From contig OX638295.1 of the NCBI GenBank assembly GCA_951812345.1, positions 1,002,759-1,066,758 of the forward strand: a stretch of DNA of 64,000 nucleotides, written 5' to 3'. The position numbers and the translations under genes are program-made. Source of the DNA: Rhodothermales bacterium. Lineage in GTDB: Bacteria; Bacteroidota; Rhodothermia; Rhodothermales; VXPQ01. Shown here one piece after another: positions 1-64,000 of this stretch. The first letter of the stretch is position 1. Each line of letters opens with the position of its first letter. Below the pieces are notes generated by a model. The model did no database searches, had not been told where the DNA came from, and worked only from the letters and a program-made list of their open reading frames with translations.

Positions 1-665
1 GGCTCAGCGCAAACTATCTTGTGGAGAGCGGCGCCGCATACGGCTACGATCGGTTCTATGAGGACCCGATCAGGCAAGCTCGATTGGCGAATACGGAGGT
101 TTCCAGCCCTGATGTACGCCCGATCGTCAAAAGCAGCGTCAGCTTTCACTTGCCGGATAATGTTCGGGGGCCTCGCCTTGGGGAAGTTTCCCTGTTTGGC
201 GGACTTAATCTGAGTTTGTCGTACACTTGGCGGCGAGGCAGGCAATTTACCTGGAATCCGGCTCAAATTCCTTTGGTGGAAGATAACGTACGCTGGCGCC
301 CTTATCAGCGTTGGGATTTGCGCCTGACCAAATCGCTGTTCCGTTCGGGAAGTTACCAAACGGCATTCTATATCGATGTCTCGAACCTGTTCAACAACCG
401 CAACATAAACTCCTTTAGCGGCAGCGACGTGGACGCCAGCACCAGTTGGCCCTGGGATGGACACAAGTGGTGGAAGAGGGAACGACTGGATTACATGGAA
501 TCGCTGGGGTATACGGTGGATAATCAGAACCAGGACGGTACGTTCGAAAACACGATCGGCGTCCCCGGCGATTGGGACAATGACGCCATAGATCTGCCTG
601 CCTACAGCCCGTGGACGTTTCTCGAGCGTCGCGACATTTTCTTCGGTATCCGGCTTAACTTCTGA
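1..665 (+). CDS. TonB-dependent receptor, C-terminal fragment
   Basis: The reading frame is open from the window edge, so the N-terminal plug and most of the barrel lie outside. The visible 220 residues alternate polar and hydrophobic positions like outer-membrane beta strands, contain a segment with FNNRN typical of the last strands of TonB-dependent receptors, and end in FFGIRLNF with a terminal phenylalanine, the usual outer-membrane insertion signal. The role would be active uptake of a bulky substrate across the outer membrane. It is followed after 31 bases by a secreted protein and a PorV-like protein on the same strand, so the three may be co-transcribed. The substrate cannot be told from this part. 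Confidence 0.75.
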   Translation, partial: LSANYLVESGAAYGYDRFYEDPIRQARLANTEVSSPDVRPIVKSSVSFHLPDNVRGPRLGEVSLFGGLNLSLSYTWRRGRQFTWNPAQIPLVEDNVRWRPYQRWDLRLTKSLFRSGSYQTAFYIDVSNLFNNRNINSFSGSDVDASTSWPWDGHKWWKRERLDYMESLGYTVDNQNQDGTFENTIGVPGDWDNDAIDLPAYSPWTFLERRDIFFGIRLNF

Positions 666-696
666 GTAATTCGGAGCGCCCCCGGAGAGGCGCGGC

Positions 697-2949
697 GTGG
701 TCTTCGCGTCTCTCCTTCCCGCAAACAAATCCATGTGTTTGGTTATGAGATATCGCAAAAGCATATACCAGGTCCTCGCCGTTTGCTTGTTGGCGGTGGT
801 TTTTTCCGGAAGCGTACGAGCTCAGGAGTCACGCAGTTTGAACGTGGGGCCTCTGAGATACAACACCAACGAGGCGCTGACGAGCGACGGCATTTCCTGG
901 CCCGTTGACCGACCTGTCACCGGTGACCGCCGGGATATGCTCGACGCAAACACCGTCATTATCGGCGTGGAACGGACTTGGGCTGACGCCAGCGGCGTGG
1001 TGCGGGATATCCAGGTTGCTCAGATAGGTAACCGGAAGTTTTCCGACATCGAGCTGGTGACGCCTCCGGTGCCGGGCGCTTTCAAGCGGACCTATCGAAC
1101 GCCGTATCCGTCCAAAATACTGGATGAGCAGAATTGGACGAGTTTACAGGGTGGGCAGGATCCTGTCGATCCGAATTTGCCCGCCGCCGCGGTGATCTAC
1201 ACGCACCTTAATACCTGGACCGGTATCGACATCGAACGCTGGGCCTATGCCTTTGCCAACGACGATCATGACGATTATGTCATCATGGAATACCGGTTCA
1301 ATAACACGTCCGGCGAAGTCCGCGATGGTGTGTACTTCGGTTTACAGGCCGAAACCTCTGCGCATTCCTATTATCCGGCCGATTTGTGGGGCAACTACTA
1401 CGGCGCTACCTATTCCGGTTTCGCTGCGGGCGATCGGGACGCCGATTCCCTGCGATTGTGGTATTCCTGGGACGGTGACCAGGTCAGCACGGTGGCGACG
1501 GACAGCCGGGCAAAACCTGATGGACAATGGGGGCATTTCCAGGAATCGCAGTTTTTCGGCCATGTGGTGCTGCATGCCGATACGTCGCCCGGCGACGAGA
1601 CGGACGATCCGTTAAAGCCGGTCAAGGCAGGTTGGTCGCAGCGTGAACTGGCGCCGGACTTGAATGTCGCCGGACACGAGGACATTTACGATTATTTGTC
1701 GAAAGGATGGGATTCCGCCAATCCCGGGGCCTATAGCGCTACCGTAGATCGTACCGGCGCCATTGTATCGGAAGGCCCCTACCGCATCCTTAACCCTGGT
1801 CTTGGCTCCACTGGAGATGCGAGCGCGGATATCAACAACACTACGCAGTTCGATCCGCTGACCGAGCAGGAGAAGACTTCGTTATTCAGTTTCGGGCCGT
1901 ACACGCTGAATCCAGGCGAGGACGTTCGTATCGTTACGGCCTACGTGGGCGGCTCCATTCCCTACCGGTGGGCCATCGACGCGGGTGCAGCCTACGCCAA
2001 CGGGAATCCGAATCAGCTTCCTCTCGAAGCGTTGCCTTACGCCATTCCGAACGCCGACGCCAATTACCTGAGGCCGGATGAAATAGATGCTATCCGGGCG
2101 TATACCGGAGGAAGAGTCATCGCTTCGCAAGGGAGCATGCTCGACAAGACAACGAAAAACGAAGTGATCGACCTCGGGCGTCCCTTGCTTTTCCTGAACG
2201 CTTCCAAAGCCGTTCGCACATGGCGAGGCGGGAATGTGAAGCATGGGCAAGGTTCCTTCAATATACCCCTGGCCCCTGCTACTCCGTCCCTGACAGGTCT
2301 TTCCGAGAACGATCAGGTCCACCTCAATTGGGGGAATGAGGCGGCGGAAGATAGCCGGGCAGGACCTATTGCAGGCTACCGGATCTATCGTGAATATGTA
2401 CGACCCCCAGGTGCGACGGGGCCAACGGACACCACCTTTGTTCTTCATGAGGAGTTACCCGCCAGCGCCCGGGAGTACGTGGATACGCGCGTTACCCGCG
2501 GGGACGATTATTACTACTACGTTGCCGCCGTCAATGACCGTGGCGTCGAAAGTAGTCGTTTCCTGAACCGCACGGGCACCACGAGCGATAAATTTCTCGA
2601 AGCGCTTACGCCCAGCCGTGCGCCCGACGAAAACTGGCAGGAAAACGTGGTGGTGGTGCCGAATCCGTACCATGCCCAGGGCGCCTACAACTACGATACC
2701 AATAGCCGGCTGGCGTTCCTTAATCTGCCCGCATACGCCAACATTCACATATACACCGTGACAGGCGATCGCGTGCAGACCATTGAACACGTGTCGAATA
2801 CGGGCAACAACGATTGGGAACGGCAGGAGACGTTCAGTACGACACGCATTGTCAGCGGCATCTACATTTACGTCGTCGAGGAGCTCAGCGGTCCCGGTGG
2901 AGGGGCTACCGGGAATCAGGCTATCGGTAAATTCGTGGTCATTAAATAA
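697..2949 (+). CDS. Secreted protein with FN3 domain and T9SS-type C-terminal domain
   Basis: A large exported protein of unknown function. A hydrophobic signal segment (VLAVCLLAVVFSGSVRAQ) ends near residue 43. The middle is not recognised. Around residues 525-640 there is a fibronectin type III-like domain, and the last 90 residues begin with VVVPNPY and end in GKFVVIK, the pattern of type IX secretion sorting domains (Por_Secre_tail type). Start choice is uncertain: GTG at 697 has a GGAGAGG six bases upstream, whereas ATG at 733 or 745 gives a more normal signal-peptide length. It lies between a TonB receptor end and a PorV-like gene, which fits a surface-protein operon. Export by T9SS is inferred from the C-terminus only. 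Confidence 0.7.
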   Translation: MVFASLLPANKSMCLVMRYRKSIYQVLAVCLLAVVFSGSVRAQESRSLNVGPLRYNTNEALTSDGISWPVDRPVTGDRRDMLDANTVIIGVERTWADASGVVRDIQVAQIGNRKFSDIELVTPPVPGAFKRTYRTPYPSKILDEQNWTSLQGGQDPVDPNLPAAAVIYTHLNTWTGIDIERWAYAFANDDHDDYVIMEYRFNNTSGEVRDGVYFGLQAETSAHSYYPADLWGNYYGATYSGFAAGDRDADSLRLWYSWDGDQVSTVATDSRAKPDGQWGHFQESQFFGHVVLHADTSPGDETDDPLKPVKAGWSQRELAPDLNVAGHEDIYDYLSKGWDSANPGAYSATVDRTGAIVSEGPYRILNPGLGSTGDASADINNTTQFDPLTEQEKTSLFSFGPYTLNPGEDVRIVTAYVGGSIPYRWAIDAGAAYANGNPNQLPLEALPYAIPNADANYLRPDEIDAIRAYTGGRVIASQGSMLDKTTKNEVIDLGRPLLFLNASKAVRTWRGGNVKHGQGSFNIPLAPATPSLTGLSENDQVHLNWGNEAAEDSRAGPIAGYRIYREYVRPPGATGPTDTTFVLHEELPASAREYVDTRVTRGDDYYYYVAAVNDRGVESSRFLNRTGTTSDKFLEALTPSRAPDENWQENVVVVPNPYHAQGAYNYDTNSRLAFLNLPAYANIHIYTVTGDRVQTIEHVSNTGNNDWERQETFSTTRIVSGIYIYVVEELSGPGGGATGNQAIGKFVVIK

Positions 2950-2963
2950 TGGAGGAGAAAACC

Positions 2964-4001
2964 ATGAGAAACGCAGTGACGTCCGCACTCGGTGTGGTTC
3001 TACTCTGTCTGGCGACCGCGGCTCCAGCATCGGCGCAGGTCAAGAAACTTGCCCAGGCCGGGATGCCCTTTCTTCAAATCGCTCCATCGGCGGATGTGGC
3101 GGCTCTTGGCGGTGCCTATTTGGCGACTACCGGCAGGGCCACCTCGGTATTTTCCAATCCTGCCGGGCTGGGTATGCTCGAGGGTGGAGATATCACAGCC
3201 GGCTATACCGCTTGGATTGCCGACACTAAGCTCTACAGTATGGCGGCTGCCTATCGGGTTGGCAACATTGGCGTCATTGGCGTCAATCTGGTTTCGATGG
3301 ACTACGGGACGATGAAGCGAACTCGGCCCTGGCAGACGACCGACGACCCCTCTTTGCGAAACGACGGCTATATTTTGCTCGGGAATTTTTCAGTCAGCGA
3401 ATACGCCGTCGGTCTTTCTTATGCGCGCCCGATCACGGCGCAGTTCTATGTGGGCGGGAACGTCCGGATCGCACAGCAGGATTTGGGTTCCACAGATATT
3501 ATCAACGCGTTCACGGGAGACATTGAGAACACCGATAACGCCCTCAACAATATCGTGTTCGATTTCGGCACGCTCTACTATCCGGGGTTCCACGACTTGC
3601 GTTTCGGGGCGTCGTTGCGCAATTTTTCGAACCAGAGCGATTACTTCGATCAGCGCTTCGAACTACCCCTTACGCTGGATTTCGGTTTGGCGATGGACTT
3701 GTTCCGATTGCTCGACGCGTCGCCCGGCTCGGGCAATAGCCGATTGACGCTTGCGATGGACTGGGTACATCCGCGCGATTATTCGGAGCGCCTGCATGTG
3801 GGTCTCGAGTACGGGTTCATGGAGATGTTTTTCTTGCGCGGCGGATACAAGTTCAACTACGACGAGGAGAATCTGTCCGCCGGGTTGGGCGTACATGTTG
3901 AGGCTGGCGGGTACGGCATCCGCGCGGATTACGCCTATTCGGCCTTTGGGACTTTCTTCGGGTCTGTGAGCCGGCTATCGCTGGGAATTTTGCTGAAGTA
4001 A
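2964..4001 (+). CDS. PorV/PorQ-family outer-membrane protein
   Basis: 345 residues with a signal peptide ending APASAQ. The mature N-terminus has the family hallmark of PorV/UPF0164 barrels: PFLQIAPSADVAALGGAYLA followed shortly by SVFSNPAGLG. The rest alternates like a beta barrel and ends in a strand (SRLSLGILLK). PorV in Bacteroidota is the outer-membrane shuttle of type IX secretion, taking cargo from the translocon to the attachment machinery. An ATG overlapping the upstream stop codon exists, but the ATG at 2964 is preferred because GGAGGAG lies seven bases upstream and the signal peptide then starts MRNAV. The cargo-like protein immediately upstream makes a T9SS-related role plausible, though many paralogues have other functions. 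Confidence 0.75.
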   Translation: MRNAVTSALGVVLLCLATAAPASAQVKKLAQAGMPFLQIAPSADVAALGGAYLATTGRATSVFSNPAGLGMLEGGDITAGYTAWIADTKLYSMAAAYRVGNIGVIGVNLVSMDYGTMKRTRPWQTTDDPSLRNDGYILLGNFSVSEYAVGLSYARPITAQFYVGGNVRIAQQDLGSTDIINAFTGDIENTDNALNNIVFDFGTLYYPGFHDLRFGASLRNFSNQSDYFDQRFELPLTLDFGLAMDLFRLLDASPGSGNSRLTLAMDWVHPRDYSERLHVGLEYGFMEMFFLRGGYKFNYDEENLSAGLGVHVEAGGYGIRADYAYSAFGTFFGSVSRLSLGILLK

Positions 4002-4216
4002 GAGAGAGATTCTTCCTTCTTCCTCCCGGATCGCCGCAATTCCTCTCACGAGCAACTGCGTGGATTTATAGCGAATGCAGTGATCCTTGTTATGGAAACG
4101 TTTTTTGCCCGGAATCGACGGGACGGGATTCTTTCCATTCGAGTGTTTCCGGCAAGAGTAAACGCGAAAGCGTTTCTTCGAATCGAGCCGTAACATTCTC
4201 CTGTGCATCCTGCTGT

Positions 4217-5190
4217 ATGTTTCTTCTGTCGTCGCAAGGCTTGTCGCCTTTTTCTGTGGTTTCGGATAAGCGAAGGTCCATATCTACTGGAACCCTCAAA
4301 ACGTACGCGAGCGCCTGGAGGGGGTTTGTTCGTTTTTGCGACGGGCAAGGTATTCCCTCGCTTCCGGCGAGTGCGGATATGGTGACAAGGTATCTCAGGC
4401 AACGCGCCTTTGTCGGCAAGTCGCCGGGTACGATCCGGGTAGACTATTCGGCCATCAAGGCAGCGCACGTTGAAGCAAGGCAGGTAGCGCAACGCGCCAC
4501 CGGCGTATACAAAGTTTGCGAAGATCCGACGGAGGACCGAAATGTGCAGGATACCATGCGCGATCTTACATACGCGGTACGCGAAAGAAGACGACCTATC
4601 AATCGAATCAACTCGTTGACCCAGGAGCAATTCGCGCGAATCAAGGCAACGGCATGCGTTGTTCGCGTTGGCAAGAGTGGGCGGACGGAAACGAAAGAAT
4701 ATGCGCTCAGGCGCGGGAAAGCGGATATTGCTCTTATATCCGTTATGCGCGATTGTGCATTGTGCAGATATGAGGTAATTCGTATCACATGGGGTTCGAT
4801 CGCATGGTTGCCCGATGAAACCGCTTTGTTGACCGTGGCTCCCCGCAAGGCCAATAAGATCGGGTACACCGGATATCTGACCAGGGATACGGTCAGGGCC
4901 TTGAGGGCGATACGTTCGCCTCAGGGTCGAGAGGGAAGTGTCGACGATGCCGAAGAGCGTATTTTCCCTATGACCACGAAGAGTATATCGAACAGAATTG
5001 CCGCCGCATGCAGCGCTGCAGGACTGTAAGGGGGATTCGCTGTGGGCGTTTCTCGCGTTTCCGGCCTGGTATGTCGATAGTGTACGTAGAGGCGGGCACT
5101 GTATATGCTGTCGTGCCGGGAAGTCGATCGCTCGTCTGGGCGCCACACTCGCTTTTGGTCCTGCGCCACGGTTTCCCGGTTCCGGATACG
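4217..5190 (+). pseudogene. Decayed tyrosine recombinase (integrase) gene
   Basis: Residues 1-110 of the intact part (4217-5029) look like the SAM-like core-binding domain of tyrosine recombinases (TLKTYASAWRGFVRFC, then LPASADMVTRYLRQ). The catalytic domain starts near residue 125 and keeps the first arginine (RDCALCRYEVIRITWGSI) and a lysine (APRKANKIG), but the frame stops after SISNRIAAACSAAGL, before the H-x-x-R box and the tyrosine. In the next frame from about 5033 a stretch reads GRFS, RPGMS, VEAG, YAVVP, SLVWAPHS, resembling the usual GHS-RVGM-AG-GRW-MPARY tail but with the histidine and tyrosine lost. I infer a frameshifted, inactive integrase. No attachment sites or other phage genes are visible nearby. 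Confidence 0.6.
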
Positions 5191-5204
5191 GGGGGAGCCT
5201 GGCG

Positions 5205-6275
5205 TTACAGGGCAAGACCTACGCCAGCGGCGAGCACGGTTCTGTGGTTCCCCTGGCTTGCCTCCACGTTCACGAGGAATGGGCCGAGTTTTAGGGAGGC
5301 GCCTGCCATGCCCCGCAGCGTCGTATCTCCCGCCAGTTCGAAGGAGATATTCTCGCCTTCGATCTCCGACAATTCGTCCCCAAACGTGTAATCCACGTTC
5401 ACGGTCGTTTCTTCCGTTTGTATCCCTGCGTACAGTGTCAGAAAGACGAAGGTTTTGCTGATTGCAACACCGGCAGCCAGCGAGGAGGTCGAGAAGATTT
5501 CTTCACCGGCCGTGTTGGTGATCAAAAGGCGTTGCACCATGAAGTGACCGGCGATCCGGAAAGACAGGCCCGGTATATAGCGGTCGACGCTGTGACGAAG
5601 TCCGATACCGACAAATTCGAGGTGCCCATAGTCTTCCTGGCTGACACGGGGAAGGTAGCGCACGATGAGGTCTGTGCCCGCCAGGGAGCCGATGCCGAGT
5701 TGCGGTACAGCGAGGGGGGCGATCGATCCGTCGTACAGCCCCGGCAGCACGTTGAATGAAAGTGTACTGTCAATGACGATGTCGTCGGAGGTGTTGTCCA
5801 GTCCATCTGCACCGGGATGCACCGTTTGTCGGACATTTCCCGTGACGGTTCCCGGAGACGTGTCGCCGAATATGGTGGGGCCGTCGTTTATCTGGAAGGT
5901 TACGGGCAGGTCGTACCGGTTGCCGTCGGGACCGTGGAATGTGTAGGGCGTTTCGTATGCGATATTGAGCGTCCGGTCGATATCGGGGATCAGTGCGCCC
6001 ATCACCTTGACGCCGAGGAACAGGTCGAAGGGAAGGGCCCCGCCACCCACTTTGGCGGTGTGAATCAGTCCGGCGTTGATATCTGCCCCGAAGGCGTTCA
6101 CAACGGGCTGGAGGTACAATTCGGCATATTCCGCCCCGACATCAGCGATAATGTCAGGGAGTTGCTGTGCAAACGCGGGGCGGGACGTCAGAAAAGCTAT
6201 GCCAAGAACCGCGTACGATACTATGCGCGACAGGGTGGGAGAGCGGCGGGGCGTCAATAGGGTGTGCGTTGTCAT
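5205..6275 (-). CDS. Predicted outer-membrane beta-barrel protein (DUF6588-like)
   Basis: 356 residues. An N-terminal signal segment (YAVLGIAFLTSRPAFAQQ) is followed by a chain that alternates hydrophobic and polar residues, with strand-like pieces such as YGHLEFVGIGLRHSVDRYIP and TFVFLTLYAGIQTEET, and a C-terminal strand ending VLAAGVGLAL. This matches the general look of small Bacteroidota outer-membrane barrels; the segment around FVGIGLRHS recalls the DUF6588 family, but I am not certain. Its 3' end meets the remains of the integrase gene converging from the other strand. No function can be assigned. Confidence 0.6.
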   Translation of the reverse strand: MTTHTLLTPRRSPTLSRIVSYAVLGIAFLTSRPAFAQQLPDIIADVGAEYAELYLQPVVNAFGADINAGLIHTAKVGGGALPFDLFLGVKVMGALIPDIDRTLNIAYETPYTFHGPDGNRYDLPVTFQINDGPTIFGDTSPGTVTGNVRQTVHPGADGLDNTSDDIVIDSTLSFNVLPGLYDGSIAPLAVPQLGIGSLAGTDLIVRYLPRVSQEDYGHLEFVGIGLRHSVDRYIPGLSFRIAGHFMVQRLLITNTAGEEIFSTSSLAAGVAISKTFVFLTLYAGIQTEETTVNVDYTFGDELSEIEGENISFELAGDTTLRGMAGASLKLGPFLVNVEASQGNHRTVLAAGVGLAL

Positions 6276-6314
6276 GCGTACAGGCGGGCGCTCCGAAAGT
6301 CGATGTATAGTGCG

Positions 6315-7091
6315 TTATTCGGCCAGCGTTACAAGCATCCATTCCTTGAGCGTGCTGATGCCGAGGCCCCCTGGAGGAAGCCCCCGGTATCCCCGCCCCT
6401 CTGCACTGGCCATGCGGCCGCCAGGCAATCCCCCGAAACCAGGCTGCTGCGCTGCATTGACGACGAATTCGTCCGGAGTAGCAATGCCAACGCCTATTTC
6501 CTGGCCCGGTTTTGTCCCGATAGCATACAACACCCCGTCGGTGTGCGCAAGGGGCACCTGAATTTCGTAGGTGAGTACGCCCCGGTCCGCTTCGACCGCT
6601 GCCGCAATACCCGGAATGGAGTCTTTGTGCCTGCGGATTACTTGTCCGTCTGCCCCGATGATTTCTACTTCCCGGGTTGAGCGCTCGATGCGAACGCGGT
6701 CGGCTGCCGCCCCTTCGCCGAGGCGGCGATCGCCGGTTTCATCCATGGATAGACCAAGCGGAAAACGAATGCCGAATGTTTTCTCCTTGCCGCCGGCAGG
6801 GTCAACCCAGATAATCAATCCTGCGCGCATAATGCTCCCGATACTTGCCACATTTCTTGTGCTGAGCGAAAGGTACAGGTGATTGTCGTCGTTCTGCACG
6901 CCGGCCAGCAGACCGTCTTTGCTGCTGAGTGTTTTCAGTTTGCCGCCCCATTCATTCAGTTGGGCGTCCACGACGACTGGCTCGCCGGGTGCAGAACTCG
7001 TGAGTGGAGCAGCGCCCCCGCATCCTGTGAGTAGTGCAGCGGCCAGTGCGGTGATGGTGAAGGTTTGTTTGGGTGTAAAGAGCACGTGCAT
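6315..7091 (-). CDS. Lipoprotein with CBM9/DOMON-like domain
   Basis: Starts MHVLFTPKQ and has a lipoprotein signal with lipobox LLTGC, cysteine at residue 24. The mature part begins with a short linker, then VVVDAQLNEWGG and NDDNHLYLSLST, the pattern of family 9 carbohydrate-binding-like domains, often found on extracytoplasmic redox or sugar-binding proteins. The function is unknown. The frame is open upstream to 7244, but that extension is made of an IS3 end remnant (see 7178-7292) and should not be translated; ATG at 7118 (MDKPYSQHAM) is a second possible start. A terminator-like hairpin lies immediately upstream, leaving little room for a promoter, so expression may be weak or depend on readthrough. 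Confidence 0.65.
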   Translation of the reverse strand: MHVLFTPKQTFTITALAAALLTGCGGAAPLTSSAPGEPVVVDAQLNEWGGKLKTLSSKDGLLAGVQNDDNHLYLSLSTRNVASIGSIMRAGLIIWVDPAGGKEKTFGIRFPLGLSMDETGDRRLGEGAAADRVRIERSTREVEIIGADGQVIRRHKDSIPGIAAAVEADRGVLTYEIQVPLAHTDGVLYAIGTKPGQEIGVGIATPDEFVVNAAQQPGFGGLPGGRMASAEGRGYRGLPPGGLGISTLKEWMLVTLAE

Positions 7092-7118
7092 GGCATGTTG
7101 CGAGTATGGCTTATCCAT

Positions 7119-7172
7119 AAAAAAACGCCGGGCGGTATGAACAGTTGCCAAACCATTCGTACCGCTCCGGCG
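7119..7172 (-). terminator. Terminator-like hairpin and T-run downstream of the Spy-like gene
   Basis: Read on the minus strand, CGCCGGAGCGGTA (starting at 7172) can pair with TACCGCCCGGCG (ending at 7126), with a one-base bulge, and is followed directly by seven Ts (7125-7119). This is the shape of a rho-independent terminator for the minus-strand gene ending at 7311, with an IS fragment lying between. Confidence 0.5.
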
Positions 7173-7177
7173 CTTCC

Positions 7178-7292
7178 GGGTTCTGCATGTGCGTCTCGGC
7201 ATGGGTCTCGTCCGGTTGATCGGGTCGGAACAAGGTCGCAACACTACACCTTGAATTCCGCCGAAATCCGTCCAATCAACCCGAACCGCCTC
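7178..7292 (-). mobile_element. Solo left end of the IS3-family element (fossil)
   Basis: The minus strand here aligns without gaps to the left 115 bases of the complete IS3-family element (56333-56447): by my hand count 103 of 115 positions agree. It includes the terminal inverted repeat (GGTTCGGGTTGATTGGAC) and the first codons of orfA (ATG-CCG-AGA-CGC). Similarity stops abruptly after CAGAACCC. No transposase body or right end is present, so this is a truncated relic, inserted between the Spy-like gene and its probable terminator. Confidence 0.85.
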
Positions 7293-7310
7293 CGGGTTCC
7301 GCCGGGGGCG

Positions 7311-7784
7311 TTATCGCCGGCGCCCGCCTCCGCGTTCTCTGTCGCTCCCGTGTCCACCGTCACCCCGGCGTGCGCCGCGCATACGCTTCCCTCGATCCCG
7401 ATCTCCGCCGCGTTTGCCTTTCATGGTTTTTCCTCTCCTGTTTTTGTCCCCCGACATACGCTTGCCCATTTTTTTCATTTGCTCTTCGGTCAACACTTCT
7501 CCGAGGGAGTTTTTTAATTCGTCTTGCAAGGCGCGTCGACGTTCTCCGAGTTCTTCGAGGGACTGTCTGTGTTCTGCAAGGATGGCCTTCACCGAGGCAG
7601 CCTGCTCGTCTGTAAGATCGAGTCGTTCGGCCATCCATTTGACGTTACGCTCCATAGGGTCCGAAGCGGATTTCTTTGCCGTGGTGTCCTGGACGGCATC
7701 GTCCTGGGCAAGCACAGGGGGTATGAGCAAGAGACAGGCAGCCATCGTTGTAATGCCTGTCAGGATGTGAAGAAAGCGTTTCAT
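7311..7784 (-). CDS. Spy/CpxP-like periplasmic protein with Arg/Gly-rich tail
   Basis: 157 residues with a signal peptide ending PPVLAQ. Residues 45-105 form helices with LDLTDEQAASVKAIL and VLTEEQMKKM, two copies of the LTxxQ-type motif of Spy/CpxP/ZraP periplasmic chaperone and metal-stress proteins. From residue 107 to the end the protein is nearly all K, R, G and D (for example RRGKTMKGKRGGDRDRG), a strongly basic, probably disordered tail that is unusual in length. It may bind anionic polymers or the envelope; that is inference. It stands alone between a MATE gene and a lipoprotein gene, with a terminator-like hairpin 140 bases downstream. Confidence 0.65.
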   Translation of the reverse strand: MKRFLHILTGITTMAACLLLIPPVLAQDDAVQDTTAKKSASDPMERNVKWMAERLDLTDEQAASVKAILAEHRQSLEELGERRRALQDELKNSLGEVLTEEQMKKMGKRMSGDKNRRGKTMKGKRGGDRDRGKRMRGARRGDGGHGSDRERGGGRRR

Positions 7785-7909
7785 TATAGCATGTCGTATG
7801 GTGATGAATAGCTGAAGGGGTGAAGCCGCATCGTGTTCATGTTTTCGGCGGCTTTCAGAAATTGGACTCTTTGTACCCGTTCGTCATTCCATAGCCCGGG
7901 ATTTTTTTG

Positions 7910-9337
7910 TTACACGACCTTCAATTTCCAGCGCCCGCGTCGGAACCATGCGATGCCCACTGCAGCATACAATACCTGGGTAACTGCAACGCCTATGAAA
8001 ATGCCTTCCGTTCCCAGGCTTAGTATATGTGCGAGGAACAACGCTGCGGGAATCTGGAAGAGCCATCCGCAGAAGAAGTTGATCCATGTAGGCGTAACGG
8101 TGTCACCGGCTCCATTGAAGGCTTGTAGCATGGTCATGCCGAGAGCGAGGAAGGGGTAGCTGCCGCCGAGATAGCGCAAGAGCAATGCCCCGACCCCGAT
8201 CACCTCGGGCTGGTCGGTGAAAAGGCGCATGATGCTGCCGGATGTCATGATCATGCCGACCCCCGCGAGCGCAAGAATGGACGCGCTCGCGCCGGCGGTA
8301 ATCCACACGGATCGCGCAGCCCGGTCAGGCTGCCCGGCGCCGAGGTTTTGCCCGGTCAGCGTGGCGGCTGCATTGGCCATGCCCCATGCGGGCAGAATGG
8401 CGAAGATGACCACACGTATCCCGATCGTATACCCCGCTACCGCCTCGCTGCCGAATGCCGCCACGAGACGTATGATAGCGATCCAACTGGCTGAAGCGAC
8501 CAGGTATTGCACGATGCCCGGTCCGGAAATTTTCAGCATGCGGCGCAAAAGGTTCGCGTTCATGTGCATCGCCTTGCGCCGTATCGTCAGTCGTCCACTG
8601 CCCCGAAACAGCACGAAGAGTTGATAGGCGATGCCTATGGCTCGTGAAAAGGCCGTTGCGATAGCTGCCCCGGTGATGCCCATAGCAGGAATGGGCCCCA
8701 AACCGAAGATGAATAAGGGGTCGAGCGCAATGTTCAGAAGATTTGCGATGGCCAGCGCCCGCATAGCGAATACGGCGTCGCCGGCCCCCCTGAAAATGGC
8801 ATTGATGAGAAAAAGAAGCAGGATGGTGATGTTGCTGCCGAAGAGGATGGCAACGTACGTGGTACCGTATTCCACAACCTCCTCCGTGGCGCCCATGAGG
8901 CGAAGCATGTCGGGGGCGAACCAGATGCCTACCACGGAAAACGGGATGGAAACAGCGATTCCCGCAATGATGGCTTGCCAGGCAGCGGCGGATGCTGCTT
9001 CGGGATTCTTTTCCCCGATTCGCCGGGCCACCATGGCAGTGACCGCCATGCTCAGGCCAATGCCCGTGGCGAACACGAAAATCAGTAACGAGGCGCCGAT
9101 GCCCACTGCCGCCACTGCATCCGCTCCCAACCGGCTGACAAAGAAGATGTCTGCAAACTCGAAAACGGATTGCATAAGCATCTCCAGCACCATCGGAATG
9201 GACAGCAGCACGACGGCGCGCACGAGGCTGCCGGACGTGAAGTCCTGATGCGTTCCGCGAATGGCTTCGAGTACGGCGCGTCCCCAGGTACCGGGACGTC
9301 CGGACAGATTGGTAAGAGAAGGTTTTTTAGGGGACAA
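7910..9337 (-). CDS. MATE family efflux transporter
   Basis: 475 residues with about twelve hydrophobic segments in two similar halves, typical length for NorM/DinF-type transporters. Family features are visible near the first helix ([20 protein letters not shown]), in the second ([20 protein letters not shown]) and in the C-half ([16 protein letters not shown]). These proteins exchange Na+ or H+ for cationic drugs or metabolites in the inner membrane; the substrate is unknown here. The gene is divergent from moaA, with only 80 bases between the two ATGs, so their promoters must be back to back. Confidence 0.85.
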
Positions 9338-9417
9338 GGAGTGGTTGCCTCCGGATCGAAACCGGCGCCGGAACGTTTGATTTTGTACGCAGGGATGTTC
9401 GTTTATTCTTGTTCGTC

Positions 9418-10398
9418 ATGTTCACCGATCGCTTCGGACGCCAGCATACCTGTCTTCGCATTTCCATTACGGAGCGGTGCAACTTGCGCTGCCGGTATTG
9501 TATGCCGGAGGAAGGGGTAGACCTTTCGCCCCGAAGTGAATTGCTCACTTTCGAGGAGATCGAACGACTCGCGCGCATTTTCGTTTGCTGCGGCGTCGAT
9601 AAAATTCGACTGACAGGCGGTGAGCCGCTTGTGCGTAAGCATATGGAAGACCTGGCGGAAAGGTTGGGACGCCTGCCCGGGCTCAGGACGCTGGCTCTTA
9701 CCACGAACGGCATGTTATTGCCGAAGAAACTGCCCCGTCTTCACGCCGCCGGGGTCAATGCGATCAATATCAGCCTGGATACCCTCGTACCGGAAAGATT
9801 TGAAACCATTACCCGGCGCAAGGGACTCGAGGAGGTATTGCAAGCCATCGATCTGGCGATTGCGTACGGCTACAGCCCGGTGAAGGTGAATTGCGTGGTT
9901 ATGCGTGGGGTGAACGACGACGAGGTACTCGATTTCGTGGAACTGACGCGAGATGCCCCGATCGAGGTCCGGTTCATTGAATATATGCCTTTTCAGGGCA
10001 ATGGCTGGTCCGAGAACGGGTTTGTCCCGTATGCGGACATGCTGGAGCGCATCCGCATGCACCATCCCGCCCTGGTTCGATTGGAAGACGGGCCGCATGC
10101 CACGTCGAAAACCTGGCGGGTTCCGGGGCACCGGGGCACGGTAGGATTTATCACGTCGATGAGCGAAAAATTCTGCAGGACGTGCAACCGGCTCCGGCTT
10201 ACCGCCGACGGATCGTTGAAGGTATGCCTTTTCGGGCATGCTGAGGTAAGCCTGCGCGATTTACTTCGGAGTGGGGCCTCGGATCGGGAACTGGAGGAGG
10301 CGATTCAAGGTGCTGTGTTGCGGAAGAAAGCCGCGCACGCGGGTATGCTCCAACTGGTGGATCAGGAGAACCGCCCCATGATCCTGATCGGGGGATAG
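9418..10398 (+). CDS. moaA: GTP 3',8-cyclase MoaA
   Basis: Radical SAM enzyme that, with MoaC, converts GTP to cyclic pyranopterin monophosphate, the first step of molybdenum cofactor synthesis. The N-terminal cluster motif C21-x3-C25-x2-C28 (CNLRCRYC) binds the SAM cluster; LTGGEPL follows. The C-terminal second cluster motif is seen in [13 protein letters not shown] and VCLFG, and the protein ends in GG as required for activity in characterised MoaA. 326 residues, normal length. ATG at 9418 is chosen over an in-frame TTG nine bases upstream. moeA lies convergently downstream; moaC, moaD and moaE are not in the window. Confidence 0.93.
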
Positions 10399-10462
10399 GC
10401 GGCAGGTGGTTCGGTCCCGGGCCGGCCACGAAACATCTTTATTGCATGCCGCCAGGGGATGA

Positions 10463-11671
10463 CTAACGCAGGCGTTCAAAAGAAACGGACATGCCTGCAG
10501 GCGCTTCTTCGAGCAATTCCGGAAGGTGAATTAGGCCGTCCGCCCTCGCCAGCGACGAGACGATATGGGAGCCTTGCGGTCCCGCCGGGGCAACGGTCAA
10601 CGTGCGGTCCACCCACCATGCCTGTCCCGGCACGAAATGATGCAGTCCCCGCTTTTTGGGAATGTGCTTGTCCAGCACAGCGGATTCGAGTCGGGGCAAC
10701 ACGTTTTGCCGTCCGAGCATTCCGGCAAGAGCAGGGCGCACGTACGCCTCGAAGCAGACAGCGGAGGAGACCGGATTGCCGGGCAGTCCGAAGACAGGAA
10801 TATCTCCCAGCAGCCCGAAGACGAGGGGTTTTCCGGGCCGTTGCCGTACCCGCCAGAACAGCATGGACAGGCCCATATCTTCCAATACATCCTTCACGAA
10901 GTCGTATTCTCCTACGGAAACGCCTCCCGATATGACCAGCATGTTGCCCCCGCGAGCGGCTTCGAGTGCGTTTCGGACAGCTTCCCGTGTGTCGGGGGCG
11001 TGAAATTGACCATATAATTGTCCGCCCGCCGTAGCGATCTGCGCTGCCAGCGCCAGACCGTTCGCGTTGCGGATCTTGCCGGGGCGCAGCGGCTCAGACG
11101 GTTCGATCAGTTCGTTGCCTGTGGTAACGATCGATACACCCGGGGGACGCGTAATAGGGACTTGTACCTGTCCCAGGGAGGCGAGCACGGCGATGTCGGC
11201 AGATCCCAACACTTTTCCGGCTTCCAGCACCGTATGGCCCCGGGGCATGTCTTGTCCGGCCGGCCGCACATGATTACCGGGGATCGCTGCCTTGAGAAAC
11301 GTTACGGAGTTTTCCGTAGGGTGCGCTTCTGCGACCTCAATAGGGAGCACGGCGTTTGCTCCGTCCGGCAAGGGGGCCCCCGTCATGATGCGAACACAGG
11401 CGCCCGGCGTAAGAGGAGGGGTATCGCTGCAGCCTGCGGAGATTTCGCCGGCTAGCGGCAGGCATGTGCCCGGCGCAGGCACATCCTGTGCCCGGACGGC
11501 AAAACCGTCCATCGCCGAGTTGTCGAACGGGGGAATGTTTTCGGCGGCGACAATGGGCCGGCCCAGTGTTTTGCCGAGAGCCATGTCGAGGGCTATGTGG
11601 TCTTCGTGTGGACCGGGGAGATGGTCCAGCACGATGTCCCGCGCTTCCGGAAATGAAATAAAGGTTTTCAC
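10463..11671 (-). CDS. moeA: Molybdopterin molybdenumtransferase MoeA
   Basis: Inserts molybdate into adenylated molybdopterin in the last common step of cofactor synthesis. 402 residues, usual length. Recognised by PPFDNSAMDGFAVRA near the N-terminus, the central MTGAPLPDGANAVLPIE, GNELIEP, and the MogA-like box VISGGVSVGEYDFVKDVLE, then LFWRVRQRPGKPLVFGLL and VFGLPGNPVSS. It converges on moaA with 64 bases between the stops. Together they imply a molybdoenzyme elsewhere in the genome. Confidence 0.93.
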   Translation of the reverse strand: MKTFISFPEARDIVLDHLPGPHEDHIALDMALGKTLGRPIVAAENIPPFDNSAMDGFAVRAQDVPAPGTCLPLAGEISAGCSDTPPLTPGACVRIMTGAPLPDGANAVLPIEVAEAHPTENSVTFLKAAIPGNHVRPAGQDMPRGHTVLEAGKVLGSADIAVLASLGQVQVPITRPPGVSIVTTGNELIEPSEPLRPGKIRNANGLALAAQIATAGGQLYGQFHAPDTREAVRNALEAARGGNMLVISGGVSVGEYDFVKDVLEDMGLSMLFWRVRQRPGKPLVFGLLGDIPVFGLPGNPVSSAVCFEAYVRPALAGMLGRQNVLPRLESAVLDKHIPKKRGLHHFVPGQAWWVDRTLTVAPAGPQGSHIVSSLARADGLIHLPELLEEAPAGMSVSFERLR

Positions 11672-11746
11672 GGGACTGCTGTGTGTACGGAGGCGTGCTC
11701 TATACTCGATAGCGGATCGTTGCGGATATCCGCCCTACTGTGATGA

Positions 11747-13696
11747 TTACGGCCCGTCAAAGTACAGGAGTCCGCCACTGTATCCGCCGACCATAAGTTC
11801 GAGGACGCCGTCTCCATCCGGGTCACCGAATGACGGGACCGCTGCTTCGGGCACATCGTACGGCAGCGGTTCGCCTTCTCCAAACATGGGCATGGTCTGG
11901 TCTCCCTGGTTGCGAAACAGGAGAATACCTTCATGCTCACTTCCGACAATCATGTCCAGATCATTGTCATGGTCTGCATCGATAAAGGTCGGTACGCTAC
12001 GACGTCCGACATCAATGCCAGCGTATTCGTCAGAAACAAACTCAAACGTCGGGGCGGAAGGGGTTCCTGCATTCCGGTAAAAATTGATAGCCCCGGAGGT
12101 TTCACCCACGAACAGGTCCAGGTCGCCGTCGTTGTCGATGTCTACCAATGCCGGCGTGGTGTGGCTGCCGCGCGTCAACCGGATGTATGCCCGCTGTTTC
12201 AAAACGAAATGCGGCATGCCGGGGGCGCCTTCGTTGCGGTACCATGCGATGCCGTCGTTCCATGTTCCGAGCAGAAGATCGATGTCGCCGTCGGCGTCCA
12301 GGTCTGCAAAGGCCGGCGCGTAATGGTAGGCGGGAAAGAAGGTGGGCGCTTCGCGCATATGGTATGCGCCGTCCATGTTTTCGAAGTACGTCAGCGAGGC
12401 AGTACGCCCGTCGTCCGATGATATTTTATTGGAGACGAGCAGGTCGTCATCGCCGTCCGCGTCGAAATCGACCAGTACGGGATAGCTTTCGCTTCCCACA
12501 TCGATCTGGTCTATGAACCGGGTCGTGCGCAGCGCAAACCGTTCTTCGGGGAGCTGTTCGTACATATACAGGTTGGATTCCGCGGTCCTGTTCGGGTTGA
12601 ACGCTCCTCCGAGAACCCCTGCCAGCAGATCCATATCTCCGTCGTTGTCGAGGTCTCCGAAGGAAGGAGCATTGTATCCACTGGATTGGAGCGGATCGTT
12701 GGGCGGAAAAGGCACGGGCGTAGTGCGCAGGCGAGGCCGGGCGCAGGCCCCCGTATTTTCGATGTACAGCAGACCCGGCTCGAAAAAATCTCCCCAGAAC
12801 AGGTCCTGGTCGTTATCGCCGTCGATATCGGCAAAAGTCATGGTATTGGCTCCATGCAACGGATCGGACCGGTTTTGCGTGTCTTCCGCGAAAAAATCTC
12901 TTCCCGGAGACGGCCCCTCGTTCATGAAGTCGTCATTGGCTCCGGGAATATTCGGAAGGGCTGGCGGGGCGGGCATGCCAGGCTGCCCGAACTGAGCCAC
13001 AATCCGAATGTCCTCAAAGTTTTCTGTAACGAGTTTGAATACGGGTGCGGGTTCGGTTTCGACGGCTTCATACCGCATGACGGTGCCGTCAATGCGTCCA
13101 ATGAACAGATCCGGCAAGCCATCGCAGTCGATGTCGGTAACGTTCGGGATATTTTGCCGGTCGGAAAATACAGGTTCGCCATCTATATCCCGGAGGGTGT
13201 CGACCGCCTGTACGAAGTCGGCCTGCAAGGACGTTCCCACGTTTTTGTAGTACCGCATATGGCTGAAAGGCTGCTCGGCGATCAGGTCGAAATCGCCGTC
13301 TCCGTCCATGTCTGCAAAACGGTACCATTCTCCGACATCGAGTCCTGCGTACTTGTCGGAGCGCCAGGTCCATACAAGCGGTTCCGGCGTGTCGTTGCGC
13401 TCGAAAAACATGATTGCGTTCGGATGCTCCTGCACGAACAGGTCATTGTCTCCATCCGCATCGATATCGAGGAGTTGGGGTCTCGGCATGTTGAATCCGC
13501 CGAGAAAAGGATATGCGTATGCGTCGCCGTTCGCCTTGTATACCTCGAAGGGAGCGACTATACGCCGGGTGGGTATTTCGCCAGCAGCCCGCTCGGTTGT
13601 TGCACGCGGTTTCGTACCGGCGCAACCGGGAAGGAACGTAACCGGCAGCGCGCCGAAAAGGAGGAAAAGAAAAGGGAGTAGACGAGAACGGTGCAT
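11747..13696 (-). CDS. VCBS/FG-GAP repeat lipoprotein (beta-propeller)
   Basis: 649 residues. The signal sequence ends in a lipobox (LPGCAGT), so the protein should be lipid-anchored. The rest is a chain of Asp-rich calcium-loop repeats of the FG-GAP/VCBS type: DIDADGDNDLF, DMDGDGDFDLI, DIDCDGLPDLF, DIDGDNDQDLF, DLDNDGDMDLL, DFDADGDDDLL, DLDADGDIDLL, DIDNDGDLDLF, DADHDNDLDMI and DPDGDGVLELM. Such proteins fold as beta-propellers and act on the cell surface; ligand unknown. It starts next to repeat element A, and two other propeller proteins follow on the same strand upstream. Confidence 0.8.
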   Translation of the reverse strand: MHRSRLLPFLFLLFGALPVTFLPGCAGTKPRATTERAAGEIPTRRIVAPFEVYKANGDAYAYPFLGGFNMPRPQLLDIDADGDNDLFVQEHPNAIMFFERNDTPEPLVWTWRSDKYAGLDVGEWYRFADMDGDGDFDLIAEQPFSHMRYYKNVGTSLQADFVQAVDTLRDIDGEPVFSDRQNIPNVTDIDCDGLPDLFIGRIDGTVMRYEAVETEPAPVFKLVTENFEDIRIVAQFGQPGMPAPPALPNIPGANDDFMNEGPSPGRDFFAEDTQNRSDPLHGANTMTFADIDGDNDQDLFWGDFFEPGLLYIENTGACARPRLRTTPVPFPPNDPLQSSGYNAPSFGDLDNDGDMDLLAGVLGGAFNPNRTAESNLYMYEQLPEERFALRTTRFIDQIDVGSESYPVLVDFDADGDDDLLVSNKISSDDGRTASLTYFENMDGAYHMREAPTFFPAYHYAPAFADLDADGDIDLLLGTWNDGIAWYRNEGAPGMPHFVLKQRAYIRLTRGSHTTPALVDIDNDGDLDLFVGETSGAINFYRNAGTPSAPTFEFVSDEYAGIDVGRRSVPTFIDADHDNDLDMIVGSEHEGILLFRNQGDQTMPMFGEGEPLPYDVPEAAVPSFGDPDGDGVLELMVGGYSGGLLYFDGP

Positions 13697-13698
13697 CC

Positions 13699-13996
13699 TA
13701 AGAATACTCTGATTAAGTCCGCGAAGTTCAGAGGCTGCGAGAAGTGCGCTGGCAAGGAATGACGAAGCAGTGTGGCAGGTCCCACATAATGAGGAATGAC
13801 GCGGCCAGCGTGCTTCTCGTAGCCTCCCGAAGGGCGCTTCACGTCCGCGATGCCCGAAACCTCAGTGTTTTTCGCAAATTGCAACGAGGGAACCATGATG
13901 TCGTTTACGCACGAACGTGAAGCGCTGAGTGAAGCGGTTTTGGTCAGAGTATCCTTAAAGCGCTGATCGAAGCGGTTTTGATCAGAGTATCCCTAA
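13699..13996 (+). repeat. Interspersed inverted-terminus repeat, copy A
   Basis: A 298-base copy of the repeat family described in the findings. The left end reads AGAATACTCTGATTAAG and the right end TTTTGGTCAGAGTATCC. The right end is followed by a second tandem copy of the terminal 40 bases, ending TCAGAGTATCCC. Internal arms GCGCTTCACGT and ACGTGAAGCGC pair perfectly over 11 bases, and a second hairpin joins GAAGTGCGCTGGC with GCCAGCGTGCTTC. It fills the whole 303-base gap between two minus-strand genes; its right edge lies four bases from the stop codon of the YncE-like gene. Confidence 0.9.
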
Positions 13997-13999
13997 GTC

Positions 14000-15370
14000 T
14001 TAGCGGGCGGTTGTTTCATCCCGCTGGGCGCCGATGCCCGTGGGGTACTGTTCCACCTCGATGACCTTTACGATGTCGAACGTGTTTGCGTCGATGACCG
14101 CCACCGATCCGTTGGGAGAATTATTGTCTTCCTCGTGGTATCGGGGGGTGAACGCGGCGTTCAGGTTGTTGCTGGATACGTAGATATACCGTCCATCCGG
14201 CCGTACCGCACTGCCGTGCGGCTCTGCGAGGCCGTGCCCGGAAATTCTTTCGACTTCGGTTCCGGTAGTTACGTCAAGGATAGAAACGGCGTTGGCCATT
14301 TTGACGGGAAAGACCGCACGATCCCCTCCGGGAAGAAACGATGGATGCCAGGGCCCTCCGCCAAGGGGCAGGGTTTTCGTGACCTCGGGCTGCATCGGCT
14401 CCGTGATGTCGAGAAACAGAATATCTCCGCTCATATGTCCCCCAACGATCATGGAGCGTCCGTCGGGCGCCACGGCAAATTGCACCAGACTGTGATGCAT
14501 GCCCGGGACCGGGACGAGTTCGATATCCAGGGATTCGGCGTTCACTACGGCGACCTGATTCATGCCGAGACTGGCGCTGAACACGTATTTCCCGTCGGGG
14601 GTGATGTTAAGCGCGTGCGGCCGGGGGTGGAATACATCGATTTCCTCGATAGCCATGCTGTCCGGCTCGATAACCCCTATGCGCTGTGGCGGGTTGACGG
14701 CGGTCATCGACCGACCCACATACAACTGTTCCAGGACGGGATCGAAGGCCAACATACCCGGCGCCTCGAACGCCGTTCGCCCCAGCAGTTCGTTCTCCCG
14801 GTTGAATTTCAGTACGGTATGCTCCCCGATGAGCGATACGTACCAGAACGCCCCGTCGGGCGTGACCGCCACATGGTGGGGTTTGGCATTCGCGGAGAAG
14901 CCGAAATCCTGCAGATCCACGGTACGGGCGACGACATTCGCTTCCATGTCGATAATGGAAATCACCCCGGACCCCTGGTTGCAGACGTAGAGGAACGGCC
15001 CCGCATCCGCATACGCGACTTCTCCATCGTCGCTCCGGGCGCCGCTTTCGATCCATGACCGCACCAGCGCGATGGCGACGGGATCGACCCCCGCCTGTTC
15101 TGCGCGTTCTACAAGCAGACTCCGGTCGGCGTCGAAGGGAATGATAACTTCGCCCTGTTCGGACCCTCGCATCAGGGTTTCCCATGACCCGCCGTCGAGG
15201 CCGGTGTCCTCCGTTAGAAGGGGGAGAAAGGATTCCCGGATAACCGGAAGGACATCGCGCGTAAACACGACATCGGTTCGCGTTTGTCCCACTGCCTGTA
15301 GCGGAGAGACTGTTACGGCGATGCCGCACAGTGTACAAACGAGGGCGATTGCTTCAAGATATCGCCGCAT
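14000..15370 (-). CDS. YncE-like beta-propeller protein with haem-less PSCyt1-like N-terminus
   Basis: 456 residues with a signal peptide. Residues 32-125 follow the layout of planctomycete cytochrome-type domains (DVLPVIRESF, later SLLVERAEQ and LVRSWIESGAR) but there is no C-x-x-C-H; the corresponding place reads SFLPLL, so haem cannot be bound in the usual way. From about residue 125 repeated YVCNQGSGVISIIDM, HHVAVTPDGAFWYVS, ALNITPDGKYVFSAS and HGSAVRPDGRYIYVSS units form a seven-bladed propeller of the YncE/40-residue YVTN type. Role unknown, probably periplasmic or surface. Compare the genuine haem versions at 51918 and 62679. Confidence 0.75.
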   Translation of the reverse strand: MRRYLEAIALVCTLCGIAVTVSPLQAVGQTRTDVVFTRDVLPVIRESFLPLLTEDTGLDGGSWETLMRGSEQGEVIIPFDADRSLLVERAEQAGVDPVAIALVRSWIESGARSDDGEVAYADAGPFLYVCNQGSGVISIIDMEANVVARTVDLQDFGFSANAKPHHVAVTPDGAFWYVSLIGEHTVLKFNRENELLGRTAFEAPGMLAFDPVLEQLYVGRSMTAVNPPQRIGVIEPDSMAIEEIDVFHPRPHALNITPDGKYVFSASLGMNQVAVVNAESLDIELVPVPGMHHSLVQFAVAPDGRSMIVGGHMSGDILFLDITEPMQPEVTKTLPLGGGPWHPSFLPGGDRAVFPVKMANAVSILDVTTGTEVERISGHGLAEPHGSAVRPDGRYIYVSSNNLNAAFTPRYHEEDNNSPNGSVAVIDANTFDIVKVIEVEQYPTGIGAQRDETTAR

Positions 15371-15459
15371 GAAATCTGTCGGGTAGTGGAAAAAGCAAGC
15401 GGGCTGCGACGCCGGCTATGCATTATGCCGGCGGGCAACCCGCTTGCCGCTGCGTGTCG

Positions 15460-17838
15460 TTAAAGACCCAGTTCCTGCTTTTTCTTCAGGATGAAAAGGC
15501 CCTCGCCGATACTGGAAACCACGATCGTACCGCTCTCGAAGAACGGATAATTACTCCAGGATCCTGCAAACCCCGCAGAGTTGTCGCCGACCGGCATCGT
15601 GTCGAAATAGCCCACCTCGCGGGGATTCATGGGATCACTCACATCGTGGATCCGAAGCCCGCTGACATAATTCGACTGGTACATCAGATTTTCATGGATG
15701 TACAGGTTGTGATCCGACGCTTCGCTTCCCCATGTGTACTCTTTGACGAGTTGCGGATCGTCGATGTCGGTGATGTCCCAGATGAGGGTGCGGGTTTCGG
15801 GTACGCTACCGCTTATCTCGTCCAGTTCGTCGTTGACGAAGAAGTGGCGGTGATCATCGCTGATCCAACCCTGGTGGGTGTAGGATACACTGGGATACGC
15901 TGCCGTCGCTACGCTGACGGGGGCGTCCTTGTCTGTAACGTCCGCAATATTCAGGGCCGTTTCATTGGAGCCGAAGCAAAGTTCACGTCCTGCGTAGTCG
16001 GAGTCCGGGCCGTTGTAGACGATGCATTGCGCGTCGTGGGTGTAGCCTGTACCGGCACGTCCGGTCCCAGAGGCGGAGTAGCAGCCGGCGAACACCGGGT
16101 TCGTCGGGTCCTGAATATTGATCATGTGCAGTCCGCCGCCACAGGTTTCGCCGCCGGCCCGGCCGCCCACGGTGTATGCAAACCCGGTCTCCGTGTTGAT
16201 GACGATATTATGTGCACTGTTGATTCCGTCGTAATGCGCCGTTTCCTCGAAGGTCATGGGTATGTCACTGGCATCGCGCAGTTGCGTCAGGTCGAACACC
16301 TGTACACCGTGCTCCTGGGCAGCATCAGCCACGATAAAGGCATGGTCCTTATACACCTTGATATCGCGCCAGACGGCCCCAGGCGTGCCTTCCGTTTTAG
16401 GCAGGTTGCCGAGATAAACCGGATTCGAGGGGTCGGTAATGTCAACGAACGATGTGCCGTCAACCCGTCCAACCAGCGCATATTCCCGTCCGCTTTCCGG
16501 GTCGGTCCATCCCCAGATGTCGTTCAACTGGACGCCGCGTTCACCGCCTACCTCGCGTATCGGCAGGAACGAAAGCATGTCCACCATATCGCAGGAAAAA
16601 ACGCCGGCAGCGCCTTCCGAACAGTCTACCGTGTCGCCCGTGACTGCCTCGAGTCCGCCCGCTGGGCTGCGAAGCGTGGCGCTATGTTCCCAGCCGCTTT
16701 CCTCGCTGCGTTCGAACACAGCTACTGCGCCTGCGCCAAAATCGGCCCTGTTGAGGGCGACCACAGCGATATTCCCGGAGATATCCAGTGTTTGCCCGAA
16801 CAGATCGCCGCGCTCCAGGTCGGGCAGGCTGATCGTCATGGATTTGCCGTATGCGCCGTCTTCGCCTTTTGCGAACCGGTACACGCCGCCCTGGAAGCCT
16901 GATCCGAACGGGGCGCCGCTCCACACTTCATTTCCGCCGAGCGCGATATCCGCTCCAAAGCCCGGCGGGCTCGTGGCCGCAAACGGCAACAACAGCATGA
17001 CCGAGGCCCAGCTGTTCGATTCCGCGTCTCGTTGGTACATGATGGCGCCGCCTGCGCGGTTGGCGAATCGGGGAATGCCCACAAGCAGTTCATCGCCCAT
17101 CAGGTCAAGGGCCGCGCCGTAGCGGTCGCCCTCTTCCGAAACACGGCCTTTCAACAGTTGCGATTCGGTCCATTCCCCTGAGGAAGCGTCCCGCTCGAAC
17201 AGGTATACGCCGCCCGATGCATCGTCTCCGCCATGGGCTCCGACGAACGCGCGTCCTTCTTCAGCGGCAATGGCTGTTCCGAAGCGGCCGCCCTTTTTCA
17301 CTTCACTGCCCTGGAGGCGTGCGGTCTGCATCCACATTCCGCTGTCGTCCCGCTCGAATATATAGGCCGCTCCTGCGGAGGAATCAGCAGCTGGAGCCCC
17401 TACGAACACGGCGCCGTCGCTCAGCCCAACCGTCATCCCGAAGGCGTCATCGGGCCCGGCGTCGTCGCCTGTCAGGGCTGCCTGATGCATCCATCCGTCT
17501 TCCATGCGCTCGAATATATGTGCGGAGCCGGCTTCTCCGTCCTTGCCGGACGATCCGATGACGAGCATATTTTCTTCAATAGCCAGACTGCCTCCGAATC
17601 CATCATTCATTTCGGCGTCCGTCGCCGTAATCGTGGCTTCCTGCGCCCACCCCCCGTCTGCCTGATGGAAGATGTACACGGTACCAGGGCGGTACAGGTT
17701 ATCTGGTTCTCCGACAAAAATCCGGTCTCCGGAAATAAGGAGGGCATTGCCGAATCCTTTCTGGGCATGCGCTGTTCCGACAAGGCAGATAGATGTCAGG
17801 AAAGCAGCGAGAAGCATGCGGTAGCTTTGTGTTGCCAT
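15460..17838 (-). CDS. Choice-of-anchor B family secreted protein
   Basis: 792 residues from ATG at 17838 (MATQSYRML), chosen because the signal peptide (LLAAFLTSICLVGTAHAQ) then sits at the N-terminus; the frame is open further upstream. The N-terminal half consists of FG-GAP-like propeller repeats (GDDAGPDDAFGMTVGLSD, GDRYGAALDLMGDELLVG). The C-terminal half has LVIVD-type repeats (GTSFVDITDPSNPVYLG, LHMINIQDPTNPVFAG, LRIHDVSDPMNPREVG) as in the choice-of-anchor B family, where the C-terminus varies with the surface-anchoring system. Function unknown; a likely extracellular adhesion or binding protein. It is the third propeller protein in a row on this strand, 89 bases upstream of the YncE-like gene. 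Confidence 0.8.
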   Translation of the reverse strand: MATQSYRMLLAAFLTSICLVGTAHAQKGFGNALLISGDRIFVGEPDNLYRPGTVYIFHQADGGWAQEATITATDAEMNDGFGGSLAIEENMLVIGSSGKDGEAGSAHIFERMEDGWMHQAALTGDDAGPDDAFGMTVGLSDGAVFVGAPAADSSAGAAYIFERDDSGMWMQTARLQGSEVKKGGRFGTAIAAEEGRAFVGAHGGDDASGGVYLFERDASSGEWTESQLLKGRVSEEGDRYGAALDLMGDELLVGIPRFANRAGGAIMYQRDAESNSWASVMLLLPFAATSPPGFGADIALGGNEVWSGAPFGSGFQGGVYRFAKGEDGAYGKSMTISLPDLERGDLFGQTLDISGNIAVVALNRADFGAGAVAVFERSEESGWEHSATLRSPAGGLEAVTGDTVDCSEGAAGVFSCDMVDMLSFLPIREVGGERGVQLNDIWGWTDPESGREYALVGRVDGTSFVDITDPSNPVYLGNLPKTEGTPGAVWRDIKVYKDHAFIVADAAQEHGVQVFDLTQLRDASDIPMTFEETAHYDGINSAHNIVINTETGFAYTVGGRAGGETCGGGLHMINIQDPTNPVFAGCYSASGTGRAGTGYTHDAQCIVYNGPDSDYAGRELCFGSNETALNIADVTDKDAPVSVATAAYPSVSYTHQGWISDDHRHFFVNDELDEISGSVPETRTLIWDITDIDDPQLVKEYTWGSEASDHNLYIHENLMYQSNYVSGLRIHDVSDPMNPREVGYFDTMPVGDNSAGFAGSWSNYPFFESGTIVVSSIGEGLFILKKKQELGL

Positions 17839-18056
17839 GGTTTTGAAAAATGTGATGGATGGGTGGCGATCCGAAAGTTTCGGCATGGCGTCGTTGGTAC
17901 AGCGCCGGATGGATATATAACCCTGTGTATGCCGTACAAAAAAAAGCACTCGCCAACATCCTATGAACGGATATTCTTTTCGTTCCGCAGGAAACTCCGT
18001 ATCCTAATACTAAATTAATCGCTCTACGGCATTCGCCGTTCTTCAGGGGGTACTTT

Positions 18057-19109
18057 ATGTTCCGACCTTGCTTTCTGCTTCTGCTGCTCGTTTTTGCGTG
18101 TGCCGGGTGCAGCTCGTCCGAAGAGGAACCGGTCGTTCCGGTGCTGCATATGCAGGAATCAGGGACGGAGGCGCTCCTTATCGGGTTGCATGCGGTATCC
18201 GACCACGTTGTATGGACGGCGGGCACGGGAGGGAGCTATGCATGGACTGAGGACGGTGGCGCTACCTGGCATCCCGGCACGGTGCCCGGCGCCGACAGCC
18301 TCCAGTTCCGGGATGTGCATGCCATGAGCCTCGATACGGCCTATCTGCTCAGTATCGGGTCGGGAGAGGATTCGCGCATTTACCGGACCGTTGACCGGGG
18401 TGCTTCGTGGAAAATGCTTTTTCGGAGCCAGATGGATGAGGCGTTTTTCGATTGCCTCGATTTTCGGGAAGACGGGTCAGGGTTTGCATTCAGCGATGCG
18501 GTAGACGGGCAATTTCCTCTCCTGTATACGGAGGATGGTGATGCCTGGCGCGTGCTGCCCGGAGAAACGCTTCCGCCCGCACAGCCGGGAGAGGGTGGTT
18601 TTGCCGCGAGCGGGACCTGTTTGATTGTACTGGATGACCAGACGGTGCTTATCGGGACCGGCAATGCAGCGATGCCGCGTGTCCTCAGGAATGAAAGCCG
18701 GGACAGCGTCTGGACAAGCAGCGACGTACCTCTGCCGGGGGGCGAAGCGGCAGGCGTGACCACACTGGCTTTCCGGGATGCGCAGCATGGCATAGTATCG
18801 GGTGGAGATATAACCGCTCCTGAGGCTGTACAGCAGAATACCGCGGTCACGGAGGATGGTGGTGTGACCTGGCGGCTTGCATCCCCCCCTGGATTTCCCG
18901 GGGCGGTGTATGGCGCGGCGTATGTTCCCGGCGGCATTTTTGTCGCAGCCGGGCCGGGCGGAGCGGCCTTTTCGATGGACGATGCGCACACCTGGTCGCC
19001 GCTCGATTCGCTGACGTGGTGGAGCGTGGACGCGGCGGGCCTCGACGCCGTATGGATGGTGGGGCCCGAAGGGCGTATCGCACGAATTTCTTTCCAGCCT
19101 GCGCCATGA
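18057..19109 (+). CDS. YCF48/BNR-repeat lipoprotein
   Basis: 350 residues. Lipoprotein signal with lipobox CAGC (mature CSSSEEE). The body is a propeller of BNR/YCF48-type repeats: YAWTEDGGATWHPG, IYRTVDRGASWKML, AVTEDGGVTWRL, SMDDAHTWSPL. In cyanobacteria and plants YCF48/HCF136 is an assembly factor, while in Bacteroidota such proteins are surface proteins of unknown role. AGGGGGT lies five bases before the ATG. The stop codon overlaps the next start (ATGA at 19106-19109), so translation of the large fusion enzyme downstream is probably coupled to this gene, an odd pairing of an exported protein with a cytosolic-looking enzyme. Confidence 0.75.
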   Translation: MFRPCFLLLLLVFACAGCSSSEEEPVVPVLHMQESGTEALLIGLHAVSDHVVWTAGTGGSYAWTEDGGATWHPGTVPGADSLQFRDVHAMSLDTAYLLSIGSGEDSRIYRTVDRGASWKMLFRSQMDEAFFDCLDFREDGSGFAFSDAVDGQFPLLYTEDGDAWRVLPGETLPPAQPGEGGFAASGTCLIVLDDQTVLIGTGNAAMPRVLRNESRDSVWTSSDVPLPGGEAAGVTTLAFRDAQHGIVSGGDITAPEAVQQNTAVTEDGGVTWRLASPPGFPGAVYGAAYVPGGIFVAAGPGGAAFSMDDAHTWSPLDSLTWWSVDAAGLDAVWMVGPEGRIARISFQPAP

Positions 19110-22100
19110 GCGAGGATGCCGTGCCCCGCGAGGTCAACGACATTGCCCGCCACCGGCCCCGTTTTGAACAGGATGCGGTGCGTCGAATTCTTGCCGAGCA
19201 ATACGGCGTGTCTGCTTGTCTCGAAACGCTGCCCAGCGACCGCGACCTCAATTTCGCCGTGTATACCGGCGACCGAAACGGATCGCCCCGTGGTTCCTCG
19301 TCCGGCGAGCCATCCTTTGTATTCAAAATCGCCCATGCGCTCGAAGACAGGCAGGTCTTGCAGGCGCATCATGCTGCCATGCGGCATCTTGCGGGGCGCG
19401 GACTGGCAGTGCCTGCAGTCGTTCCGGCGCTCGATGGCGAGGATATCCTGCAACTATTTGATGGGGAGGGGCGGCAGCACCTTGCGCGGCTTCTTTCCTG
19501 GTTACCCGGCGTGCCGCTTGCCTCGGTACGCCCGCGCTCCCTCGATTTATTGTCCGACCTTGGGCGGTTCACAGGGCGGATGTCCTCTGCCCTGGCGGAT
19601 TTCAGGTATCCCGCTCTTGAACGTTCGCTGGTCTGGGACATGGCCCGCGCCGCAGAGACCGTTGTCGAGCGGATGGAATTTCTGGATGCGGACGAACGCG
19701 CACTCGTCGAACCGTTCCTGCGGCTTTTCCAGGATAGGCAGGCTCGCTGCGGTAGCCGGTTGCGCCGGAGTGTCGTACACCATGATGCCAACGACTGGAA
19801 TGTGCTTGTCAATGGCCCGGAGCATCGAAACCGCCGCATCACAGGACTGATCGATTTCGGGGACATGCTTGTTTCGTTCGCGGTGGCCGATGTGGCCGTA
19901 GCCGCGGCATACGGCGTGCTCGGCATGGCCGATCCACTTCGCGCCGCCTCTGTCATTGCGGCAAGTTGCCACCAGGCATTTCCGCTCGACGAGAACGATA
20001 CGAGCGCGTTGTTTTCCTTTCTTGCAATGCGGTTGTGTGTCAGCGTGTGCATGTCTGCACACCAACAGCGTATGGAGCCGGACAACGCATACCTAATGGT
20101 CAGCCGGGAGCCTGCGCTTCGGACGCTTGCCCTCCTCAGCGATGTTCCTCCGCGGTTTGCGGAATATGTGTTCCGGCATGTCTGCGGGTACGAACCGTGT
20201 CCGAGCGGCGCGCGCATCGCTGCCTGGTGCCATCGCCGGAAAGAGACATTTGCTCCTGTTGTCGTTGCATCGGTTCCAAAGACGGTGATGTTCGATTTCA
20301 GCACGCAGAGCTCGGAATGGACCTTCAGGAACTCATTGGATCCGGAGCGGTCAGCGCGACAGATCCGGCGCAGGATGAGCGAGGAAGGAGCCGGCGTCGG
20401 CATTGGGAGGTACGCCGAAGTGCGCCTCGTATACCGGGGCGAGCAGTTCAGGACGGGGTCGCAGATGCGCACGGTGCATCTGGGGGTCGATTTGTTCCAG
20501 CCGCCGGGGAGTCCTGTTTTTACACCGCTTGACGGAGTGGTGCGCAGCGTAGCGAATCACGATAATCCCTATGACTACGGCCCTACCGTAGTGCTCGAAC
20601 ATGCCCCGGAAGGCAGCCCGGTGTTCCACACCTTGTACGGCCACTTGTCCCGAGCCTCCATCAAGGGGTTGCAGGTCGGCTCGGTAGTGCGGGCCGGAGA
20701 AAAAATCGCTGAAATAGGGTCGTCGGACGAAAACGGCGAGTGGGTGTCGCACGTGCATGTTCAGATCATAGCGGATCGGCTGGATATCGAAGGAGCGTTC
20801 CCCGGCGTGGCGCCGCCATGGTGTAAGGAAGTCTGGATGGCCGTTTCGCCGGATCCGTCCGATTTGCTGGGGCTTTCCAGCGATGCCCGTGCGCCTTTGG
20901 CGCCGGATGCTCCGGAGTTGCTGGCCCGTCGGAGGGAACGTATTGCCCCGTCGCTGAGCGTTTCATACCGGGCGCCCTTGTGCATTCACCGGGGGCATAT
21001 GGCGCGTTTGTACGACGAGAACGGACAGCCTTTTCTCGATACGGTCAATAATGTGGCGCATGTGGGCCATGCGCACCCCCGCGTGGCCGAGGCTGTGGCG
21101 CGTCGGTTGCGGGTGCTGAACACGAACACGCGCTATCTCTACGACGAACTGAGCCGCTATGCGGAACGCCTTGCGGCCCGGCTCCCGGATCCGCTGTCCG
21201 TGTGTTTTTTCGTAAACAGCGGAAGCGAAGCGAACGATCTGGCGCTTCGCATCGCCCATGCCCATACCGGATTGCGGGATGTGGCGGCAATCGAACAGGC
21301 CTATCACGGCCACCTGTCGTCGCTGATTGCCGTCAGTTCGTACAAGTTCGATGGCAAAGGCGGGAAGGGACGTCCCGAGCATGTACACATCGTGCCCACT
21401 CCTGATCCGTACCGGCATTCCGGTTCCGCCGACGATCATGTGACATTGCTTCGCCGCACGCTGGCCACGGCGCCTGACGGAGTGGCTGCCTTTATGGCTG
21501 AGTCGGCAATGGGGTGCGCCGGACAGGTGTTTTTTCCTGACGGGTACCTCCGCAAGGCATTCGATGCGGCCCGGGAGGCGGGTGCTGTATGCATTGCCGA
21601 CGAGGTGCAGACCGGGTTCGGGCGCATGGGGGAGACGTTCTGGGCTTTTGAATTGCAGGATGCCATCCCGGACATCGTGACGATGGGGAAGCCGATTGGC
21701 AACGGATATCCGTTAGGCGCCGTCGTGACGACGCCGGAATTGGCGCGGTCCTTCGATACAGGGATGGAATACTTCAATACCTTCGGCGGCAGTCCGGCTT
21801 CCTGTGCGGCGGGGTTGGCCGTGCTGGACGTGATCGAGGAGGAAGGTCTTATGCAGCGTGCGTTTGAAAGGGGCGAGCAATTCCTCGGTGGTTTGACGGC
21901 GCTTGCAGAAATACATGAGATGGTTGGAGACGTACGCGGCCACGGACTTTTTCTGGGCGTGGAACTGGTTGCCAATCGGATATCGAAAAAACCGGCGGGC
22001 GAGGCGGCCTCTTATGTGGTGGAGCGGATGCGCGAATCGGGCATTCTTGCCAGTGTGGACGGGCCGTACGGCAATGTGCTCAAGATCAAACCACCCATGG

Positions 22101-22213
22101 TCATAGAGCCTTTCGGGGTTGACCGGTATGTGGAAACACTGGACCGGATTCTAAACGAAGATTTCGTGCGTGCCGCTGTTGCTTGCGATTCGATGAAGGA
22201 AAAGCGACCTTGA
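19106..22213 (+). CDS. APH-kinase / M23 peptidase-like / class III aminotransferase fusion
   Basis: 1035 residues in three domains. Residues 40-330: aminoglycoside-phosphotransferase-type kinase with the catalytic VVHHDANDWN (about 222) and IDFGD (about 248). Residues 450-555: LytM/M23 fold with H-x-x-x-D in HLGVDLF (about 456) and HVHVQI (about 548), so the zinc ligands appear intact. Residues 610-1020: PLP-dependent class III aminotransferase fold with the PLP lysine in MGKPIGNGYPLG (about 860). In animals separate kinases (hydroxylysine kinase) and AGXT2L-type phospho-lyases act in sequence on phosphorylated amino-alcohols; by analogy the ends of this protein may phosphorylate and then eliminate such a substrate. 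There is no signal peptide. ATG at 19106 is chosen for the ATGA overlap with the preceding gene. Confidence 0.85.
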   Translation: MSEDAVPREVNDIARHRPRFEQDAVRRILAEQYGVSACLETLPSDRDLNFAVYTGDRNGSPRGSSSGEPSFVFKIAHALEDRQVLQAHHAAMRHLAGRGLAVPAVVPALDGEDILQLFDGEGRQHLARLLSWLPGVPLASVRPRSLDLLSDLGRFTGRMSSALADFRYPALERSLVWDMARAAETVVERMEFLDADERALVEPFLRLFQDRQARCGSRLRRSVVHHDANDWNVLVNGPEHRNRRITGLIDFGDMLVSFAVADVAVAAAYGVLGMADPLRAASVIAASCHQAFPLDENDTSALFSFLAMRLCVSVCMSAHQQRMEPDNAYLMVSREPALRTLALLSDVPPRFAEYVFRHVCGYEPCPSGARIAAWCHRRKETFAPVVVASVPKTVMFDFSTQSSEWTFRNSLDPERSARQIRRRMSEEGAGVGIGRYAEVRLVYRGEQFRTGSQMRTVHLGVDLFQPPGSPVFTPLDGVVRSVANHDNPYDYGPTVVLEHAPEGSPVFHTLYGHLSRASIKGLQVGSVVRAGEKIAEIGSSDENGEWVSHVHVQIIADRLDIEGAFPGVAPPWCKEVWMAVSPDPSDLLGLSSDARAPLAPDAPELLARRRERIAPSLSVSYRAPLCIHRGHMARLYDENGQPFLDTVNNVAHVGHAHPRVAEAVARRLRVLNTNTRYLYDELSRYAERLAARLPDPLSVCFFVNSGSEANDLALRIAHAHTGLRDVAAIEQAYHGHLSSLIAVSSYKFDGKGGKGRPEHVHIVPTPDPYRHSGSADDHVTLLRRTLATAPDGVAAFMAESAMGCAGQVFFPDGYLRKAFDAAREAGAVCIADEVQTGFGRMGETFWAFELQDAIPDIVTMGKPIGNGYPLGAVVTTPELARSFDTGMEYFNTFGGSPASCAAGLAVLDVIEEEGLMQRAFERGEQFLGGLTALAEIHEMVGDVRGHGLFLGVELVANRISKKPAGEAASYVVERMRESGILASVDGPYGNVLKIKPPMVIEPFGVDRYVETLDRILNEDFVRAAVACDSMKEKRP

Positions 22214-22262
22214 TCTTAAGGATACTCGCGACATGGATTTTCCGTCTTAGGGGAGGGCATTC

Positions 22263-22355
22263 ATGAACAAGCGCCGCAAAAGAGAAATTGTCATAGCGGC
22301 GGGCATTCTGGTGATCTTTGTTGCCGCGATGCTGCTGATCGCCGTACTCACTTGA
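22263..22355 (+). CDS. Small single-pass membrane peptide (30 aa)
   Basis: A 30-codon frame encoding MNKRRKREIV followed by a 20-residue hydrophobic helix (IAAGILVIFVAAMLLIAVLT) ending at TGA. GGGAGGGC sits six bases before the ATG, a good ribosome binding site. The positive N-terminus predicts an N-in orientation. It starts 49 bases after the fusion gene and probably shares its transcript. Function unknown; it resembles the small membrane peptides that modulate larger membrane proteins. Confidence 0.55.
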   Translation: MNKRRKREIVIAAGILVIFVAAMLLIAVLT

Positions 22356-22368
22356 CATGACCCGGCAT

Positions 22369-22404
22369 AAAAAAACCGGCGCTGCTTTGGGTAACAGCGC
22401 CGGT
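22369..22404 (-). terminator. Rho-independent terminator of the sigma factor gene
   Basis: Perfect 10-bp stem (ACCGGCGCTG at 22375-22384, CAGCGCCGGT at 22395-22404) with a 10-base loop, followed on the minus strand by seven Ts (22375-22369). It lies 27 bases beyond the stop codon of the minus-strand ECF sigma gene. Confidence 0.85.
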
Positions 22405-22430
22405 CGGGATAAACATGAAACCGATTTGCC

Positions 22431-23093
22431 TCAGGCCGTGGCCGGCTCGTAGAAGGGGTAGACGTCCTTCAGGAGTGTCTGGAGTTTCGTCCGACCGCGG
22501 TTGATGCGGCTTTTGACCGTGCCCATCGGCAGCCCGGTGATTTCTGCGATTTCGTCGTAGGCGAGCTGTTGCACATCGCGCAACACAACCACTTCCCGGA
22601 ATGACGCAGGAATATCATCCAGCGCCTGCTGAATGTACTTGTCCTGAATGATGCTCTCCGCATGCTTGTCGGGAGCGAACGACTCGTCCGGCAACTGCAT
22701 CTCGTACTCCTCGTTATCGCGGTTTACGCTCTGGATCGAGTAGAGACGGCGGCGTTTGCGCTTACGGTACTCCGAGCGTGCGAGATTCCCCGCGATCGTA
22801 TAGAGCCAGGTCGAAAATTTGGCGATCCGGCGGTACGAGTGCCGGTTGCGATACACACGCAGGAATGTTTCCTGCAACAGGTCTTCGCAACGGCGCATAT
22901 CCCCGAGAAAACCGTACAGGTAATGGGTCAACCGCTCCGAGTACCGTTCGACGAGAATATTGAACGCCGCAACGGAACCTGCCTGGAACTGCGACATCAA
23001 ATCCTCATCCGTCATTTCGGCGAGGGCCGACTGTCGTTTTCCTGCAGCACTCCGCGAGGTTTTCGTTACGATCTTTTTCTGCAATACCGCCAC
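22431..23093 (-). CDS. ECF-type RNA polymerase sigma factor
   Basis: 220 residues. Region 2 is seen in AFNILVERYSERLTHYLYGFLGDMRRCEDLLQETFL-type sequence (residues 43-80) followed by KFSTWLYTIAGNLARSEYRK; region 4 in IPASFREVVVLRDVQQLAYDEIAEITG and GTVKSRINRGR, the helix-turn-helix that reads the -35 element. There is no anti-sigma gene next to it, so control may act elsewhere. ATG at 23015 (MTDEDLMSQF) is an alternative start and would remove a basic 26-residue extension. A perfect dyad lies 53 bases upstream (23146-23168) and a strong terminator follows. Confidence 0.9.
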   Translation of the reverse strand: MAVLQKKIVTKTSRSAAGKRQSALAEMTDEDLMSQFQAGSVAAFNILVERYSERLTHYLYGFLGDMRRCEDLLQETFLRVYRNRHSYRRIAKFSTWLYTIAGNLARSEYRKRKRRRLYSIQSVNRDNEEYEMQLPDESFAPDKHAESIIQDKYIQQALDDIPASFREVVVLRDVQQLAYDEIAEITGLPMGTVKSRINRGRTKLQTLLKDVYPFYEPATA

Positions 23094-23145
23094 GTCCTGT
23101 TCTATCAGGTTTTGCTGGGGAATGTGTTGCCCCGGTTCTTAATGG

Positions 23146-23168
23146 TTGTTTCTGTAAGGCAGAAACAA
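23146..23168. promoter_or_regulatory. Perfect dyad upstream of the ECF sigma gene
   Basis: TTGTTTCTG and CAGAAACAA are perfect 9-base inverted arms separated by TAAGG. Position, 53 bases before the sigma gene start, fits an operator or a hairpin in its leader. No T-run follows on either strand, which argues against a terminator. The regulator is unknown. Confidence 0.4.
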
Positions 23169-23300
23169 GTCTATCCTGTTAATATAAGGTAATTCCGGTG
23201 CAGATTCAAGCCGCCGCCCATAGGGAACTTTATCCAGACAGGCAACTCACTTCACTATACCCTTGCCTGATCCGTCTGTTTGTCGGCGCGTTCGGTTCGG

Positions 23301-24236
23301 TTAAACGAATCCTTTTTTCCGGAGCGCCTCCAGGTTACGTCGCACATGTTCTGCAGAGGCGTCGAGCAAGGCCTGTTCTTCATCGGAGAGGCCGGCTTCG
23401 AGGATTTCCTCTACGCCGTTTTGTCCAAGCCGGGCCGGCAAGCCGATAAACAGGTCGTTCAGGCCGTATTGTCCCGAGGTGTGCACGGCGCAGGGCAGCA
23501 CACGGGAAAGGTCTTTCATGATGGATTCAACCATTGCTGCGGCGGAGGCGCCCGGTGCATACCAGGCCGAGGCTACCATGAGTTTGGAGATTTCGCCTCC
23601 TCCGCCTTTTGTCCGCTCGATGATCGCATGAATCTTTTCCGGGGAAAGCAGCTCGGGCAGAGGAATGCCGCCCACGGTCGTGCAACTGGGCAACGGCACC
23701 ATCGAATCACCGTGTCCGCCAAGGAGGAGAGCATGCACATCACGCATCGACACACCCAACTCCAGAGCGATGAAGGTGCGGTACCTCGCCGTATCCAGGA
23801 TTCCTGCCATGCCCATTACACGTTCGGCAGAAAATCCGCTGGCTGCATGCACCACGGACGTCATGGCGTCGAGAGGGTTCGAGACGACAACAATGATGGC
23901 GTCGGGACTGCCGACCACGAATTGTTCGGTAACCGACTGGACGATCTTGGCGTTCATTTCCAGCAGGTCATCGCGCGACATATCGGCTGTACGAGGCCGT
24001 CCCGCCGTGATCACGCAAATGTCTGATCCGGCCGTGTCCTCGTAGGCATTGGTCCCGGTGATGCGGGTGTCGAAACCGTGCACGGGTGCGGATTCCTGCA
24101 TGTCGAGCGCCTTTCCTTGCGGCAGCCCCTCGATGATGTCGATGAGAACGATTTCGCTGACTATGTCTTTTCTGGCGACGCAATCGGCAACAGTGGCTCC
24201 GACATTGCCGGCTCCGATGACAGTGAGTTTAGCCAT
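23301..24236 (-). CDS. mdh: Malate dehydrogenase
   Basis: 311 residues, of the lactate-dehydrogenase-like MDH type. NAD-binding glycine motif GAGNVG (residues 8-13); NPLDAMTSV; substrate loop AGRPRTADMSRDDLL with the arginine that favours malate/oxaloacetate; active-site HGDSMVP and the following helices. Converts malate to oxaloacetate in the TCA cycle. The frame is open about 100 codons upstream, but homologues begin at MAKLTVIGAGNVG, hence ATG at 24236. Ends KKGFV. It stands alone on this strand, between the ECF sigma gene and a broken alkaline phosphatase gene. Confidence 0.93.
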   Translation of the reverse strand: MAKLTVIGAGNVGATVADCVARKDIVSEIVLIDIIEGLPQGKALDMQESAPVHGFDTRITGTNAYEDTAGSDICVITAGRPRTADMSRDDLLEMNAKIVQSVTEQFVVGSPDAIIVVVSNPLDAMTSVVHAASGFSAERVMGMAGILDTARYRTFIALELGVSMRDVHALLLGGHGDSMVPLPSCTTVGGIPLPELLSPEKIHAIIERTKGGGGEISKLMVASAWYAPGASAAAMVESIMKDLSRVLPCAVHTSGQYGLNDLFIGLPARLGQNGVEEILEAGLSDEEQALLDASAEHVRRNLEALRKKGFV

Positions 24237-24466
24237 GATTTTTTGCAGTGCTGGGTAGACAAAAGGCGTACATCGCTTCTGCCCGAGATGGGCAGGGCGA
24301 TGCGGCGACAATATACGCCGCGTACGGTGTGGAGTCTTTGCGAAAGTTTTATACAGAAGTACGATCTCTTGATAAATTAACGATATCGTACGTCCTTTTT
24401 GCCGATCATCGTCGATATTTCCGTGCGGTATGTGTCCATTCTTCTGAATATTAACCCTGCGCCGAC

Positions 24467-24975
24467 ATGCCTCGTTCTTCTCTTCTCGGATTGCTCCTGT
24501 TTCTTCTGGCTGGCATGCAGTTGTCGTGTACGCCAACCACAAACCCGGATATGGCGTCGTCCCCTGCGCCGCGTAATATCATTCTGTTCATCGCGGACGG
24601 CGCCGGCCCGACGCATTTCACGACGGCAAGGGAAATAGCCGCCCACATCGGATTGCGCGACCGGCTCTATCTCGATCCGTACCAGACCGGATCGGTGCGC
24701 ACCGTCTCGGCCCTAGAGCGCATAACGGATTCGGCGTCCAGCGCCACGGCGTATGCGACCGGCTTGCACACGTGCTGGGTGAGATCGTTGCGCGTCGAGC
24801 CGGTGTGGCATGGACTACATTGGGGCATACCGCGACGGACGTGAATCTGTATGCATACGGTCCCGGCAGCGACCGGCTCCGAGGGCATCTCGACAATACA
24901 GATGTCGGGAAGCGTCTCTTCGAAGCGCTGGCTCTGGAGCCGGCAGTGCTTCCTGCGAACGGTCGGATGCCGTAG
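24467..24975 (+). pseudogene. Alkaline phosphatase gene with large internal deletion
   Basis: The N-terminal part (24467 to about 24770) encodes a lipoprotein-like signal (MQLSC), NIILFIADGAGPTHF and the phosphoserine motif RITDSASSATAYATG, all typical of PhoA-type alkaline phosphatases. Then, in another frame from about 24770, comes the family C-terminal end: AWTTLGHTATDVNLYAYGPGSDRL and GHLDNTDVGKRLFEAL. Everything between, well over 200 residues in complete enzymes with most metal ligands, is missing and the two ends are out of frame. The gene cannot give an active enzyme. It precedes the complex I genes but has no functional link to them. Confidence 0.8.
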
Positions 24976-25107
24976 ACGCTGCGGCGTACGTATTCACGAG
25001 GGATTTACGGGATACTATCTTGTCCCGTCGCGGCATTTTGTCTACCTTTTCTGTCAGGGGTAGATACTGCGCTCCGGGTTCGCCTGCCGCCGCTCCGATT
25101 TCATTAC

Positions 25108-25611
25108 ATGTTTGCCCAACTTTTCTTTTTCTTTTTCGCCGCGGTGGCGATCGCTTCGGGGATCGGGCTCATCGTTTCCAGGAATCCCGTTTTCGGGGCG
25201 CTTTGGCTCGTGCTCAACCTGTTCTGCGTGGCGGCTCTGTATATCACGATGAACGCCCGGTTTCTCGGCGTGATACAGATTCTTGTGTACGCCGGGGCCA
25301 TCATGGTGCTTTTCCTTTTCGTCATCATGCTGCTGAATCTCGCGGCACTCCCGAAGCTGCAGAGTGTGAACCGGAAACTTGTCGTTGCCTTTTTACTGGG
25401 CATGGCCGTCCTCGCCCAATTGACGTACGTACTGGCCGGTAGCCTGGACCTTTTGCCGGAACCGACCATGCCGGACGCTGCTTCGGGGTCCGCTTCGGCG
25501 CTCGGTCAGGAATTGCTGACGAGATATGCGTTGCCCCTTGAAATCACAGGCATTTTGCTGCTGGTGGCCACGATCGGAGCTGTGCTTCTTGCCCGGAGAA
25601 AGTTCGAGTAA
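25108..25611 (+). CDS. nuoJ: NADH-quinone oxidoreductase subunit J
   Basis: 167 residues with five hydrophobic helices; [12 protein letters not shown]-like start ([17 protein letters not shown]), then [34 protein letters not shown], the hallmark of NuoJ/Nqo10. It is part of the proton-translocating membrane arm of complex I. First gene of a seven-gene run; subunits A to I are not in this window, so the complex I genes are split into at least two clusters. Five bases separate it from nuoK. Confidence 0.93.
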
Positions 25612-25616
25612 ACGAT

Positions 25617-25922
25617 ATGGAATTAACTCTTTCCTGGTATTTGTCGCTAAGCGCCGTACTGTTTACGATCGGCACACTCGGCGTGCTTCTGCGCCGCAAT
25701 GCGATCGTTGTATTCATGTCGATCGAATTGATGCTCAACGCCGTCAACATCACGCTTGTGGCGTTCAGTCGATCCATGGGTGACGTGGCGGGGCAAATGC
25801 TGGTCTTTTTCGTGATGGCGGTAGCTGCGGCGGAAGCTGCCGTGGGGCTGGCCATCGTTATTGCGTTGTTCCGGAAGAAAGAGACGGTCGATCTCAGCCG
25901 GTTCAATCTATTCAGGTTTTAA
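25617..25922 (+). CDS. nuoK: NADH-quinone oxidoreductase subunit K
   Basis: 101 residues, three helices, normal length. Conserved glutamates are visible in [15 protein letters not shown] (helix 2) and [16 protein letters not shown] (helix 3); these carry protons in the membrane arm. The stop codon TAA (25920-25922) is formed by the first bases of repeat element B, so the end of this gene coincides with the edge of the repeat. Confidence 0.93.
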
Positions 25923-26093
25923 GGATGCTCTGATCAAGTCCACTTTGCTCAGCGCGTCACGTTTGCACGTACAGAACATCATGATTGCATCGTTGAAATC
26001 AACGGAAAACACTGCGGATTCGGGGCGTCTCGGACGTGACGCGCACTCCTCGCAAGCCTCTGAGCTTTGCGGACTTAACCAGAGCATCCTTTA
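25920..26093 (-). repeat. Interspersed inverted-terminus repeat, copy B (short form)
   Basis: A 174-base copy in inverse orientation to A, lying in the 210-base gap between nuoK and nuoL. Ends AAGGATGCTCTGAT and CCAGAGCATCC. It lacks the GGAATGAC-containing central hairpin of the long copies but keeps the other one as GCGCGTCACGT and ACGTGACGCGC: both arms differ from copies A and D at one position and still pair. It supplies the nuoK stop codon. Confidence 0.88.
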
Positions 26094-26132
26094 GGTAACG
26101 AGCCACGCGCCTTCTGACGGGGCGAATCCGAT

Positions 26133-28166
26133 ATGCAAGCGGATCTGCTGGTAGGTCTTATTATTCTGTTGCCGCTGACAGGAGCGGTCTGCGTTGGCTT
26201 GAGCGGCCTGTTCATGCCGGACTTGCGCCCTCACGAGGGACTTATCGGCGGGCTGGCTACGGCGATGGTCGCTATCCCGTTTGCCATAACCGTCTATCTT
26301 TTTGCCGGCTATGGAGGGGAGCCGCTGCTCGTCGACTACTACACCTGGATGTCGGCGGGGGATTTCGAGCTTTCGTTCGCATACCGCATCGATGCTCTTT
26401 CCTTGCTCATGACGATGGTTGTCACGGGCGTCGGGGGCATCATTCATCTGTATTCGATCGGATACATGCACGGTGACAGGGGATACTGGCGGTTTTTCGC
26501 CTATCTGAACCTGTTCATCTTCGCTATGCTGAACCTGGTGCTGGCGGACAATCTGCCGGTACTCTTTTTGGGCTGGGAGGGCGTCGGATTGTGCTCTTGG
26601 CTGCTGATCGGATTCTGGTACGAGAACCTCAGGAACAGCGCTGCGGCGAACAAGGCGTTCATCATGAACCGGATAGGCGATTTCGCCTTCCTGCTGGCCA
26701 TATTTCTGCTCTACCGGGAAGTGGGTGCGCTCGATTTCGACAGCCTTCTTCAGGCCGTAGATACGCTTCCGCAGCATGTAATCAACTGGGTCGTACTGCT
26801 GCTTTTCATTGGTGCAACGGGTAAAAGCGCTCAGATACCCCTGTTTACCTGGCTTCCGGATGCGATGGCGGGGCCGACGCCTGTGTCCGCGCTCATTCAT
26901 GCGGCCACTATGGTTACGAGCGGGCTGTACCTGCTTGCCCGTCTTTCGCCCGTCGTGCTGGAAGCGCCAGCCGTCATGGCAGTTATCGCCGTTGTCGGTG
27001 CGCTGACGGCCATCATGGCGGCTACCGTGGCGATGGTGCAGAACGACATCAAGAAAGTGCTCGCCTACTCGACGGTCTCGCAACTTGGATATATGTTTGC
27101 AGCGGCGGGTGTCGGGGCCTTTTTTGTGTCGATTTTTCACGTGGTTACGCATGCCTTTTTCAAGGGATGCCTCTTTTTGGGGTCCGGAAGCGTCATTCAT
27201 GCGATGCATACCGTCGAGCACGATCTGGAGGCAGAGGGGTTGCTCACGGACCCGGATGATGACGCATCCGATGAGGGCATCGCCCGTCCGTTCGATCCGC
27301 AGGACATGCGGACCATGGGAGGGCTTTCCCGGAATCTGCCCGCCACGGGCCTGACCTACCTTATCGCGACGCTTGCCATTGCGGGTCTGCCGCCGCTCGC
27401 CGGTTTCTTTTCCAAGGATGAAATCCTCTTCCGGGTGTTCGAGTATGGATACAACGGCCATACGTATGCCTGGTTTGTCTGGGGAATCGGAATCGTCACG
27501 GCATTTCTGACGGCGTTCTACATGATGCGGTCGTATATGCTCACGTTTGAGGGGAGGTCGCGATGGCCTGCATCGGACCGGATACAGCCGAGCGAATCGC
27601 CCTGGACCATGACGTTTCCATTGTGGGTCCTCGCCGTGCTGTCCGTACTGGGCGGGTTTATCGGTTTGCCCGCCGTGATCAAGCACGGCAAATTCAACTG
27701 GATTCATCACTGGCTGGGCGCGCCATACGGCGGGCCGGTAGCGGAGCCGCCTGCCGTCGAACATGGCGCCGGGTTCATCTGGATTGAATGGGCGCTGCTG
27801 ATCGCCGGAGCGACCATTGCCGTGGCGGGCCTCGGTTTCGCCATGCGGGCCTATGGCGCGCACGGATTGGCCTTTGACGAGCACATCGCGCGGCGCCTGG
27901 GTGGTCTGTACCGGATATGGCAAGGCAAGTACTTCTGGGACGGGTTGTACGACCGTGTCGTTGTTCGTCCCGTCTTGTGGTTGGCCAAGCAGGGCTGTGC
28001 TGCTTTCGATACCCGGGTGGTGGATGGTGCGGTAAACGGTCTTGCACACCTGATTGCTTCGGTCAGCCGTCTCGTGCGCCGGATACAAACCGGCCGTGTG
28101 CAGCACTACGCCGCAGCAATCGTGCTGGGCGCCGTTTTCGTTGTGGCGATCATGCTCGCCCTGTGA
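26133..28166 (+). CDS. nuoL: NADH-quinone oxidoreductase subunit L
   Basis: 677 residues, antiporter-like subunit with about sixteen helices plus the long lateral helix. Key features: FLGWEGVGLCSWLLIGFWY with the essential glutamate, LFTWLPDAMAGPTPVSALIHAATMV, the lysine-bearing NDIKKVLAYSTVSQLGYM, and HAFFKGCLFLGSGSVIH. The C-terminal part (from about residue 590) is the amphipathic connecting helix region. It pumps protons in complex I. The 210-base gap before it holds repeat B, unlike the tight spacing elsewhere in the cluster. Confidence 0.95.
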   Translation: MQADLLVGLIILLPLTGAVCVGLSGLFMPDLRPHEGLIGGLATAMVAIPFAITVYLFAGYGGEPLLVDYYTWMSAGDFELSFAYRIDALSLLMTMVVTGVGGIIHLYSIGYMHGDRGYWRFFAYLNLFIFAMLNLVLADNLPVLFLGWEGVGLCSWLLIGFWYENLRNSAAANKAFIMNRIGDFAFLLAIFLLYREVGALDFDSLLQAVDTLPQHVINWVVLLLFIGATGKSAQIPLFTWLPDAMAGPTPVSALIHAATMVTSGLYLLARLSPVVLEAPAVMAVIAVVGALTAIMAATVAMVQNDIKKVLAYSTVSQLGYMFAAAGVGAFFVSIFHVVTHAFFKGCLFLGSGSVIHAMHTVEHDLEAEGLLTDPDDDASDEGIARPFDPQDMRTMGGLSRNLPATGLTYLIATLAIAGLPPLAGFFSKDEILFRVFEYGYNGHTYAWFVWGIGIVTAFLTAFYMMRSYMLTFEGRSRWPASDRIQPSESPWTMTFPLWVLAVLSVLGGFIGLPAVIKHGKFNWIHHWLGAPYGGPVAEPPAVEHGAGFIWIEWALLIAGATIAVAGLGFAMRAYGAHGLAFDEHIARRLGGLYRIWQGKYFWDGLYDRVVVRPVLWLAKQGCAAFDTRVVDGAVNGLAHLIASVSRLVRRIQTGRVQHYAAAIVLGAVFVVAIMLAL

Positions 28167-28171
28167 TTTTC

Positions 28172-29833
28172 ATGGACGCTATGCCGATTCCGTATATCAC
28201 ATCTCTTGTCATTTTCCTTCCGCTTGCAGGCGCGCTACTGACCCTGATGGTGCGCAGCGATCACGCCGTACGGTGGATGGCGCTGGGGACGACAGTGGCT
28301 GCGTTTCTGCTGTCTATCGGGCTTTTTGCGGCGTTCGACGCTTCCCCGGAACTGGCCGGGACGCCTCAACTGGTCGATAAGTTTGCCTGGTTCCCGGATA
28401 GCGTGGATATCAAGTACTTTGTCGGCATTGACGGACTCAGCCTGCTGCTTGTCATGCTTACGACGCTGCTTGGCCCCATCGTCGTGCTTTCTTCCTGGCA
28501 TTACATAGGGAAGCAGCGCAAGGGGTATTACACGCTGCTGCTCATTCTCCAGACCGGGGTCACCGGTGTTTTCTGCGCATTCGACGTATTTTTGTTTTAC
28601 ATCTTTTTCGAACTCACGCTGATCCCGATGTATTTCATCATCGGGATATGGGGCGGGCCCCGGCGCATCTACGCTGCCGTCAAGTTCGTGCTGTTTACAC
28701 TCACGGGCTCGCTGCTCATGCTGGTCGGAATTCTCTATCTCGGATATGAGGCGGGCGCCGCTGTGAACGGGGGCGTGTTCACGACGGACTGGTACAAGTT
28801 ACTGGCGTTCGATACGCCAGTGGGCCTGCAAGCCTGGCTGTTTCCCATCTTCGCTCTTGCGTTCGCGGTCAAGGTGCCGATTTTTCCCTTGCACACCTGG
28901 CTGCCGGATGCGCATGTGGAGGCCCCGACGGGCGGATCGGTGATTCTTGCCGGTGTGCTCCTGAAGATGGGCACCTACGGGCTTGTGCGCTTTTGCCTGC
29001 CCTTTTTCCCTAATGCTGCGTACGATTACGCGCTTCCTTTCGCCATTCTTGCGGTCATCGGCATTATTTACGGCGCGCTTGTTTCCCGGGTGCAATCCGA
29101 CGCCAAGAAGCTTGTGGCCTATTCTTCGATCAGTCACCTCGGCTTCGTCGTGCTCGGTATTTTTGCGTTCACGATGGAGGCTATGCAGGGCGCCGTCATT
29201 CAGATGGTCAATCATGGATTGTCCACAGGGGCGCTCTTCTTGCTTCTCGGTATGTTGTACGAGCGCCGCCATACCCGCGAAATGGACGATTTCGGCGGAA
29301 TTGCCCGAACCGTTCCCATCCTGACGTTTTTCATGATCTTTTCGGTTTTGGCATCCGCCGGGCTGCCGGGGCTGAACGGCTTTGTGGGCGAATTTATGAT
29401 TCTGCTGGGGGCATTCCGCAGTGAACTGATTGGACATCCCCTCCTGATTGCTGCAGCGGCGAGCGGTGTCATCCTGGCAGCGGTATATCTGCTGTGGATG
29501 GTCTACAAGACGTTTTTCGGGCAGCTCGACAAGGAAGCAAACCGTACTATGCACGATATGACGGGCCGTGAAATTGCGCTCATGATCCCACTGGTCGTGC
29601 TTATGTTTGTACTGGGTTTTGCTCCGAATCGGTTTTTGCAAAAAAGCGAACCGGCCACGCAGTTCCTGCTGGACTCGATTCACGCGAAACGTATGGCTGC
29701 GGAGGATGTCCGCAGTACACAAGACGCCACTCGTTTTTTTGGATATTCTTCTCCGACACCCGACTCGGAGACGACAACAAGTGAGCACTCCGGCGGGACC
29801 GCCGGACCGGGTTTTTCGGATGTAAGCAACTGA
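28172..29833 (+). CDS. nuoM: NADH-quinone oxidoreductase subunit M
   Basis: 553 residues. Antiporter-like subunit of complex I: FFELTLIPMYFIIGIWGGPRRIYAAVKF with the membrane glutamate, PLHTWLPDAHVEAPTGGSVILAG, and DAKKLVAYSSISHLGFVVLG. Starts with ATG at 28172 or 28181, five or fourteen bases after nuoL; the frame is open upstream inside nuoL but homologues begin here. The last 60 residues, beyond the conserved part, are a hydrophilic Ser/Thr/Gly tail of no known role. Confidence 0.94.
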   Translation: MDAMPIPYITSLVIFLPLAGALLTLMVRSDHAVRWMALGTTVAAFLLSIGLFAAFDASPELAGTPQLVDKFAWFPDSVDIKYFVGIDGLSLLLVMLTTLLGPIVVLSSWHYIGKQRKGYYTLLLILQTGVTGVFCAFDVFLFYIFFELTLIPMYFIIGIWGGPRRIYAAVKFVLFTLTGSLLMLVGILYLGYEAGAAVNGGVFTTDWYKLLAFDTPVGLQAWLFPIFALAFAVKVPIFPLHTWLPDAHVEAPTGGSVILAGVLLKMGTYGLVRFCLPFFPNAAYDYALPFAILAVIGIIYGALVSRVQSDAKKLVAYSSISHLGFVVLGIFAFTMEAMQGAVIQMVNHGLSTGALFLLLGMLYERRHTREMDDFGGIARTVPILTFFMIFSVLASAGLPGLNGFVGEFMILLGAFRSELIGHPLLIAAAASGVILAAVYLLWMVYKTFFGQLDKEANRTMHDMTGREIALMIPLVVLMFVLGFAPNRFLQKSEPATQFLLDSIHAKRMAAEDVRSTQDATRFFGYSSPTPDSETTTSEHSGGTAGPGFSDVSN

Positions 29834-29848
29834 TTGATCGTATACGCC

Positions 29849-31498
29849 ATGCCATTCGTTTTTTCCCATCGTTTTTCGAAAACCGTAGTGCTTTCCCGCT
29901 GTCTGTCCCTTGCGATCGCGAGCTTACTGGCCGGGTGCCTGCTGTTGCCGGGCGCGGCATGGTCGGCGCCCTCTGTCTTACCACAGGAATCCGGCGTAGA
30001 GCAGGCCACTGACGATCACGCCGAGGTCACCGGCGACCACGCCGGGGCCGCGCACGATGAGCAGGAAGCTGCGCACGATGAGCAGGGCGCCGGGGGCCAT
30101 GCTCCCGCTGGCGATCATGCCGGCGCGGCGGAGCACAGTGGGGGGGATGAAGGCGACCACCATGGCCCATTGCCTCCCGTATGGCTCGTCCTGCCGTTTC
30201 TCGCCCTGTTGATCATGATCGCGACGGGGCCGCTTTTCTATGCGCACCACTGGCACCACCATTATCCGAAGTATGCGGCAGCGCTCGGCGCCATCGTGGT
30301 GATCTATTATCTGTTCGTGCTGGAATCGTCGGTCCCCATGATGCATGCGCTGGCCGAGTACCTTTCCTTCATTGCCCTGGTCGCTTCCCTGTTTATCGCC
30401 GCTTCGGGTATTTTCCTGAGCCTGAACGCACGCGGTACCCCCTGGACCAATTCCGTGCTATTGTTCGTGGGTTCTCTTATCGCCAACCTGATTGCTACGA
30501 CCGGGGCGGCGATGCTCTTCATCCGGCCCTACATGCGTCTCAACAAGGGCCGCCTGAAACCCTACCATATTGTTTTCTTCATTTTTCTTGTCGCCAATGT
30601 CGGCGGCGGTCTTACTCCTATAGGGGACCCGCCGCTCTTTCTGGGTTTTCTGCGCGGCGTGCCTTTTTTCTGGACCTTCACGCACGTCTGGTATATCTGG
30701 TTACCGACCATACTGCTCCTGTTGGCTATTTTTTACGTCATCGATGCGCGCAACAAGCAAACAGGGCAGGCTATTGACGCCTCCAGCGGCCTGATGGGTA
30801 TCGTAGGCCGGAAGAATTTCATATGGATCGTGGTGGTCATTATTTCCGTTTTCATCGATCCGCAGGTTTTCGGATGGGTGCCCCGGTTGCATATAGGCGA
30901 TGTTCACCTGCCGTTCGGCATTCGCGAGATCATTATGTTTTCGGTATGCGTGCTCGCCTTCGTATCCGCCGACAAGACCGCCCTTAAAAAGAACGAGTTT
31001 ACGTTCGAGCCTATCCGGGAAGTGGGTTGGCTGTTTCTCGGCATTTTTGCGACGATGCAGCCGGCTCTCCAACTCATCAGCGAGTTTGCGAGCCAGAATT
31101 CCGAGTCGCTTTCCGTGGGCATGTTTTACTGGGCCACGGGAGCCTTGTCAGGCATTCTGGACAATGCGCCGACATACCTCAATTTCCTTGCGGCGGCCAT
31201 GGGTAAATTCGGGATGGACGTGAGCGTGGCGTCCCAGGTTGTGGAATTTGCGCTACCCGCAGAAGGCATCGACTCCTGGATATTCCTGCAGGCCATTTCC
31301 GTGGCGGCTGTGTTCTTTGGCGCGATGACCTATATCGGCAACGCCCCGAACTTCATGGTGAAAGCCATCGCAGAGTCGAGCGGCGTCGATGTGCCCAGCT
31401 TCGTCGGGTATCTCGTGAAGTACTCGTTGCCGATCCTGGTCCCCGTGTATTTCGTGATCTGGGTCATTTTCTACAGTGGGTGGATCGTGCAACTGTAA
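29849..31498 (+). CDS. nhaD: NhaD-type Na+/H+ antiporter with His-rich N-terminal extension
   Basis: 549 residues. From residue 110 on it is a 12-helix antiporter of the NhaD/arsenite-citrate permease superfamily, with GLTPIGDPPLFLGFLRGVPFFW and the C-terminal GALSGILDNAPTYLNFL and MTYIGNAPNFMVKAIAE. It should exchange Na+ for H+ across the inner membrane. Before the first core helix come a signal-like helix and then about 60 residues with nine histidines in GDHAG, AAHDEQ and GDHHG units and many acids, partly built from a tandem 16-base repeat (GCGCACGATGAGCAGG). ATG at 29849 is chosen; TTG at 29834 is also in frame. Located between nuoM and nuoN, as described for Rhodothermus marinus. Confidence 0.88.
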   Translation: MPFVFSHRFSKTVVLSRCLSLAIASLLAGCLLLPGAAWSAPSVLPQESGVEQATDDHAEVTGDHAGAAHDEQEAAHDEQGAGGHAPAGDHAGAAEHSGGDEGDHHGPLPPVWLVLPFLALLIMIATGPLFYAHHWHHHYPKYAAALGAIVVIYYLFVLESSVPMMHALAEYLSFIALVASLFIAASGIFLSLNARGTPWTNSVLLFVGSLIANLIATTGAAMLFIRPYMRLNKGRLKPYHIVFFIFLVANVGGGLTPIGDPPLFLGFLRGVPFFWTFTHVWYIWLPTILLLLAIFYVIDARNKQTGQAIDASSGLMGIVGRKNFIWIVVVIISVFIDPQVFGWVPRLHIGDVHLPFGIREIIMFSVCVLAFVSADKTALKKNEFTFEPIREVGWLFLGIFATMQPALQLISEFASQNSESLSVGMFYWATGALSGILDNAPTYLNFLAAAMGKFGMDVSVASQVVEFALPAEGIDSWIFLQAISVAAVFFGAMTYIGNAPNFMVKAIAESSGVDVPSFVGYLVKYSLPILVPVYFVIWVIFYSGWIVQL

Positions 31499-31549
31499 TT
31501 AAACCCGCCTGCGCTCCGGCTCCCCGGATGCCGTGTATTCCGATTGCTT

Positions 31550-31834
31550 ATGTCTCGACAACCGCTTGCTGAAGAAGAAATCGCCCAGGCTTTGCAAGAG
31601 CTCGATGGGTGGAAATTTGAGAACGACCGGCTCGTAAAGCAGTTTATATTCGGCGATTTCCGCGAGGCGATGGGATTCATTGTCCGGGTGGCGTTCGAAG
31701 CCGAAGCACTCGACCATCATCCGGATATGCAGAATGTGTACAACAAGGTGACTCTTGCACTCAACACGCACGATGCAGGCGGCAAGGTAACTGCCTTTGA
31801 CGTCGCGCTGGCGAAGAAGATAGATCGTTTGTGA
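31550..31834 (+). CDS. Pterin-4a-carbinolamine dehydratase
   Basis: 94 residues. The family signature is complete: EALDHHPDMQNVYNKVTLAL, then NTHDAGGKVTAFD, with the catalytic histidines. The enzyme dehydrates 4a-hydroxytetrahydropterins, recycling the cofactor of aromatic amino acid hydroxylases; no such hydroxylase is visible here. Lying inside the complex I gene cluster it copies the pcd arrangement reported for Rhodothermus marinus, whose purpose is unclear. ATG at 31550 is preferred to an upstream in-frame TTG. Confidence 0.92.
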   Translation: MSRQPLAEEEIAQALQELDGWKFENDRLVKQFIFGDFREAMGFIVRVAFEAEALDHHPDMQNVYNKVTLALNTHDAGGKVTAFDVALAKKIDRL

Positions 31835-31890
31835 GCGGCGTTATGCGCATTTTCGTGGCTGTGGCCCAGCGATGACGTGATCCCTATACC

Positions 31891-33393
31891 ATGGAAACAG
31901 AACTGATCCGGTTTTTTGACGCCCTTCCGGGGGATATGGCCAGGACCTTGCCCCTGATGCTTGCTATGGGGGTGGGGGTTATTCTCGTCGTCTGGGATGC
32001 TTTCCGAACCAGCATTCGCGAGTTGGCCTGGATTTCCGGCGGCGTCCTCGCAGCCGGGATTGTCCTGGAGGCATTGCAACTCGATGCGGAAGCCGGAACG
32101 GCTTTCTACGGGATGGTGCGTACGGGTGGATACGCGTCTTTCGTGAATATCGTGATCCTTTCCGGAGGTTTGCTTACCGTGGCGCTGTGCCCGGCGTACT
32201 GGAAGAGAACGGGTCAGGAGTATGGAGAAGTCTATTCGCTGATTCTGTTCGCTACCGCCGGGATGATCGTGCTCGGAACGGCGAACAACATGGTGGCCGT
32301 TTTTGTCGGTCTCGAAACGATGTCCGTATCGCTGTACATCATGGCGGGGTTGTTTCGGGGGGATGAAGGGAGCGCCGAGGGCGCCCTCAAGTATTTTCTG
32401 CTGGGGGCTTTCGCTACAGGCTTTTTTCTGTACGGGATTGCTTTGCTGTACGGCTCGACCGGCACCATGTATATCCCGGAGATGGTTGCAGGTCTCGAGG
32501 CGAGCGGCCAAGTCATGTTGTTTCGCGCGGGTGTGGCGTTGCTTCTGATCGGATTCTTTTTCAAGGTGGGCGCCGTACCGTTTCATATGTGGACCCCTGA
32601 TGTGTATCAGGGTGCGCCGACCACGATGGTGGGCTATATGTCCACGGCCTCGAAGGCGGCGGCATTCGGAGCCCTGATTCTGATTCTGCGTGACATCATG
32701 CCTGCGGACGGCTGGGCGCCCCTTTTGGCGTCCGTTGCGCTTGTGACGATGGTGCTGGGCAATCTGCTTGCCGTCATGCAAAGTAACGTTAAACGCATGC
32801 TGGCCTATTCGTCCATTGCGCACGGAGGCTATATCCTGGTCGGATTGACTGCGGGAGGGACTGCCGCCTGGTCGGGTGCGCTCTACTACCTGCTTGTGTA
32901 CACCCTGATGAACATTGGCGCCTTCGGCGTGATGGCGTTTCTGGAATGGGACGGCAAGGCGGGACGCGAACAAACCCTTGATTCGCTGGCGGGAGTGGGT
33001 CTCCGCAAGCCCCTGCTTGGCGTTACGATGGGATGCTTCATGTTCAGTCTGGCAGGATTTCCTCCGTTCGGTGGCTTCCTGGGCAAGTACGCGGTGTTTG
33101 CGCCTGCCGTGGACGCCGGCTATACCTGGCTGGTTGTGGTCGGGGTACTGACCAGTGTCGTATCGGCTTTTTATTATCTGCGCGTACTGTATGTCTTTTT
33201 CATGCGCTCTCCGGAGGATACCCCGGAGGCTGCGTCTGTAATGGACGCTGCATTCCCGACGCCTCTCGTTTTGCGGGTCGTACTGGTTGCGTGTGCGGCG
33301 GCGTTGCTTGTCCTGGGCATTGCGCCCGGGCTTCTTGATGTAACCGGGGCGTTTTTTGAGGGGGCGGTGCCCGGCATAGTGACCGGATACTGA
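31891..33393 (+). CDS. nuoN: NADH-quinone oxidoreductase subunit N
   Basis: 500 residues, third antiporter-like subunit of the complex I membrane arm. Recognised by FVGLETMSVSLYIMAGLFRGDEGSAEGALKYFLLGAFATGF-type sequence around residue 135-175, GFFFKVGAVPFHMWTPDVYQGAPT, and SNVKRMLAYSSIAHGGYILVG. Last gene of the nuo run; 56 bases after the dehydratase gene. Confidence 0.94.
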   Translation: METELIRFFDALPGDMARTLPLMLAMGVGVILVVWDAFRTSIRELAWISGGVLAAGIVLEALQLDAEAGTAFYGMVRTGGYASFVNIVILSGGLLTVALCPAYWKRTGQEYGEVYSLILFATAGMIVLGTANNMVAVFVGLETMSVSLYIMAGLFRGDEGSAEGALKYFLLGAFATGFFLYGIALLYGSTGTMYIPEMVAGLEASGQVMLFRAGVALLLIGFFFKVGAVPFHMWTPDVYQGAPTTMVGYMSTASKAAAFGALILILRDIMPADGWAPLLASVALVTMVLGNLLAVMQSNVKRMLAYSSIAHGGYILVGLTAGGTAAWSGALYYLLVYTLMNIGAFGVMAFLEWDGKAGREQTLDSLAGVGLRKPLLGVTMGCFMFSLAGFPPFGGFLGKYAVFAPAVDAGYTWLVVVGVLTSVVSAFYYLRVLYVFFMRSPEDTPEAASVMDAAFPTPLVLRVVLVACAAALLVLGIAPGLLDVTGAFFEGAVPGIVTGY

Positions 33394-33432
33394 TCATCGC
33401 ATGGATATTCAGGGACTTCATGGCCTCTCTGC

Positions 33433-34032
33433 ATGAAAGAACTCGTACATACGCTCATTCCGCATGACCCCGGGCTCGGGTTGTACGTGGCGCCGCGTAT
33501 TCCCAGGGAAAAGGTGCGCAATGCGCTCCGCGATTATGCGGAAGATGTTTCAGAGTCGGAAGTGCTGGCGCTGTACGACGCTACGCGTATAGGCAATGCG
33601 AAGGATGGGGCCGTGTTTACGGCAGATCGCCTCGTCTTCGAGAACAACGACTTTTCGCCGGTCCAGGATGTGCGCTATGCCGATATCGTCGGTGTGGAGG
33701 GGAAGCGCAAACTCATGGGCGGGCGGAGCATCGCTTTGCAGGTAAATCGTGGACGGGCCACCTTCGACGTAATGCTGGATTTTTCCGGACGACCAGGGGC
33801 TTGCCAGTATGTGGTTGCCTTTTTGCAGGAGGCGATGATGCGCGTTCTCGATGAGGTAGTGCAGGAAGGGGGTGCGGAAGCAGATGCCCGTACCGGAGAT
33901 GCCTCGACCGATCCGGCCGAAGTGCGCGCCGCCCTGAAAGCGCTGCACATGCGAGGCGTATTGTCCTCTTCCGATCTGTGCACCATGCTGCAGGCCATAG
34001 GCATTGCTCCGGATACCGGGGAGTCCGGTTGA
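33433..34032 (+). CDS. Hypothetical protein with PH-like domain
   Basis: 199 residues without signal peptide or membrane helices. Residues 48-115 (ALYDATRIGNAKDGAVFTADRL, then YADIVGVEGKRKLMG) look like the bacterial PH-type domains that occur in many small cytosolic proteins. The C-terminal 60 residues are acidic and then helical (VRAALKALHMRGVLSSSDLC). No function can be given. It starts 39 bases after nuoN and may be transcribed with it; it converges with queE, the two stops being 12 bases apart. Confidence 0.55.
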   Translation: MKELVHTLIPHDPGLGLYVAPRIPREKVRNALRDYAEDVSESEVLALYDATRIGNAKDGAVFTADRLVFENNDFSPVQDVRYADIVGVEGKRKLMGGRSIALQVNRGRATFDVMLDFSGRPGACQYVVAFLQEAMMRVLDEVVQEGGAEADARTGDASTDPAEVRAALKALHMRGVLSSSDLCTMLQAIGIAPDTGESG

Positions 34033-34044
34033 GGCTGCGGACGC

Positions 34045-34677
34045 CTACGGAATCCCCAGCAGCTTGTGGGTCTGAATCGAAAGGCGCCACATCGGGTGTT
34101 TCAGACAATACGCGATGGTTTGCCTCGTGTATTTCTCCAGATCGGGGCCGTCCATCGGTTGCAGGAAGAAGTGCCGAAACGGGAGACCGGTAAACGCCTC
34201 CGGCGGTGCGTGCTCCTGCGGGTACACCAGTTTCAATTCATCGCCTTCCTTGAGTATCAACTCAGATCCCGCTTTCGGGCTGACGCAAATCCAGTCGATG
34301 TCCGCCGGGGATGTTTTCGTACCGTTCGTTTCGATGGCTACCTCGAATCCCTCTTCATGCAGGGCGGCAACCAGCGGTTCGTCCAGTTGCAGGAGCGGTT
34401 CGCCGCCCGTGCAGACCACATAGCGAGCATCTTTTTCCGCAGGCCAGCGAGCGGCCACGGTCTGCGCCAGACCGGACGCCGTGTCGAATTGCCCTCCTCC
34501 CGGACCATCCGTACCGACGAAATCGGTATCGCAGAATTGGCATACGGCGGTGGCCCGATCCTTTTCCCGCCCGGTCCAGAGATTACATCCGGCAAAGCGC
34601 AGAAAGACCGCCGGGCGCCCTGTGCGGGCGCCCTCTCCCTGGATGGTGTACTGTATTTCCTTGACGCTGTACGACAC
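34045..34677 (-). CDS. queE: 7-carboxy-7-deazaguanine synthase QueE
   Basis: Radical SAM enzyme making CDG, the precursor of preQ0 and queuosine in tRNA. 210 residues. Cluster cysteines C31, C46 and C49 form a C-x14-C-x2-C motif (FAGCNLW, then AVCQFC), the long-spaced variant known from some QueE proteins rather than the usual C-x3-C-x2-C. QGEGARTGRPAVFLR, CTGGEPLLQLD and ETNGT follow. No other queuosine gene is in the window; it is 45 bases downstream of the superoxide dismutase gene on the same strand. Confidence 0.92.
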   Translation of the reverse strand: MSYSVKEIQYTIQGEGARTGRPAVFLRFAGCNLWTGREKDRATAVCQFCDTDFVGTDGPGGGQFDTASGLAQTVAARWPAEKDARYVVCTGGEPLLQLDEPLVAALHEEGFEVAIETNGTKTSPADIDWICVSPKAGSELILKEGDELKLVYPQEHAPPEAFTGLPFRHFFLQPMDGPDLEKYTRQTIAYCLKHPMWRLSIQTHKLLGIP

Positions 34678-34722
34678 GTTCTCGATGGCGCCGCCGGATG
34701 CGCAAGGTATGCGGCCGGCCCG

Positions 34723-35334
34723 TTAGCGCGCGGCGTCGAAATTGCTGGCGACCTGATCCCAATTGACCACGTTCCACCAGGCGTTCACATAGGCGCCTCG
34801 GTCGTTCTGGTAGTTCAGGTAGTACGCATGTTCCCAGACGTCGAGGCCCAGAATCGGCGTGTGTCCCTGCATGAGAGGGCTATCCTGGTTGGCCGTGGAG
34901 TATGCTTCCAGGTCGCCGTTGCCGTTGACGACGAGCCAGGACCATCCGCTCCCGAACCGTCCTGCCGCACCTGCGGCGAACCTTGCCTGGAATGCATCGA
35001 ACGAGCCGAACGCGCCGTCGATGGCTGCTGCGAGATCGCCCGAGGGCGCGCCCCCGCCGTTTCCTGACATAATGCTCCAGAACAAGGTGTGATTGGCGTG
35101 TCCACCGCCGTTGTTACGGACCCCGCCCCGGATGGCTTCGGGCACTGCGTCGATGCCGCGCAGCAGGTCTTCCACGGACATGTTCTGCAATGCCGCATGG
35201 CCGTCGAGAGCGGCATTCAGTTTGTTGACATACCCCTGATGGTGCTTGCCGTGATGAATGCGCATCGTCCGCTCGTCAATGGTGGATTCCAGCGCATCGA
35301 AGGCATAGGGCAGATCGGGAAGTTGGTGTGCCAT
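34723..35334 (-). CDS. sodA: Superoxide dismutase (Mn/Fe family)
   Basis: 203 residues. Metal ligands are the histidine in [12 protein letters not shown] (residues 24-35), the one in [11 protein letters not shown], and D and H in [15 protein letters not shown] and QDSPLM near the metal site favour manganese. It removes superoxide in the cytosol. No signal peptide. The 208-base gap upstream ends in the truncated repeat copy C beside glgB. Confidence 0.93.
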
Positions 35335-35438
35335 AATGTTGGTATTCGTAGCGTGTTAAGAAAGTGGTGAAGGATTAATTCCGCGCAGGGACGCGTTTTC
35401 CGGCGAACCGTCGGGATCGTACGCGATCTGTCCGCAAG

Positions 35439-35545
35439 ATGTTTTCTGCTAACCTGTACTTGCGAACGTGAAGTGCTGAGCGAAGCGGTTTTGGTCAGAG
35501 TATCCTTAAAGCGCTGAGCGAAGCGGTCTTGATCGGAGCATCCTA
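35439..35545 (+). repeat. Interspersed repeat, copy C (truncated right end)
   Basis: Only the right-hand part is present, starting within the ATGTTTTCTGCT segment, with internal loss before GCGAACGTGAAG. As in copy A the terminal 40 bases occur twice in tandem (TCAGAGTATCC, then TCGGAGCATCC). The last bases provide the stop codon (TAG, read on the minus strand at 35545-35543) of glgB. Confidence 0.82.
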
Positions 35546-37432
35546 TTTTTCCTGTTCGAGGATCGAGACGGCAAGGGGCGGCAGGGTTACGACCACGGAG
35601 TGGTTTCGTCCATGAAACGGTACCGGATCCGTATCTACGCTGCCGAGATTCCCTACGCCGCTTCCGCCGTATATCTGCGCATCGGAGTTGAGCAATTCCC
35701 GCCAGCGGCCCTTCCCGGGCATCCCGATGCGGTAGTCCGTACGGGGAACCGGCGTAAAATTGAACAGGAACACCAGTTCCCGGTCCGTCGAACGCCGGAT
35801 GTAACTGACCGTGCTGCCTTCGTGATCTTCGAAGTCGATCCATTCGAACCCGCCGGGCTCGTCGTTCCAGAGCGCCGGATGATCCCGATACAGGGTATAC
35901 AGGTCTTTCACCCATGCCATCATGCCTTTGTGCAACGGGTCTTTCAGGGCGTCCCAGTCGATGGCGTGGTCGTGATCCCATTCGGAAGTCTGTCCGAACT
36001 CCGACCCCATAAAAAGTAGTTTCTTTCCCGGATGCCCGATCTGGTGGCCGTACAGGAGGCGCAGGTTCGCCGCCTTTTGCCAGGCGTCCCCGGGCATTTT
36101 CCCCCAGAGCGACCCCTTGCCATGCACGACCTCATCGTGCGATAGCGGCAGGATGTAGTGCTCGGAATACGTATAAAGGAGGGGGAAGGTAAGGCGATCC
36201 TGGTGATGCTTCCGGTGGACCGGGTCTTTCTCCATATACTCCAGGGTATCGTGCATCCACCCCATATTCCACTTGAACAGGAAACCGAGCCCTCCGTCGT
36301 AGGTCGGTTTGGAAACGCCCGGCCACGCTGTAGATTCTTCGGCGATCATCAGGATGTCCGGCTCATGATTGTAGACCATCTCGTTGACTTTCTTCAGCAG
36401 GTCGATGGCTTCGAGATTCTCCCGTCCGCCGAACATGTTCGGGGTCCAATCCTTGCCCCGCGAATAGTCCCGGTACAGCATGGAAGCCACCGCATCGAAG
36501 CGCAGCCCGTCTATGTGGTATTTCTCGATCCAGAAAAGCGCATTCGAAATCAGAAAGTTGCGAACCCCCGGCTTGTTGTAGTCGAAGACATAGGTGCCCC
36601 AGTCGGGATGGTATCGCATGCCGGGATCGTCGTACTCGTACAGGGTGCTGCCGTCGAAGAAAACGAGCGCCTGCGGATCGGTGGCGAAGTGGGCCGGCAC
36701 CCAATCCAGCAACACGCCGATGCCGCGCCGGTGCAGGTAATCCACCAGATATTTGAAATCCGCAGGCGAGCCGTACCGGAAGGTGGGAGCAAAGTACCCC
36801 GCGACCTGATAGCCCCAGGAGCCGTAGAACGGGTGCTCCATGACCGGCATGAATTCCACATGCGTGAAGCCGAGATCCTCCACATGATCGGCAAGGGGTT
36901 TGGCGATTTCCCGGTAGCCCATGGAGTACATCCCCCGCTTGCGCCAGGACCCGAGATGCACCTCGTAGATCGAGATGGGCCGGTTTAGCGAATCCGGTCC
37001 GCATCGCTGTTCGAGCCATGCCTTGTCCCCCCATGCGTAGTCGAGGTCGCACACGATCGAGGCCAGCCCCGAGGATGCGTCTCCGCCTGACGCGGGAGGT
37101 TCCATCGCAAAGGCGTAGGGGTCCGTCTTGTCCACGGTGTACATGCCCCGCGTAATACGGTATTTGTACCTCTGTCCGCTCATGGCGCCCGGTGCGTACG
37201 TTTCCCAGACGCCCCCCTTTCTTCGTCGCAGCGGATGCGCATCCGGCTTCCAGTCGTTGAATTCCCCCAGTACGGATACGGCGCCGGCCCCCGGAGCCCA
37301 CACGGCAAACCAGACGCCTTCCTTGTCCGGGTGCGCCCCCAGCTTCTCGTAACTGCGGTAAAAAGAGCCCTCTTCCAGGCGCTGTACTTCTTCCTTAGTG
37401 AGCCAGGAGCGGCGGGACGTCTTTTTTGTCAT
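35543..37432 (-). CDS. glgB: 1,4-alpha-glucan branching enzyme
   Basis: 629 residues. N-terminal CBM48 domain ([23 protein letters not shown]), then the GH13 barrel: [22 protein letters not shown] with the nucleophile aspartate, [10 protein letters not shown] with the acid glutamate, and [14 protein letters not shown]-terminal beta domain to the end. It makes alpha-1,6 branches in glycogen. It follows glgE by 31 bases on the same strand, a usual pairing because GlgE extends chains that GlgB branches. The stop codon lies inside repeat C. Confidence 0.95.
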
Positions 37433-37463
37433 GCGTCACAGAGGGTTCGCGGGACGGATGCGC

Positions 37464-39419
37464 TTATCCGGCGCGGAAAATCCGCACCGGCGTTTTCTGC
37501 GGGTTGAGTCGTATATAGTGCGTCGATCCTTTCCAGGAGGCGTGCCGGCTGCCGAGCAGGTCATGCATATCCCAGCGCCGGTCTTCCGGGAGGCCGAGAT
37601 CGCCGGGGGCGAGGGAAAGCCATCCCCGCTGTTCATGATGCGGGTCCAGGTTGACGACCACGAAGATCCGGTTATCGCCGAACGTTTTTGAGTACGCCAG
37701 CAACTGCGGGTTGTCCATATCGTGAAACCGCAGGTTCCGCATGTGCTGCAGGGCCGGATTTTCCCGCCGGATGCGGTTCAGCCGGCGCATGAACGGTTGC
37801 AGCGAATCGGGGTCGTTCCAGTCCCAGGATCGGACCTCGTATTTTTCATTGCTTGCATATTCCTCCCGGTCCGGATGCTGTTCGTTGTACACATGTTCGA
37901 ACGGGGGGCCGTAGACGCCATACGCCGATGACAGGGTGGCGGCAAGCGTCAGCCGGACGATGTGTGCGGGGCGTCCGCCCTGGACCAGGTACTCGTGCAG
38001 GATATCCGGCGTATTCGGCCAGAAGTTCGGGCGAAAGAATTCGCCTACCTCCGAGTCGTACAGTTCGCGGCAATAGGACTCAAGTTCGTCCTTCGTATTA
38101 CGCCAGGTGAAGTAGGTGTACGAATTGTTGAAACCCAGTTTGGCCAGTTCGTACATGGTTTTCGGGCGCGAGAACGCTTCGGACAGGAAAATCAGTTCGG
38201 GGCGTTGTTTTCGCAATTCCCGGATGCACCATTTCCAGAACGCAAAGGGTTTCGTATGAGGGTTGTCTACGCGGAATGCCAGTACTCCCCGGTCGATCCA
38301 GAATTCGAACACGCTCTTCAGTTCGCGCCACAGGGTCTCTCGATCTTTCGACAGGAAATCGAGCGGATAAACATCCTGATATTTTTTGGGTGGATTTTCC
38401 GCATACCGGATAGAGCCGTCGGGCCGCTGCAGAAACCAATCGGGGTGCTCGCGGACCCAGGGATGATCCGGAGAGGTCTGGAAGGCAATGTCGATGGCCA
38501 CATGCAGGTCCAGTTTCCGGGCCCGCGCCACGAACCGGTCGAAGGCGTCCAGCCCGCCCAGGTCCGGATGCACGGCCTTGTGCCCGCCCGCTTCGGAGCC
38601 GATGGCCCAGGGGCTGCCCGGTTCACCCGGCCCGGCTTCCGGCGTATTATCCTTGCCTTTCCGGTGCGTATGCCCGATCGGATGCACAGGGGGCAGGTAT
38701 ACGATGTCGAATCCGAGTTCCTTGATGCGCGGCAACAGTTCCGCCGCATCGTCGAGCGTGGCGTGGGGTGCGCTGGTTTTCTTGCCGGTATTCCTGTAGG
38801 GCGCGGAGCGGGGAAAAAATTCGTACCAGGCGGCAAAGCGGGCCAGCACGGGGTCTACCAGCACGGCGTACGTCTCGCTCTCGATCATGCTCGCACGCGG
38901 ATCGTTGGTCTGCGCAAGCGCGGCTGCCTTGTCTTCCAGTGCGGCTTCGGCGCTGCCTGTTTCCATTGCTTCGGCGTAGCGTAGAAGCGCTTTCTTGTCC
39001 TTGCTCCCGGCTACCTGTGCCGATCGCTTCAGAAGCCCTGCGCCCACGAGGAGTTCACTTCCGATCTCCGGGTCATCGCTTTCGACCCGGTGCGCAAACT
39101 GGTCTCGCCACGTCGTAAAGGGATCCGCCCATGCCCGCACCCGGAAGTACCATGTACCCAGCCGGTCCAGTGTCCACGATGCGAGGTATTCATCGTTGTG
39201 GCGCAGCGCCATGCGATGGATCGTTTCCCGTTCGTCGTGTTCGTGGCGAACAAGGAGTTCTGCGGCGATGCACCCGTGACCCTCGGTAATGAGGTCGGCC
39301 TGAACGGTCATTTCGTCTCCCAGAAACCTGCGCACGGGCCATCTGCCCCCGTCCGTTTGCGGCGTTAGCCCGGTAAGCACCGGGCAAGACCAGTGTTCGG
39401 GCAAATTCAGATCATCCAT
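37464..39419 (-). CDS. glgE: Alpha-1,4-glucan:maltose-1-phosphate maltosyltransferase
   Basis: 651 residues. The N-terminal domain (RRFLGDEMTVQADLITEGH, WYFRVRAWADPFTTWRDQF) is the one that sets GlgE apart from other GH13 enzymes. Catalytic residues are in FRVDNPHTKPFAFW (nucleophile) and FLSEAFSRPKTMYELAKLGF; SYTYFTWRN follows. It adds maltosyl units from maltose-1-phosphate to alpha-glucan. The companion genes that make maltose-1-phosphate (treS, pep2/mak or a GlgM-type glgA) are not in the window. Divergent from glgX, with repeat D filling most of the gap. Confidence 0.95.
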   Translation of the reverse strand: MDDLNLPEHWSCPVLTGLTPQTDGGRWPVRRFLGDEMTVQADLITEGHGCIAAELLVRHEHDERETIHRMALRHNDEYLASWTLDRLGTWYFRVRAWADPFTTWRDQFAHRVESDDPEIGSELLVGAGLLKRSAQVAGSKDKKALLRYAEAMETGSAEAALEDKAAALAQTNDPRASMIESETYAVLVDPVLARFAAWYEFFPRSAPYRNTGKKTSAPHATLDDAAELLPRIKELGFDIVYLPPVHPIGHTHRKGKDNTPEAGPGEPGSPWAIGSEAGGHKAVHPDLGGLDAFDRFVARARKLDLHVAIDIAFQTSPDHPWVREHPDWFLQRPDGSIRYAENPPKKYQDVYPLDFLSKDRETLWRELKSVFEFWIDRGVLAFRVDNPHTKPFAFWKWCIRELRKQRPELIFLSEAFSRPKTMYELAKLGFNNSYTYFTWRNTKDELESYCRELYDSEVGEFFRPNFWPNTPDILHEYLVQGGRPAHIVRLTLAATLSSAYGVYGPPFEHVYNEQHPDREEYASNEKYEVRSWDWNDPDSLQPFMRRLNRIRRENPALQHMRNLRFHDMDNPQLLAYSKTFGDNRIFVVVNLDPHHEQRGWLSLAPGDLGLPEDRRWDMHDLLGSRHASWKGSTHYIRLNPQKTPVRIFRAG

Positions 39420-39445
39420 GTACGATGCGTGTCGAAAAGGTGAGG

Positions 39446-39720
39446 GCGGCGTTTAAGGATACTCTGATCAAAACCGCTTCGATCAGCGCTTCACGTTCGT
39501 GTGTAAAAGATATTATAATTGCATCGTTGAAATTAGCGGAAACGCTGCAGATTCGGGGCATCGCGGATGTGAAGCGCCCTTCGGGAGGCTGCGAGAAGCA
39601 CGCTGGCTGCGTCATTCCTCATTGTGTGGGGCCTACCACACTGCTTCGTCATTCCTTGCCAGCGCACCTCTCTCAACCTCTGGACTTCGCGAACTTAATC
39701 AGAGTATCCTTAAACGCCGC
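39446..39720 (-). repeat. Interspersed inverted-terminus repeat, copy D
   Basis: Full-length copy in inverse orientation to A, in the 391-base gap between the divergent glgE and glgX genes. Its outer ends are a perfect 23-base inverted repeat (39446-39468 and 39698-39720) that begins GCGGCGTTTAAGG and runs into GATACTCTGAT; the first six or seven bases go beyond the ends shared by other copies. Internal arms GCGCTTCACGT and ATGTGAAGCGC pair with one G-T wobble. It must overlap or lie beside the promoters of both genes. The remaining 90 bases to glgX show nothing recognisable. Confidence 0.9.
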
Positions 39721-39810
39721 TGGCAGTGTTTCAAAGGAGATATCGGAACGGGTGCGGGTTTCCGGGGTTTCGGAATGCCCTTCGGATGTTCGTTTATATA
39801 TTAGTATATC

Positions 39811-42021
39811 ATGTCGAAAGGTACATCGAAATCAGGACGATCGCATTCGGAAAACCAGGCCCGGATATGGCCCGGTTCGCCGAATCCCCTCGGTGCGCAC
39901 TGGGACGGCAAGGGCGTGCATTTTTCCGTGTTCAGCCATCATGCGGAGCGCGTGGAATTGGTGTTGTTCGAGGATAGCGAGGCGGATGGGCCGTCGGAGA
40001 CGCTTGCTCTTCCCGAACGCACGGGGGCCATGTGGCATGGCTATGTTGCCGGGCTGGGTCCGGGTCAATGCTACGGATACCGTGTACATGGTCCATACGA
40101 CCCCGAACACGGCCACCGGTTCAATCCGAACAAGGTGCTTTTCGATCCCTATGCGAAAGCCATCGGGAGGCCGCTTTCCTGGCACGACAGTCTTTTCGGC
40201 TATGTTATCGGATCGCATGAGGAAGATCTTCTTTTGAGCGACCTCGACAGCGCCCCGTATGCCCCGCTCGGGGCCGTAGTGGACGAGCGGTTCGATTGGG
40301 GAGACGACCGTTTGCCGGACATCCCGTGGGAAGATACCATTTTATACGAAACGCATGTGAAGGGAATCAGCAAGCGGCACCCGGACGTGCCCCCGGAATT
40401 GCGGGGTACATACGCGGGCCTTGCTTCGGAGCCTGTGCTGGATCACCTGCGGAGCCTTGGCGTCACGACCATCGAGTTGCTGCCCATCCATGCGCATGTG
40501 CATGACCGCCGCCTTTTCGAGGCAGGGCTGGGGCAATACTGGGGATACAATACGCTCGGCTGGTTCGCCCCGGAGCCGGGATACGCCGCGACCGGCCTTG
40601 CGGGGGCTGTGAGCGAATTCAAGGAAATGGTCCGGAGGCTTCACGCCGCCGGATTCGAGGTTATTCTGGATGTCGTGTACAACCACTCGGGGGAAGGGAA
40701 CCGGCTCGGTCCCACGATTTCCATGCGGGGGCTGGATAATCTTTCGTACTACAAGAACAATCCGGGTCAGCCGCGCTTCCTCGTGGATTATACGGGCACC
40801 GGCAATACCCTCGACATCGGGTGCCCGCAGGCGCTCCGCCTCGTCATGGACAGCCTGCGGTACTGGGTGCGCGACATGCATGTGGACGGGTTCCGGTTCG
40901 ATCTGGCTACTACGCTGGCGCGCCAGCACTACGATGTGGACATGGCCTCCACGTTTTTTACGCTGGTCGAACAGGATCCCGTGCTCAGCCGCGTCAAGCT
41001 GATTGCGGAGGCATGGGACGTGGGGCCGGGAGGGTACCGCGTCGGCGACTTCCCGTGGCTCTGGTCCGAGTGGAACGGACGTTACCGGGACGTTGTGCGT
41101 CAGTTCTGGCGGGGCGATGGGGGGTTGCAGGGAGTTTTCGCCACCCGGTACGCAGGTTCGAACGATATGTACCGGGCGCCGGAGCGCCGCCTTTCCGCGT
41201 CCGTCAATTTCGTTACGGCCCACGACGGATTCACGCTGGACGACCTCGTCAGCTACGAGCGCAAGCATAACCATGCGAACGGGGAGGACAACCGCGACGG
41301 GCACGAGCCCAACTACAGCGACAACTGCGGCGAGGAGGGTCCCACGGATCGCCCCGGCGTGCTGAATATGCGCGAACGGCGCAAGCGGAGCATAATGACG
41401 ACCTTGCTGCTTTCCCAGGGCGTTCCGATGTTGCTCGGCGGCGACGAACTCTCGAATACGCAGGAAGGCAACAACAATCCCTATTGCCAGGACAACGAAC
41501 TGACCTGGTACGACTGGGACCTCGACGACCGGAAGCAGGCTTTTCTGGAATTCATGAAAAAGATGGTGGCGCTTCGCAAGGCGCACCCCGGTTTCCGCCG
41601 CCGTTTCTTTTTGCGGGGCGAGATGGACGCGGAGGGCGCGCGCGACGTGCTATGGTGGCATCCGGACGGACGCGAGATGGACCATGGGGACTGGGCGAAT
41701 CACGGGTTGCGTTCATTCGGCGTACTGCTTTGCGGAGGCGGCCTGCACGGTCTGGATCCGGAGGGACGCAAGCGCGAGGACGATACCATGCTGGTTCTGT
41801 TCAATGCCGGGGAACACGACGTGACCTTTGGCCTTCCCGCTTCTGAAACGCTGCTCTGCACCGGGGTGAAGTCGGCGCAAGGCCCGTGGGAGTTCGTGTC
41901 CGGCATGGATATGCCCGCGCCGGAGGGGGGTCCGGCTGCCTGCGAGGAGGGGGACCGGATTGCGGACGGACGGATTACCGTGGAGGCGTTTTCGACGGTG
42001 GTGTTGCGTATGCCGCGGTGA
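39811..42021 (+). CDS. glgX: Glycogen debranching enzyme GlgX
   Basis: 736 residues, isoamylase-type GH13. N-terminal CBM48 ([20 protein letters not shown]), [38 protein letters not shown] with the nucleophile aspartate, [16 protein letters not shown] with the glutamate, and [16 protein letters not shown]. It hydrolyses alpha-1,6 branches of glycogen limit dextrins. It converges with malQ, which would process the linear products. The gene starts 90 bases after repeat D. Confidence 0.94.
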
Positions 42022-42076
42022 GGGGTGGGTTGATTTCGGCGTTATACGCGAACCGATCCGGCGACTATGCGTTTTT

Positions 42077-42140
42077 TGCATAATTCATGCATGATCTATG
42101 CATGAATTGCATAGATCAGGAGAGATTGGGCCAATCTCCT
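42077..42140 (-). repeat. A/T-rich dyad repeat, copy 1
   Basis: Between the convergent glgX and malQ genes. It contains inverted arms GATCTATGCA and TGCATAGATC around five bases, further TGCAT units, and a separate palindrome GAGATTGG-G-CCAATCTC. Its reverse complement matches 46751-46817 over most of its length. Either a mobile relic or a bidirectional 3'-end structure. Confidence 0.7.
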
Positions 42141-42264
42141 TGTAAATTCCCCGCAAAACACCCGGTACTGTACGCCGGAAAGGCGGTTCGCTTCATTGGA
42201 TCGCCTGCCGGACGTTTCCTGCTTCCAAGGGCGTTGCGCAGCGCCTGAGCCGGCAGGGTATCGA

Positions 42265-44184
42265 TCAGGATGGGGCCGCGCTCTTTGCCCGCCCGTACAG
42301 TCCGGTAAGATTCTTCAGGCGTTCCCTGATATCCGGGGTGAGCTGGTCTTTCGTGAAACGCCATCCCCAGTTTCCTCCCGGCACGCCCGGCGTGTTCATG
42401 CGCGCCTCCGTTCCCAGCCCCAGCAGGTCCTGCATCGGAAAAACCACATACTCGGCAGGGGAGGCGAGCACGGTCGGCAGCGCCGCCCAGTGCGCCTCCT
42501 GTTCGGGGCAGTCGTTCAGCCCGAGGTATGCGCGGGCGAAGGCGTACTCGTTTTTCTTTTTCGGATCTGAAGCCAGCTTTTCCCACCAGCCGAGGAACGT
42601 GTCGTTGTCGTGCGTGCCGGTGTACAGCACGATATTCCGCGGATTGTTATGCGGCAGGAACGGGTTGTCGGTACCATGATCGAAGGCGAACTGGAGTACG
42701 GCCATGCCGGGGCATCCCAACGCCTGGATGAGGCCGCGCACATCTTTCGTGATGAATCCAAGGTCCTCGACTACCAGCGGCAGCGCGCCGAGTTGTTTCT
42801 CCATGCTTTCGAAGAAGGACAGGCCCGGGCCGGCTACCCACTTTCCGTTCACGGCGGTTTCTTCCCCGGCCGGAATCTCCCAGTAGGACTGGAATCCCCG
42901 GAAATGATCCAGGCGCACCAGATCCACCTGTTTCATGATTGCTTCGAGTCGGCGTGCCCACCATGCGAAATTGTTTTCCCGCATCCTGTCCCAGCGGTAC
43001 GTCGGGTTATGCCAGTGCTGTCCGGTTTTGCTGAAATAGTCAGGCGGAACGCCTCCGGAAAAGGCGCTTTGTCCATACTCGTCGAGTTGAAAGAGGTCGG
43101 GATGCGCCCACACGTCCGCACTGTCGTGCGCCACATAGATGGGGATGTCGCCGAATAACAGGATTTCCCGTTCGTTGCAGTAGCGTTTAAGGCGGTTCCA
43201 CTGGTCGTACACCACGAACTGCGCGAATTTGTGCCGTCGGATGCGGGCGCTGCGACGCCGGCGCAGTTCCTCAATCTGGTTCCGACGCGACCATTTTATG
43301 CGTAGACCCGGGTTTTTGAGTCTCCCTTGCTTGTCGTACAAAATCTTCTTTGTCTCGGTGCTGGAATGCCAGCGCCCATTGTAATAACAGTAATGATACA
43401 AGTGTCCTTGCTTCTCGTCGTTCGTATTTATTTTTATCTCGCAAAAATCCCTGATCGCATACGGGTCTCGCAATGCGTATTCCCTTTTCCACTTTGTCCA
43501 CTCGACGTTGCCGTGCTCTTCCCGCAGCGCCATGAACAGGGCGTAGTCGTCGAGCCAGTGCGCATTTGTTTTGCAGAAGGCGTCGAAGGCAGCGGGATCA
43601 ATGGGGGTTTCTCCGGCCTCGAAACGTTCGAAGGCTCTTTTTAGGAGCAAGGTTTTCATGCGCCGGGCTGTATCGAAATCCGCGCAGGATGCATGGTGCG
43701 GCGTGACGTCGCCGGGATAGAAAGCGAGATACTCGGCACGCACTGTGCCTTGTTCGACTTCAGCCAGTCGATCGAGAGCCGGGTTTATGAAGGCGTGTCC
43801 CTCTTCCGGATTCAGCAGGCCGTCTTCCATCATCAGCTCGGGGCTCGCGAAGACCGGGTCCATGGCAAACGTGGATGGGCTGGAATAGGGTGAATCCCCA
43901 AGACCTGCCGGACCGAGCGGAAGCACCTGCCAGATACGCTGGCCCGTTTCCGCCAGAAAATCTGCGAAACGATAGGCTTCCGGCCCGAGGTCGCCTGCGC
44001 CGTACGGACCCGGAAGCGAGGTGATGTGCAGCAGGATGCCGCTCGAGCGCGCCAAGGGGAGGGCGCCTCCAGGACGATTTGTATAGGATTCAACGCTCAC
44101 GGGAAGAATGTCCCCGGAGTCGTCGGACCGAACTGCCGGCATGGATATGCTATCGGATAATAATTTTGAACGGTTTGCGCACAT
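42265..44184 (-). CDS. malQ: 4-alpha-glucanotransferase with inserted segment
   Basis: 639 residues against about 500 in usual bacterial MalQ. Core features: SSGILLHITSLPGPYGAGDLG, LFGDIPIYVAHDSADVW, LVRLDHFRGFQSYWEIP (nucleophile), VVEDLGFIT and YTGTHDNDTFLGWW. It transfers glucan chains between maltodextrins. About 60 extra residues (roughly 248-311) lie just before the FAQFVVYDQW helix: EIKINTNDEKQGHLYHYCYY to a basic RRRRSARIRR. This part has more A/T and lysine/asparagine codons than the rest. The first 45 residues are also non-homologous; ATG at 44142 is an alternative start. Divergent from egtB with 58 bases between starts. Confidence 0.9.
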   Translation of the reverse strand: MCANRSKLLSDSISMPAVRSDDSGDILPVSVESYTNRPGGALPLARSSGILLHITSLPGPYGAGDLGPEAYRFADFLAETGQRIWQVLPLGPAGLGDSPYSSPSTFAMDPVFASPELMMEDGLLNPEEGHAFINPALDRLAEVEQGTVRAEYLAFYPGDVTPHHASCADFDTARRMKTLLLKRAFERFEAGETPIDPAAFDAFCKTNAHWLDDYALFMALREEHGNVEWTKWKREYALRDPYAIRDFCEIKINTNDEKQGHLYHYCYYNGRWHSSTETKKILYDKQGRLKNPGLRIKWSRRNQIEELRRRRSARIRRHKFAQFVVYDQWNRLKRYCNEREILLFGDIPIYVAHDSADVWAHPDLFQLDEYGQSAFSGGVPPDYFSKTGQHWHNPTYRWDRMRENNFAWWARRLEAIMKQVDLVRLDHFRGFQSYWEIPAGEETAVNGKWVAGPGLSFFESMEKQLGALPLVVEDLGFITKDVRGLIQALGCPGMAVLQFAFDHGTDNPFLPHNNPRNIVLYTGTHDNDTFLGWWEKLASDPKKKNEYAFARAYLGLNDCPEQEAHWAALPTVLASPAEYVVFPMQDLLGLGTEARMNTPGVPGGNWGWRFTKDQLTPDIRERLKNLTGLYGRAKSAAPS

Positions 44185-44242
44185 CCCGTAAAATACACGT
44201 ATCCTTCAGGTATTCCGATTCAATATTTCAGGAGGTGTTCGC

Positions 44243-45595
44243 ATGCCCGTTGTTTCACCGGATATAGCGCACAGAACTGCCGGGACCCGGGAGGAACCCG
44301 GCGATTCGCTCGGACGCCTTGCCGAAGCCTATCGCCGCATACGCCGGACCACGGAGCGTCTGGTCGAGCCCCTTGCGGTCGAAGACTGCGTTATCCAGAC
44401 GATGGAGGAGGTGAGCCCGGTCAAATGGCACCTTGCCCATACGAGCTGGTTTTTTGAGACGTTCACGCTCCGGAAATTCGCTCCGTCGTACGCCTTGTAC
44501 CACGAGGGATACCCCTATCTCTTCAATTCCTATTACGTGCAGGCGGGAGAGCGGCATTGCCGGGACCGGCGGGGGTACATTTCCCGGCCTACGGTGGCCG
44601 AAGTGATGGCGTTCCGGCGCCATGTGGACGAGCATCTGCTCCAATTCATCGAACAGGCGGACCCGGAGGTTGCGCAGAAGGCGGCTCCGGTTATCGAACT
44701 GGGCATGCAGCACGAGCAGCAGCACCAGGAACTCATTATGACGGATATAAAGCATGTGCTTTCGGTGAATCCGCTGCGTCCCGTTTACAAGGCCTTCGAG
44801 GGCGAGGCGGGGGATGCTGCGCCCCAGACATGGGTCCCGTTCGATGCGGGGGTATATGAGATCGGCCATGCCGGGGGCGGGTTCGCTTTCGACATCGAGG
44901 GGCCGAGGCATCGATGTTTTTTGGAGGACTTTCTGCTGGCCGACCGGCCCGTCACGAATGCCGAATTCATGGCGTTCATGGAAGACGGCGGCTACCGGCG
45001 TTCCGAATGGTGGTTGTCGATGGGATGGGCTACTGTTGAGGAACGCGGATGGACCGAACCCTTCTACTGGGAGCGGCGAGACGGCGCCTGGTGGACCTAC
45101 ACGCTGGGCGGCATGAAGCCCGTGGCGCCGAACGAACCGGTCGCGCACATCAGTTATTTCGAGGCGGACGCCTATGCCCGCTGGGCGGGCGCCCGGCTCC
45201 CCACGGAACAGGAATGGGAGGTGGCGATGTCCGCGTGTTCCCCGTCCGTTGAGGACGCGCATTTTCTGGAAGACGCCCCCATGCACCCCCGCCCCGCCCG
45301 CCCGCAGGGCACAGCCGGAGCGAATGGATCGCCCCCTGCAGGGGCCGCAGCCCTACGGCAACTCTACGGCGATGTATGGGAATGGACGCGCAGCCAGTAT
45401 TCTCCCTATCCCGGCTATGCGCCTGGCGAAGGGGCGCTCGGCGAGTATAACGGCAAGTTCATGTGCAACCAGTTCGTGCTGCGCGGCGGCTCGTGCGTCA
45501 CGCCGAGGACGCACATACGCCCCACGTATCGTAATTTCTTTTATCCGGAAGCCACCTGGCAATTCACGGGATTCCGGTTGGCCCGTGATCCGTAA
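44243..45595 (+). CDS. egtB: Hercynine oxygenase EgtB
   Basis: Non-haem iron enzyme joining hercynine to a thiol donor (glutamylcysteine or cysteine) in ergothioneine synthesis. 450 residues: N-terminal DinB-like domain with iron histidines in KWHLAHTSWFFE and MQHEQQHQELIMTDIKH, then a formylglycine-enzyme-like domain (EIGHAGGGFAFDIEGPRH, PVTNAEFMAFMEDGGY, ISYFEADAYARWAGARLPTE-type sequence, VWEWTRSQYSPYPG, LRGGSCVTP). GGAGGTG lies five bases before ATG. Followed by egtD after 102 bases. EgtC and EgtE are not here. Confidence 0.94.
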   Translation: MPVVSPDIAHRTAGTREEPGDSLGRLAEAYRRIRRTTERLVEPLAVEDCVIQTMEEVSPVKWHLAHTSWFFETFTLRKFAPSYALYHEGYPYLFNSYYVQAGERHCRDRRGYISRPTVAEVMAFRRHVDEHLLQFIEQADPEVAQKAAPVIELGMQHEQQHQELIMTDIKHVLSVNPLRPVYKAFEGEAGDAAPQTWVPFDAGVYEIGHAGGGFAFDIEGPRHRCFLEDFLLADRPVTNAEFMAFMEDGGYRRSEWWLSMGWATVEERGWTEPFYWERRDGAWWTYTLGGMKPVAPNEPVAHISYFEADAYARWAGARLPTEQEWEVAMSACSPSVEDAHFLEDAPMHPRPARPQGTAGANGSPPAGAAALRQLYGDVWEWTRSQYSPYPGYAPGEGALGEYNGKFMCNQFVLRGGSCVTPRTHIRPTYRNFFYPEATWQFTGFRLARDP

Positions 45596-45697
45596 CAAGT
45601 AGTGTGCAACCTTGCTCCAAAGATCCCGTACGAACATCGCTACACCCTCGGCGGCGCTTTCAGATATTTTTTTCGAACGCTATCCGCCATCGAATTC

Positions 45698-46741
45698 ATG
45701 ACCCGTTCTGTACCTGCTCCCGCGAGGAGTTCTGTCGCCTCCTCCATAGGGGAGCGTCCTTCACCCGCCTCCACAGGGGGAAACCATACCCGTAACGGCA
45801 GGGAACCTGCCCAGGGAGCCGATGCCCTACTTGCCGACGTGCTGGAGGGCATGGGGCGTACACCGAAGTCTCTTCCGTGCAAGTATCTCTACGACGCGCG
45901 CGGTTCGCGCCTCTTCGAGCAGATTACGCAGTTGGAGGAATATTACCCGACTGCTACGGAGCTTGCTATCATGGAGGCGCATCTCAACGAGATCGTCGCC
46001 TGCCTCGGTCCCCGCTGCCTGCTTCTCGAATACGGCAGCGGAAGCAGCCTGAAGACGCGCCTTCTGCTGGACCGCATGGAGGAACCGGCCGGCTACGTGG
46101 CCATCGACATTTCCGAGGAGCATCTGAGCGCCTCGATGCGGTATCTCCAGGAGATGTACCCGCATATTCCCATGCGCGCCGTCCCCGCGGATTATACGAC
46201 CTCCTTTGCGGTCCCCGCCAACGGGTTCGAGGCGGCGCGCACGGTGGTTTATTTCCCCGGATCCACCATCGGTAATTTCGAGCCGCGCGAGGCGCACGCC
46301 TTTCTTGTGCGCATGGCGCAGGCGGCGGGTCCCGGCGGCAGACTCCTGATCGGGGTGGACCTCGAAAAGGACCGGGATACGGTCGAGGCGGCGTACAACG
46401 ACGCACAAGGCGTTACGGCGGCGTTCAACAAGAACCTGCTGCGCCGCATGAACAGGGAACTGGGCGCCACCTTCGATCCGGACGCCTTCCGGCACCGGGC
46501 CGTTTACAACCTCGAAGAGGGGCGGATCGAAATGTCTCTGGTGAGCGCATGCGACCAGACCGTGCGCGTGAACGGGCGCCATGTTGGTTTCGAGGAGGGC
46601 GAACCCATTGTCGTCGAGTATTCGTACAAGTTCACGCTGGAGCGCTTCCGGGGTCTTGCGGAGCGGGCCGGGTTCGCCGTACAGAATGTCTGGACGGATG
46701 CGAACCGCCTTTTCAGCGTACAATACCTGAGTGTTTTGTAA
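45698..46741 (+). CDS. egtD: L-histidine N(alpha)-methyltransferase EgtD
   Basis: SAM-dependent enzyme that trimethylates histidine to hercynine, the substrate of EgtB. 347 residues from ATG at 45698 (MTRSVPAPARSS); the upstream in-frame ATG at 45602 would add a non-conserved stretch. Family motifs: CKYLYDARGSRLFEQITQLEEYYPTATE-type start around residue 60-90, LLEYGSGSSLKTRLLL for SAM binding, FPGSTIGNFEP, and a C-terminal LERFRGLAERAGF. A Ser/Pro-rich N-terminal tail of about 45 residues is longer than in characterised EgtD. Order egtB-egtD suggests one transcript. Confidence 0.93.
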   Translation: MTRSVPAPARSSVASSIGERPSPASTGGNHTRNGREPAQGADALLADVLEGMGRTPKSLPCKYLYDARGSRLFEQITQLEEYYPTATELAIMEAHLNEIVACLGPRCLLLEYGSGSSLKTRLLLDRMEEPAGYVAIDISEEHLSASMRYLQEMYPHIPMRAVPADYTTSFAVPANGFEAARTVVYFPGSTIGNFEPREAHAFLVRMAQAAGPGGRLLIGVDLEKDRDTVEAAYNDAQGVTAAFNKNLLRRMNRELGATFDPDAFRHRAVYNLEEGRIEMSLVSACDQTVRVNGRHVGFEEGEPIVVEYSYKFTLERFRGLAERAGFAVQNVWTDANRLFSVQYLSVL

Positions 46742-46750
46742 GGGATTTGT

Positions 46751-46835
46751 GGAGAGATTGAGCCAACCCCCTCTGGTCTATGCAATTAGTGCATAGATCA
46801 TGCATGTATTATGCGACAATTGCATAGATCGGGTA
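46751..46835 (+). repeat. A/T-rich dyad repeat, copy 2
   Basis: Just after egtD and before the sulfatase gene. TCTATGCA-ATTAG-TGCATAGA is a dyad, followed by ATGCATGTATTATGC and another ATTGCATAGATC. Preceded by GGAGAGATTGAGCCAA, which matches the palindrome side of copy 1. The orientation is opposite to copy 1, so the pair encloses malQ, egtB and egtD. Confidence 0.7.
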
Positions 46836-46841
46836 CTGATT

Positions 46842-48452
46842 ATGCAAAAGGGGAAAGAAAACTGGACACCCGGGCCGTTTTTCTGGGCATGGATCCTGAT
46901 GCTGCTTGGTTCATGTCAAGCCCAAACGCTCGAAACCGGGAACACCGCCGCCAGTCCCAATTTCATCGTCATTCTGACCGATGATCAGGGCTATGGGGAT
47001 CTGGGCAGTTACGGGTCGAAAACCATCCGTACTCCCCACATCGACCAACTGGCAAACGAAGGAATATCGTTCACGGACTTTTACGTCCACCCGATCTGTT
47101 CTCCTTCCAGGGCTGCCTTGATGACCGGTAGCTATGCGCCCCGAACGGGCTTTGCCGATGTCCAGTTGTGGGGATCTCCTTTTGGTCTGCATCCCGATGA
47201 GGTTACCATTGCCGAGGTGCTCAAAACAAAGGGCTATGCCACGGCCGCTGTGGGCAAATGGCATCTGGGGGAGCAAGACGCCTTTGCGCCGAACCGGCAG
47301 GGATTTGACTTTTTCTATGGGATCAGACTGGTGAACGGGACACAGGTCTTTGAAAATTTTGCGGTTCCGCTTTATCGCGATGACTCGCTTCTTACCATCC
47401 GCCCCGATCATGCCCGGATGACCCAGGACTTCACTCGTGAGAGTCTCCGCTTTATCGACCGGCACAAAGAAGGCCCGTTCTTTCTATATCTCGCCTTTAC
47501 CATGCCGCATATTCCCATTTACCCGGGGGAGGGCTTTAGAGGGAAAAGCGGCGTCAGCCTGTACGCCGACGCGATTGAAGAGATTGACTGGAGCGTTGGC
47601 CGGATTGTCGAGAAACTGGAGCAGGAAAACCTGGATGAAAACACGCTCGTCATTTACACCTCTGACAACGGCCCGTGGGCCGGACAGGGAACACAGTCGG
47701 GCAGTGCCGGCCCCTTGAAGGGAAGCAAAATGTCGACCTGGGAAGGAGGAGTTCGCGTGCCTGCGATCATGAGATGGAACCACGTGATACCGGCTTCTCA
47801 GATCAGTCGACAGGTCGTTGGAATCATTGACATCGCTCCCACTCTTGCTGCCCTTGCCGGTGCGGAGATGCCGAAAGACAGGGTCATTGACGGAAAAAAT
47901 CTTTTTCCGTTGATGACGGGAGAGGATCCGACGAAAGCGCCTCATGAGGTGTATTATCACTACGCCGGGACCTGGTTACAAGCTGTTCGGGCAGGGAAAT
48001 GGAAGCTCCATTTTGCCCGTCCGGAGAAACGAGAGGGGATTTACGGAGAATGTGCCCCCTGGTTTACTAATGCGGCCGAGGTTTTGCCGGAGGATCTTCT
48101 TTTTGATCTCGAAACCGACGTCGGGGAAACAAGAAATCTCGCCAGCGAGCATCCGGAGGTTGTCCAACGGCTCACAGAGCTTGCAAATCGGGCCAGGGAG
48201 GATATAGGGGATTATGGACAAAAAGGAAAAAACAGCCGGCCGATCGGTTCCACCTATCCTGCCTTGACAGACATCTCCAAGTATCCTCAAAGCCCGTACG
48301 GCCAAGCCATGGCCGATAGCATGGTGACCGAGATGAGGGCCTTCCGGAAAACACGTTTTGAGCACTTGATGATGCAGGATACGACCTCTTTGAATGGGCA
48401 GGAAAAGCAGGAGTTGGATTTTTATCGGCAGCAGCTTAATTGGGAGATGTAA
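46842..48452 (+). CDS. Arylsulfatase-type sulfatase (lipoprotein)
   Basis: 536 residues from ATG at 46842. Signal with lipobox LLGSC, so likely anchored outside the inner membrane. The sulfatase signature C86-S-P-S-R (CSPSRAALMTGSYAPRTG) provides the cysteine turned into formylglycine; ILTDDQGYGDLGSYG gives metal-binding aspartates, AVGKWHLG and YTSDNGPWAGQG complete the site. It removes sulfate esters, probably from a sulfated glycan. An earlier in-frame ATG at 46800 lies in the dyad repeat and is not used. Followed by a GH116 enzyme, which fits joint glycan breakdown. Confidence 0.9.
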   Translation: MQKGKENWTPGPFFWAWILMLLGSCQAQTLETGNTAASPNFIVILTDDQGYGDLGSYGSKTIRTPHIDQLANEGISFTDFYVHPICSPSRAALMTGSYAPRTGFADVQLWGSPFGLHPDEVTIAEVLKTKGYATAAVGKWHLGEQDAFAPNRQGFDFFYGIRLVNGTQVFENFAVPLYRDDSLLTIRPDHARMTQDFTRESLRFIDRHKEGPFFLYLAFTMPHIPIYPGEGFRGKSGVSLYADAIEEIDWSVGRIVEKLEQENLDENTLVIYTSDNGPWAGQGTQSGSAGPLKGSKMSTWEGGVRVPAIMRWNHVIPASQISRQVVGIIDIAPTLAALAGAEMPKDRVIDGKNLFPLMTGEDPTKAPHEVYYHYAGTWLQAVRAGKWKLHFARPEKREGIYGECAPWFTNAAEVLPEDLLFDLETDVGETRNLASEHPEVVQRLTELANRAREDIGDYGQKGKNSRPIGSTYPALTDISKYPQSPYGQAMADSMVTEMRAFRKTRFEHLMMQDTTSLNGQEKQELDFYRQQLNWEM

Positions 48453-48650
48453 GACGGAGCGCCTCGGGCCAGGCGTCCTGAAACCCGAACGCAGTGCCCG
48501 AATCGTCTACCACGAAGTTGCGTCGGGCCGCCTTTGGTGGCTACATTGATGAACTCCGCACCAGATGTCCACTGACCCCTTGCGTTTCGCTACTCAGCTC
48601 TGCACTGAGATATTTACATGAAGCTCTTCGGGGCAAAACGTACCTGCACC

Positions 48651-51245
48651 ATGTCCAGGCTCACATTTCTTGGGGGCGCGATGTTGTTGGTCGTTGCCTC
48701 TGCCTGTCAAACATCCACCCAATGGAATGCCGAATGGCCGGTCCTGAAGACCTATTCCGAAAAATACCTTGACGAAGTCGCCATGCCTCTGGGCGGCATC
48801 GGCACCGGCACCGTTTCACTGGGTGGCCGGGGGGACTTGCGGGATTGGGAGATCATGAACCGGGGGGCCCTCGGCTTTTTACCCGCCTTCAAGCTGGTCC
48901 TGCCCACGATCGCCAACGGACCCTTTTTCGCCTTGTATTACAAGCAGCAAGACAGCGAAGGCAAGGTCAGAGTCCTAGAAGGGCCTGTGCAGGTCAAGGA
49001 ATACTATGGAGACTGGGGAGCGGATGCCGTCAACTCGGGCTTCCCCCGGTTTGAAGAGACTACCTTTGCAGCAGCCTACCCCTTTGCCCAGGTGGATTTC
49101 AGGCATCAGGATGTGCCTGTACAGGTACGCCTGGAAGCCTTCAATCCCCTGATCATGGGCGATGCGGACAAGAGCGGTATTCCTGTGGCGGTGTTGCGAT
49201 ACGTACTGACCAACACGTCGGATGAGGCCATAGAGACCGCCATTTGCGGGATGGTGCCCAATTATATCGGTGCGGATGGTTGGAGCGGGGAGCCCAAAGG
49301 AAATGTCAATGAGTATCGTATAGGTAAGGGGTTAACGGGCGTCTTTATGTCCTCCGAAGGAGTGGACCCTGAAGATGTCAACTGGGGGACGATGGCCCTG
49401 ACCACCACTTCCGAAGACGTGACCCACCGGACTTCCTGGGCGCAGTTGGGATGGAACTGGACCTTCCGGGAGTTTTGGGATGATTTCGTCGCCGATGGAG
49501 AACTCACTGACCACCCCGACACCACACACGCCATTCCGACGCCCCCGGCTACGCTGGCGGTAAAAGTGGGCCTGGAGCCCAACGAGAGCAAGGTCATCAC
49601 TTTTATGCTTACCTGGCACTTCCCCAATCGTAGAGCCTGGGATCATGGAGTTCACCATGCGGGAGCTTTCGGGGGCACGGAAATCGTCGGCAATTATTAC
49701 ACGACGCTATATCGGGATGCCTGGGACGTAGCGGAGCAGACAGCGGCTGAGCTGGAAGGGCTTGAAAGGGAAACGGTGCGCTTTGTGCGGACCCTGACGG
49801 AAAGTGACGTGCCCGAAGTGCTTAAGGAAGCCGGTTTGTTTAACATCAACAATCTGCGCAGCCAAACGGTTTTTCGAACAGCTGATGGATTCCCCTTTGG
49901 ATTTGAGGGCACAGGCAGCATCAACGGAACCCGGATAGGCGCTTCAAAAAGTTCGGGATGGGGGTTCGGCACCTGTTTTCACGTGTGGAATTATGAGTCA
50001 ACCGTTCCTTTTCTTTTTGGAGACCTCGCCACCAGGTTCCGGGAGGTGGAGTTTATGCATGCCACCAATGACCATGGCGGCATGAGCCATCGGGTGGGCC
50101 TGCCGCTTGATATGCGCGCGAAAAGCTTCCAGCGCTGGGCGGCCGATGGCCAGATGGGTACCCTGATCAAGATGTATCGCGAGTGGCAGCTGTCGGGAGA
50201 TGACGACAAACTCATTGAGATGTGGCCTAATATCAAAAAGGCCATGAGTTTTGCCTGGACGGGCATCTGGGATCAGGATAAAGATGGCGTCATGGAGGGC
50301 AGCCAGCACAACACCATGGACATCAATTACCGAGGCCCCAATCCGCAGATGGCGGCCTGGTACCTGGGCGCCCTCAGAGCCTCGGAAGAAATGGCAAGGC
50401 ACGTGGGAGATACCGCCTTTGCCGAGGAATGCAGAGACTTGTATGAACGGGGCCGCGCGTGGATTGACGCCAATATTTTTAATGGCGAGTACTATGAGCA
50501 TCATATTCCGGAGGGTACCAGCAAGGTGGCCCAGTTGGGCAAGGGGTGCCTGGTTGACCAGTTGGTGGGTCAATATCTGGCGCATACCGCGGGCCTGGGC
50601 TATGTGCTGGATCCGGATAACGTGCAGACCACGTTGAGAAGTATCATGAAGTATAATTGGATCGATAACTTCAACGAGCATTTCAACACGTTCCGCAGTT
50701 TTGGACTGGGCGACGAGGCGGGGCTTCTCATGGCCAGTTATCCTCGAGGCGACCTGTTGGATTTCCCTTTTCCGTACTACACGGAGATCATGACCGGCTT
50801 TGAATACAGCACGGCGGCTCACATGATCTATGAAGGCCAGGTGGATGCAGGCCTAAAGGTCTTCCAGGCTATCCGGGATCGCTATGACGGCCATAAAAGA
50901 AACCCGTTTAATGAAGGGGAATATGGCCATCGCTATGCCCGGGCCATGGCTGCCTGGGCCGGTATATTGGCCTATACCGGATTTCGCTATTCCGCCGTCG
51001 ACAATAGCATGGCGTTTAACCCGAAAGAAGGAGAGTATTTCTGGTCTAACGGGTACCAATACGGGAGCGCGACTATAAAAAACCAGGGCGATCGAAAATC
51101 GCTGACGCTAAGCGCGCTTAACGGCGACCTGACATTGGACCGCTTCATTCTGAACGGCTATGGACAGATAGACTTTGAAGAGCCCCGACATGTTGAGGCC
51201 GGTCAGGCTATAACGTTTGACGTGGAAGAGACGGCCAGTTTGTAA
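48651..51245 (+). CDS. GH116 family glycosidase (glucosylceramidase-like), lipoprotein
   Basis: 864 residues from ATG at 48651, with lipobox VASAC; an ATG at 48618 is in frame too. N-terminal GBA2-type domain ([24 protein letters not shown]), catalytic all-helical domain from about residue 400 with [20 protein letters not shown] (position of the nucleophile glutamate in GH116) and [21 protein letters not shown] with the conserved aspartate, C-terminal [13 protein letters not shown] and [19 protein letters not shown]116 enzymes are beta-glucosidases, beta-xylosidases or N-acetylglucosaminidases; the exact substrate is unknown. 198 bases after the sulfatase stop. Confidence 0.88.
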
Positions 51246-51262
51246 ACATACATGCGCAAAGT

Positions 51263-51421
51263 TCAGTCGTAGCCTGCCAACCTGCTCCAGGGTGATATTT
51301 CGAAATCGTTGATGCAGGCCGAGCGGTAGATGTCATAGACCGTGTTGTCCGGGTTGCTACGCCCAGGTTTGTCCAGGGCCTGTTGTTCGAGTGTGCCCGG
51401 TCGCCCGGCGAACCGGCTCAT
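51263..51421 (-). other. Short minus-strand frame, possible gene fragment
   Basis: A 52-codon frame (MSRFAGRPGTLEQQ to PWSRLAGYD) that starts at the edge of repeat E and ends before the GH116 stop. The stretch NTVYDIYRSACIND is faintly like the C-terminal end of Gfo/Idh/MocA oxidoreductases, so it may be the end of a gene cut off by repeat E. No ribosome binding site. Treated as doubtful. Confidence 0.2.
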
Positions 51422-51422
51422 T

Positions 51423-51683
51423 TTAGGATACTCTGATTAAGTCCGCAAAGCTCAGAGGCTTGCGAGAAGCGGGCTGGCAAGGAATGACGAAGCAATGTGG
51501 CAGGCCCCACATAATGAGGAATGACACGGCCAGCGTGCTTCTCGCAGTCTCCCGAAGGGCGCTTCACGCCCGCAGTGCCCGGAACCCGCAGTGTTTTCTG
51601 CTGATTTCAACGATGGAATCATGGCGTCCCTTACGTGCGAAAGTGAAGTGCTGAGCAAAGTGGTTTTAATCAGCGTATCCTTG
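51423..51683 (+). repeat. Interspersed inverted-terminus repeat, copy E
   Basis: A 261-base copy in the 672-base gap between the GH116 gene and the next gene, same orientation as A. Ends TAGGATACTCTGATTAAG and TTTTAATCAGCGTATCC. The central hairpin pairs GAGAAGCGGGCTGGC with GCCAGCGTGCTTCTC; the second one pairs GCGCTTCAC with GTGAAGTGC through one wobble. The region from 51684 to 51917 carries no clear gene except the sites listed separately. Confidence 0.9.
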
Positions 51684-51792
51684 ACATGGTTTCGGTCGCA
51701 GAGGCAATCTACGACGAACAGGAACACCTCGTATTAACGAGGGTAGCCATATGATTACAGCGGATTTCCCGGGGAAGGCAACCGAATTTGTG

Positions 51793-51820
51793 TTGAAGCC
51801 GGTAATGTTAACGATAACAT
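51793..51820 (+). promoter_or_regulatory. LacI-type operator within a possible promoter
   Basis: ATGTTAACGATAACAT (51805-51820) has perfect six-base arms around ACGA with a central CG, the form of LacI/GalR-family operators. TTGAAG at 51793 and TAACAT at 51815, 16 bases apart, could be the -35 and -10 boxes, so a bound repressor would block them. It lies 98 bases before the PSD1 gene and could control the catabolic genes downstream. No lacI gene is in the window. Confidence 0.4.
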
Positions 51821-51855
51821 ACCCACTAAGAACGAGCGAGTGACAAGGAGACAGT

Positions 51856-51888
51856 ATGGTTGAAACCCCTGCATTTTTATTGTATTAA
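51856..51888 (+). other. Ten-codon leader frame with strong Shine-Dalgarno
   Basis: AAGGAG at 51845-51850, five bases before an ATG, starts the short frame MVETPAFLLY ending at TAA, 29 bases before the PSD1 gene. It could be a leader peptide for coupling or attenuation, or the start of a gene lost by deletion. The next gene has no comparable ribosome binding site. Confidence 0.3.
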
Positions 51889-51917
51889 TAAGTGAAGCGG
51901 CACACCCACATCACACC

Positions 51918-54900
51918 ATGCATCTTCTGGGTTCACATCTCGGTTCTTTGTGGGTTCGCGTCTTGATCGGGCTCGGTGTGCTCGGCGCGTTGGTGCTAAT
52001 CTTGCTGGTTGCTTCCCCAACGTTGGATGCTGGTGTGGACCTCCCCGATGAGGTGGATTTCAACTACCACATCCGGCCTATCCTTTCTAACAATTGTTAT
52101 GTGTGCCACGGTCCCGACGTCAGCACGCGAGAGGCAGATCTGCGGCTGGACCTCCGCGATCACGCCACTGCCCGGCGGGAAGAGGGTGGGCGCGCCATCG
52201 TACCCGGGAATACCCGCCGAAGCCTGCTGGTGCAGCGCATCACTGCGGAAGATCCCGAGGTGCGCATGCCCGCGAAAGAGGCCAACAAGACGCTCAATCC
52301 TCGCGAGATCGCGCTACTCAAGCGATGGATCAAGCAGGGCGCCGAGTACAAGGAGCACTGGTCATTCATTCCCCCTGCAAAACCCGACGTACCGGAGGCC
52401 CCTGCCGGCTGGTCGGCCACGGGCGCCATTGACCTTTTTATCGGCGCCCGGCTTTCGGGCGCAGGACTGAAGCCGGCTCCGCCTGCGTCCAGGGAAGCGC
52501 TCATTCGCCGCCTGTCCTATGTCCTGACCGGGCTGCCTCCATCGCCGGAAGAGGTACGCGCTTTTGTTGCGGACGAGTCTCCCGACGCCTATGAAAGGCT
52601 GGTTGACCGTTTTCTGGCTTCTCCCCGTTTTGGAGAACGCTGGGCGCGGCATTGGATGGATCTCGTTCGCTATGCGGATGCCAGAGGCCACGAGTTCGAC
52701 TACACGGTTCAGGGGAGCTGGCGCTATCGGGACTACCTTATTCGCGCCTTCAACGCCGATGTGCCGTATGACCGGTTTGTAGCAGAGCACCTGGCAGGGG
52801 ACCTGCTGGAGGCGCCCCGCAGGCATCCCGAGCAGCTATTTGACGAATCGGTGCTTGGAACGGCTTTTTATGCGCTGGGCGAGGGCACGCACAGCCCGGT
52901 AGATGTGCGTCAGGATGAGGCCGATCGAATCGACAACATCATTGACGTCACGAGCAAAACGTTTCAAGGGTTGACCGTTGCCTGCGCCCGCTGTCACGAT
53001 CACAAGTTCGATCCCATTCCAACGACCGATTATTACTCGCTCTACGGCATTTTCGAAAGCACGCGCTTCGCCCCGACGTCGTTGCTTCCTACCGACTTAA
53101 CGGCACGACTGGACTCGATCAAGGCTCTCAAAACCGAAATGCGCCGGCGCCTTGCTGACAGATGGTTGGAAGATTTGGCGGAGATACCAGTGCAACAGGC
53201 TGCTCTACGTTTTTCCCAGGAAGAGGACCGTAGAGAAGAGCTGTCCGGGCCGGTTTCGCAGGGGGATGAACCCTCTTCTTTCCAGGTTCTTGGAGATTTC
53301 CGCCATGGCAGTTTCGACGGGTGGTATCCGCACGAGCCGGCTTTCGGAAGGGGCCCGATGATGGGCGAACCGGTCCTGGATCGAAGGAGGATGACGCTTG
53401 ACAGTTTGGCTTTCGGCGTGGCGTCGAGTCAGCGATGGACGAGGGGGATCCCGGGCGCGCTACGGTCGCCCACGTTTATTATTGAGCACGACACCGTTGG
53501 CGTACTGGCGGCGGGACACCAATCAACCATCCGCATCATTATCGACAATTTCCAGCTCATCCAAAACCCCATTTACGGTGGGCTTGAGCAGGTGGTCGAG
53601 GATTCGGAACTGACCCCGTATCGTTTCGACGTGAGTATGTGGCGCGGTCGGAAAGCTTACGTGGAGTTGTTGGCGGGTATCTACGAAAAAGGCCGGCACG
53701 TCAGTGAGAATCATCATCTTGTCGCGGGCGATTCTGTTTATATCGACGTTGCCTACGCCGTGGCGTACACCGGGGAATTGCCGGATATGGCCTTGCATTA
53801 TTCCTCATCAAGTGGAGCGTCCACTGATGTCGTCCAACAGGCCGTCCGCGCATGGGCTTCCGGGCAGGCCGAAGCCGCTCAGATCGCTCTCCTCAATGCT
53901 TCCCTGCGGCAGGGTCTCCTTGACGCCTCTCTGGATCCCGTAGCTTCCCTGATCGCGAAAATCGAGGAGGTAGCCACTCGCCTGGACGAGCCAGCCCGCT
54001 TTGCAGGGGTGACGGATGGCGCTGCCGTCAACAGCCCCGTCTTTGAACGGGGAAGCTACCAGATGCTTGCAGGTGACCCCGTCCCGCACCGCTTCCTGAC
54101 TGCGCTGGACCCCGATGGGACCCCCTTCACTACCACAGCGAGCGGGCGGCTGGAACTGGCCCAGGCAATCACCAACCCTGAAAACCCCTTGACAGCTCGC
54201 GTGATGGCGAATCGTCTTTGGCATCACGTTTTCGGACGCGGTCTTGTCGAGACGGTGGACAACTTCGGCGCGCAGGGCAAGCTGCCGACACATCCGGCCT
54301 TGCTGGACTACCTGGCGCTTCGCTTTGTCGAGCAGGGATGGTCGGTCAAGTCCATGATTCGTGAGATGGTGCGCTCCCATACGTTTCGTCAATCGACGCA
54401 GGCCGATGCGCAAGCCGCTGAGGTGGATCCGGAAAACCTGCTTTGGCATCGCTATCCCGTACGTCGGCTCGAAGCGGAAGCCATCCGCGATGCAATCCTG
54501 ACGGTTTCAGGTCGCCTCGATACGACAATGTACGGCGAGCCGATACCCATTCATTTGACGGAGTTTATGGACGGGCGAGGGCGCCCAGAGGCATCGGGTC
54601 CGCTCGACGGCGCAGGCCGGCGCAGCATCTATATTGCTATGCGGCGAAACTTTCTGTCACCGATGATGCTCGCCTTTGATATGCCCATTCCCTTTTCCAC
54701 TTTTGGCAAGCGTAATACCACCAACGTGCCGGCTCAGTCGCTGACGATGCTCAACGATTCCCTGGTGGTTCAGCAGGCCACTGTTTGGGCTCACAACCTC
54801 GTGGCTCTGCACGATCTTGACGTTGATGAGAAGATAGACCATATTTATCTGACGGCTTTGTCTCGGCTTCCCACCGAAGAGGAGCGAGGCAATGCGATCG

Positions 54901-55025
54901 CATTTATCCGTCAACAGACCAATGGCTATGGACTCTCGGAGGAAGAGGCTTTCGACGATTTGAGATCCTGGGCTGCCTATTGCCACGTAGTACTGAACCT
55001 TAAAGAATTCATCTACCTGGTATAG
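51918..55025 (+). CDS. PSCyt1-PSCyt2-PSD1 cytochrome-type protein
   Basis: 1035 residues. One membrane helix at residues 13-32, then a cytochrome c-like domain with C60-Y-V-C-H64, MPAKEANKTLNPREIALLKRWI, a DUF1549 domain (LIRRLSYVLTGLPPSPEEV, FGERWARHWMDLVRYADARG) that has a second haem motif CARCH near residue 356, and a DUF1553 domain to the end (NPLTARVMANRLWHHVFGRGLV, RHTFRQS-like, LTMLNDSLVVQQA). Such proteins abound in Planctomycetes, usually paired with a DUF1501 gene, as here after nine bases. They are thought to act in polysaccharide breakdown or electron transfer, but no reaction is proven. Confidence 0.88.
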   Translation: MHLLGSHLGSLWVRVLIGLGVLGALVLILLVASPTLDAGVDLPDEVDFNYHIRPILSNNCYVCHGPDVSTREADLRLDLRDHATARREEGGRAIVPGNTRRSLLVQRITAEDPEVRMPAKEANKTLNPREIALLKRWIKQGAEYKEHWSFIPPAKPDVPEAPAGWSATGAIDLFIGARLSGAGLKPAPPASREALIRRLSYVLTGLPPSPEEVRAFVADESPDAYERLVDRFLASPRFGERWARHWMDLVRYADARGHEFDYTVQGSWRYRDYLIRAFNADVPYDRFVAEHLAGDLLEAPRRHPEQLFDESVLGTAFYALGEGTHSPVDVRQDEADRIDNIIDVTSKTFQGLTVACARCHDHKFDPIPTTDYYSLYGIFESTRFAPTSLLPTDLTARLDSIKALKTEMRRRLADRWLEDLAEIPVQQAALRFSQEEDRREELSGPVSQGDEPSSFQVLGDFRHGSFDGWYPHEPAFGRGPMMGEPVLDRRRMTLDSLAFGVASSQRWTRGIPGALRSPTFIIEHDTVGVLAAGHQSTIRIIIDNFQLIQNPIYGGLEQVVEDSELTPYRFDVSMWRGRKAYVELLAGIYEKGRHVSENHHLVAGDSVYIDVAYAVAYTGELPDMALHYSSSSGASTDVVQQAVRAWASGQAEAAQIALLNASLRQGLLDASLDPVASLIAKIEEVATRLDEPARFAGVTDGAAVNSPVFERGSYQMLAGDPVPHRFLTALDPDGTPFTTTASGRLELAQAITNPENPLTARVMANRLWHHVFGRGLVETVDNFGAQGKLPTHPALLDYLALRFVEQGWSVKSMIREMVRSHTFRQSTQADAQAAEVDPENLLWHRYPVRRLEAEAIRDAILTVSGRLDTTMYGEPIPIHLTEFMDGRGRPEASGPLDGAGRRSIYIAMRRNFLSPMMLAFDMPIPFSTFGKRNTTNVPAQSLTMLNDSLVVQQATVWAHNLVALHDLDVDEKIDHIYLTALSRLPTEEERGNAIAFIRQQTNGYGLSEEEAFDDLRSWAAYCHVVLNLKEFIYLV

Positions 55026-55034
55026 GATACTCTC

Positions 55035-56474
55035 ATGAGTAAGTCGCATAATCTTACTTGTCCAATGACCCGGCGCGAGATGTTGACCCTGTGCCGCAAT
55101 GGCTTTGGGTCGGTCGCCCTGATGGGTCTGATGGGTACCCCCGCATTCGGTCGGGCGCTCACCAACGAGCGGCAGGTATCCGGCGCTAATCCGTTCGCAC
55201 CACAGGCGCCGCATCATGTCCCCAAGGTGCGGAGCGTGATCTTTCTTTACATGGACGGCGGGGTTTCCCAGGTCGATAGCTTCGACCCCAAGCCGCGTCT
55301 GGATCGCGAACACGGCCAGAATCCGTACGACAAATTCAAGGTTGACGCCACGCAGTTTAACGATATAGGCACCATTCTTAAAAGCCCTTGGGAATTCAAA
55401 CGCTATGGCGAGAGCGGTCTTCCTGTTAGTGAACTTTTTCCTCACATCGGAAGTTGTGCCGACGATCTGGCAGTGATTCGGTCCATGGTGGCCGAGTTTC
55501 CGGAGCACACGAATGCCAATTTCTTCCTGCACACCGGTATTGGACTTCAAGGTCGTCCGTCGATGGGTTCCTGGGTTACCTATGGACTCGGCAGTGAAAA
55601 CCAGGACCTGCCTGGCTACGTGGTACTGGACGGAGGGCTGATTCCGCCGGGCGGGCTAGACAACTTCAACAGCGGTTTTCTTCCGGCCTCGTATCAGGGG
55701 TCGATCTTTCGGGCCGGCGACGTTCCGCTCGCCAACATCGTTCCTCTCGAACCCACGTCGGAGTTGCAGCGCCAGAAGCTGAAACTGATGAGTCAGACCG
55801 ACGAGCGGCTCCTGGGTCGTATCGGGCACGCCGACCAGGTCGAGTCGGCGATCACGAACTACGAACTGGCCTTCCGGATGCAGGCCTCGGTGCCCGAACT
55901 TACGGACCTCTCAGGCGAAACACGGACCACAAAGAAGCTCTACGGGATGGAGTCCGACGATCCGCATACGCGAAGCTACGGTGCACAGTGCCTGTTGGCG
56001 CGGCGTCTCGTTGAGCGGGGCGTGCGATTCATCGAATTGACATGCCCGCGCTGCGAATCTGATCGGTGGGATCAGCATGCCAACCTGAAAATAGGGCACG
56101 AACGCAACGCTCATGCGGTGGATCAACCTATTGCAGGGCTTCTGAAGGATCTGAAGGCACGCGGTTTGCTGGAGGAGACCCTCGTTGTTTGGGCTGGTGA
56201 GTTTGGGCGGACGCCGTTCGCGCAGGGTACGAACGGGCGAGACCACAACCCATCGGCGTTTAGTATCTGGCTTGCGGGAGGAGGCATTAAAAAGGGTGTG
56301 GTTTACGGTACCACAGACGAATATGGATACCAGAGGTGGTTCGGGTTGATTGGACAGATTTCGGCGGAATTTAAGGTGTACTGTTGCGACCTTGTTCCGA
56401 CGCAATCAACCAGAAGAGACCCATGTCAAGACGCCCACGCAGAACCCATAGTCCTTCGTTCAAGGCGAAGGTAG
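55035..56474 (+). pseudogene. DUF1501 protein, N-terminal part, cut by IS3 insertion
   Basis: The first 432 residues are DUF1501 (sulfatase-superfamily fold): Tat-like signal with TRREMLTLCRNGFG, FLYMDGGVSQVDSFDPKP, MVAEFPEHTNANFFLHTG, GSWVTYGLGSENQDLPGYV, RGVRFIELTC, VWAGEFGRTPFAQGTNGRDHNP and AGGGIKKGVVYGTTDEYGY. After 56331 the frame runs into the IS3 element and ends with 47 unrelated residues at 56474. The missing C-terminal end is at 57617-57775. Joined without the IS and one copy of TACC the gene is in frame and would encode about 484 residues, a normal length. The truncated product lacks the last conserved block and is probably inactive. Confidence 0.88.
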
Positions 56475-56713
56475 CCCTCGCCGCCGTGCGCGGCGACAGC
56501 ACGCTGGCCGAACTCGCCGAACGTTTCGAGGTGCACCCGAACCAGATACAATCGTGGAAGAAGCAGCTCACAGAGAGCGCCGAGGAGGCGTTCGTTCGAA
56601 GCCGCAACGTTCCCGATGAACGCGACAGGAAGATCGAGGCGCTTCACGCAAAGATCGGGGAGTTGTCGATGGAGAAGGATTTTTTATCGAAGGCGCTCGG
56701 ACACGACCGTTAG
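56423..56713 (+). CDS. IS3-family transposase OrfA
   Basis: 96 residues, HTH_Tnp_1-type DNA-binding protein: [40 protein letters not shown], then a leucine-zipper-like coiled coil ([22 protein letters not shown]). It recognises the IS ends. ATG at 56423 ([10 protein letters not shown]) is chosen; an upstream in-frame ATG at 56384 lies within the terminal region. A -1 frameshift at 56680-56686 would fuse it to OrfB to give the active OrfAB transposase. Confidence 0.92.
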
Positions 56714-56722
56714 CCGAGCGCC
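56680..56722 (+). promoter_or_regulatory. Programmed -1 frameshift signal
   Basis: The heptamer T-TTT-TTA (56680-56686, in the orfA frame GAT-TTT-TTA) is a canonical slippery site. Five bases further a perfect 9-bp hairpin follows: GGCGCTCGG (56692-56700) pairs with CCGAGCGCC (56714-56722) around a 13-base loop that includes the orfA stop. Slippage gives a frame open into orfB. Confidence 0.8.
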
Positions 56723-56727
56723 GCGCC

Positions 56728-57555
56728 ATGATAGCGCGCACGCATCGCTTGCCGGTCGTTCGCCAGTGCAGACTGGTCGAACCGAGCCGTTCTACGGCCT
56801 ACTACCGTCCCCGAGAGGAGAGCGAAGAGAACCTTGCCGTCATGAAGGAGATCGACCGGCTCTACATGGAGCGTCCCACGAGCGGATCGCGCACGATAAA
56901 GAGCAAGCTCCAGGCAAAAGGCGTTTGCATCGCCAGAAGCCGAATCGTTCGTTTGATGCGCCTTATGGGCTTTGGGGCCATCTACCCGAAGCGCCGCACG
57001 TCGTCTCCGGGGCAGGGACACAAGATTTACCCTTATCTGCTCAGAAGTCTCAAGGTGACAAGGCCTCGTCAGGTCTATGCGGCGGACATTACGTACATCC
57101 CTATGGCGAAAGGCTTTCTCTATCTCGTGGCCGTGATCGACTGGTACAGCCGCAAGGTGCTTGCCCACCGGCTCTCGAACACGATGGACGCAGCCTTTTG
57201 CGTCGAAGCGACGGAAGAGGCCATTGTTCGCTACGGAGCGCCCGAGGTGTTCAACACGGACCAGGGAGCGCAGTTTACCTCCGAGGCGTTTACCGGAGCG
57301 CTCAAGGCGCACGGGGTACGTATCTCCATGGACGGCAAGGGCCGCTGGCTGGACAACGTGTACGTGGAGCGCCTATGGCGCAGCCTCAAACAGGAAGAAG
57401 TCTACCGGCGCGCCTACGACACGGTGGCCGAGGCCAGGAAGGGAATCGCCGATTACCTGCGCTACTTCAACGAAGAGCGTCCGCACCAGGGACTTGACAA
57501 TAGAACGCCCGACGATGTATTCTACAAACGAAAACCGCTGAACCGGGCGGCATAG
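56728..57555 (+). CDS. IS3-family transposase OrfB (DDE integrase core)
   Basis: 275 residues. N-terminal HTH_21-like part (EIDRLYMERPTSGSRTIKSKL), then the rve catalytic core with the DDE triad: D in YAADITYIPMAKG, D in VFNTDQGAQFTS, and E in DNVYVERLWRSLKQEEVY with the following K. It cuts and joins DNA at the IS ends, normally as the OrfAB fusion. Frame -1 relative to orfA; the open frame continues upstream of this ATG to the slippery site. Confidence 0.94.
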   Translation: MIARTHRLPVVRQCRLVEPSRSTAYYRPREESEENLAVMKEIDRLYMERPTSGSRTIKSKLQAKGVCIARSRIVRLMRLMGFGAIYPKRRTSSPGQGHKIYPYLLRSLKVTRPRQVYAADITYIPMAKGFLYLVAVIDWYSRKVLAHRLSNTMDAAFCVEATEEAIVRYGAPEVFNTDQGAQFTSEAFTGALKAHGVRISMDGKGRWLDNVYVERLWRSLKQEEVYRRAYDTVAEARKGIADYLRYFNEERPHQGLDNRTPDDVFYKRKPLNRAA

Positions 57556-57616
57556 CCCGGTGCGGCAGTACACTTAAAATCGCCGGAAAAACTGTCCAGT
57601 TTTTCCGGACCATTTC

Positions 57617-57775
57617 TACCGTGTAGTGGACAAACCCACAACGATCCACGATTTGCACGCGACGATGTTGCACCTGTTGGGCATGGATCATCAGCGGCTC
57701 ACGTATCGGTTCAGTGGCCGCGATATCCGTCTGACCGATGTACATGGTCACTTGATCGACGCGGTGCTGGCGTGA
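57617..57775 (+). pseudogene. DUF1501 protein, C-terminal part
   Basis: Reads [34 protein letters not shown] and [18 protein letters not shown] before TGA, the standard C-terminus of DUF1501 proteins. It continues the frame of 55035-56331 exactly when the IS and one TACC are removed. It has no start codon or ribosome binding site of its own. Confidence 0.88.
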
Positions 57776-57791
57776 GGAGTTGGTTCTTTTT

Positions 57792-58052
57792 TAAAGGATA
57801 CTCTGATTAAGTCCGCAAAGCTCAGAGGCTGCGAGGGGTGGGCTGGCAAGGAATGACGAAGCAGTGTGGCAGGCCCCACACAATGAGGAATGACGCGGCC
57901 AGCGTGCCCCTCGCAGCCTCCCGAAGGGCGCTCCACACCCGCGATGTCCGAAACCTCAGTGTTTTTCGCAGATTTCAACGAGGGAATCATGATGTCGTTT
58001 ACGCACGAAACTGAAGCGCTGAGCAAAGTGGTTTTGATCAGAGTATCCTTAG
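57792..58052 (+). repeat. Interspersed inverted-terminus repeat, copy F
   Basis: A 261-base copy, same orientation as A, 17 bases after the DUF1501 stop, and filling most of the 322-base gap before the SDR gene. Ends AAGGATACTCTGATTAAG and TTTTGATCAGAGTATCC. The central hairpin pairs CGAGGGGTGGGCTGGC with GCCAGCGTGCCCCTCG, which differs from copies A and D on both sides. The second hairpin is poorer here (GCGCTCCAC against CTGAAGCGC). Confidence 0.9.
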
Positions 58053-58097
58053 TACATGCCGCGTGGCTTTGACCAGGCTGGTTGTCCCGAACGGATC

Positions 58098-58856
58098 ATG
58101 GCGTTTTCACTTACAAACCGGGTAGCCCTCGTTACCGGCAGTTCGACAGGGTTGGGCAGGGAGATTGCCTTTGCGCTGGGTCAGGCCGGGGCTCGCGTGG
58201 CATTCAACTATTATCACAACGAATCCCGCGCCGAGGCGACCTTTGACGCGTTTAAAGCCACCGGCGGCGCCGGCATGCTCGTACGCGCCGATATCACGGA
58301 CGAGGAACACGTGCAACGGTTAGTCCAGCAGGTTGAAGCCGACCTCGGTCCTATCGACATCCTGGTGCCCAACGCCACGCCTGCGCAACCCCAGAAGCGT
58401 ATCGAGGCCTACGACTGGGAATTATACCAGGAGATGATCGATTTTTTTGTCAAGAGTCCGTACCTGCTCAGCCGGGCTTGCCTGCCCCACATGAAGCGCC
58501 AGCGTTGGGGCCGCATTATAAATATCATCAGCGAGGTGTATTCGCTTGGGGTGGCGCCGTTCACAGCCTATGTTGCGGCCAAAGGAGGACAAGTGGGGTT
58601 TTCGCGTAGCCTTGCCAGCGAGTTGGCCCCGTATGGCATTACGGTCAACATGATTTCCCCCGGCTGGATTCCCGTCGAACGCCACGCCAAGGATCCGCAG
58701 CAAATGAAGGATGCCTACCTGAAGACGATACCGATGGGCAGGTGGGGCGTTCCGGAGGATGTGGCCGGCGCCGTAGTGTATTACGCCAGCGATGAAGCCT
58801 CCTTTGTCACCGGGCAGTTTATCACCATCAACGGGGGGCGATCCTTTGGGGTCTAG
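58098..58856 (+). CDS. Short-chain dehydrogenase/reductase
   Basis: 252 residues, classical SDR. NAD(P)-binding TGSSTGLG (residues 12-19), NAT in place of NNAG (LVPNATPA), the catalytic serine in IINIISEVYS and Y-x-x-x-K in YVAAKGG, then ISPGWIPVE and the C-terminal FVTGQFITINGG. ATG at 58098 gives the usual N-terminus; the frame is open further into repeat F. It oxidises or reduces a hydroxyl of an unknown substrate, possibly a sugar, since sugar ABC transporter genes follow 28 bases later on the same strand. Confidence 0.88.
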   Translation: MAFSLTNRVALVTGSSTGLGREIAFALGQAGARVAFNYYHNESRAEATFDAFKATGGAGMLVRADITDEEHVQRLVQQVEADLGPIDILVPNATPAQPQKRIEAYDWELYQEMIDFFVKSPYLLSRACLPHMKRQRWGRIINIISEVYSLGVAPFTAYVAAKGGQVGFSRSLASELAPYGITVNMISPGWIPVERHAKDPQQMKDAYLKTIPMGRWGVPEDVAGAVVYYASDEASFVTGQFITINGGRSFGV

Positions 58857-58884
58857 TAAAATTCCAAACCTTTACACACGAGCC

Positions 58885-59910
58885 ATGAACCTTTTCAAGT
58901 ACGGAAACGCACTGGTTGTCCTCGTGGCGGGTATGCTTATGGTTCAGGGGTGCGGCCAGGGCAGAGACGCCGGCGACGAGCGCCCCACCGTGGGCTTCGT
59001 TACCAACGGCATTGCCTCGTTCTGGGTCTTTGCCGACCGGGGCGCCAACGATGCGGCGGAGGAATTCGGGGTAGACGTTGCCGTGATGATGCCCCCCGAC
59101 GGCTCAGCCGGGCAGAAGCGCATGGTGCAGGATCTCCTGGCGCGCCAGGTCGATGGCATCGCTATTTCACCGAGGGATCCCCAAAACCAGGCCAGTCTGC
59201 TGGCCGAAATCGCCGCCAACACGCATTTGATCACGCACGATTCGGATGCGCCCGAAAGTGATCGTCTTGTTTACATAGGCATGGACAATTACGACGCGGG
59301 ACGCATGTGCGGACGATTGCTTAAAGAGGCCATGCCGGAAGGAGGCGATGTGGTGCTCTTTATAGGCGTGTTGGGTCAACTCAACTCCGATTTGCGACGG
59401 CAGGGCGTTATTGACGAATTGCTCGATCGCTCGCATGACTCGACTCGCCGGGATCCGGTGGACAAGGTGATCGAGGGCGATACCTTCACAATACTCGACA
59501 CCCGTGTCGACGGGTTTGATTTTGCGCGCGCCAAGTCTCAAGTCGAGGAGGCCCTCGCCCGCTACCCGGATGTCGACGGCATGGTAGGTATGTTTGTTTA
59601 CAACCCGCCCCAGATACTGGAGGCCGTGCGCGAGGCTGGCAAGATCGATCAGGTTACCATTGTCGGCTTCGACGAGGACGCCGCCACCCTGCAAGCCATC
59701 AAGGACGGCGCGATTGCCGGAACGATCGTGCAGAACCCGTACCGCTACGGCTATGAGTCGGTACGCGTGCTTGCCGCACTGGCTCGCGGCGACCGTTCGG
59801 TGTTGCCCGAGAGCCAAATTATCCATATTCCGGCGCGCGAAATCACCGTGGAGAATGTGGACGGTTTTTGGGCCGAGACCAAGCGATTTCTGGGCGAGGA
59901 AGCGAACTGA
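58885..59910 (+). CDS. Sugar ABC transporter substrate-binding lipoprotein (RbsB-like)
   Basis: 341 residues with lipobox VQGC. The fold is a type I periplasmic binding protein: TVGFVTNGIASFWVFADRG, ARQVDGIAISPRDPQ, THDSDAPESDRLVYIGMDNYDAG and TIVGFDEDAATLQAIKDGAIAGTIVQNPYRYG. It binds a sugar (the family includes ribose, xylose, allose and autoinducer-2 binders) and hands it to the permease. First of three genes for a complete importer; three bases separate its stop from the ATPase start. Ligand not predictable from the sequence. Confidence 0.9.
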   Translation: MNLFKYGNALVVLVAGMLMVQGCGQGRDAGDERPTVGFVTNGIASFWVFADRGANDAAEEFGVDVAVMMPPDGSAGQKRMVQDLLARQVDGIAISPRDPQNQASLLAEIAANTHLITHDSDAPESDRLVYIGMDNYDAGRMCGRLLKEAMPEGGDVVLFIGVLGQLNSDLRRQGVIDELLDRSHDSTRRDPVDKVIEGDTFTILDTRVDGFDFARAKSQVEEALARYPDVDGMVGMFVYNPPQILEAVREAGKIDQVTIVGFDEDAATLQAIKDGAIAGTIVQNPYRYGYESVRVLAALARGDRSVLPESQIIHIPAREITVENVDGFWAETKRFLGEEAN

Positions 59911-59913
59911 TCC

Positions 59914-61440
59914 ATGATCGATATGGGCGCCGCCGCCCCTCTTTTGTCCGCGCAGGGCATAATCAGGTATTTTCCCGGCGTCGCCGCGCTGCGAGCCGTG
60001 GATATGCATCTCCATCGGGGGGAAGTCCTTTCGGTCGTCGGCGAGAATGGGGCGGGCAAGAGCACGCTGATGAAGATTCTGGCCGGTGTCCAACAGCCTC
60101 ATGCGGGCCGGATCGCGTTGGAAGGTCGCGAGGTCTCGATTTCCACAAGCAGCCAGGCTGCCGAACTCGGGATCGCCCTGATCCACCAGGAACTCAACCT
60201 GGCGGACAACCTCAGCGTGGGCGCCAACATTTTTCTGGGACGCGAGCCCGAACGTCTCGGATGGATGGACCAACGCCGCATTTTCGAGGCCTCCGAACAC
60301 GTGCTGGCGCGCGTCGGGTTGGCCATCTCTCCGAAGATGCGGGTACGACATCTTCCCATAGGCCGCCGGCAATTGGTTGAGATCGCCAAAGCGCTCTCGG
60401 CCGATGCGCGGATTCTGATCATGGACGAACCGACTTCCAGCTTATCAGCGAGCGAGGCGGGCGTGCTCTTTGAGGTCATCAACGATCTGCGATCCAAAGG
60501 CGTAAGCATTATCTATGTGTCCCATCGGCTTCAGGAAGTGGAGGAGCTCTCGGACAGGGTATTGGTATTGCGCGATGGAGAAAACGCCGGCGAACTGGCT
60601 CGCGAGGAGATTACGCATGATGCGATGGTCCAAAAGATGGTCGGCCGTGATATTTCCCGGTTTTATGCCCGGACGACGCACTCCATTGGATCGACGGCGC
60701 TGAAGGCGGACGGCCTTGTTACCCAGGCCTGGCCAGGCTGCCCCTTGACGTTCAACCTTAGGGCAGGCGAGATCGTCGGGTTGGCCGGTCTCGTCGGGGC
60801 AGGCCGTACCGAGCTTCTCCGTGCCTTGTTTGGGATCGACCGGGCGTTGAGGGGGCGCATCGAGGTGGTCGGAAAAGAAGTCGCTTTTCAGCGCGTGAGC
60901 GACGCCATTGCAGCCGGACTGGCGCTGGTCCCCGAAGACCGGAAACAACAGGGTCTTGTGCTTGAACTGGCCCTCCGATATAACCTGACACTGGCTGGAC
61001 TTTGGCGTCACCGGCAGATCGGAGGATGGCTCAATCGACGCCGGGAAGTCGAAGACGCTCGCCGGATGATTAAGGCGCTTGCGATAAAAACCCCAACCGA
61101 TACCCGGCGGGCAGGGTTGCTTTCGGGGGGCAACCAGCAAAAAGCGGTGTTGGGCAAGTGGCTCTCGCTGCGGCCGCGGGTGTTGCTGCTGGACGAACCT
61201 ACCCGTGGCGTCGATATCGGCGCCAAACAGGAAATATATCAGATGATGGAATCGCTGGCGGGGGAAGGAATCGCCATTCTCTTCGCCAGTAGCGAGATGG
61301 AAGAGATCCTCAGGATGTCCGACCGCGTTCTGGTCATGCATGAAGGCCGTATCGCAGGCGAACTGGACCGGGATGCGATGAGCGAAGAAGCCGTCATGCA
61401 TCTGGCTACGGGCGGGGACGGTGCGTTGACCGGGGAGTGA
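59914..61440 (+). CDS. Sugar ABC transporter ATPase (RbsA-like)
   Basis: 508 residues with two ABC domains. First: Walker [10 protein letters not shown] (residues 43-51), signature [15 protein letters not shown], Walker [13 protein letters not shown]. Second: degenerate Walker [11 protein letters not shown], signature [16 protein letters not shown], Walker [13 protein letters not shown]. This double-domain form with a weak second P-loop is typical of ribose/xylose/galactose-type importers. Cytosolic, powering the permease encoded next. Confidence 0.93.
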
Positions 61441-61511
61441 TCCATCGCGCGAATCATCAACATCAAAGAAGTATTCGGTTTTTATCGTTCGAAATTCGTC
61501 CTGCGCCCCGT

Positions 61512-62552
61512 ATGAAACACATCCTTGGCATCAGCGGGCTTCTCGTTGCCGTGTTCCTCTTCACGGCGCTGCTCGAACCCAACTTTCTCACGGCCTATAA
61601 CCTGCAAAACACCCTGCGATGGACGGGCCTGTTCGGCATTATCAGCATAGGGGCGGCCTTTGTCATCATCACTGGCGGCATTGACCTGTCGTCCGGGTCG
61701 GTGGTGGGTCTCGTCGGCGTCTTGCTTCCAATGTTTCTGGTGGGGCAGGGGTGGTCCGTCCCTCTGGCCCTGAGTGCAGTGCTGCTGGTTTCGCTGGGTT
61801 TGGGCCTGCTGCACGGCGTGCTGGTGACCAGGATGCGCCTTCAGCCCTTTGTGGTGACGTTGTGCGGCCTGCTGTTTTATCGCGGGATTGCCCGCTGGAT
61901 CAGCGGCGACCAGACCCAGGGGTTTGGCGGGGAGTTCGCAGGGTTGCGTCAGCTGGCCATCGGTCGCCTTCCATTGACCGACACGTTCGGTTTGCCGATG
62001 CCTTTTCTGGTGCTGATCGTGTTGGCGGTGCTGGGGGGGCTGTTTCTCAACTACACCGTGTGGGGGCGATACATGCTGGCGCTGGGGCACAACGAAGAAG
62101 CCGCGCGTTTCAGTGGGATCAATACGGAGCGCATGGTGATCCTGGCCTATGTTTTCGGCGCCGTGACGGCCGGTATCGGAGGTGTGCTTTTCGCGCTGGA
62201 CGTCAACTCGGTTCAACCGGCTGTTCATGGCAACTTTTATGAACTGTATGCTATTGCTGCGGCGGTGTTGGGCGGATGCAGTCTGCGTGGAGGGGAGGGC
62301 TCCATTTTGGGCGTGGTAATCGGAGCGGCTGTCCTCCGGGTGCTCTACAACGCGATAAACATTCTTGGCATCCCGACCCAGCTGGAGTTCGCGATTATCG
62401 GGGCGGTCATCCTGCTGGGCGTGATGGCCGACGAACTGGTAAAACGTTTTGCCGCCGCCCGGAGCACGGCGCGCCGGACTGCCCTAAGCGATGCGGTCAT
62501 GGACGATCCACCTCGCGACAGCGCTCACGGCGATCCGGATTCGACGCTGTAG
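61512..62552 (+). CDS. Sugar ABC transporter permease (RbsC-like)
   Basis: 346 residues with eight to ten helices. BPD_transp_2 features: NFLTAYNLQNTLRWTGLFGIISIGAAFVIITGGIDLSSGS-type start around residue 25-65, RMRLQPFVVTLCGLLFYRGIA, LGHNEEAARFSGIN and AAAVLGGCSLRGGEGSILGVVIGAAVL, the EAA-like loop for the ATPase. ATG at 61512 is chosen over an upstream ATG overlapping the ATPase gene. The C-terminus has an extra hydrophilic tail of about 30 residues. Confidence 0.92.
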   Translation: MKHILGISGLLVAVFLFTALLEPNFLTAYNLQNTLRWTGLFGIISIGAAFVIITGGIDLSSGSVVGLVGVLLPMFLVGQGWSVPLALSAVLLVSLGLGLLHGVLVTRMRLQPFVVTLCGLLFYRGIARWISGDQTQGFGGEFAGLRQLAIGRLPLTDTFGLPMPFLVLIVLAVLGGLFLNYTVWGRYMLALGHNEEAARFSGINTERMVILAYVFGAVTAGIGGVLFALDVNSVQPAVHGNFYELYAIAAAVLGGCSLRGGEGSILGVVIGAAVLRVLYNAINILGIPTQLEFAIIGAVILLGVMADELVKRFAAARSTARRTALSDAVMDDPPRDSAHGDPDSTL

Positions 62553-62678
62553 AAATCGTGCACGAACTCCGGTCCGTAAAGGGTGTTCATGGCCGTCAAA
62601 CCCGTTTAATACGCTTCATGGAACGCCCGCATTTCCTATATTGTCCACGTGTAACAGGGTAAACGTTCGCGCTACCGC

Positions 62679-64000
62679 ATGTCCACGCTTCTTCGGGTTG
62701 CACTGCTTCTGGGTTTCTTCTGTCTGGCGGGATGCGGGCTTGATATGCCCGCCGAGATCGCCGAGCGTGCGGATAAACTGCCGGAGCAGGTCGACTTCAA
62801 TTTCCATGTGAAGCCCATTTTGTCCGATCGGTGTTTTCCGTGCCACGGACCCGACGACAACGCCCGCACCACGGATTTCAGGCTCGACACCGAAAGCGGC
62901 GCTTTTATGCGCCTCAGCGAAAGCCGCCGCAAATTCGCTTTGGCGCCCGGCAGTCTGAAAAAGAGCGAGATTTTTCATCGCCTGAGTTCCGATGACCCGG
63001 ACTACAGGATGCCGCCGGCGGAGTCCAACCTGCATGTCACGCCGGAAGAAGCCGCCATGATCTTCAAATGGATCGAACAAGGCGCCGAATACAAACCGCA
63101 CTGGTCGCTCATCCCACCCGTCAAGCCGGAATTGCCCGAAATCGACGACCCGTCCTGGCCCCGCAACGGTATCGATTATTTTATTCTCGATCGGCTGGAA
63201 CGGGAAGGGTTGCGTCCTTCGGCGGAAGCTGAGAAGGAAACCCTGATTCGCCGCGTGACCTTCGATCTGACCGGGCTGCCTCCCACGCTCGAAGAAATCA
63301 ATAATTTCCTGACCGACGCCGGCGAGGACGCCTACGAGAAAGTCGTGGACCGCCTGCTGGCGTCGCCGGCCTACGGCGAACGCATGGCTACCGAATGGCT
63401 GGACGTGGCCCGGTACGCCGACAGCCACGGCTATCAGGATGACGGTTTGCGCAGTATGTGGCCCTGGCGGGACTGGGTCATCGAGGCCTTCAACGAGAAT
63501 CTGCCCTTCGACGATTTCGTGATCTGGCAACTTGCAGGAGATATGCTGCCTGACCCGACCGTCGAGCAGCGGCTGGCTACCGGCTTCAACCGAAACCACC
63601 TGCAGAGTCAGGAAGGCGGTATCGTTCCCGAAGAGTATCGCGTCGAATACGTAGCCGACCGCACCAACACCTTCGGAACGGCATTCCTGGGGATGACCAT
63701 GGAATGCGCGCGCTGCCACGACCACAAATTCGATCCCATCAGCCAGCGGGAGTATTACCAGCTCTTCGACTTCTTCAACAGCGTCAACGAATCCGGCGCT
63801 TCTCCGTACTCCGGTGTGGCGAGTCCTACCGTGATTCTGGAGGACGAGGAGGCGCAGGAAAAGCTCGCTCCGCTGCGCGCCGAGATCGCGGCCTATGAAG
63901 AAAAGACGGCCATAGACAACCCGGCCTTCGACGAAGGCTTCGAGCGCTGGCTGGCCGATTTCGAGTCCGGTTTGCGGCAGGTCACGCCCAGGGGACTCGT
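62679..64000 (+). CDS. PSCyt1-PSCyt2 (PSD1-type) cytochrome lipoprotein, 5' part
   Basis: The frame is open from ATG at 62679 to the window end (440 codons), so the C-terminal DUF1553 part lies outside. Lipobox LAGC (cysteine 19). Cytochrome domain with CFPCH at residues 52-56 (FHVKPILSDRCFPCHGPDD), YRMPPAESNLHVTPEEAAMIFKWIEQGAEY, then DUF1549 (LIRRVTFDLTGLPPTLEEI, YGERMATEWLDVARYADSHGY) and the second haem motif CARCHDHKFDPIS near residue 346. Paralogue of the protein at 51918 but lipid-anchored. A DUF1501 gene may follow downstream, as the first copy has one. Confidence 0.88.
   Translation, partial: MSTLLRVALLLGFFCLAGCGLDMPAEIAERADKLPEQVDFNFHVKPILSDRCFPCHGPDDNARTTDFRLDTESGAFMRLSESRRKFALAPGSLKKSEIFHRLSSDDPDYRMPPAESNLHVTPEEAAMIFKWIEQGAEYKPHWSLIPPVKPELPEIDDPSWPRNGIDYFILDRLEREGLRPSAEAEKETLIRRVTFDLTGLPPTLEEINNFLTDAGEDAYEKVVDRLLASPAYGERMATEWLDVARYADSHGYQDDGLRSMWPWRDWVIEAFNENLPFDDFVIWQLAGDMLPDPTVEQRLATGFNRNHLQSQEGGIVPEEYRVEYVADRTNTFGTAFLGMTMECARCHDHKFDPISQREYYQLFDFFNSVNESGASPYSGVASPTVILEDEEAQEKLAPLRAEIAAYEEKTAIDNPAFDEGFERWLADFESGLRQVTPRGL

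Follow-up and report, generated by a model that had tools for sequence, protein, structure and literature searches.

Gene-less repeats with inverted ends in a Rhodothermales genus: a probable MITE family of a decayed IS5-family insertion sequence

Short repeats that carry no gene, but share inverted ends and occur in both orientations, raise the question of what they are and what moved them. We addressed this question for six such copies in a 64,000-nucleotide stretch of DNA from a Rhodothermales bacterium (hereafter the window, G000:C1:1002759-1066758), which belongs to a genome of one contig and 2,817,622 bases (G000). A preliminary description, made from the letters of the window, had reported the six copies and had proposed either a MITE-like element or a large repeat of the REP/BIME type. 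The first proposal held: the inverted ends, a 4-bp target duplication, empty sites in a relative and insertion sequence (IS) remnants with the same ends support a MITE, and we consider it very likely that the repeats are a MITE family of an IS5-family insertion sequence whose parent has since decayed. The second did not, because the genome yielded no Y1/RAYT transposase.

Anatomy and spread of the repeat family

All six copies were found where the preliminary description had placed them and with the ends that it gave, except that the core itself starts with GGATAC and ends with GTATCC, the outer AA/TT being part of the 4-bp target duplication. Three copies are full forms: copy D (39453-39713, minus strand; core 39457-39709, 253 bp), which is common to a genome of the same genus (G003) and is flanked by an exact TTAA/TTAA duplication, and copies E (51422-51684, plus strand; core 51426-51680, 255 bp; flanks TTTA/TTGA) and F (57792-58052, plus strand; core 57796-58048, 253 bp; flanks TAAA/TTAG), both at places without synteny to G003. 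Copy A (13698-13996, plus strand; core 13702-13992) is also full and additionally bears a second, 38-bp right end in tandem; its target duplication, CTAA at 13698-13701 and 13993-13996, is exact, and its ortholog in G003 (L036) has a single right end and an exact CTAA/CTAA duplication. Copy B (25919-26093, minus strand; flanks TTAA/TTTA) was correctly recognized as shortened, its 167-bp core (25923-26089) lacking the inner hairpin that is kept in the 257-bp core of the G003 ortholog. Copy C (35439-35547, plus strand; core end 35543, right flank TATT) is truncated as noted before: the left end is missing, two right ends lie in tandem, and the corresponding site in G003 holds a 37-bp hairpin. 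The flank pairs are thus exact for A and D, with one mismatch for B and E and two for F.

A simple gene finder based on codon usage places each of the six copies between genes, in agreement with the earlier statement that they carry no gene. With the same kind of finder, intergenic positions were assigned to 28 of 30 repeat loci in G000 and to 34 of 38 in G003, vs 15-16% of random 150-bp pieces. Mechanical open reading frames cross some copies (e.g., 39425-40237 through copy D), and the gene status of such frames is putative. At window positions 35543-35545, the boundary of copy C supplies the stop codon of a minus-strand ORF (35543-37432). An IS3-family insertion sequence occupies 56325-57555 of the window, about 240 bp upstream of copy F; its ORFs, 56384-56713 and 56728-57555, score 45.6 and 254.8 bits against transpos_IS3 (cut-off 160), and its segment 56325-56447 recurs inverted at 7178-7300, with five copies in 400 kb including these two. 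TGCAT palindromes abound in an unrelated 97-nt inverted repeat pair of the window (42065-42161 and 46731-46827, 76%), which has one more partial match in the rest of the 400 kb.

The mobile core runs from GGATACTCTGAT to ATCAGAGTATCC (in a longer reading of the consensus, GGATACTCTGATTAAGTCCGC...GTGGTTTTGATCAGAGTATCC), and its length has a mode of 254 bp, found in 37 of 104 distinct copies. In these terminal inverted repeats, positions 1-12 deviate in at most 12% per side, and each end is in turn nearly palindromic, with CTCTGA on the outer and TCAGAG on the inner side. Folded as RNA, copy F is predicted to form a long terminal stem that closes two hairpins (-119.8 kcal/mol, z -7.1; z -5.4 for the opposite strand). 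A modal core of only 254 bp would leave no room for a transposase. It lies within the size range of 50-1000 bp that PMC4596501 gives, in the text available, for bacterial MITEs, elements without transposase coding capacity; the 37-bp forms of the repeat fall below that range.

A 17-base end motif matches G000 362 times with up to 2 mismatches (174 forward and 188 reverse), compared with no match for the reversed control, which excludes a chance origin of the repeats. An inner motif, at up to 3 mismatches, gave 106 matches in G000 and 156 in G003, vs 4 and 2 for the controls. The 400 kb of G000 examined holds 30 repeat loci, of which 14 exceed 240 bp, and 400 kb of G003 holds 38, of which 19 do. 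Scaled from the 30 loci, the G000 total would be about 210, which agrees with the previously expected hundreds of copies per genome. The G000 loci sum to 5,249 bp, or 1.3% of the 400 kb, and the share over the sequence examined in both genomes is 1.3-1.6%. By DNA search, the family is present in all six genomes of the genus and in none of 54 others of the order. A scan of named records returned at least 82 stretches with the repeat, and among the 80 listed, 79 are from Rhodothermales bacterium and one is from a contig labelled Candidatus Latescibacterota (L134); the latter is probably mis-binned, since it shares 85-94% identity over 1.2-1.9 kb with Rhodothermales loci of the genus.

No named family had been recognized for this sequence, and we likewise obtained no match in Rfam, viral contigs, phage records or plasmid records and found no description of the family in the literature searched, including that on MITEs with Rhodothermales or Salinibacter. 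The family thus appears new, of a well-known kind, in a comparison that covered Rfam, phage and plasmid records and the literature, with ISfinder outside it.

Target duplications and empty sites

The flanks of 104 copies were compared (G000 contributed 35, stretches of G003 15 and other loci 54), some of which are not independent because they include orthologs. In the resulting matrix only the diagonal for a 4-bp duplication is raised, with Z values of 1.9, 5.1, 5.5 and 3.8, and the remaining diagonals (i+j = 2 to 13) have a mean Z below 0.5. A 2-bp duplication, which was our first guess from few flanks, is ruled out by this matrix. In 41 of the 104 copies the 4-mer on the left equals that on the right, vs 12.4% for pairs of flanks drawn from different copies. 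The commonest exact duplication is TTAA (19 of 41); together with two cases of CTAA, 21 of the 41 fit the motif YTAR and 20 do not.

G003 is collinear with G000 in inverted orientation, with 93% identity over one 20-kb stretch. Eight of the 30 G000 loci are without synteny in G003; at the 22 syntenic ones, G003 has a detected element at 15, a hairpin below the detection threshold at one, an empty site at five and other sequence at one. Of the 38 G003 loci, 8 are without synteny, 15 are detected in both genomes and 15 lack a detected element in G000, where several of them still show a bare end. The repeat accounts for part of the small-scale difference between the two genomes. Two regions of G000, G000:C1:803848-805474 and 1178177-1183192 (L039, L057 and L058), give many overlapping matches between the genomes at steps of about 72 bases and are possibly internally repetitive genes, such as those with leucine-rich repeats.

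Empty sites in a relative, at which the preliminary description had proposed looking for target duplications, largely agreed with a length of 4 bp. Ten sites were chosen by hand at which one genome has an element whose two ends can be read and the other has none, truncated sites being excluded, and were scored for duplications of 0-10 bp. A length of 4 bp was best outright at five sites and tied for best at two, 5 bp was favoured at two and 10 bp at one. The clearest cases are G003 320596, with flanks TTCA/TTTA and empty allele TTCA, and G003 257338, with flanks TATG/CATG and empty allele TATG (coordinates in the reverse-complemented 400-kb G003 piece). The flank matrix and the majority of the empty sites, though not every one, give a target-site duplication of 4 bp.

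Remnants of a probable IS5-family parent

A search of the genus genomes for DDE_Tnp_1 gave three matches in G000 whose flanks bear the ends of the repeat family. One of them, which has both ends, is a 666-bp IS derivative (G000:C1:1211472-1212137) that begins with GGATACTCTGATTTAATCC and ends with CCGGATTGATCAGAGTATCC, has transposase pieces around an internal deletion, and is flanked by TTAT/TTAA, one mismatch from a duplication. Exact agreement with the MITE consensus extends over 13 bp at its left end and 15 bp at its right end; beyond the ends there are only matches of 8-9 bp, which is chance level. Since its interior has no match to this IS, the MITE is not a simple internal deletion of it. 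The other two remnants (1585281-1585655 and 1185156-1185904) end at the same right end as the MITE, and two further remnants (2424381-2424551 and 801618-801857) were found by DNA search. The C-terminal fragment of 145 aa at 1585 kb scores 142.9 bits against the NCBIfam model NF033581, transpos_IS5_4 (cut-off 140), and 85.8 bits against Pfam DDE_Tnp_1. An IS630-type MITE was ruled out as a candidate: its marks are a DDE_3 transposase and a TA duplication, and the genome has no match to DDE_3 (PF13358), and the duplication measures 4 bp.

A search for a full-length element with the same ends around a transposase had also been suggested; IS5 remnants do share these ends, but no intact parent IS with them was found in the genus, so movement is not visible now. 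In the DNA search for the IS, G001, G003 and G005 each returned a single short match, and G002 and G004 returned none; since the scoring covered 40 candidates in each genome, out of 46-104, a further copy may have been missed. The C-terminal fragment has no match in G001-G005 at E≤1e-20, and in 114 genomes of the order it matches four, namely G000 and three of one other family. The best match, in G029, is an open frame of 329 aa with 72% identity over the fragment; its likely ends, GGAATGTCTGATCA...ATCAGAACATCC, are similar to those of the MITE, though the flanks (CTAA/TTTG) are unmatched. In other genus members, six DDE_Tnp_1 loci (L170-L172, L174, L175 and L177), several of them cut by contig ends, show no such ends in the fetched flanks at up to 2 mismatches among the matches listed. 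Facing pairs of family ends 600-3,500 bp apart number 86 in 1.6 Mb with some overlap, most with poor ends. One pair, at G003:C1:2478036-2479084, encloses a FitA-like antitoxin and a PIN-domain toxin (PF22513 and PF01850), possibly a cargo-carrying form or two broken copies on either side.

From these remnants and the target sites we propose the following origin. An IS5 transposase would have bound the shared GGATACTCTGAT ends in trans and would have inserted the repeat at AT-rich 4-mers between genes, with TTAA the most frequent target, and duplicated them in the process. The parent IS5 would then have decayed, and the stranded copies would have lost their interior by deletion between short repeats, giving rise to the shortened forms and the 37-bp hairpins, as two orthologous pairs suggest. 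The repeats exemplify a MITE family that persists across a bacterial genus in which the parent is found only as fragments.

Shortened forms, alternative readings and known systems

At the sites detected in both genomes, the form of the repeat differs at 8 of 15. At G000 367733 a 37-bp hairpin stands where G003 holds a full copy, with the junction at the repeat CTCTGA; we infer that this difference and that of copy B are deletions, not insertions. Such orthologous sites show how MITEs can become REP-sized hairpins, which bears on the origin of some orphan palindromic repeats. The 37-bp size is seen repeatedly in both G000 and G003, and its pattern, GGATACTCTGA-15 nt-TCAGAGTATCC, occurs at 23-52 sites per genome in the six genus genomes, a count at 3 mismatches that includes the ends of full copies; of the 23 sites in G004, all listed, 11 have up to 2 mismatches. 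That palindromes of exactly 37 bp were themselves moved by the IS5 transposase, and are not only deletion scars, seems to us rather unlikely. One site of G003, empty in G000, holds a lone 37-bp copy whose 4-bp flanks (GTAA/ATAA) differ at one base, but a full copy could instead have inserted there and lost its interior afterwards. If mobile, these palindromes would be exceptionally small substrates for a DDE transposase.

Among the alternatives to a MITE family, the one that survives best, and still a very unlikely one, is that the host now keeps the repeats, however they arose, as functional hairpins in RNA processing, termination or DNA structure. Paired changes are frequent in them: in hairpin A, both sides changed to give another Watson-Crick pair in 89 cells, vs 7 cells with any other two-sided change, the terminal stem has 12 vs 0, and over 101 copies there are 155 both-side standard changes vs 66.6 expected if independent, with 1.8% of cells broken; moreover, folding favours the plus over the minus strand in 46 of 51 copies. 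We do not read these changes as host function, because the other hairpin region is unbiased (91 vs 86) and because shared descent of copies or template switching in a palindrome can mimic them; the counts are indeed inflated by related copies, and the sequences compared also supplied the folds from which the pairs were taken. Nor is there a clear strand skew in one-sided GU and AC changes (33 v 23, 94 v 61 and 211 v 253), the orientations of neighbouring genes roughly track intergenic length (convergent at 2 of 30 G000 loci and 7 of 38 G003 loci), and the variable form at shared sites of two relatives also speaks against a kept structure.

Still less probable is a REP/BIME-type repeat mobilized by a RAYT, a Y1 tyrosine transposase, through single-stranded hairpins. 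The strong hairpins of both strands and the REP-like size of the 37-bp palindromes would suit it, but Y1_Tnp (PF01797) has no match in the genome, in a search whose control was positive in 5 of 14 known genomes, the repeat ends match IS5 remnants, and a 4-bp target duplication, as observed here, is not expected from Y1 transposition. Recent segmental duplication local to the window, which six copies inside 64 kb might suggest, has practically no chance of being right given the genome-wide end motifs and the presence of the family in every genome of the genus, and given flank identity that is confined to the 4-bp duplication.

As a MITE family, the repeats resemble several described systems. 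BrickBuilt, MITE293 and MITE700 of Porphyromonas gingivalis are likewise gene-less, with ends that match IS5-family insertion sequences, and BrickBuilt copies, in the available text of PMC4596501, have no transposase remnant, predicted stem-loops and target-site duplications at some copies. In contrast to the repeat, these MITEs number about 10-20 copies per genome (vs about 210 loci, scaled, here), their ends differ (GAGACC... and ACGTCATTCGA), their target-site duplications vary in length, and full-length IS elements that carry those ends have been reported (PMC4596501). IS5 of E. coli duplicates a 4-bp target (PMC10359306, as far as its available text goes), and its YTAR motif covers the TTAA and CTAA seen here; however, it is autonomous, and the targets of the repeat are looser, with almost half of the exact duplications outside the motif. 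By description, the Chunjie MITE of Geobacter uraniireducens has a 235-bp full form, forms shortened to as little as 178 bp and many partial copies, and its other copies are intergenic like the repeat; it differs in numbering 38 copies plus 57 partial ones (PMC10969869, available text). The same text describes QMITE1 and QMITE2 of Coxiella burnetii as having many shortened members, QMITE1 ranging over 39-400 bp; the direct repeats of QMITE2 are 7-9 bp long, compared with 4 bp here, and some of its truncated copies are REP-like.
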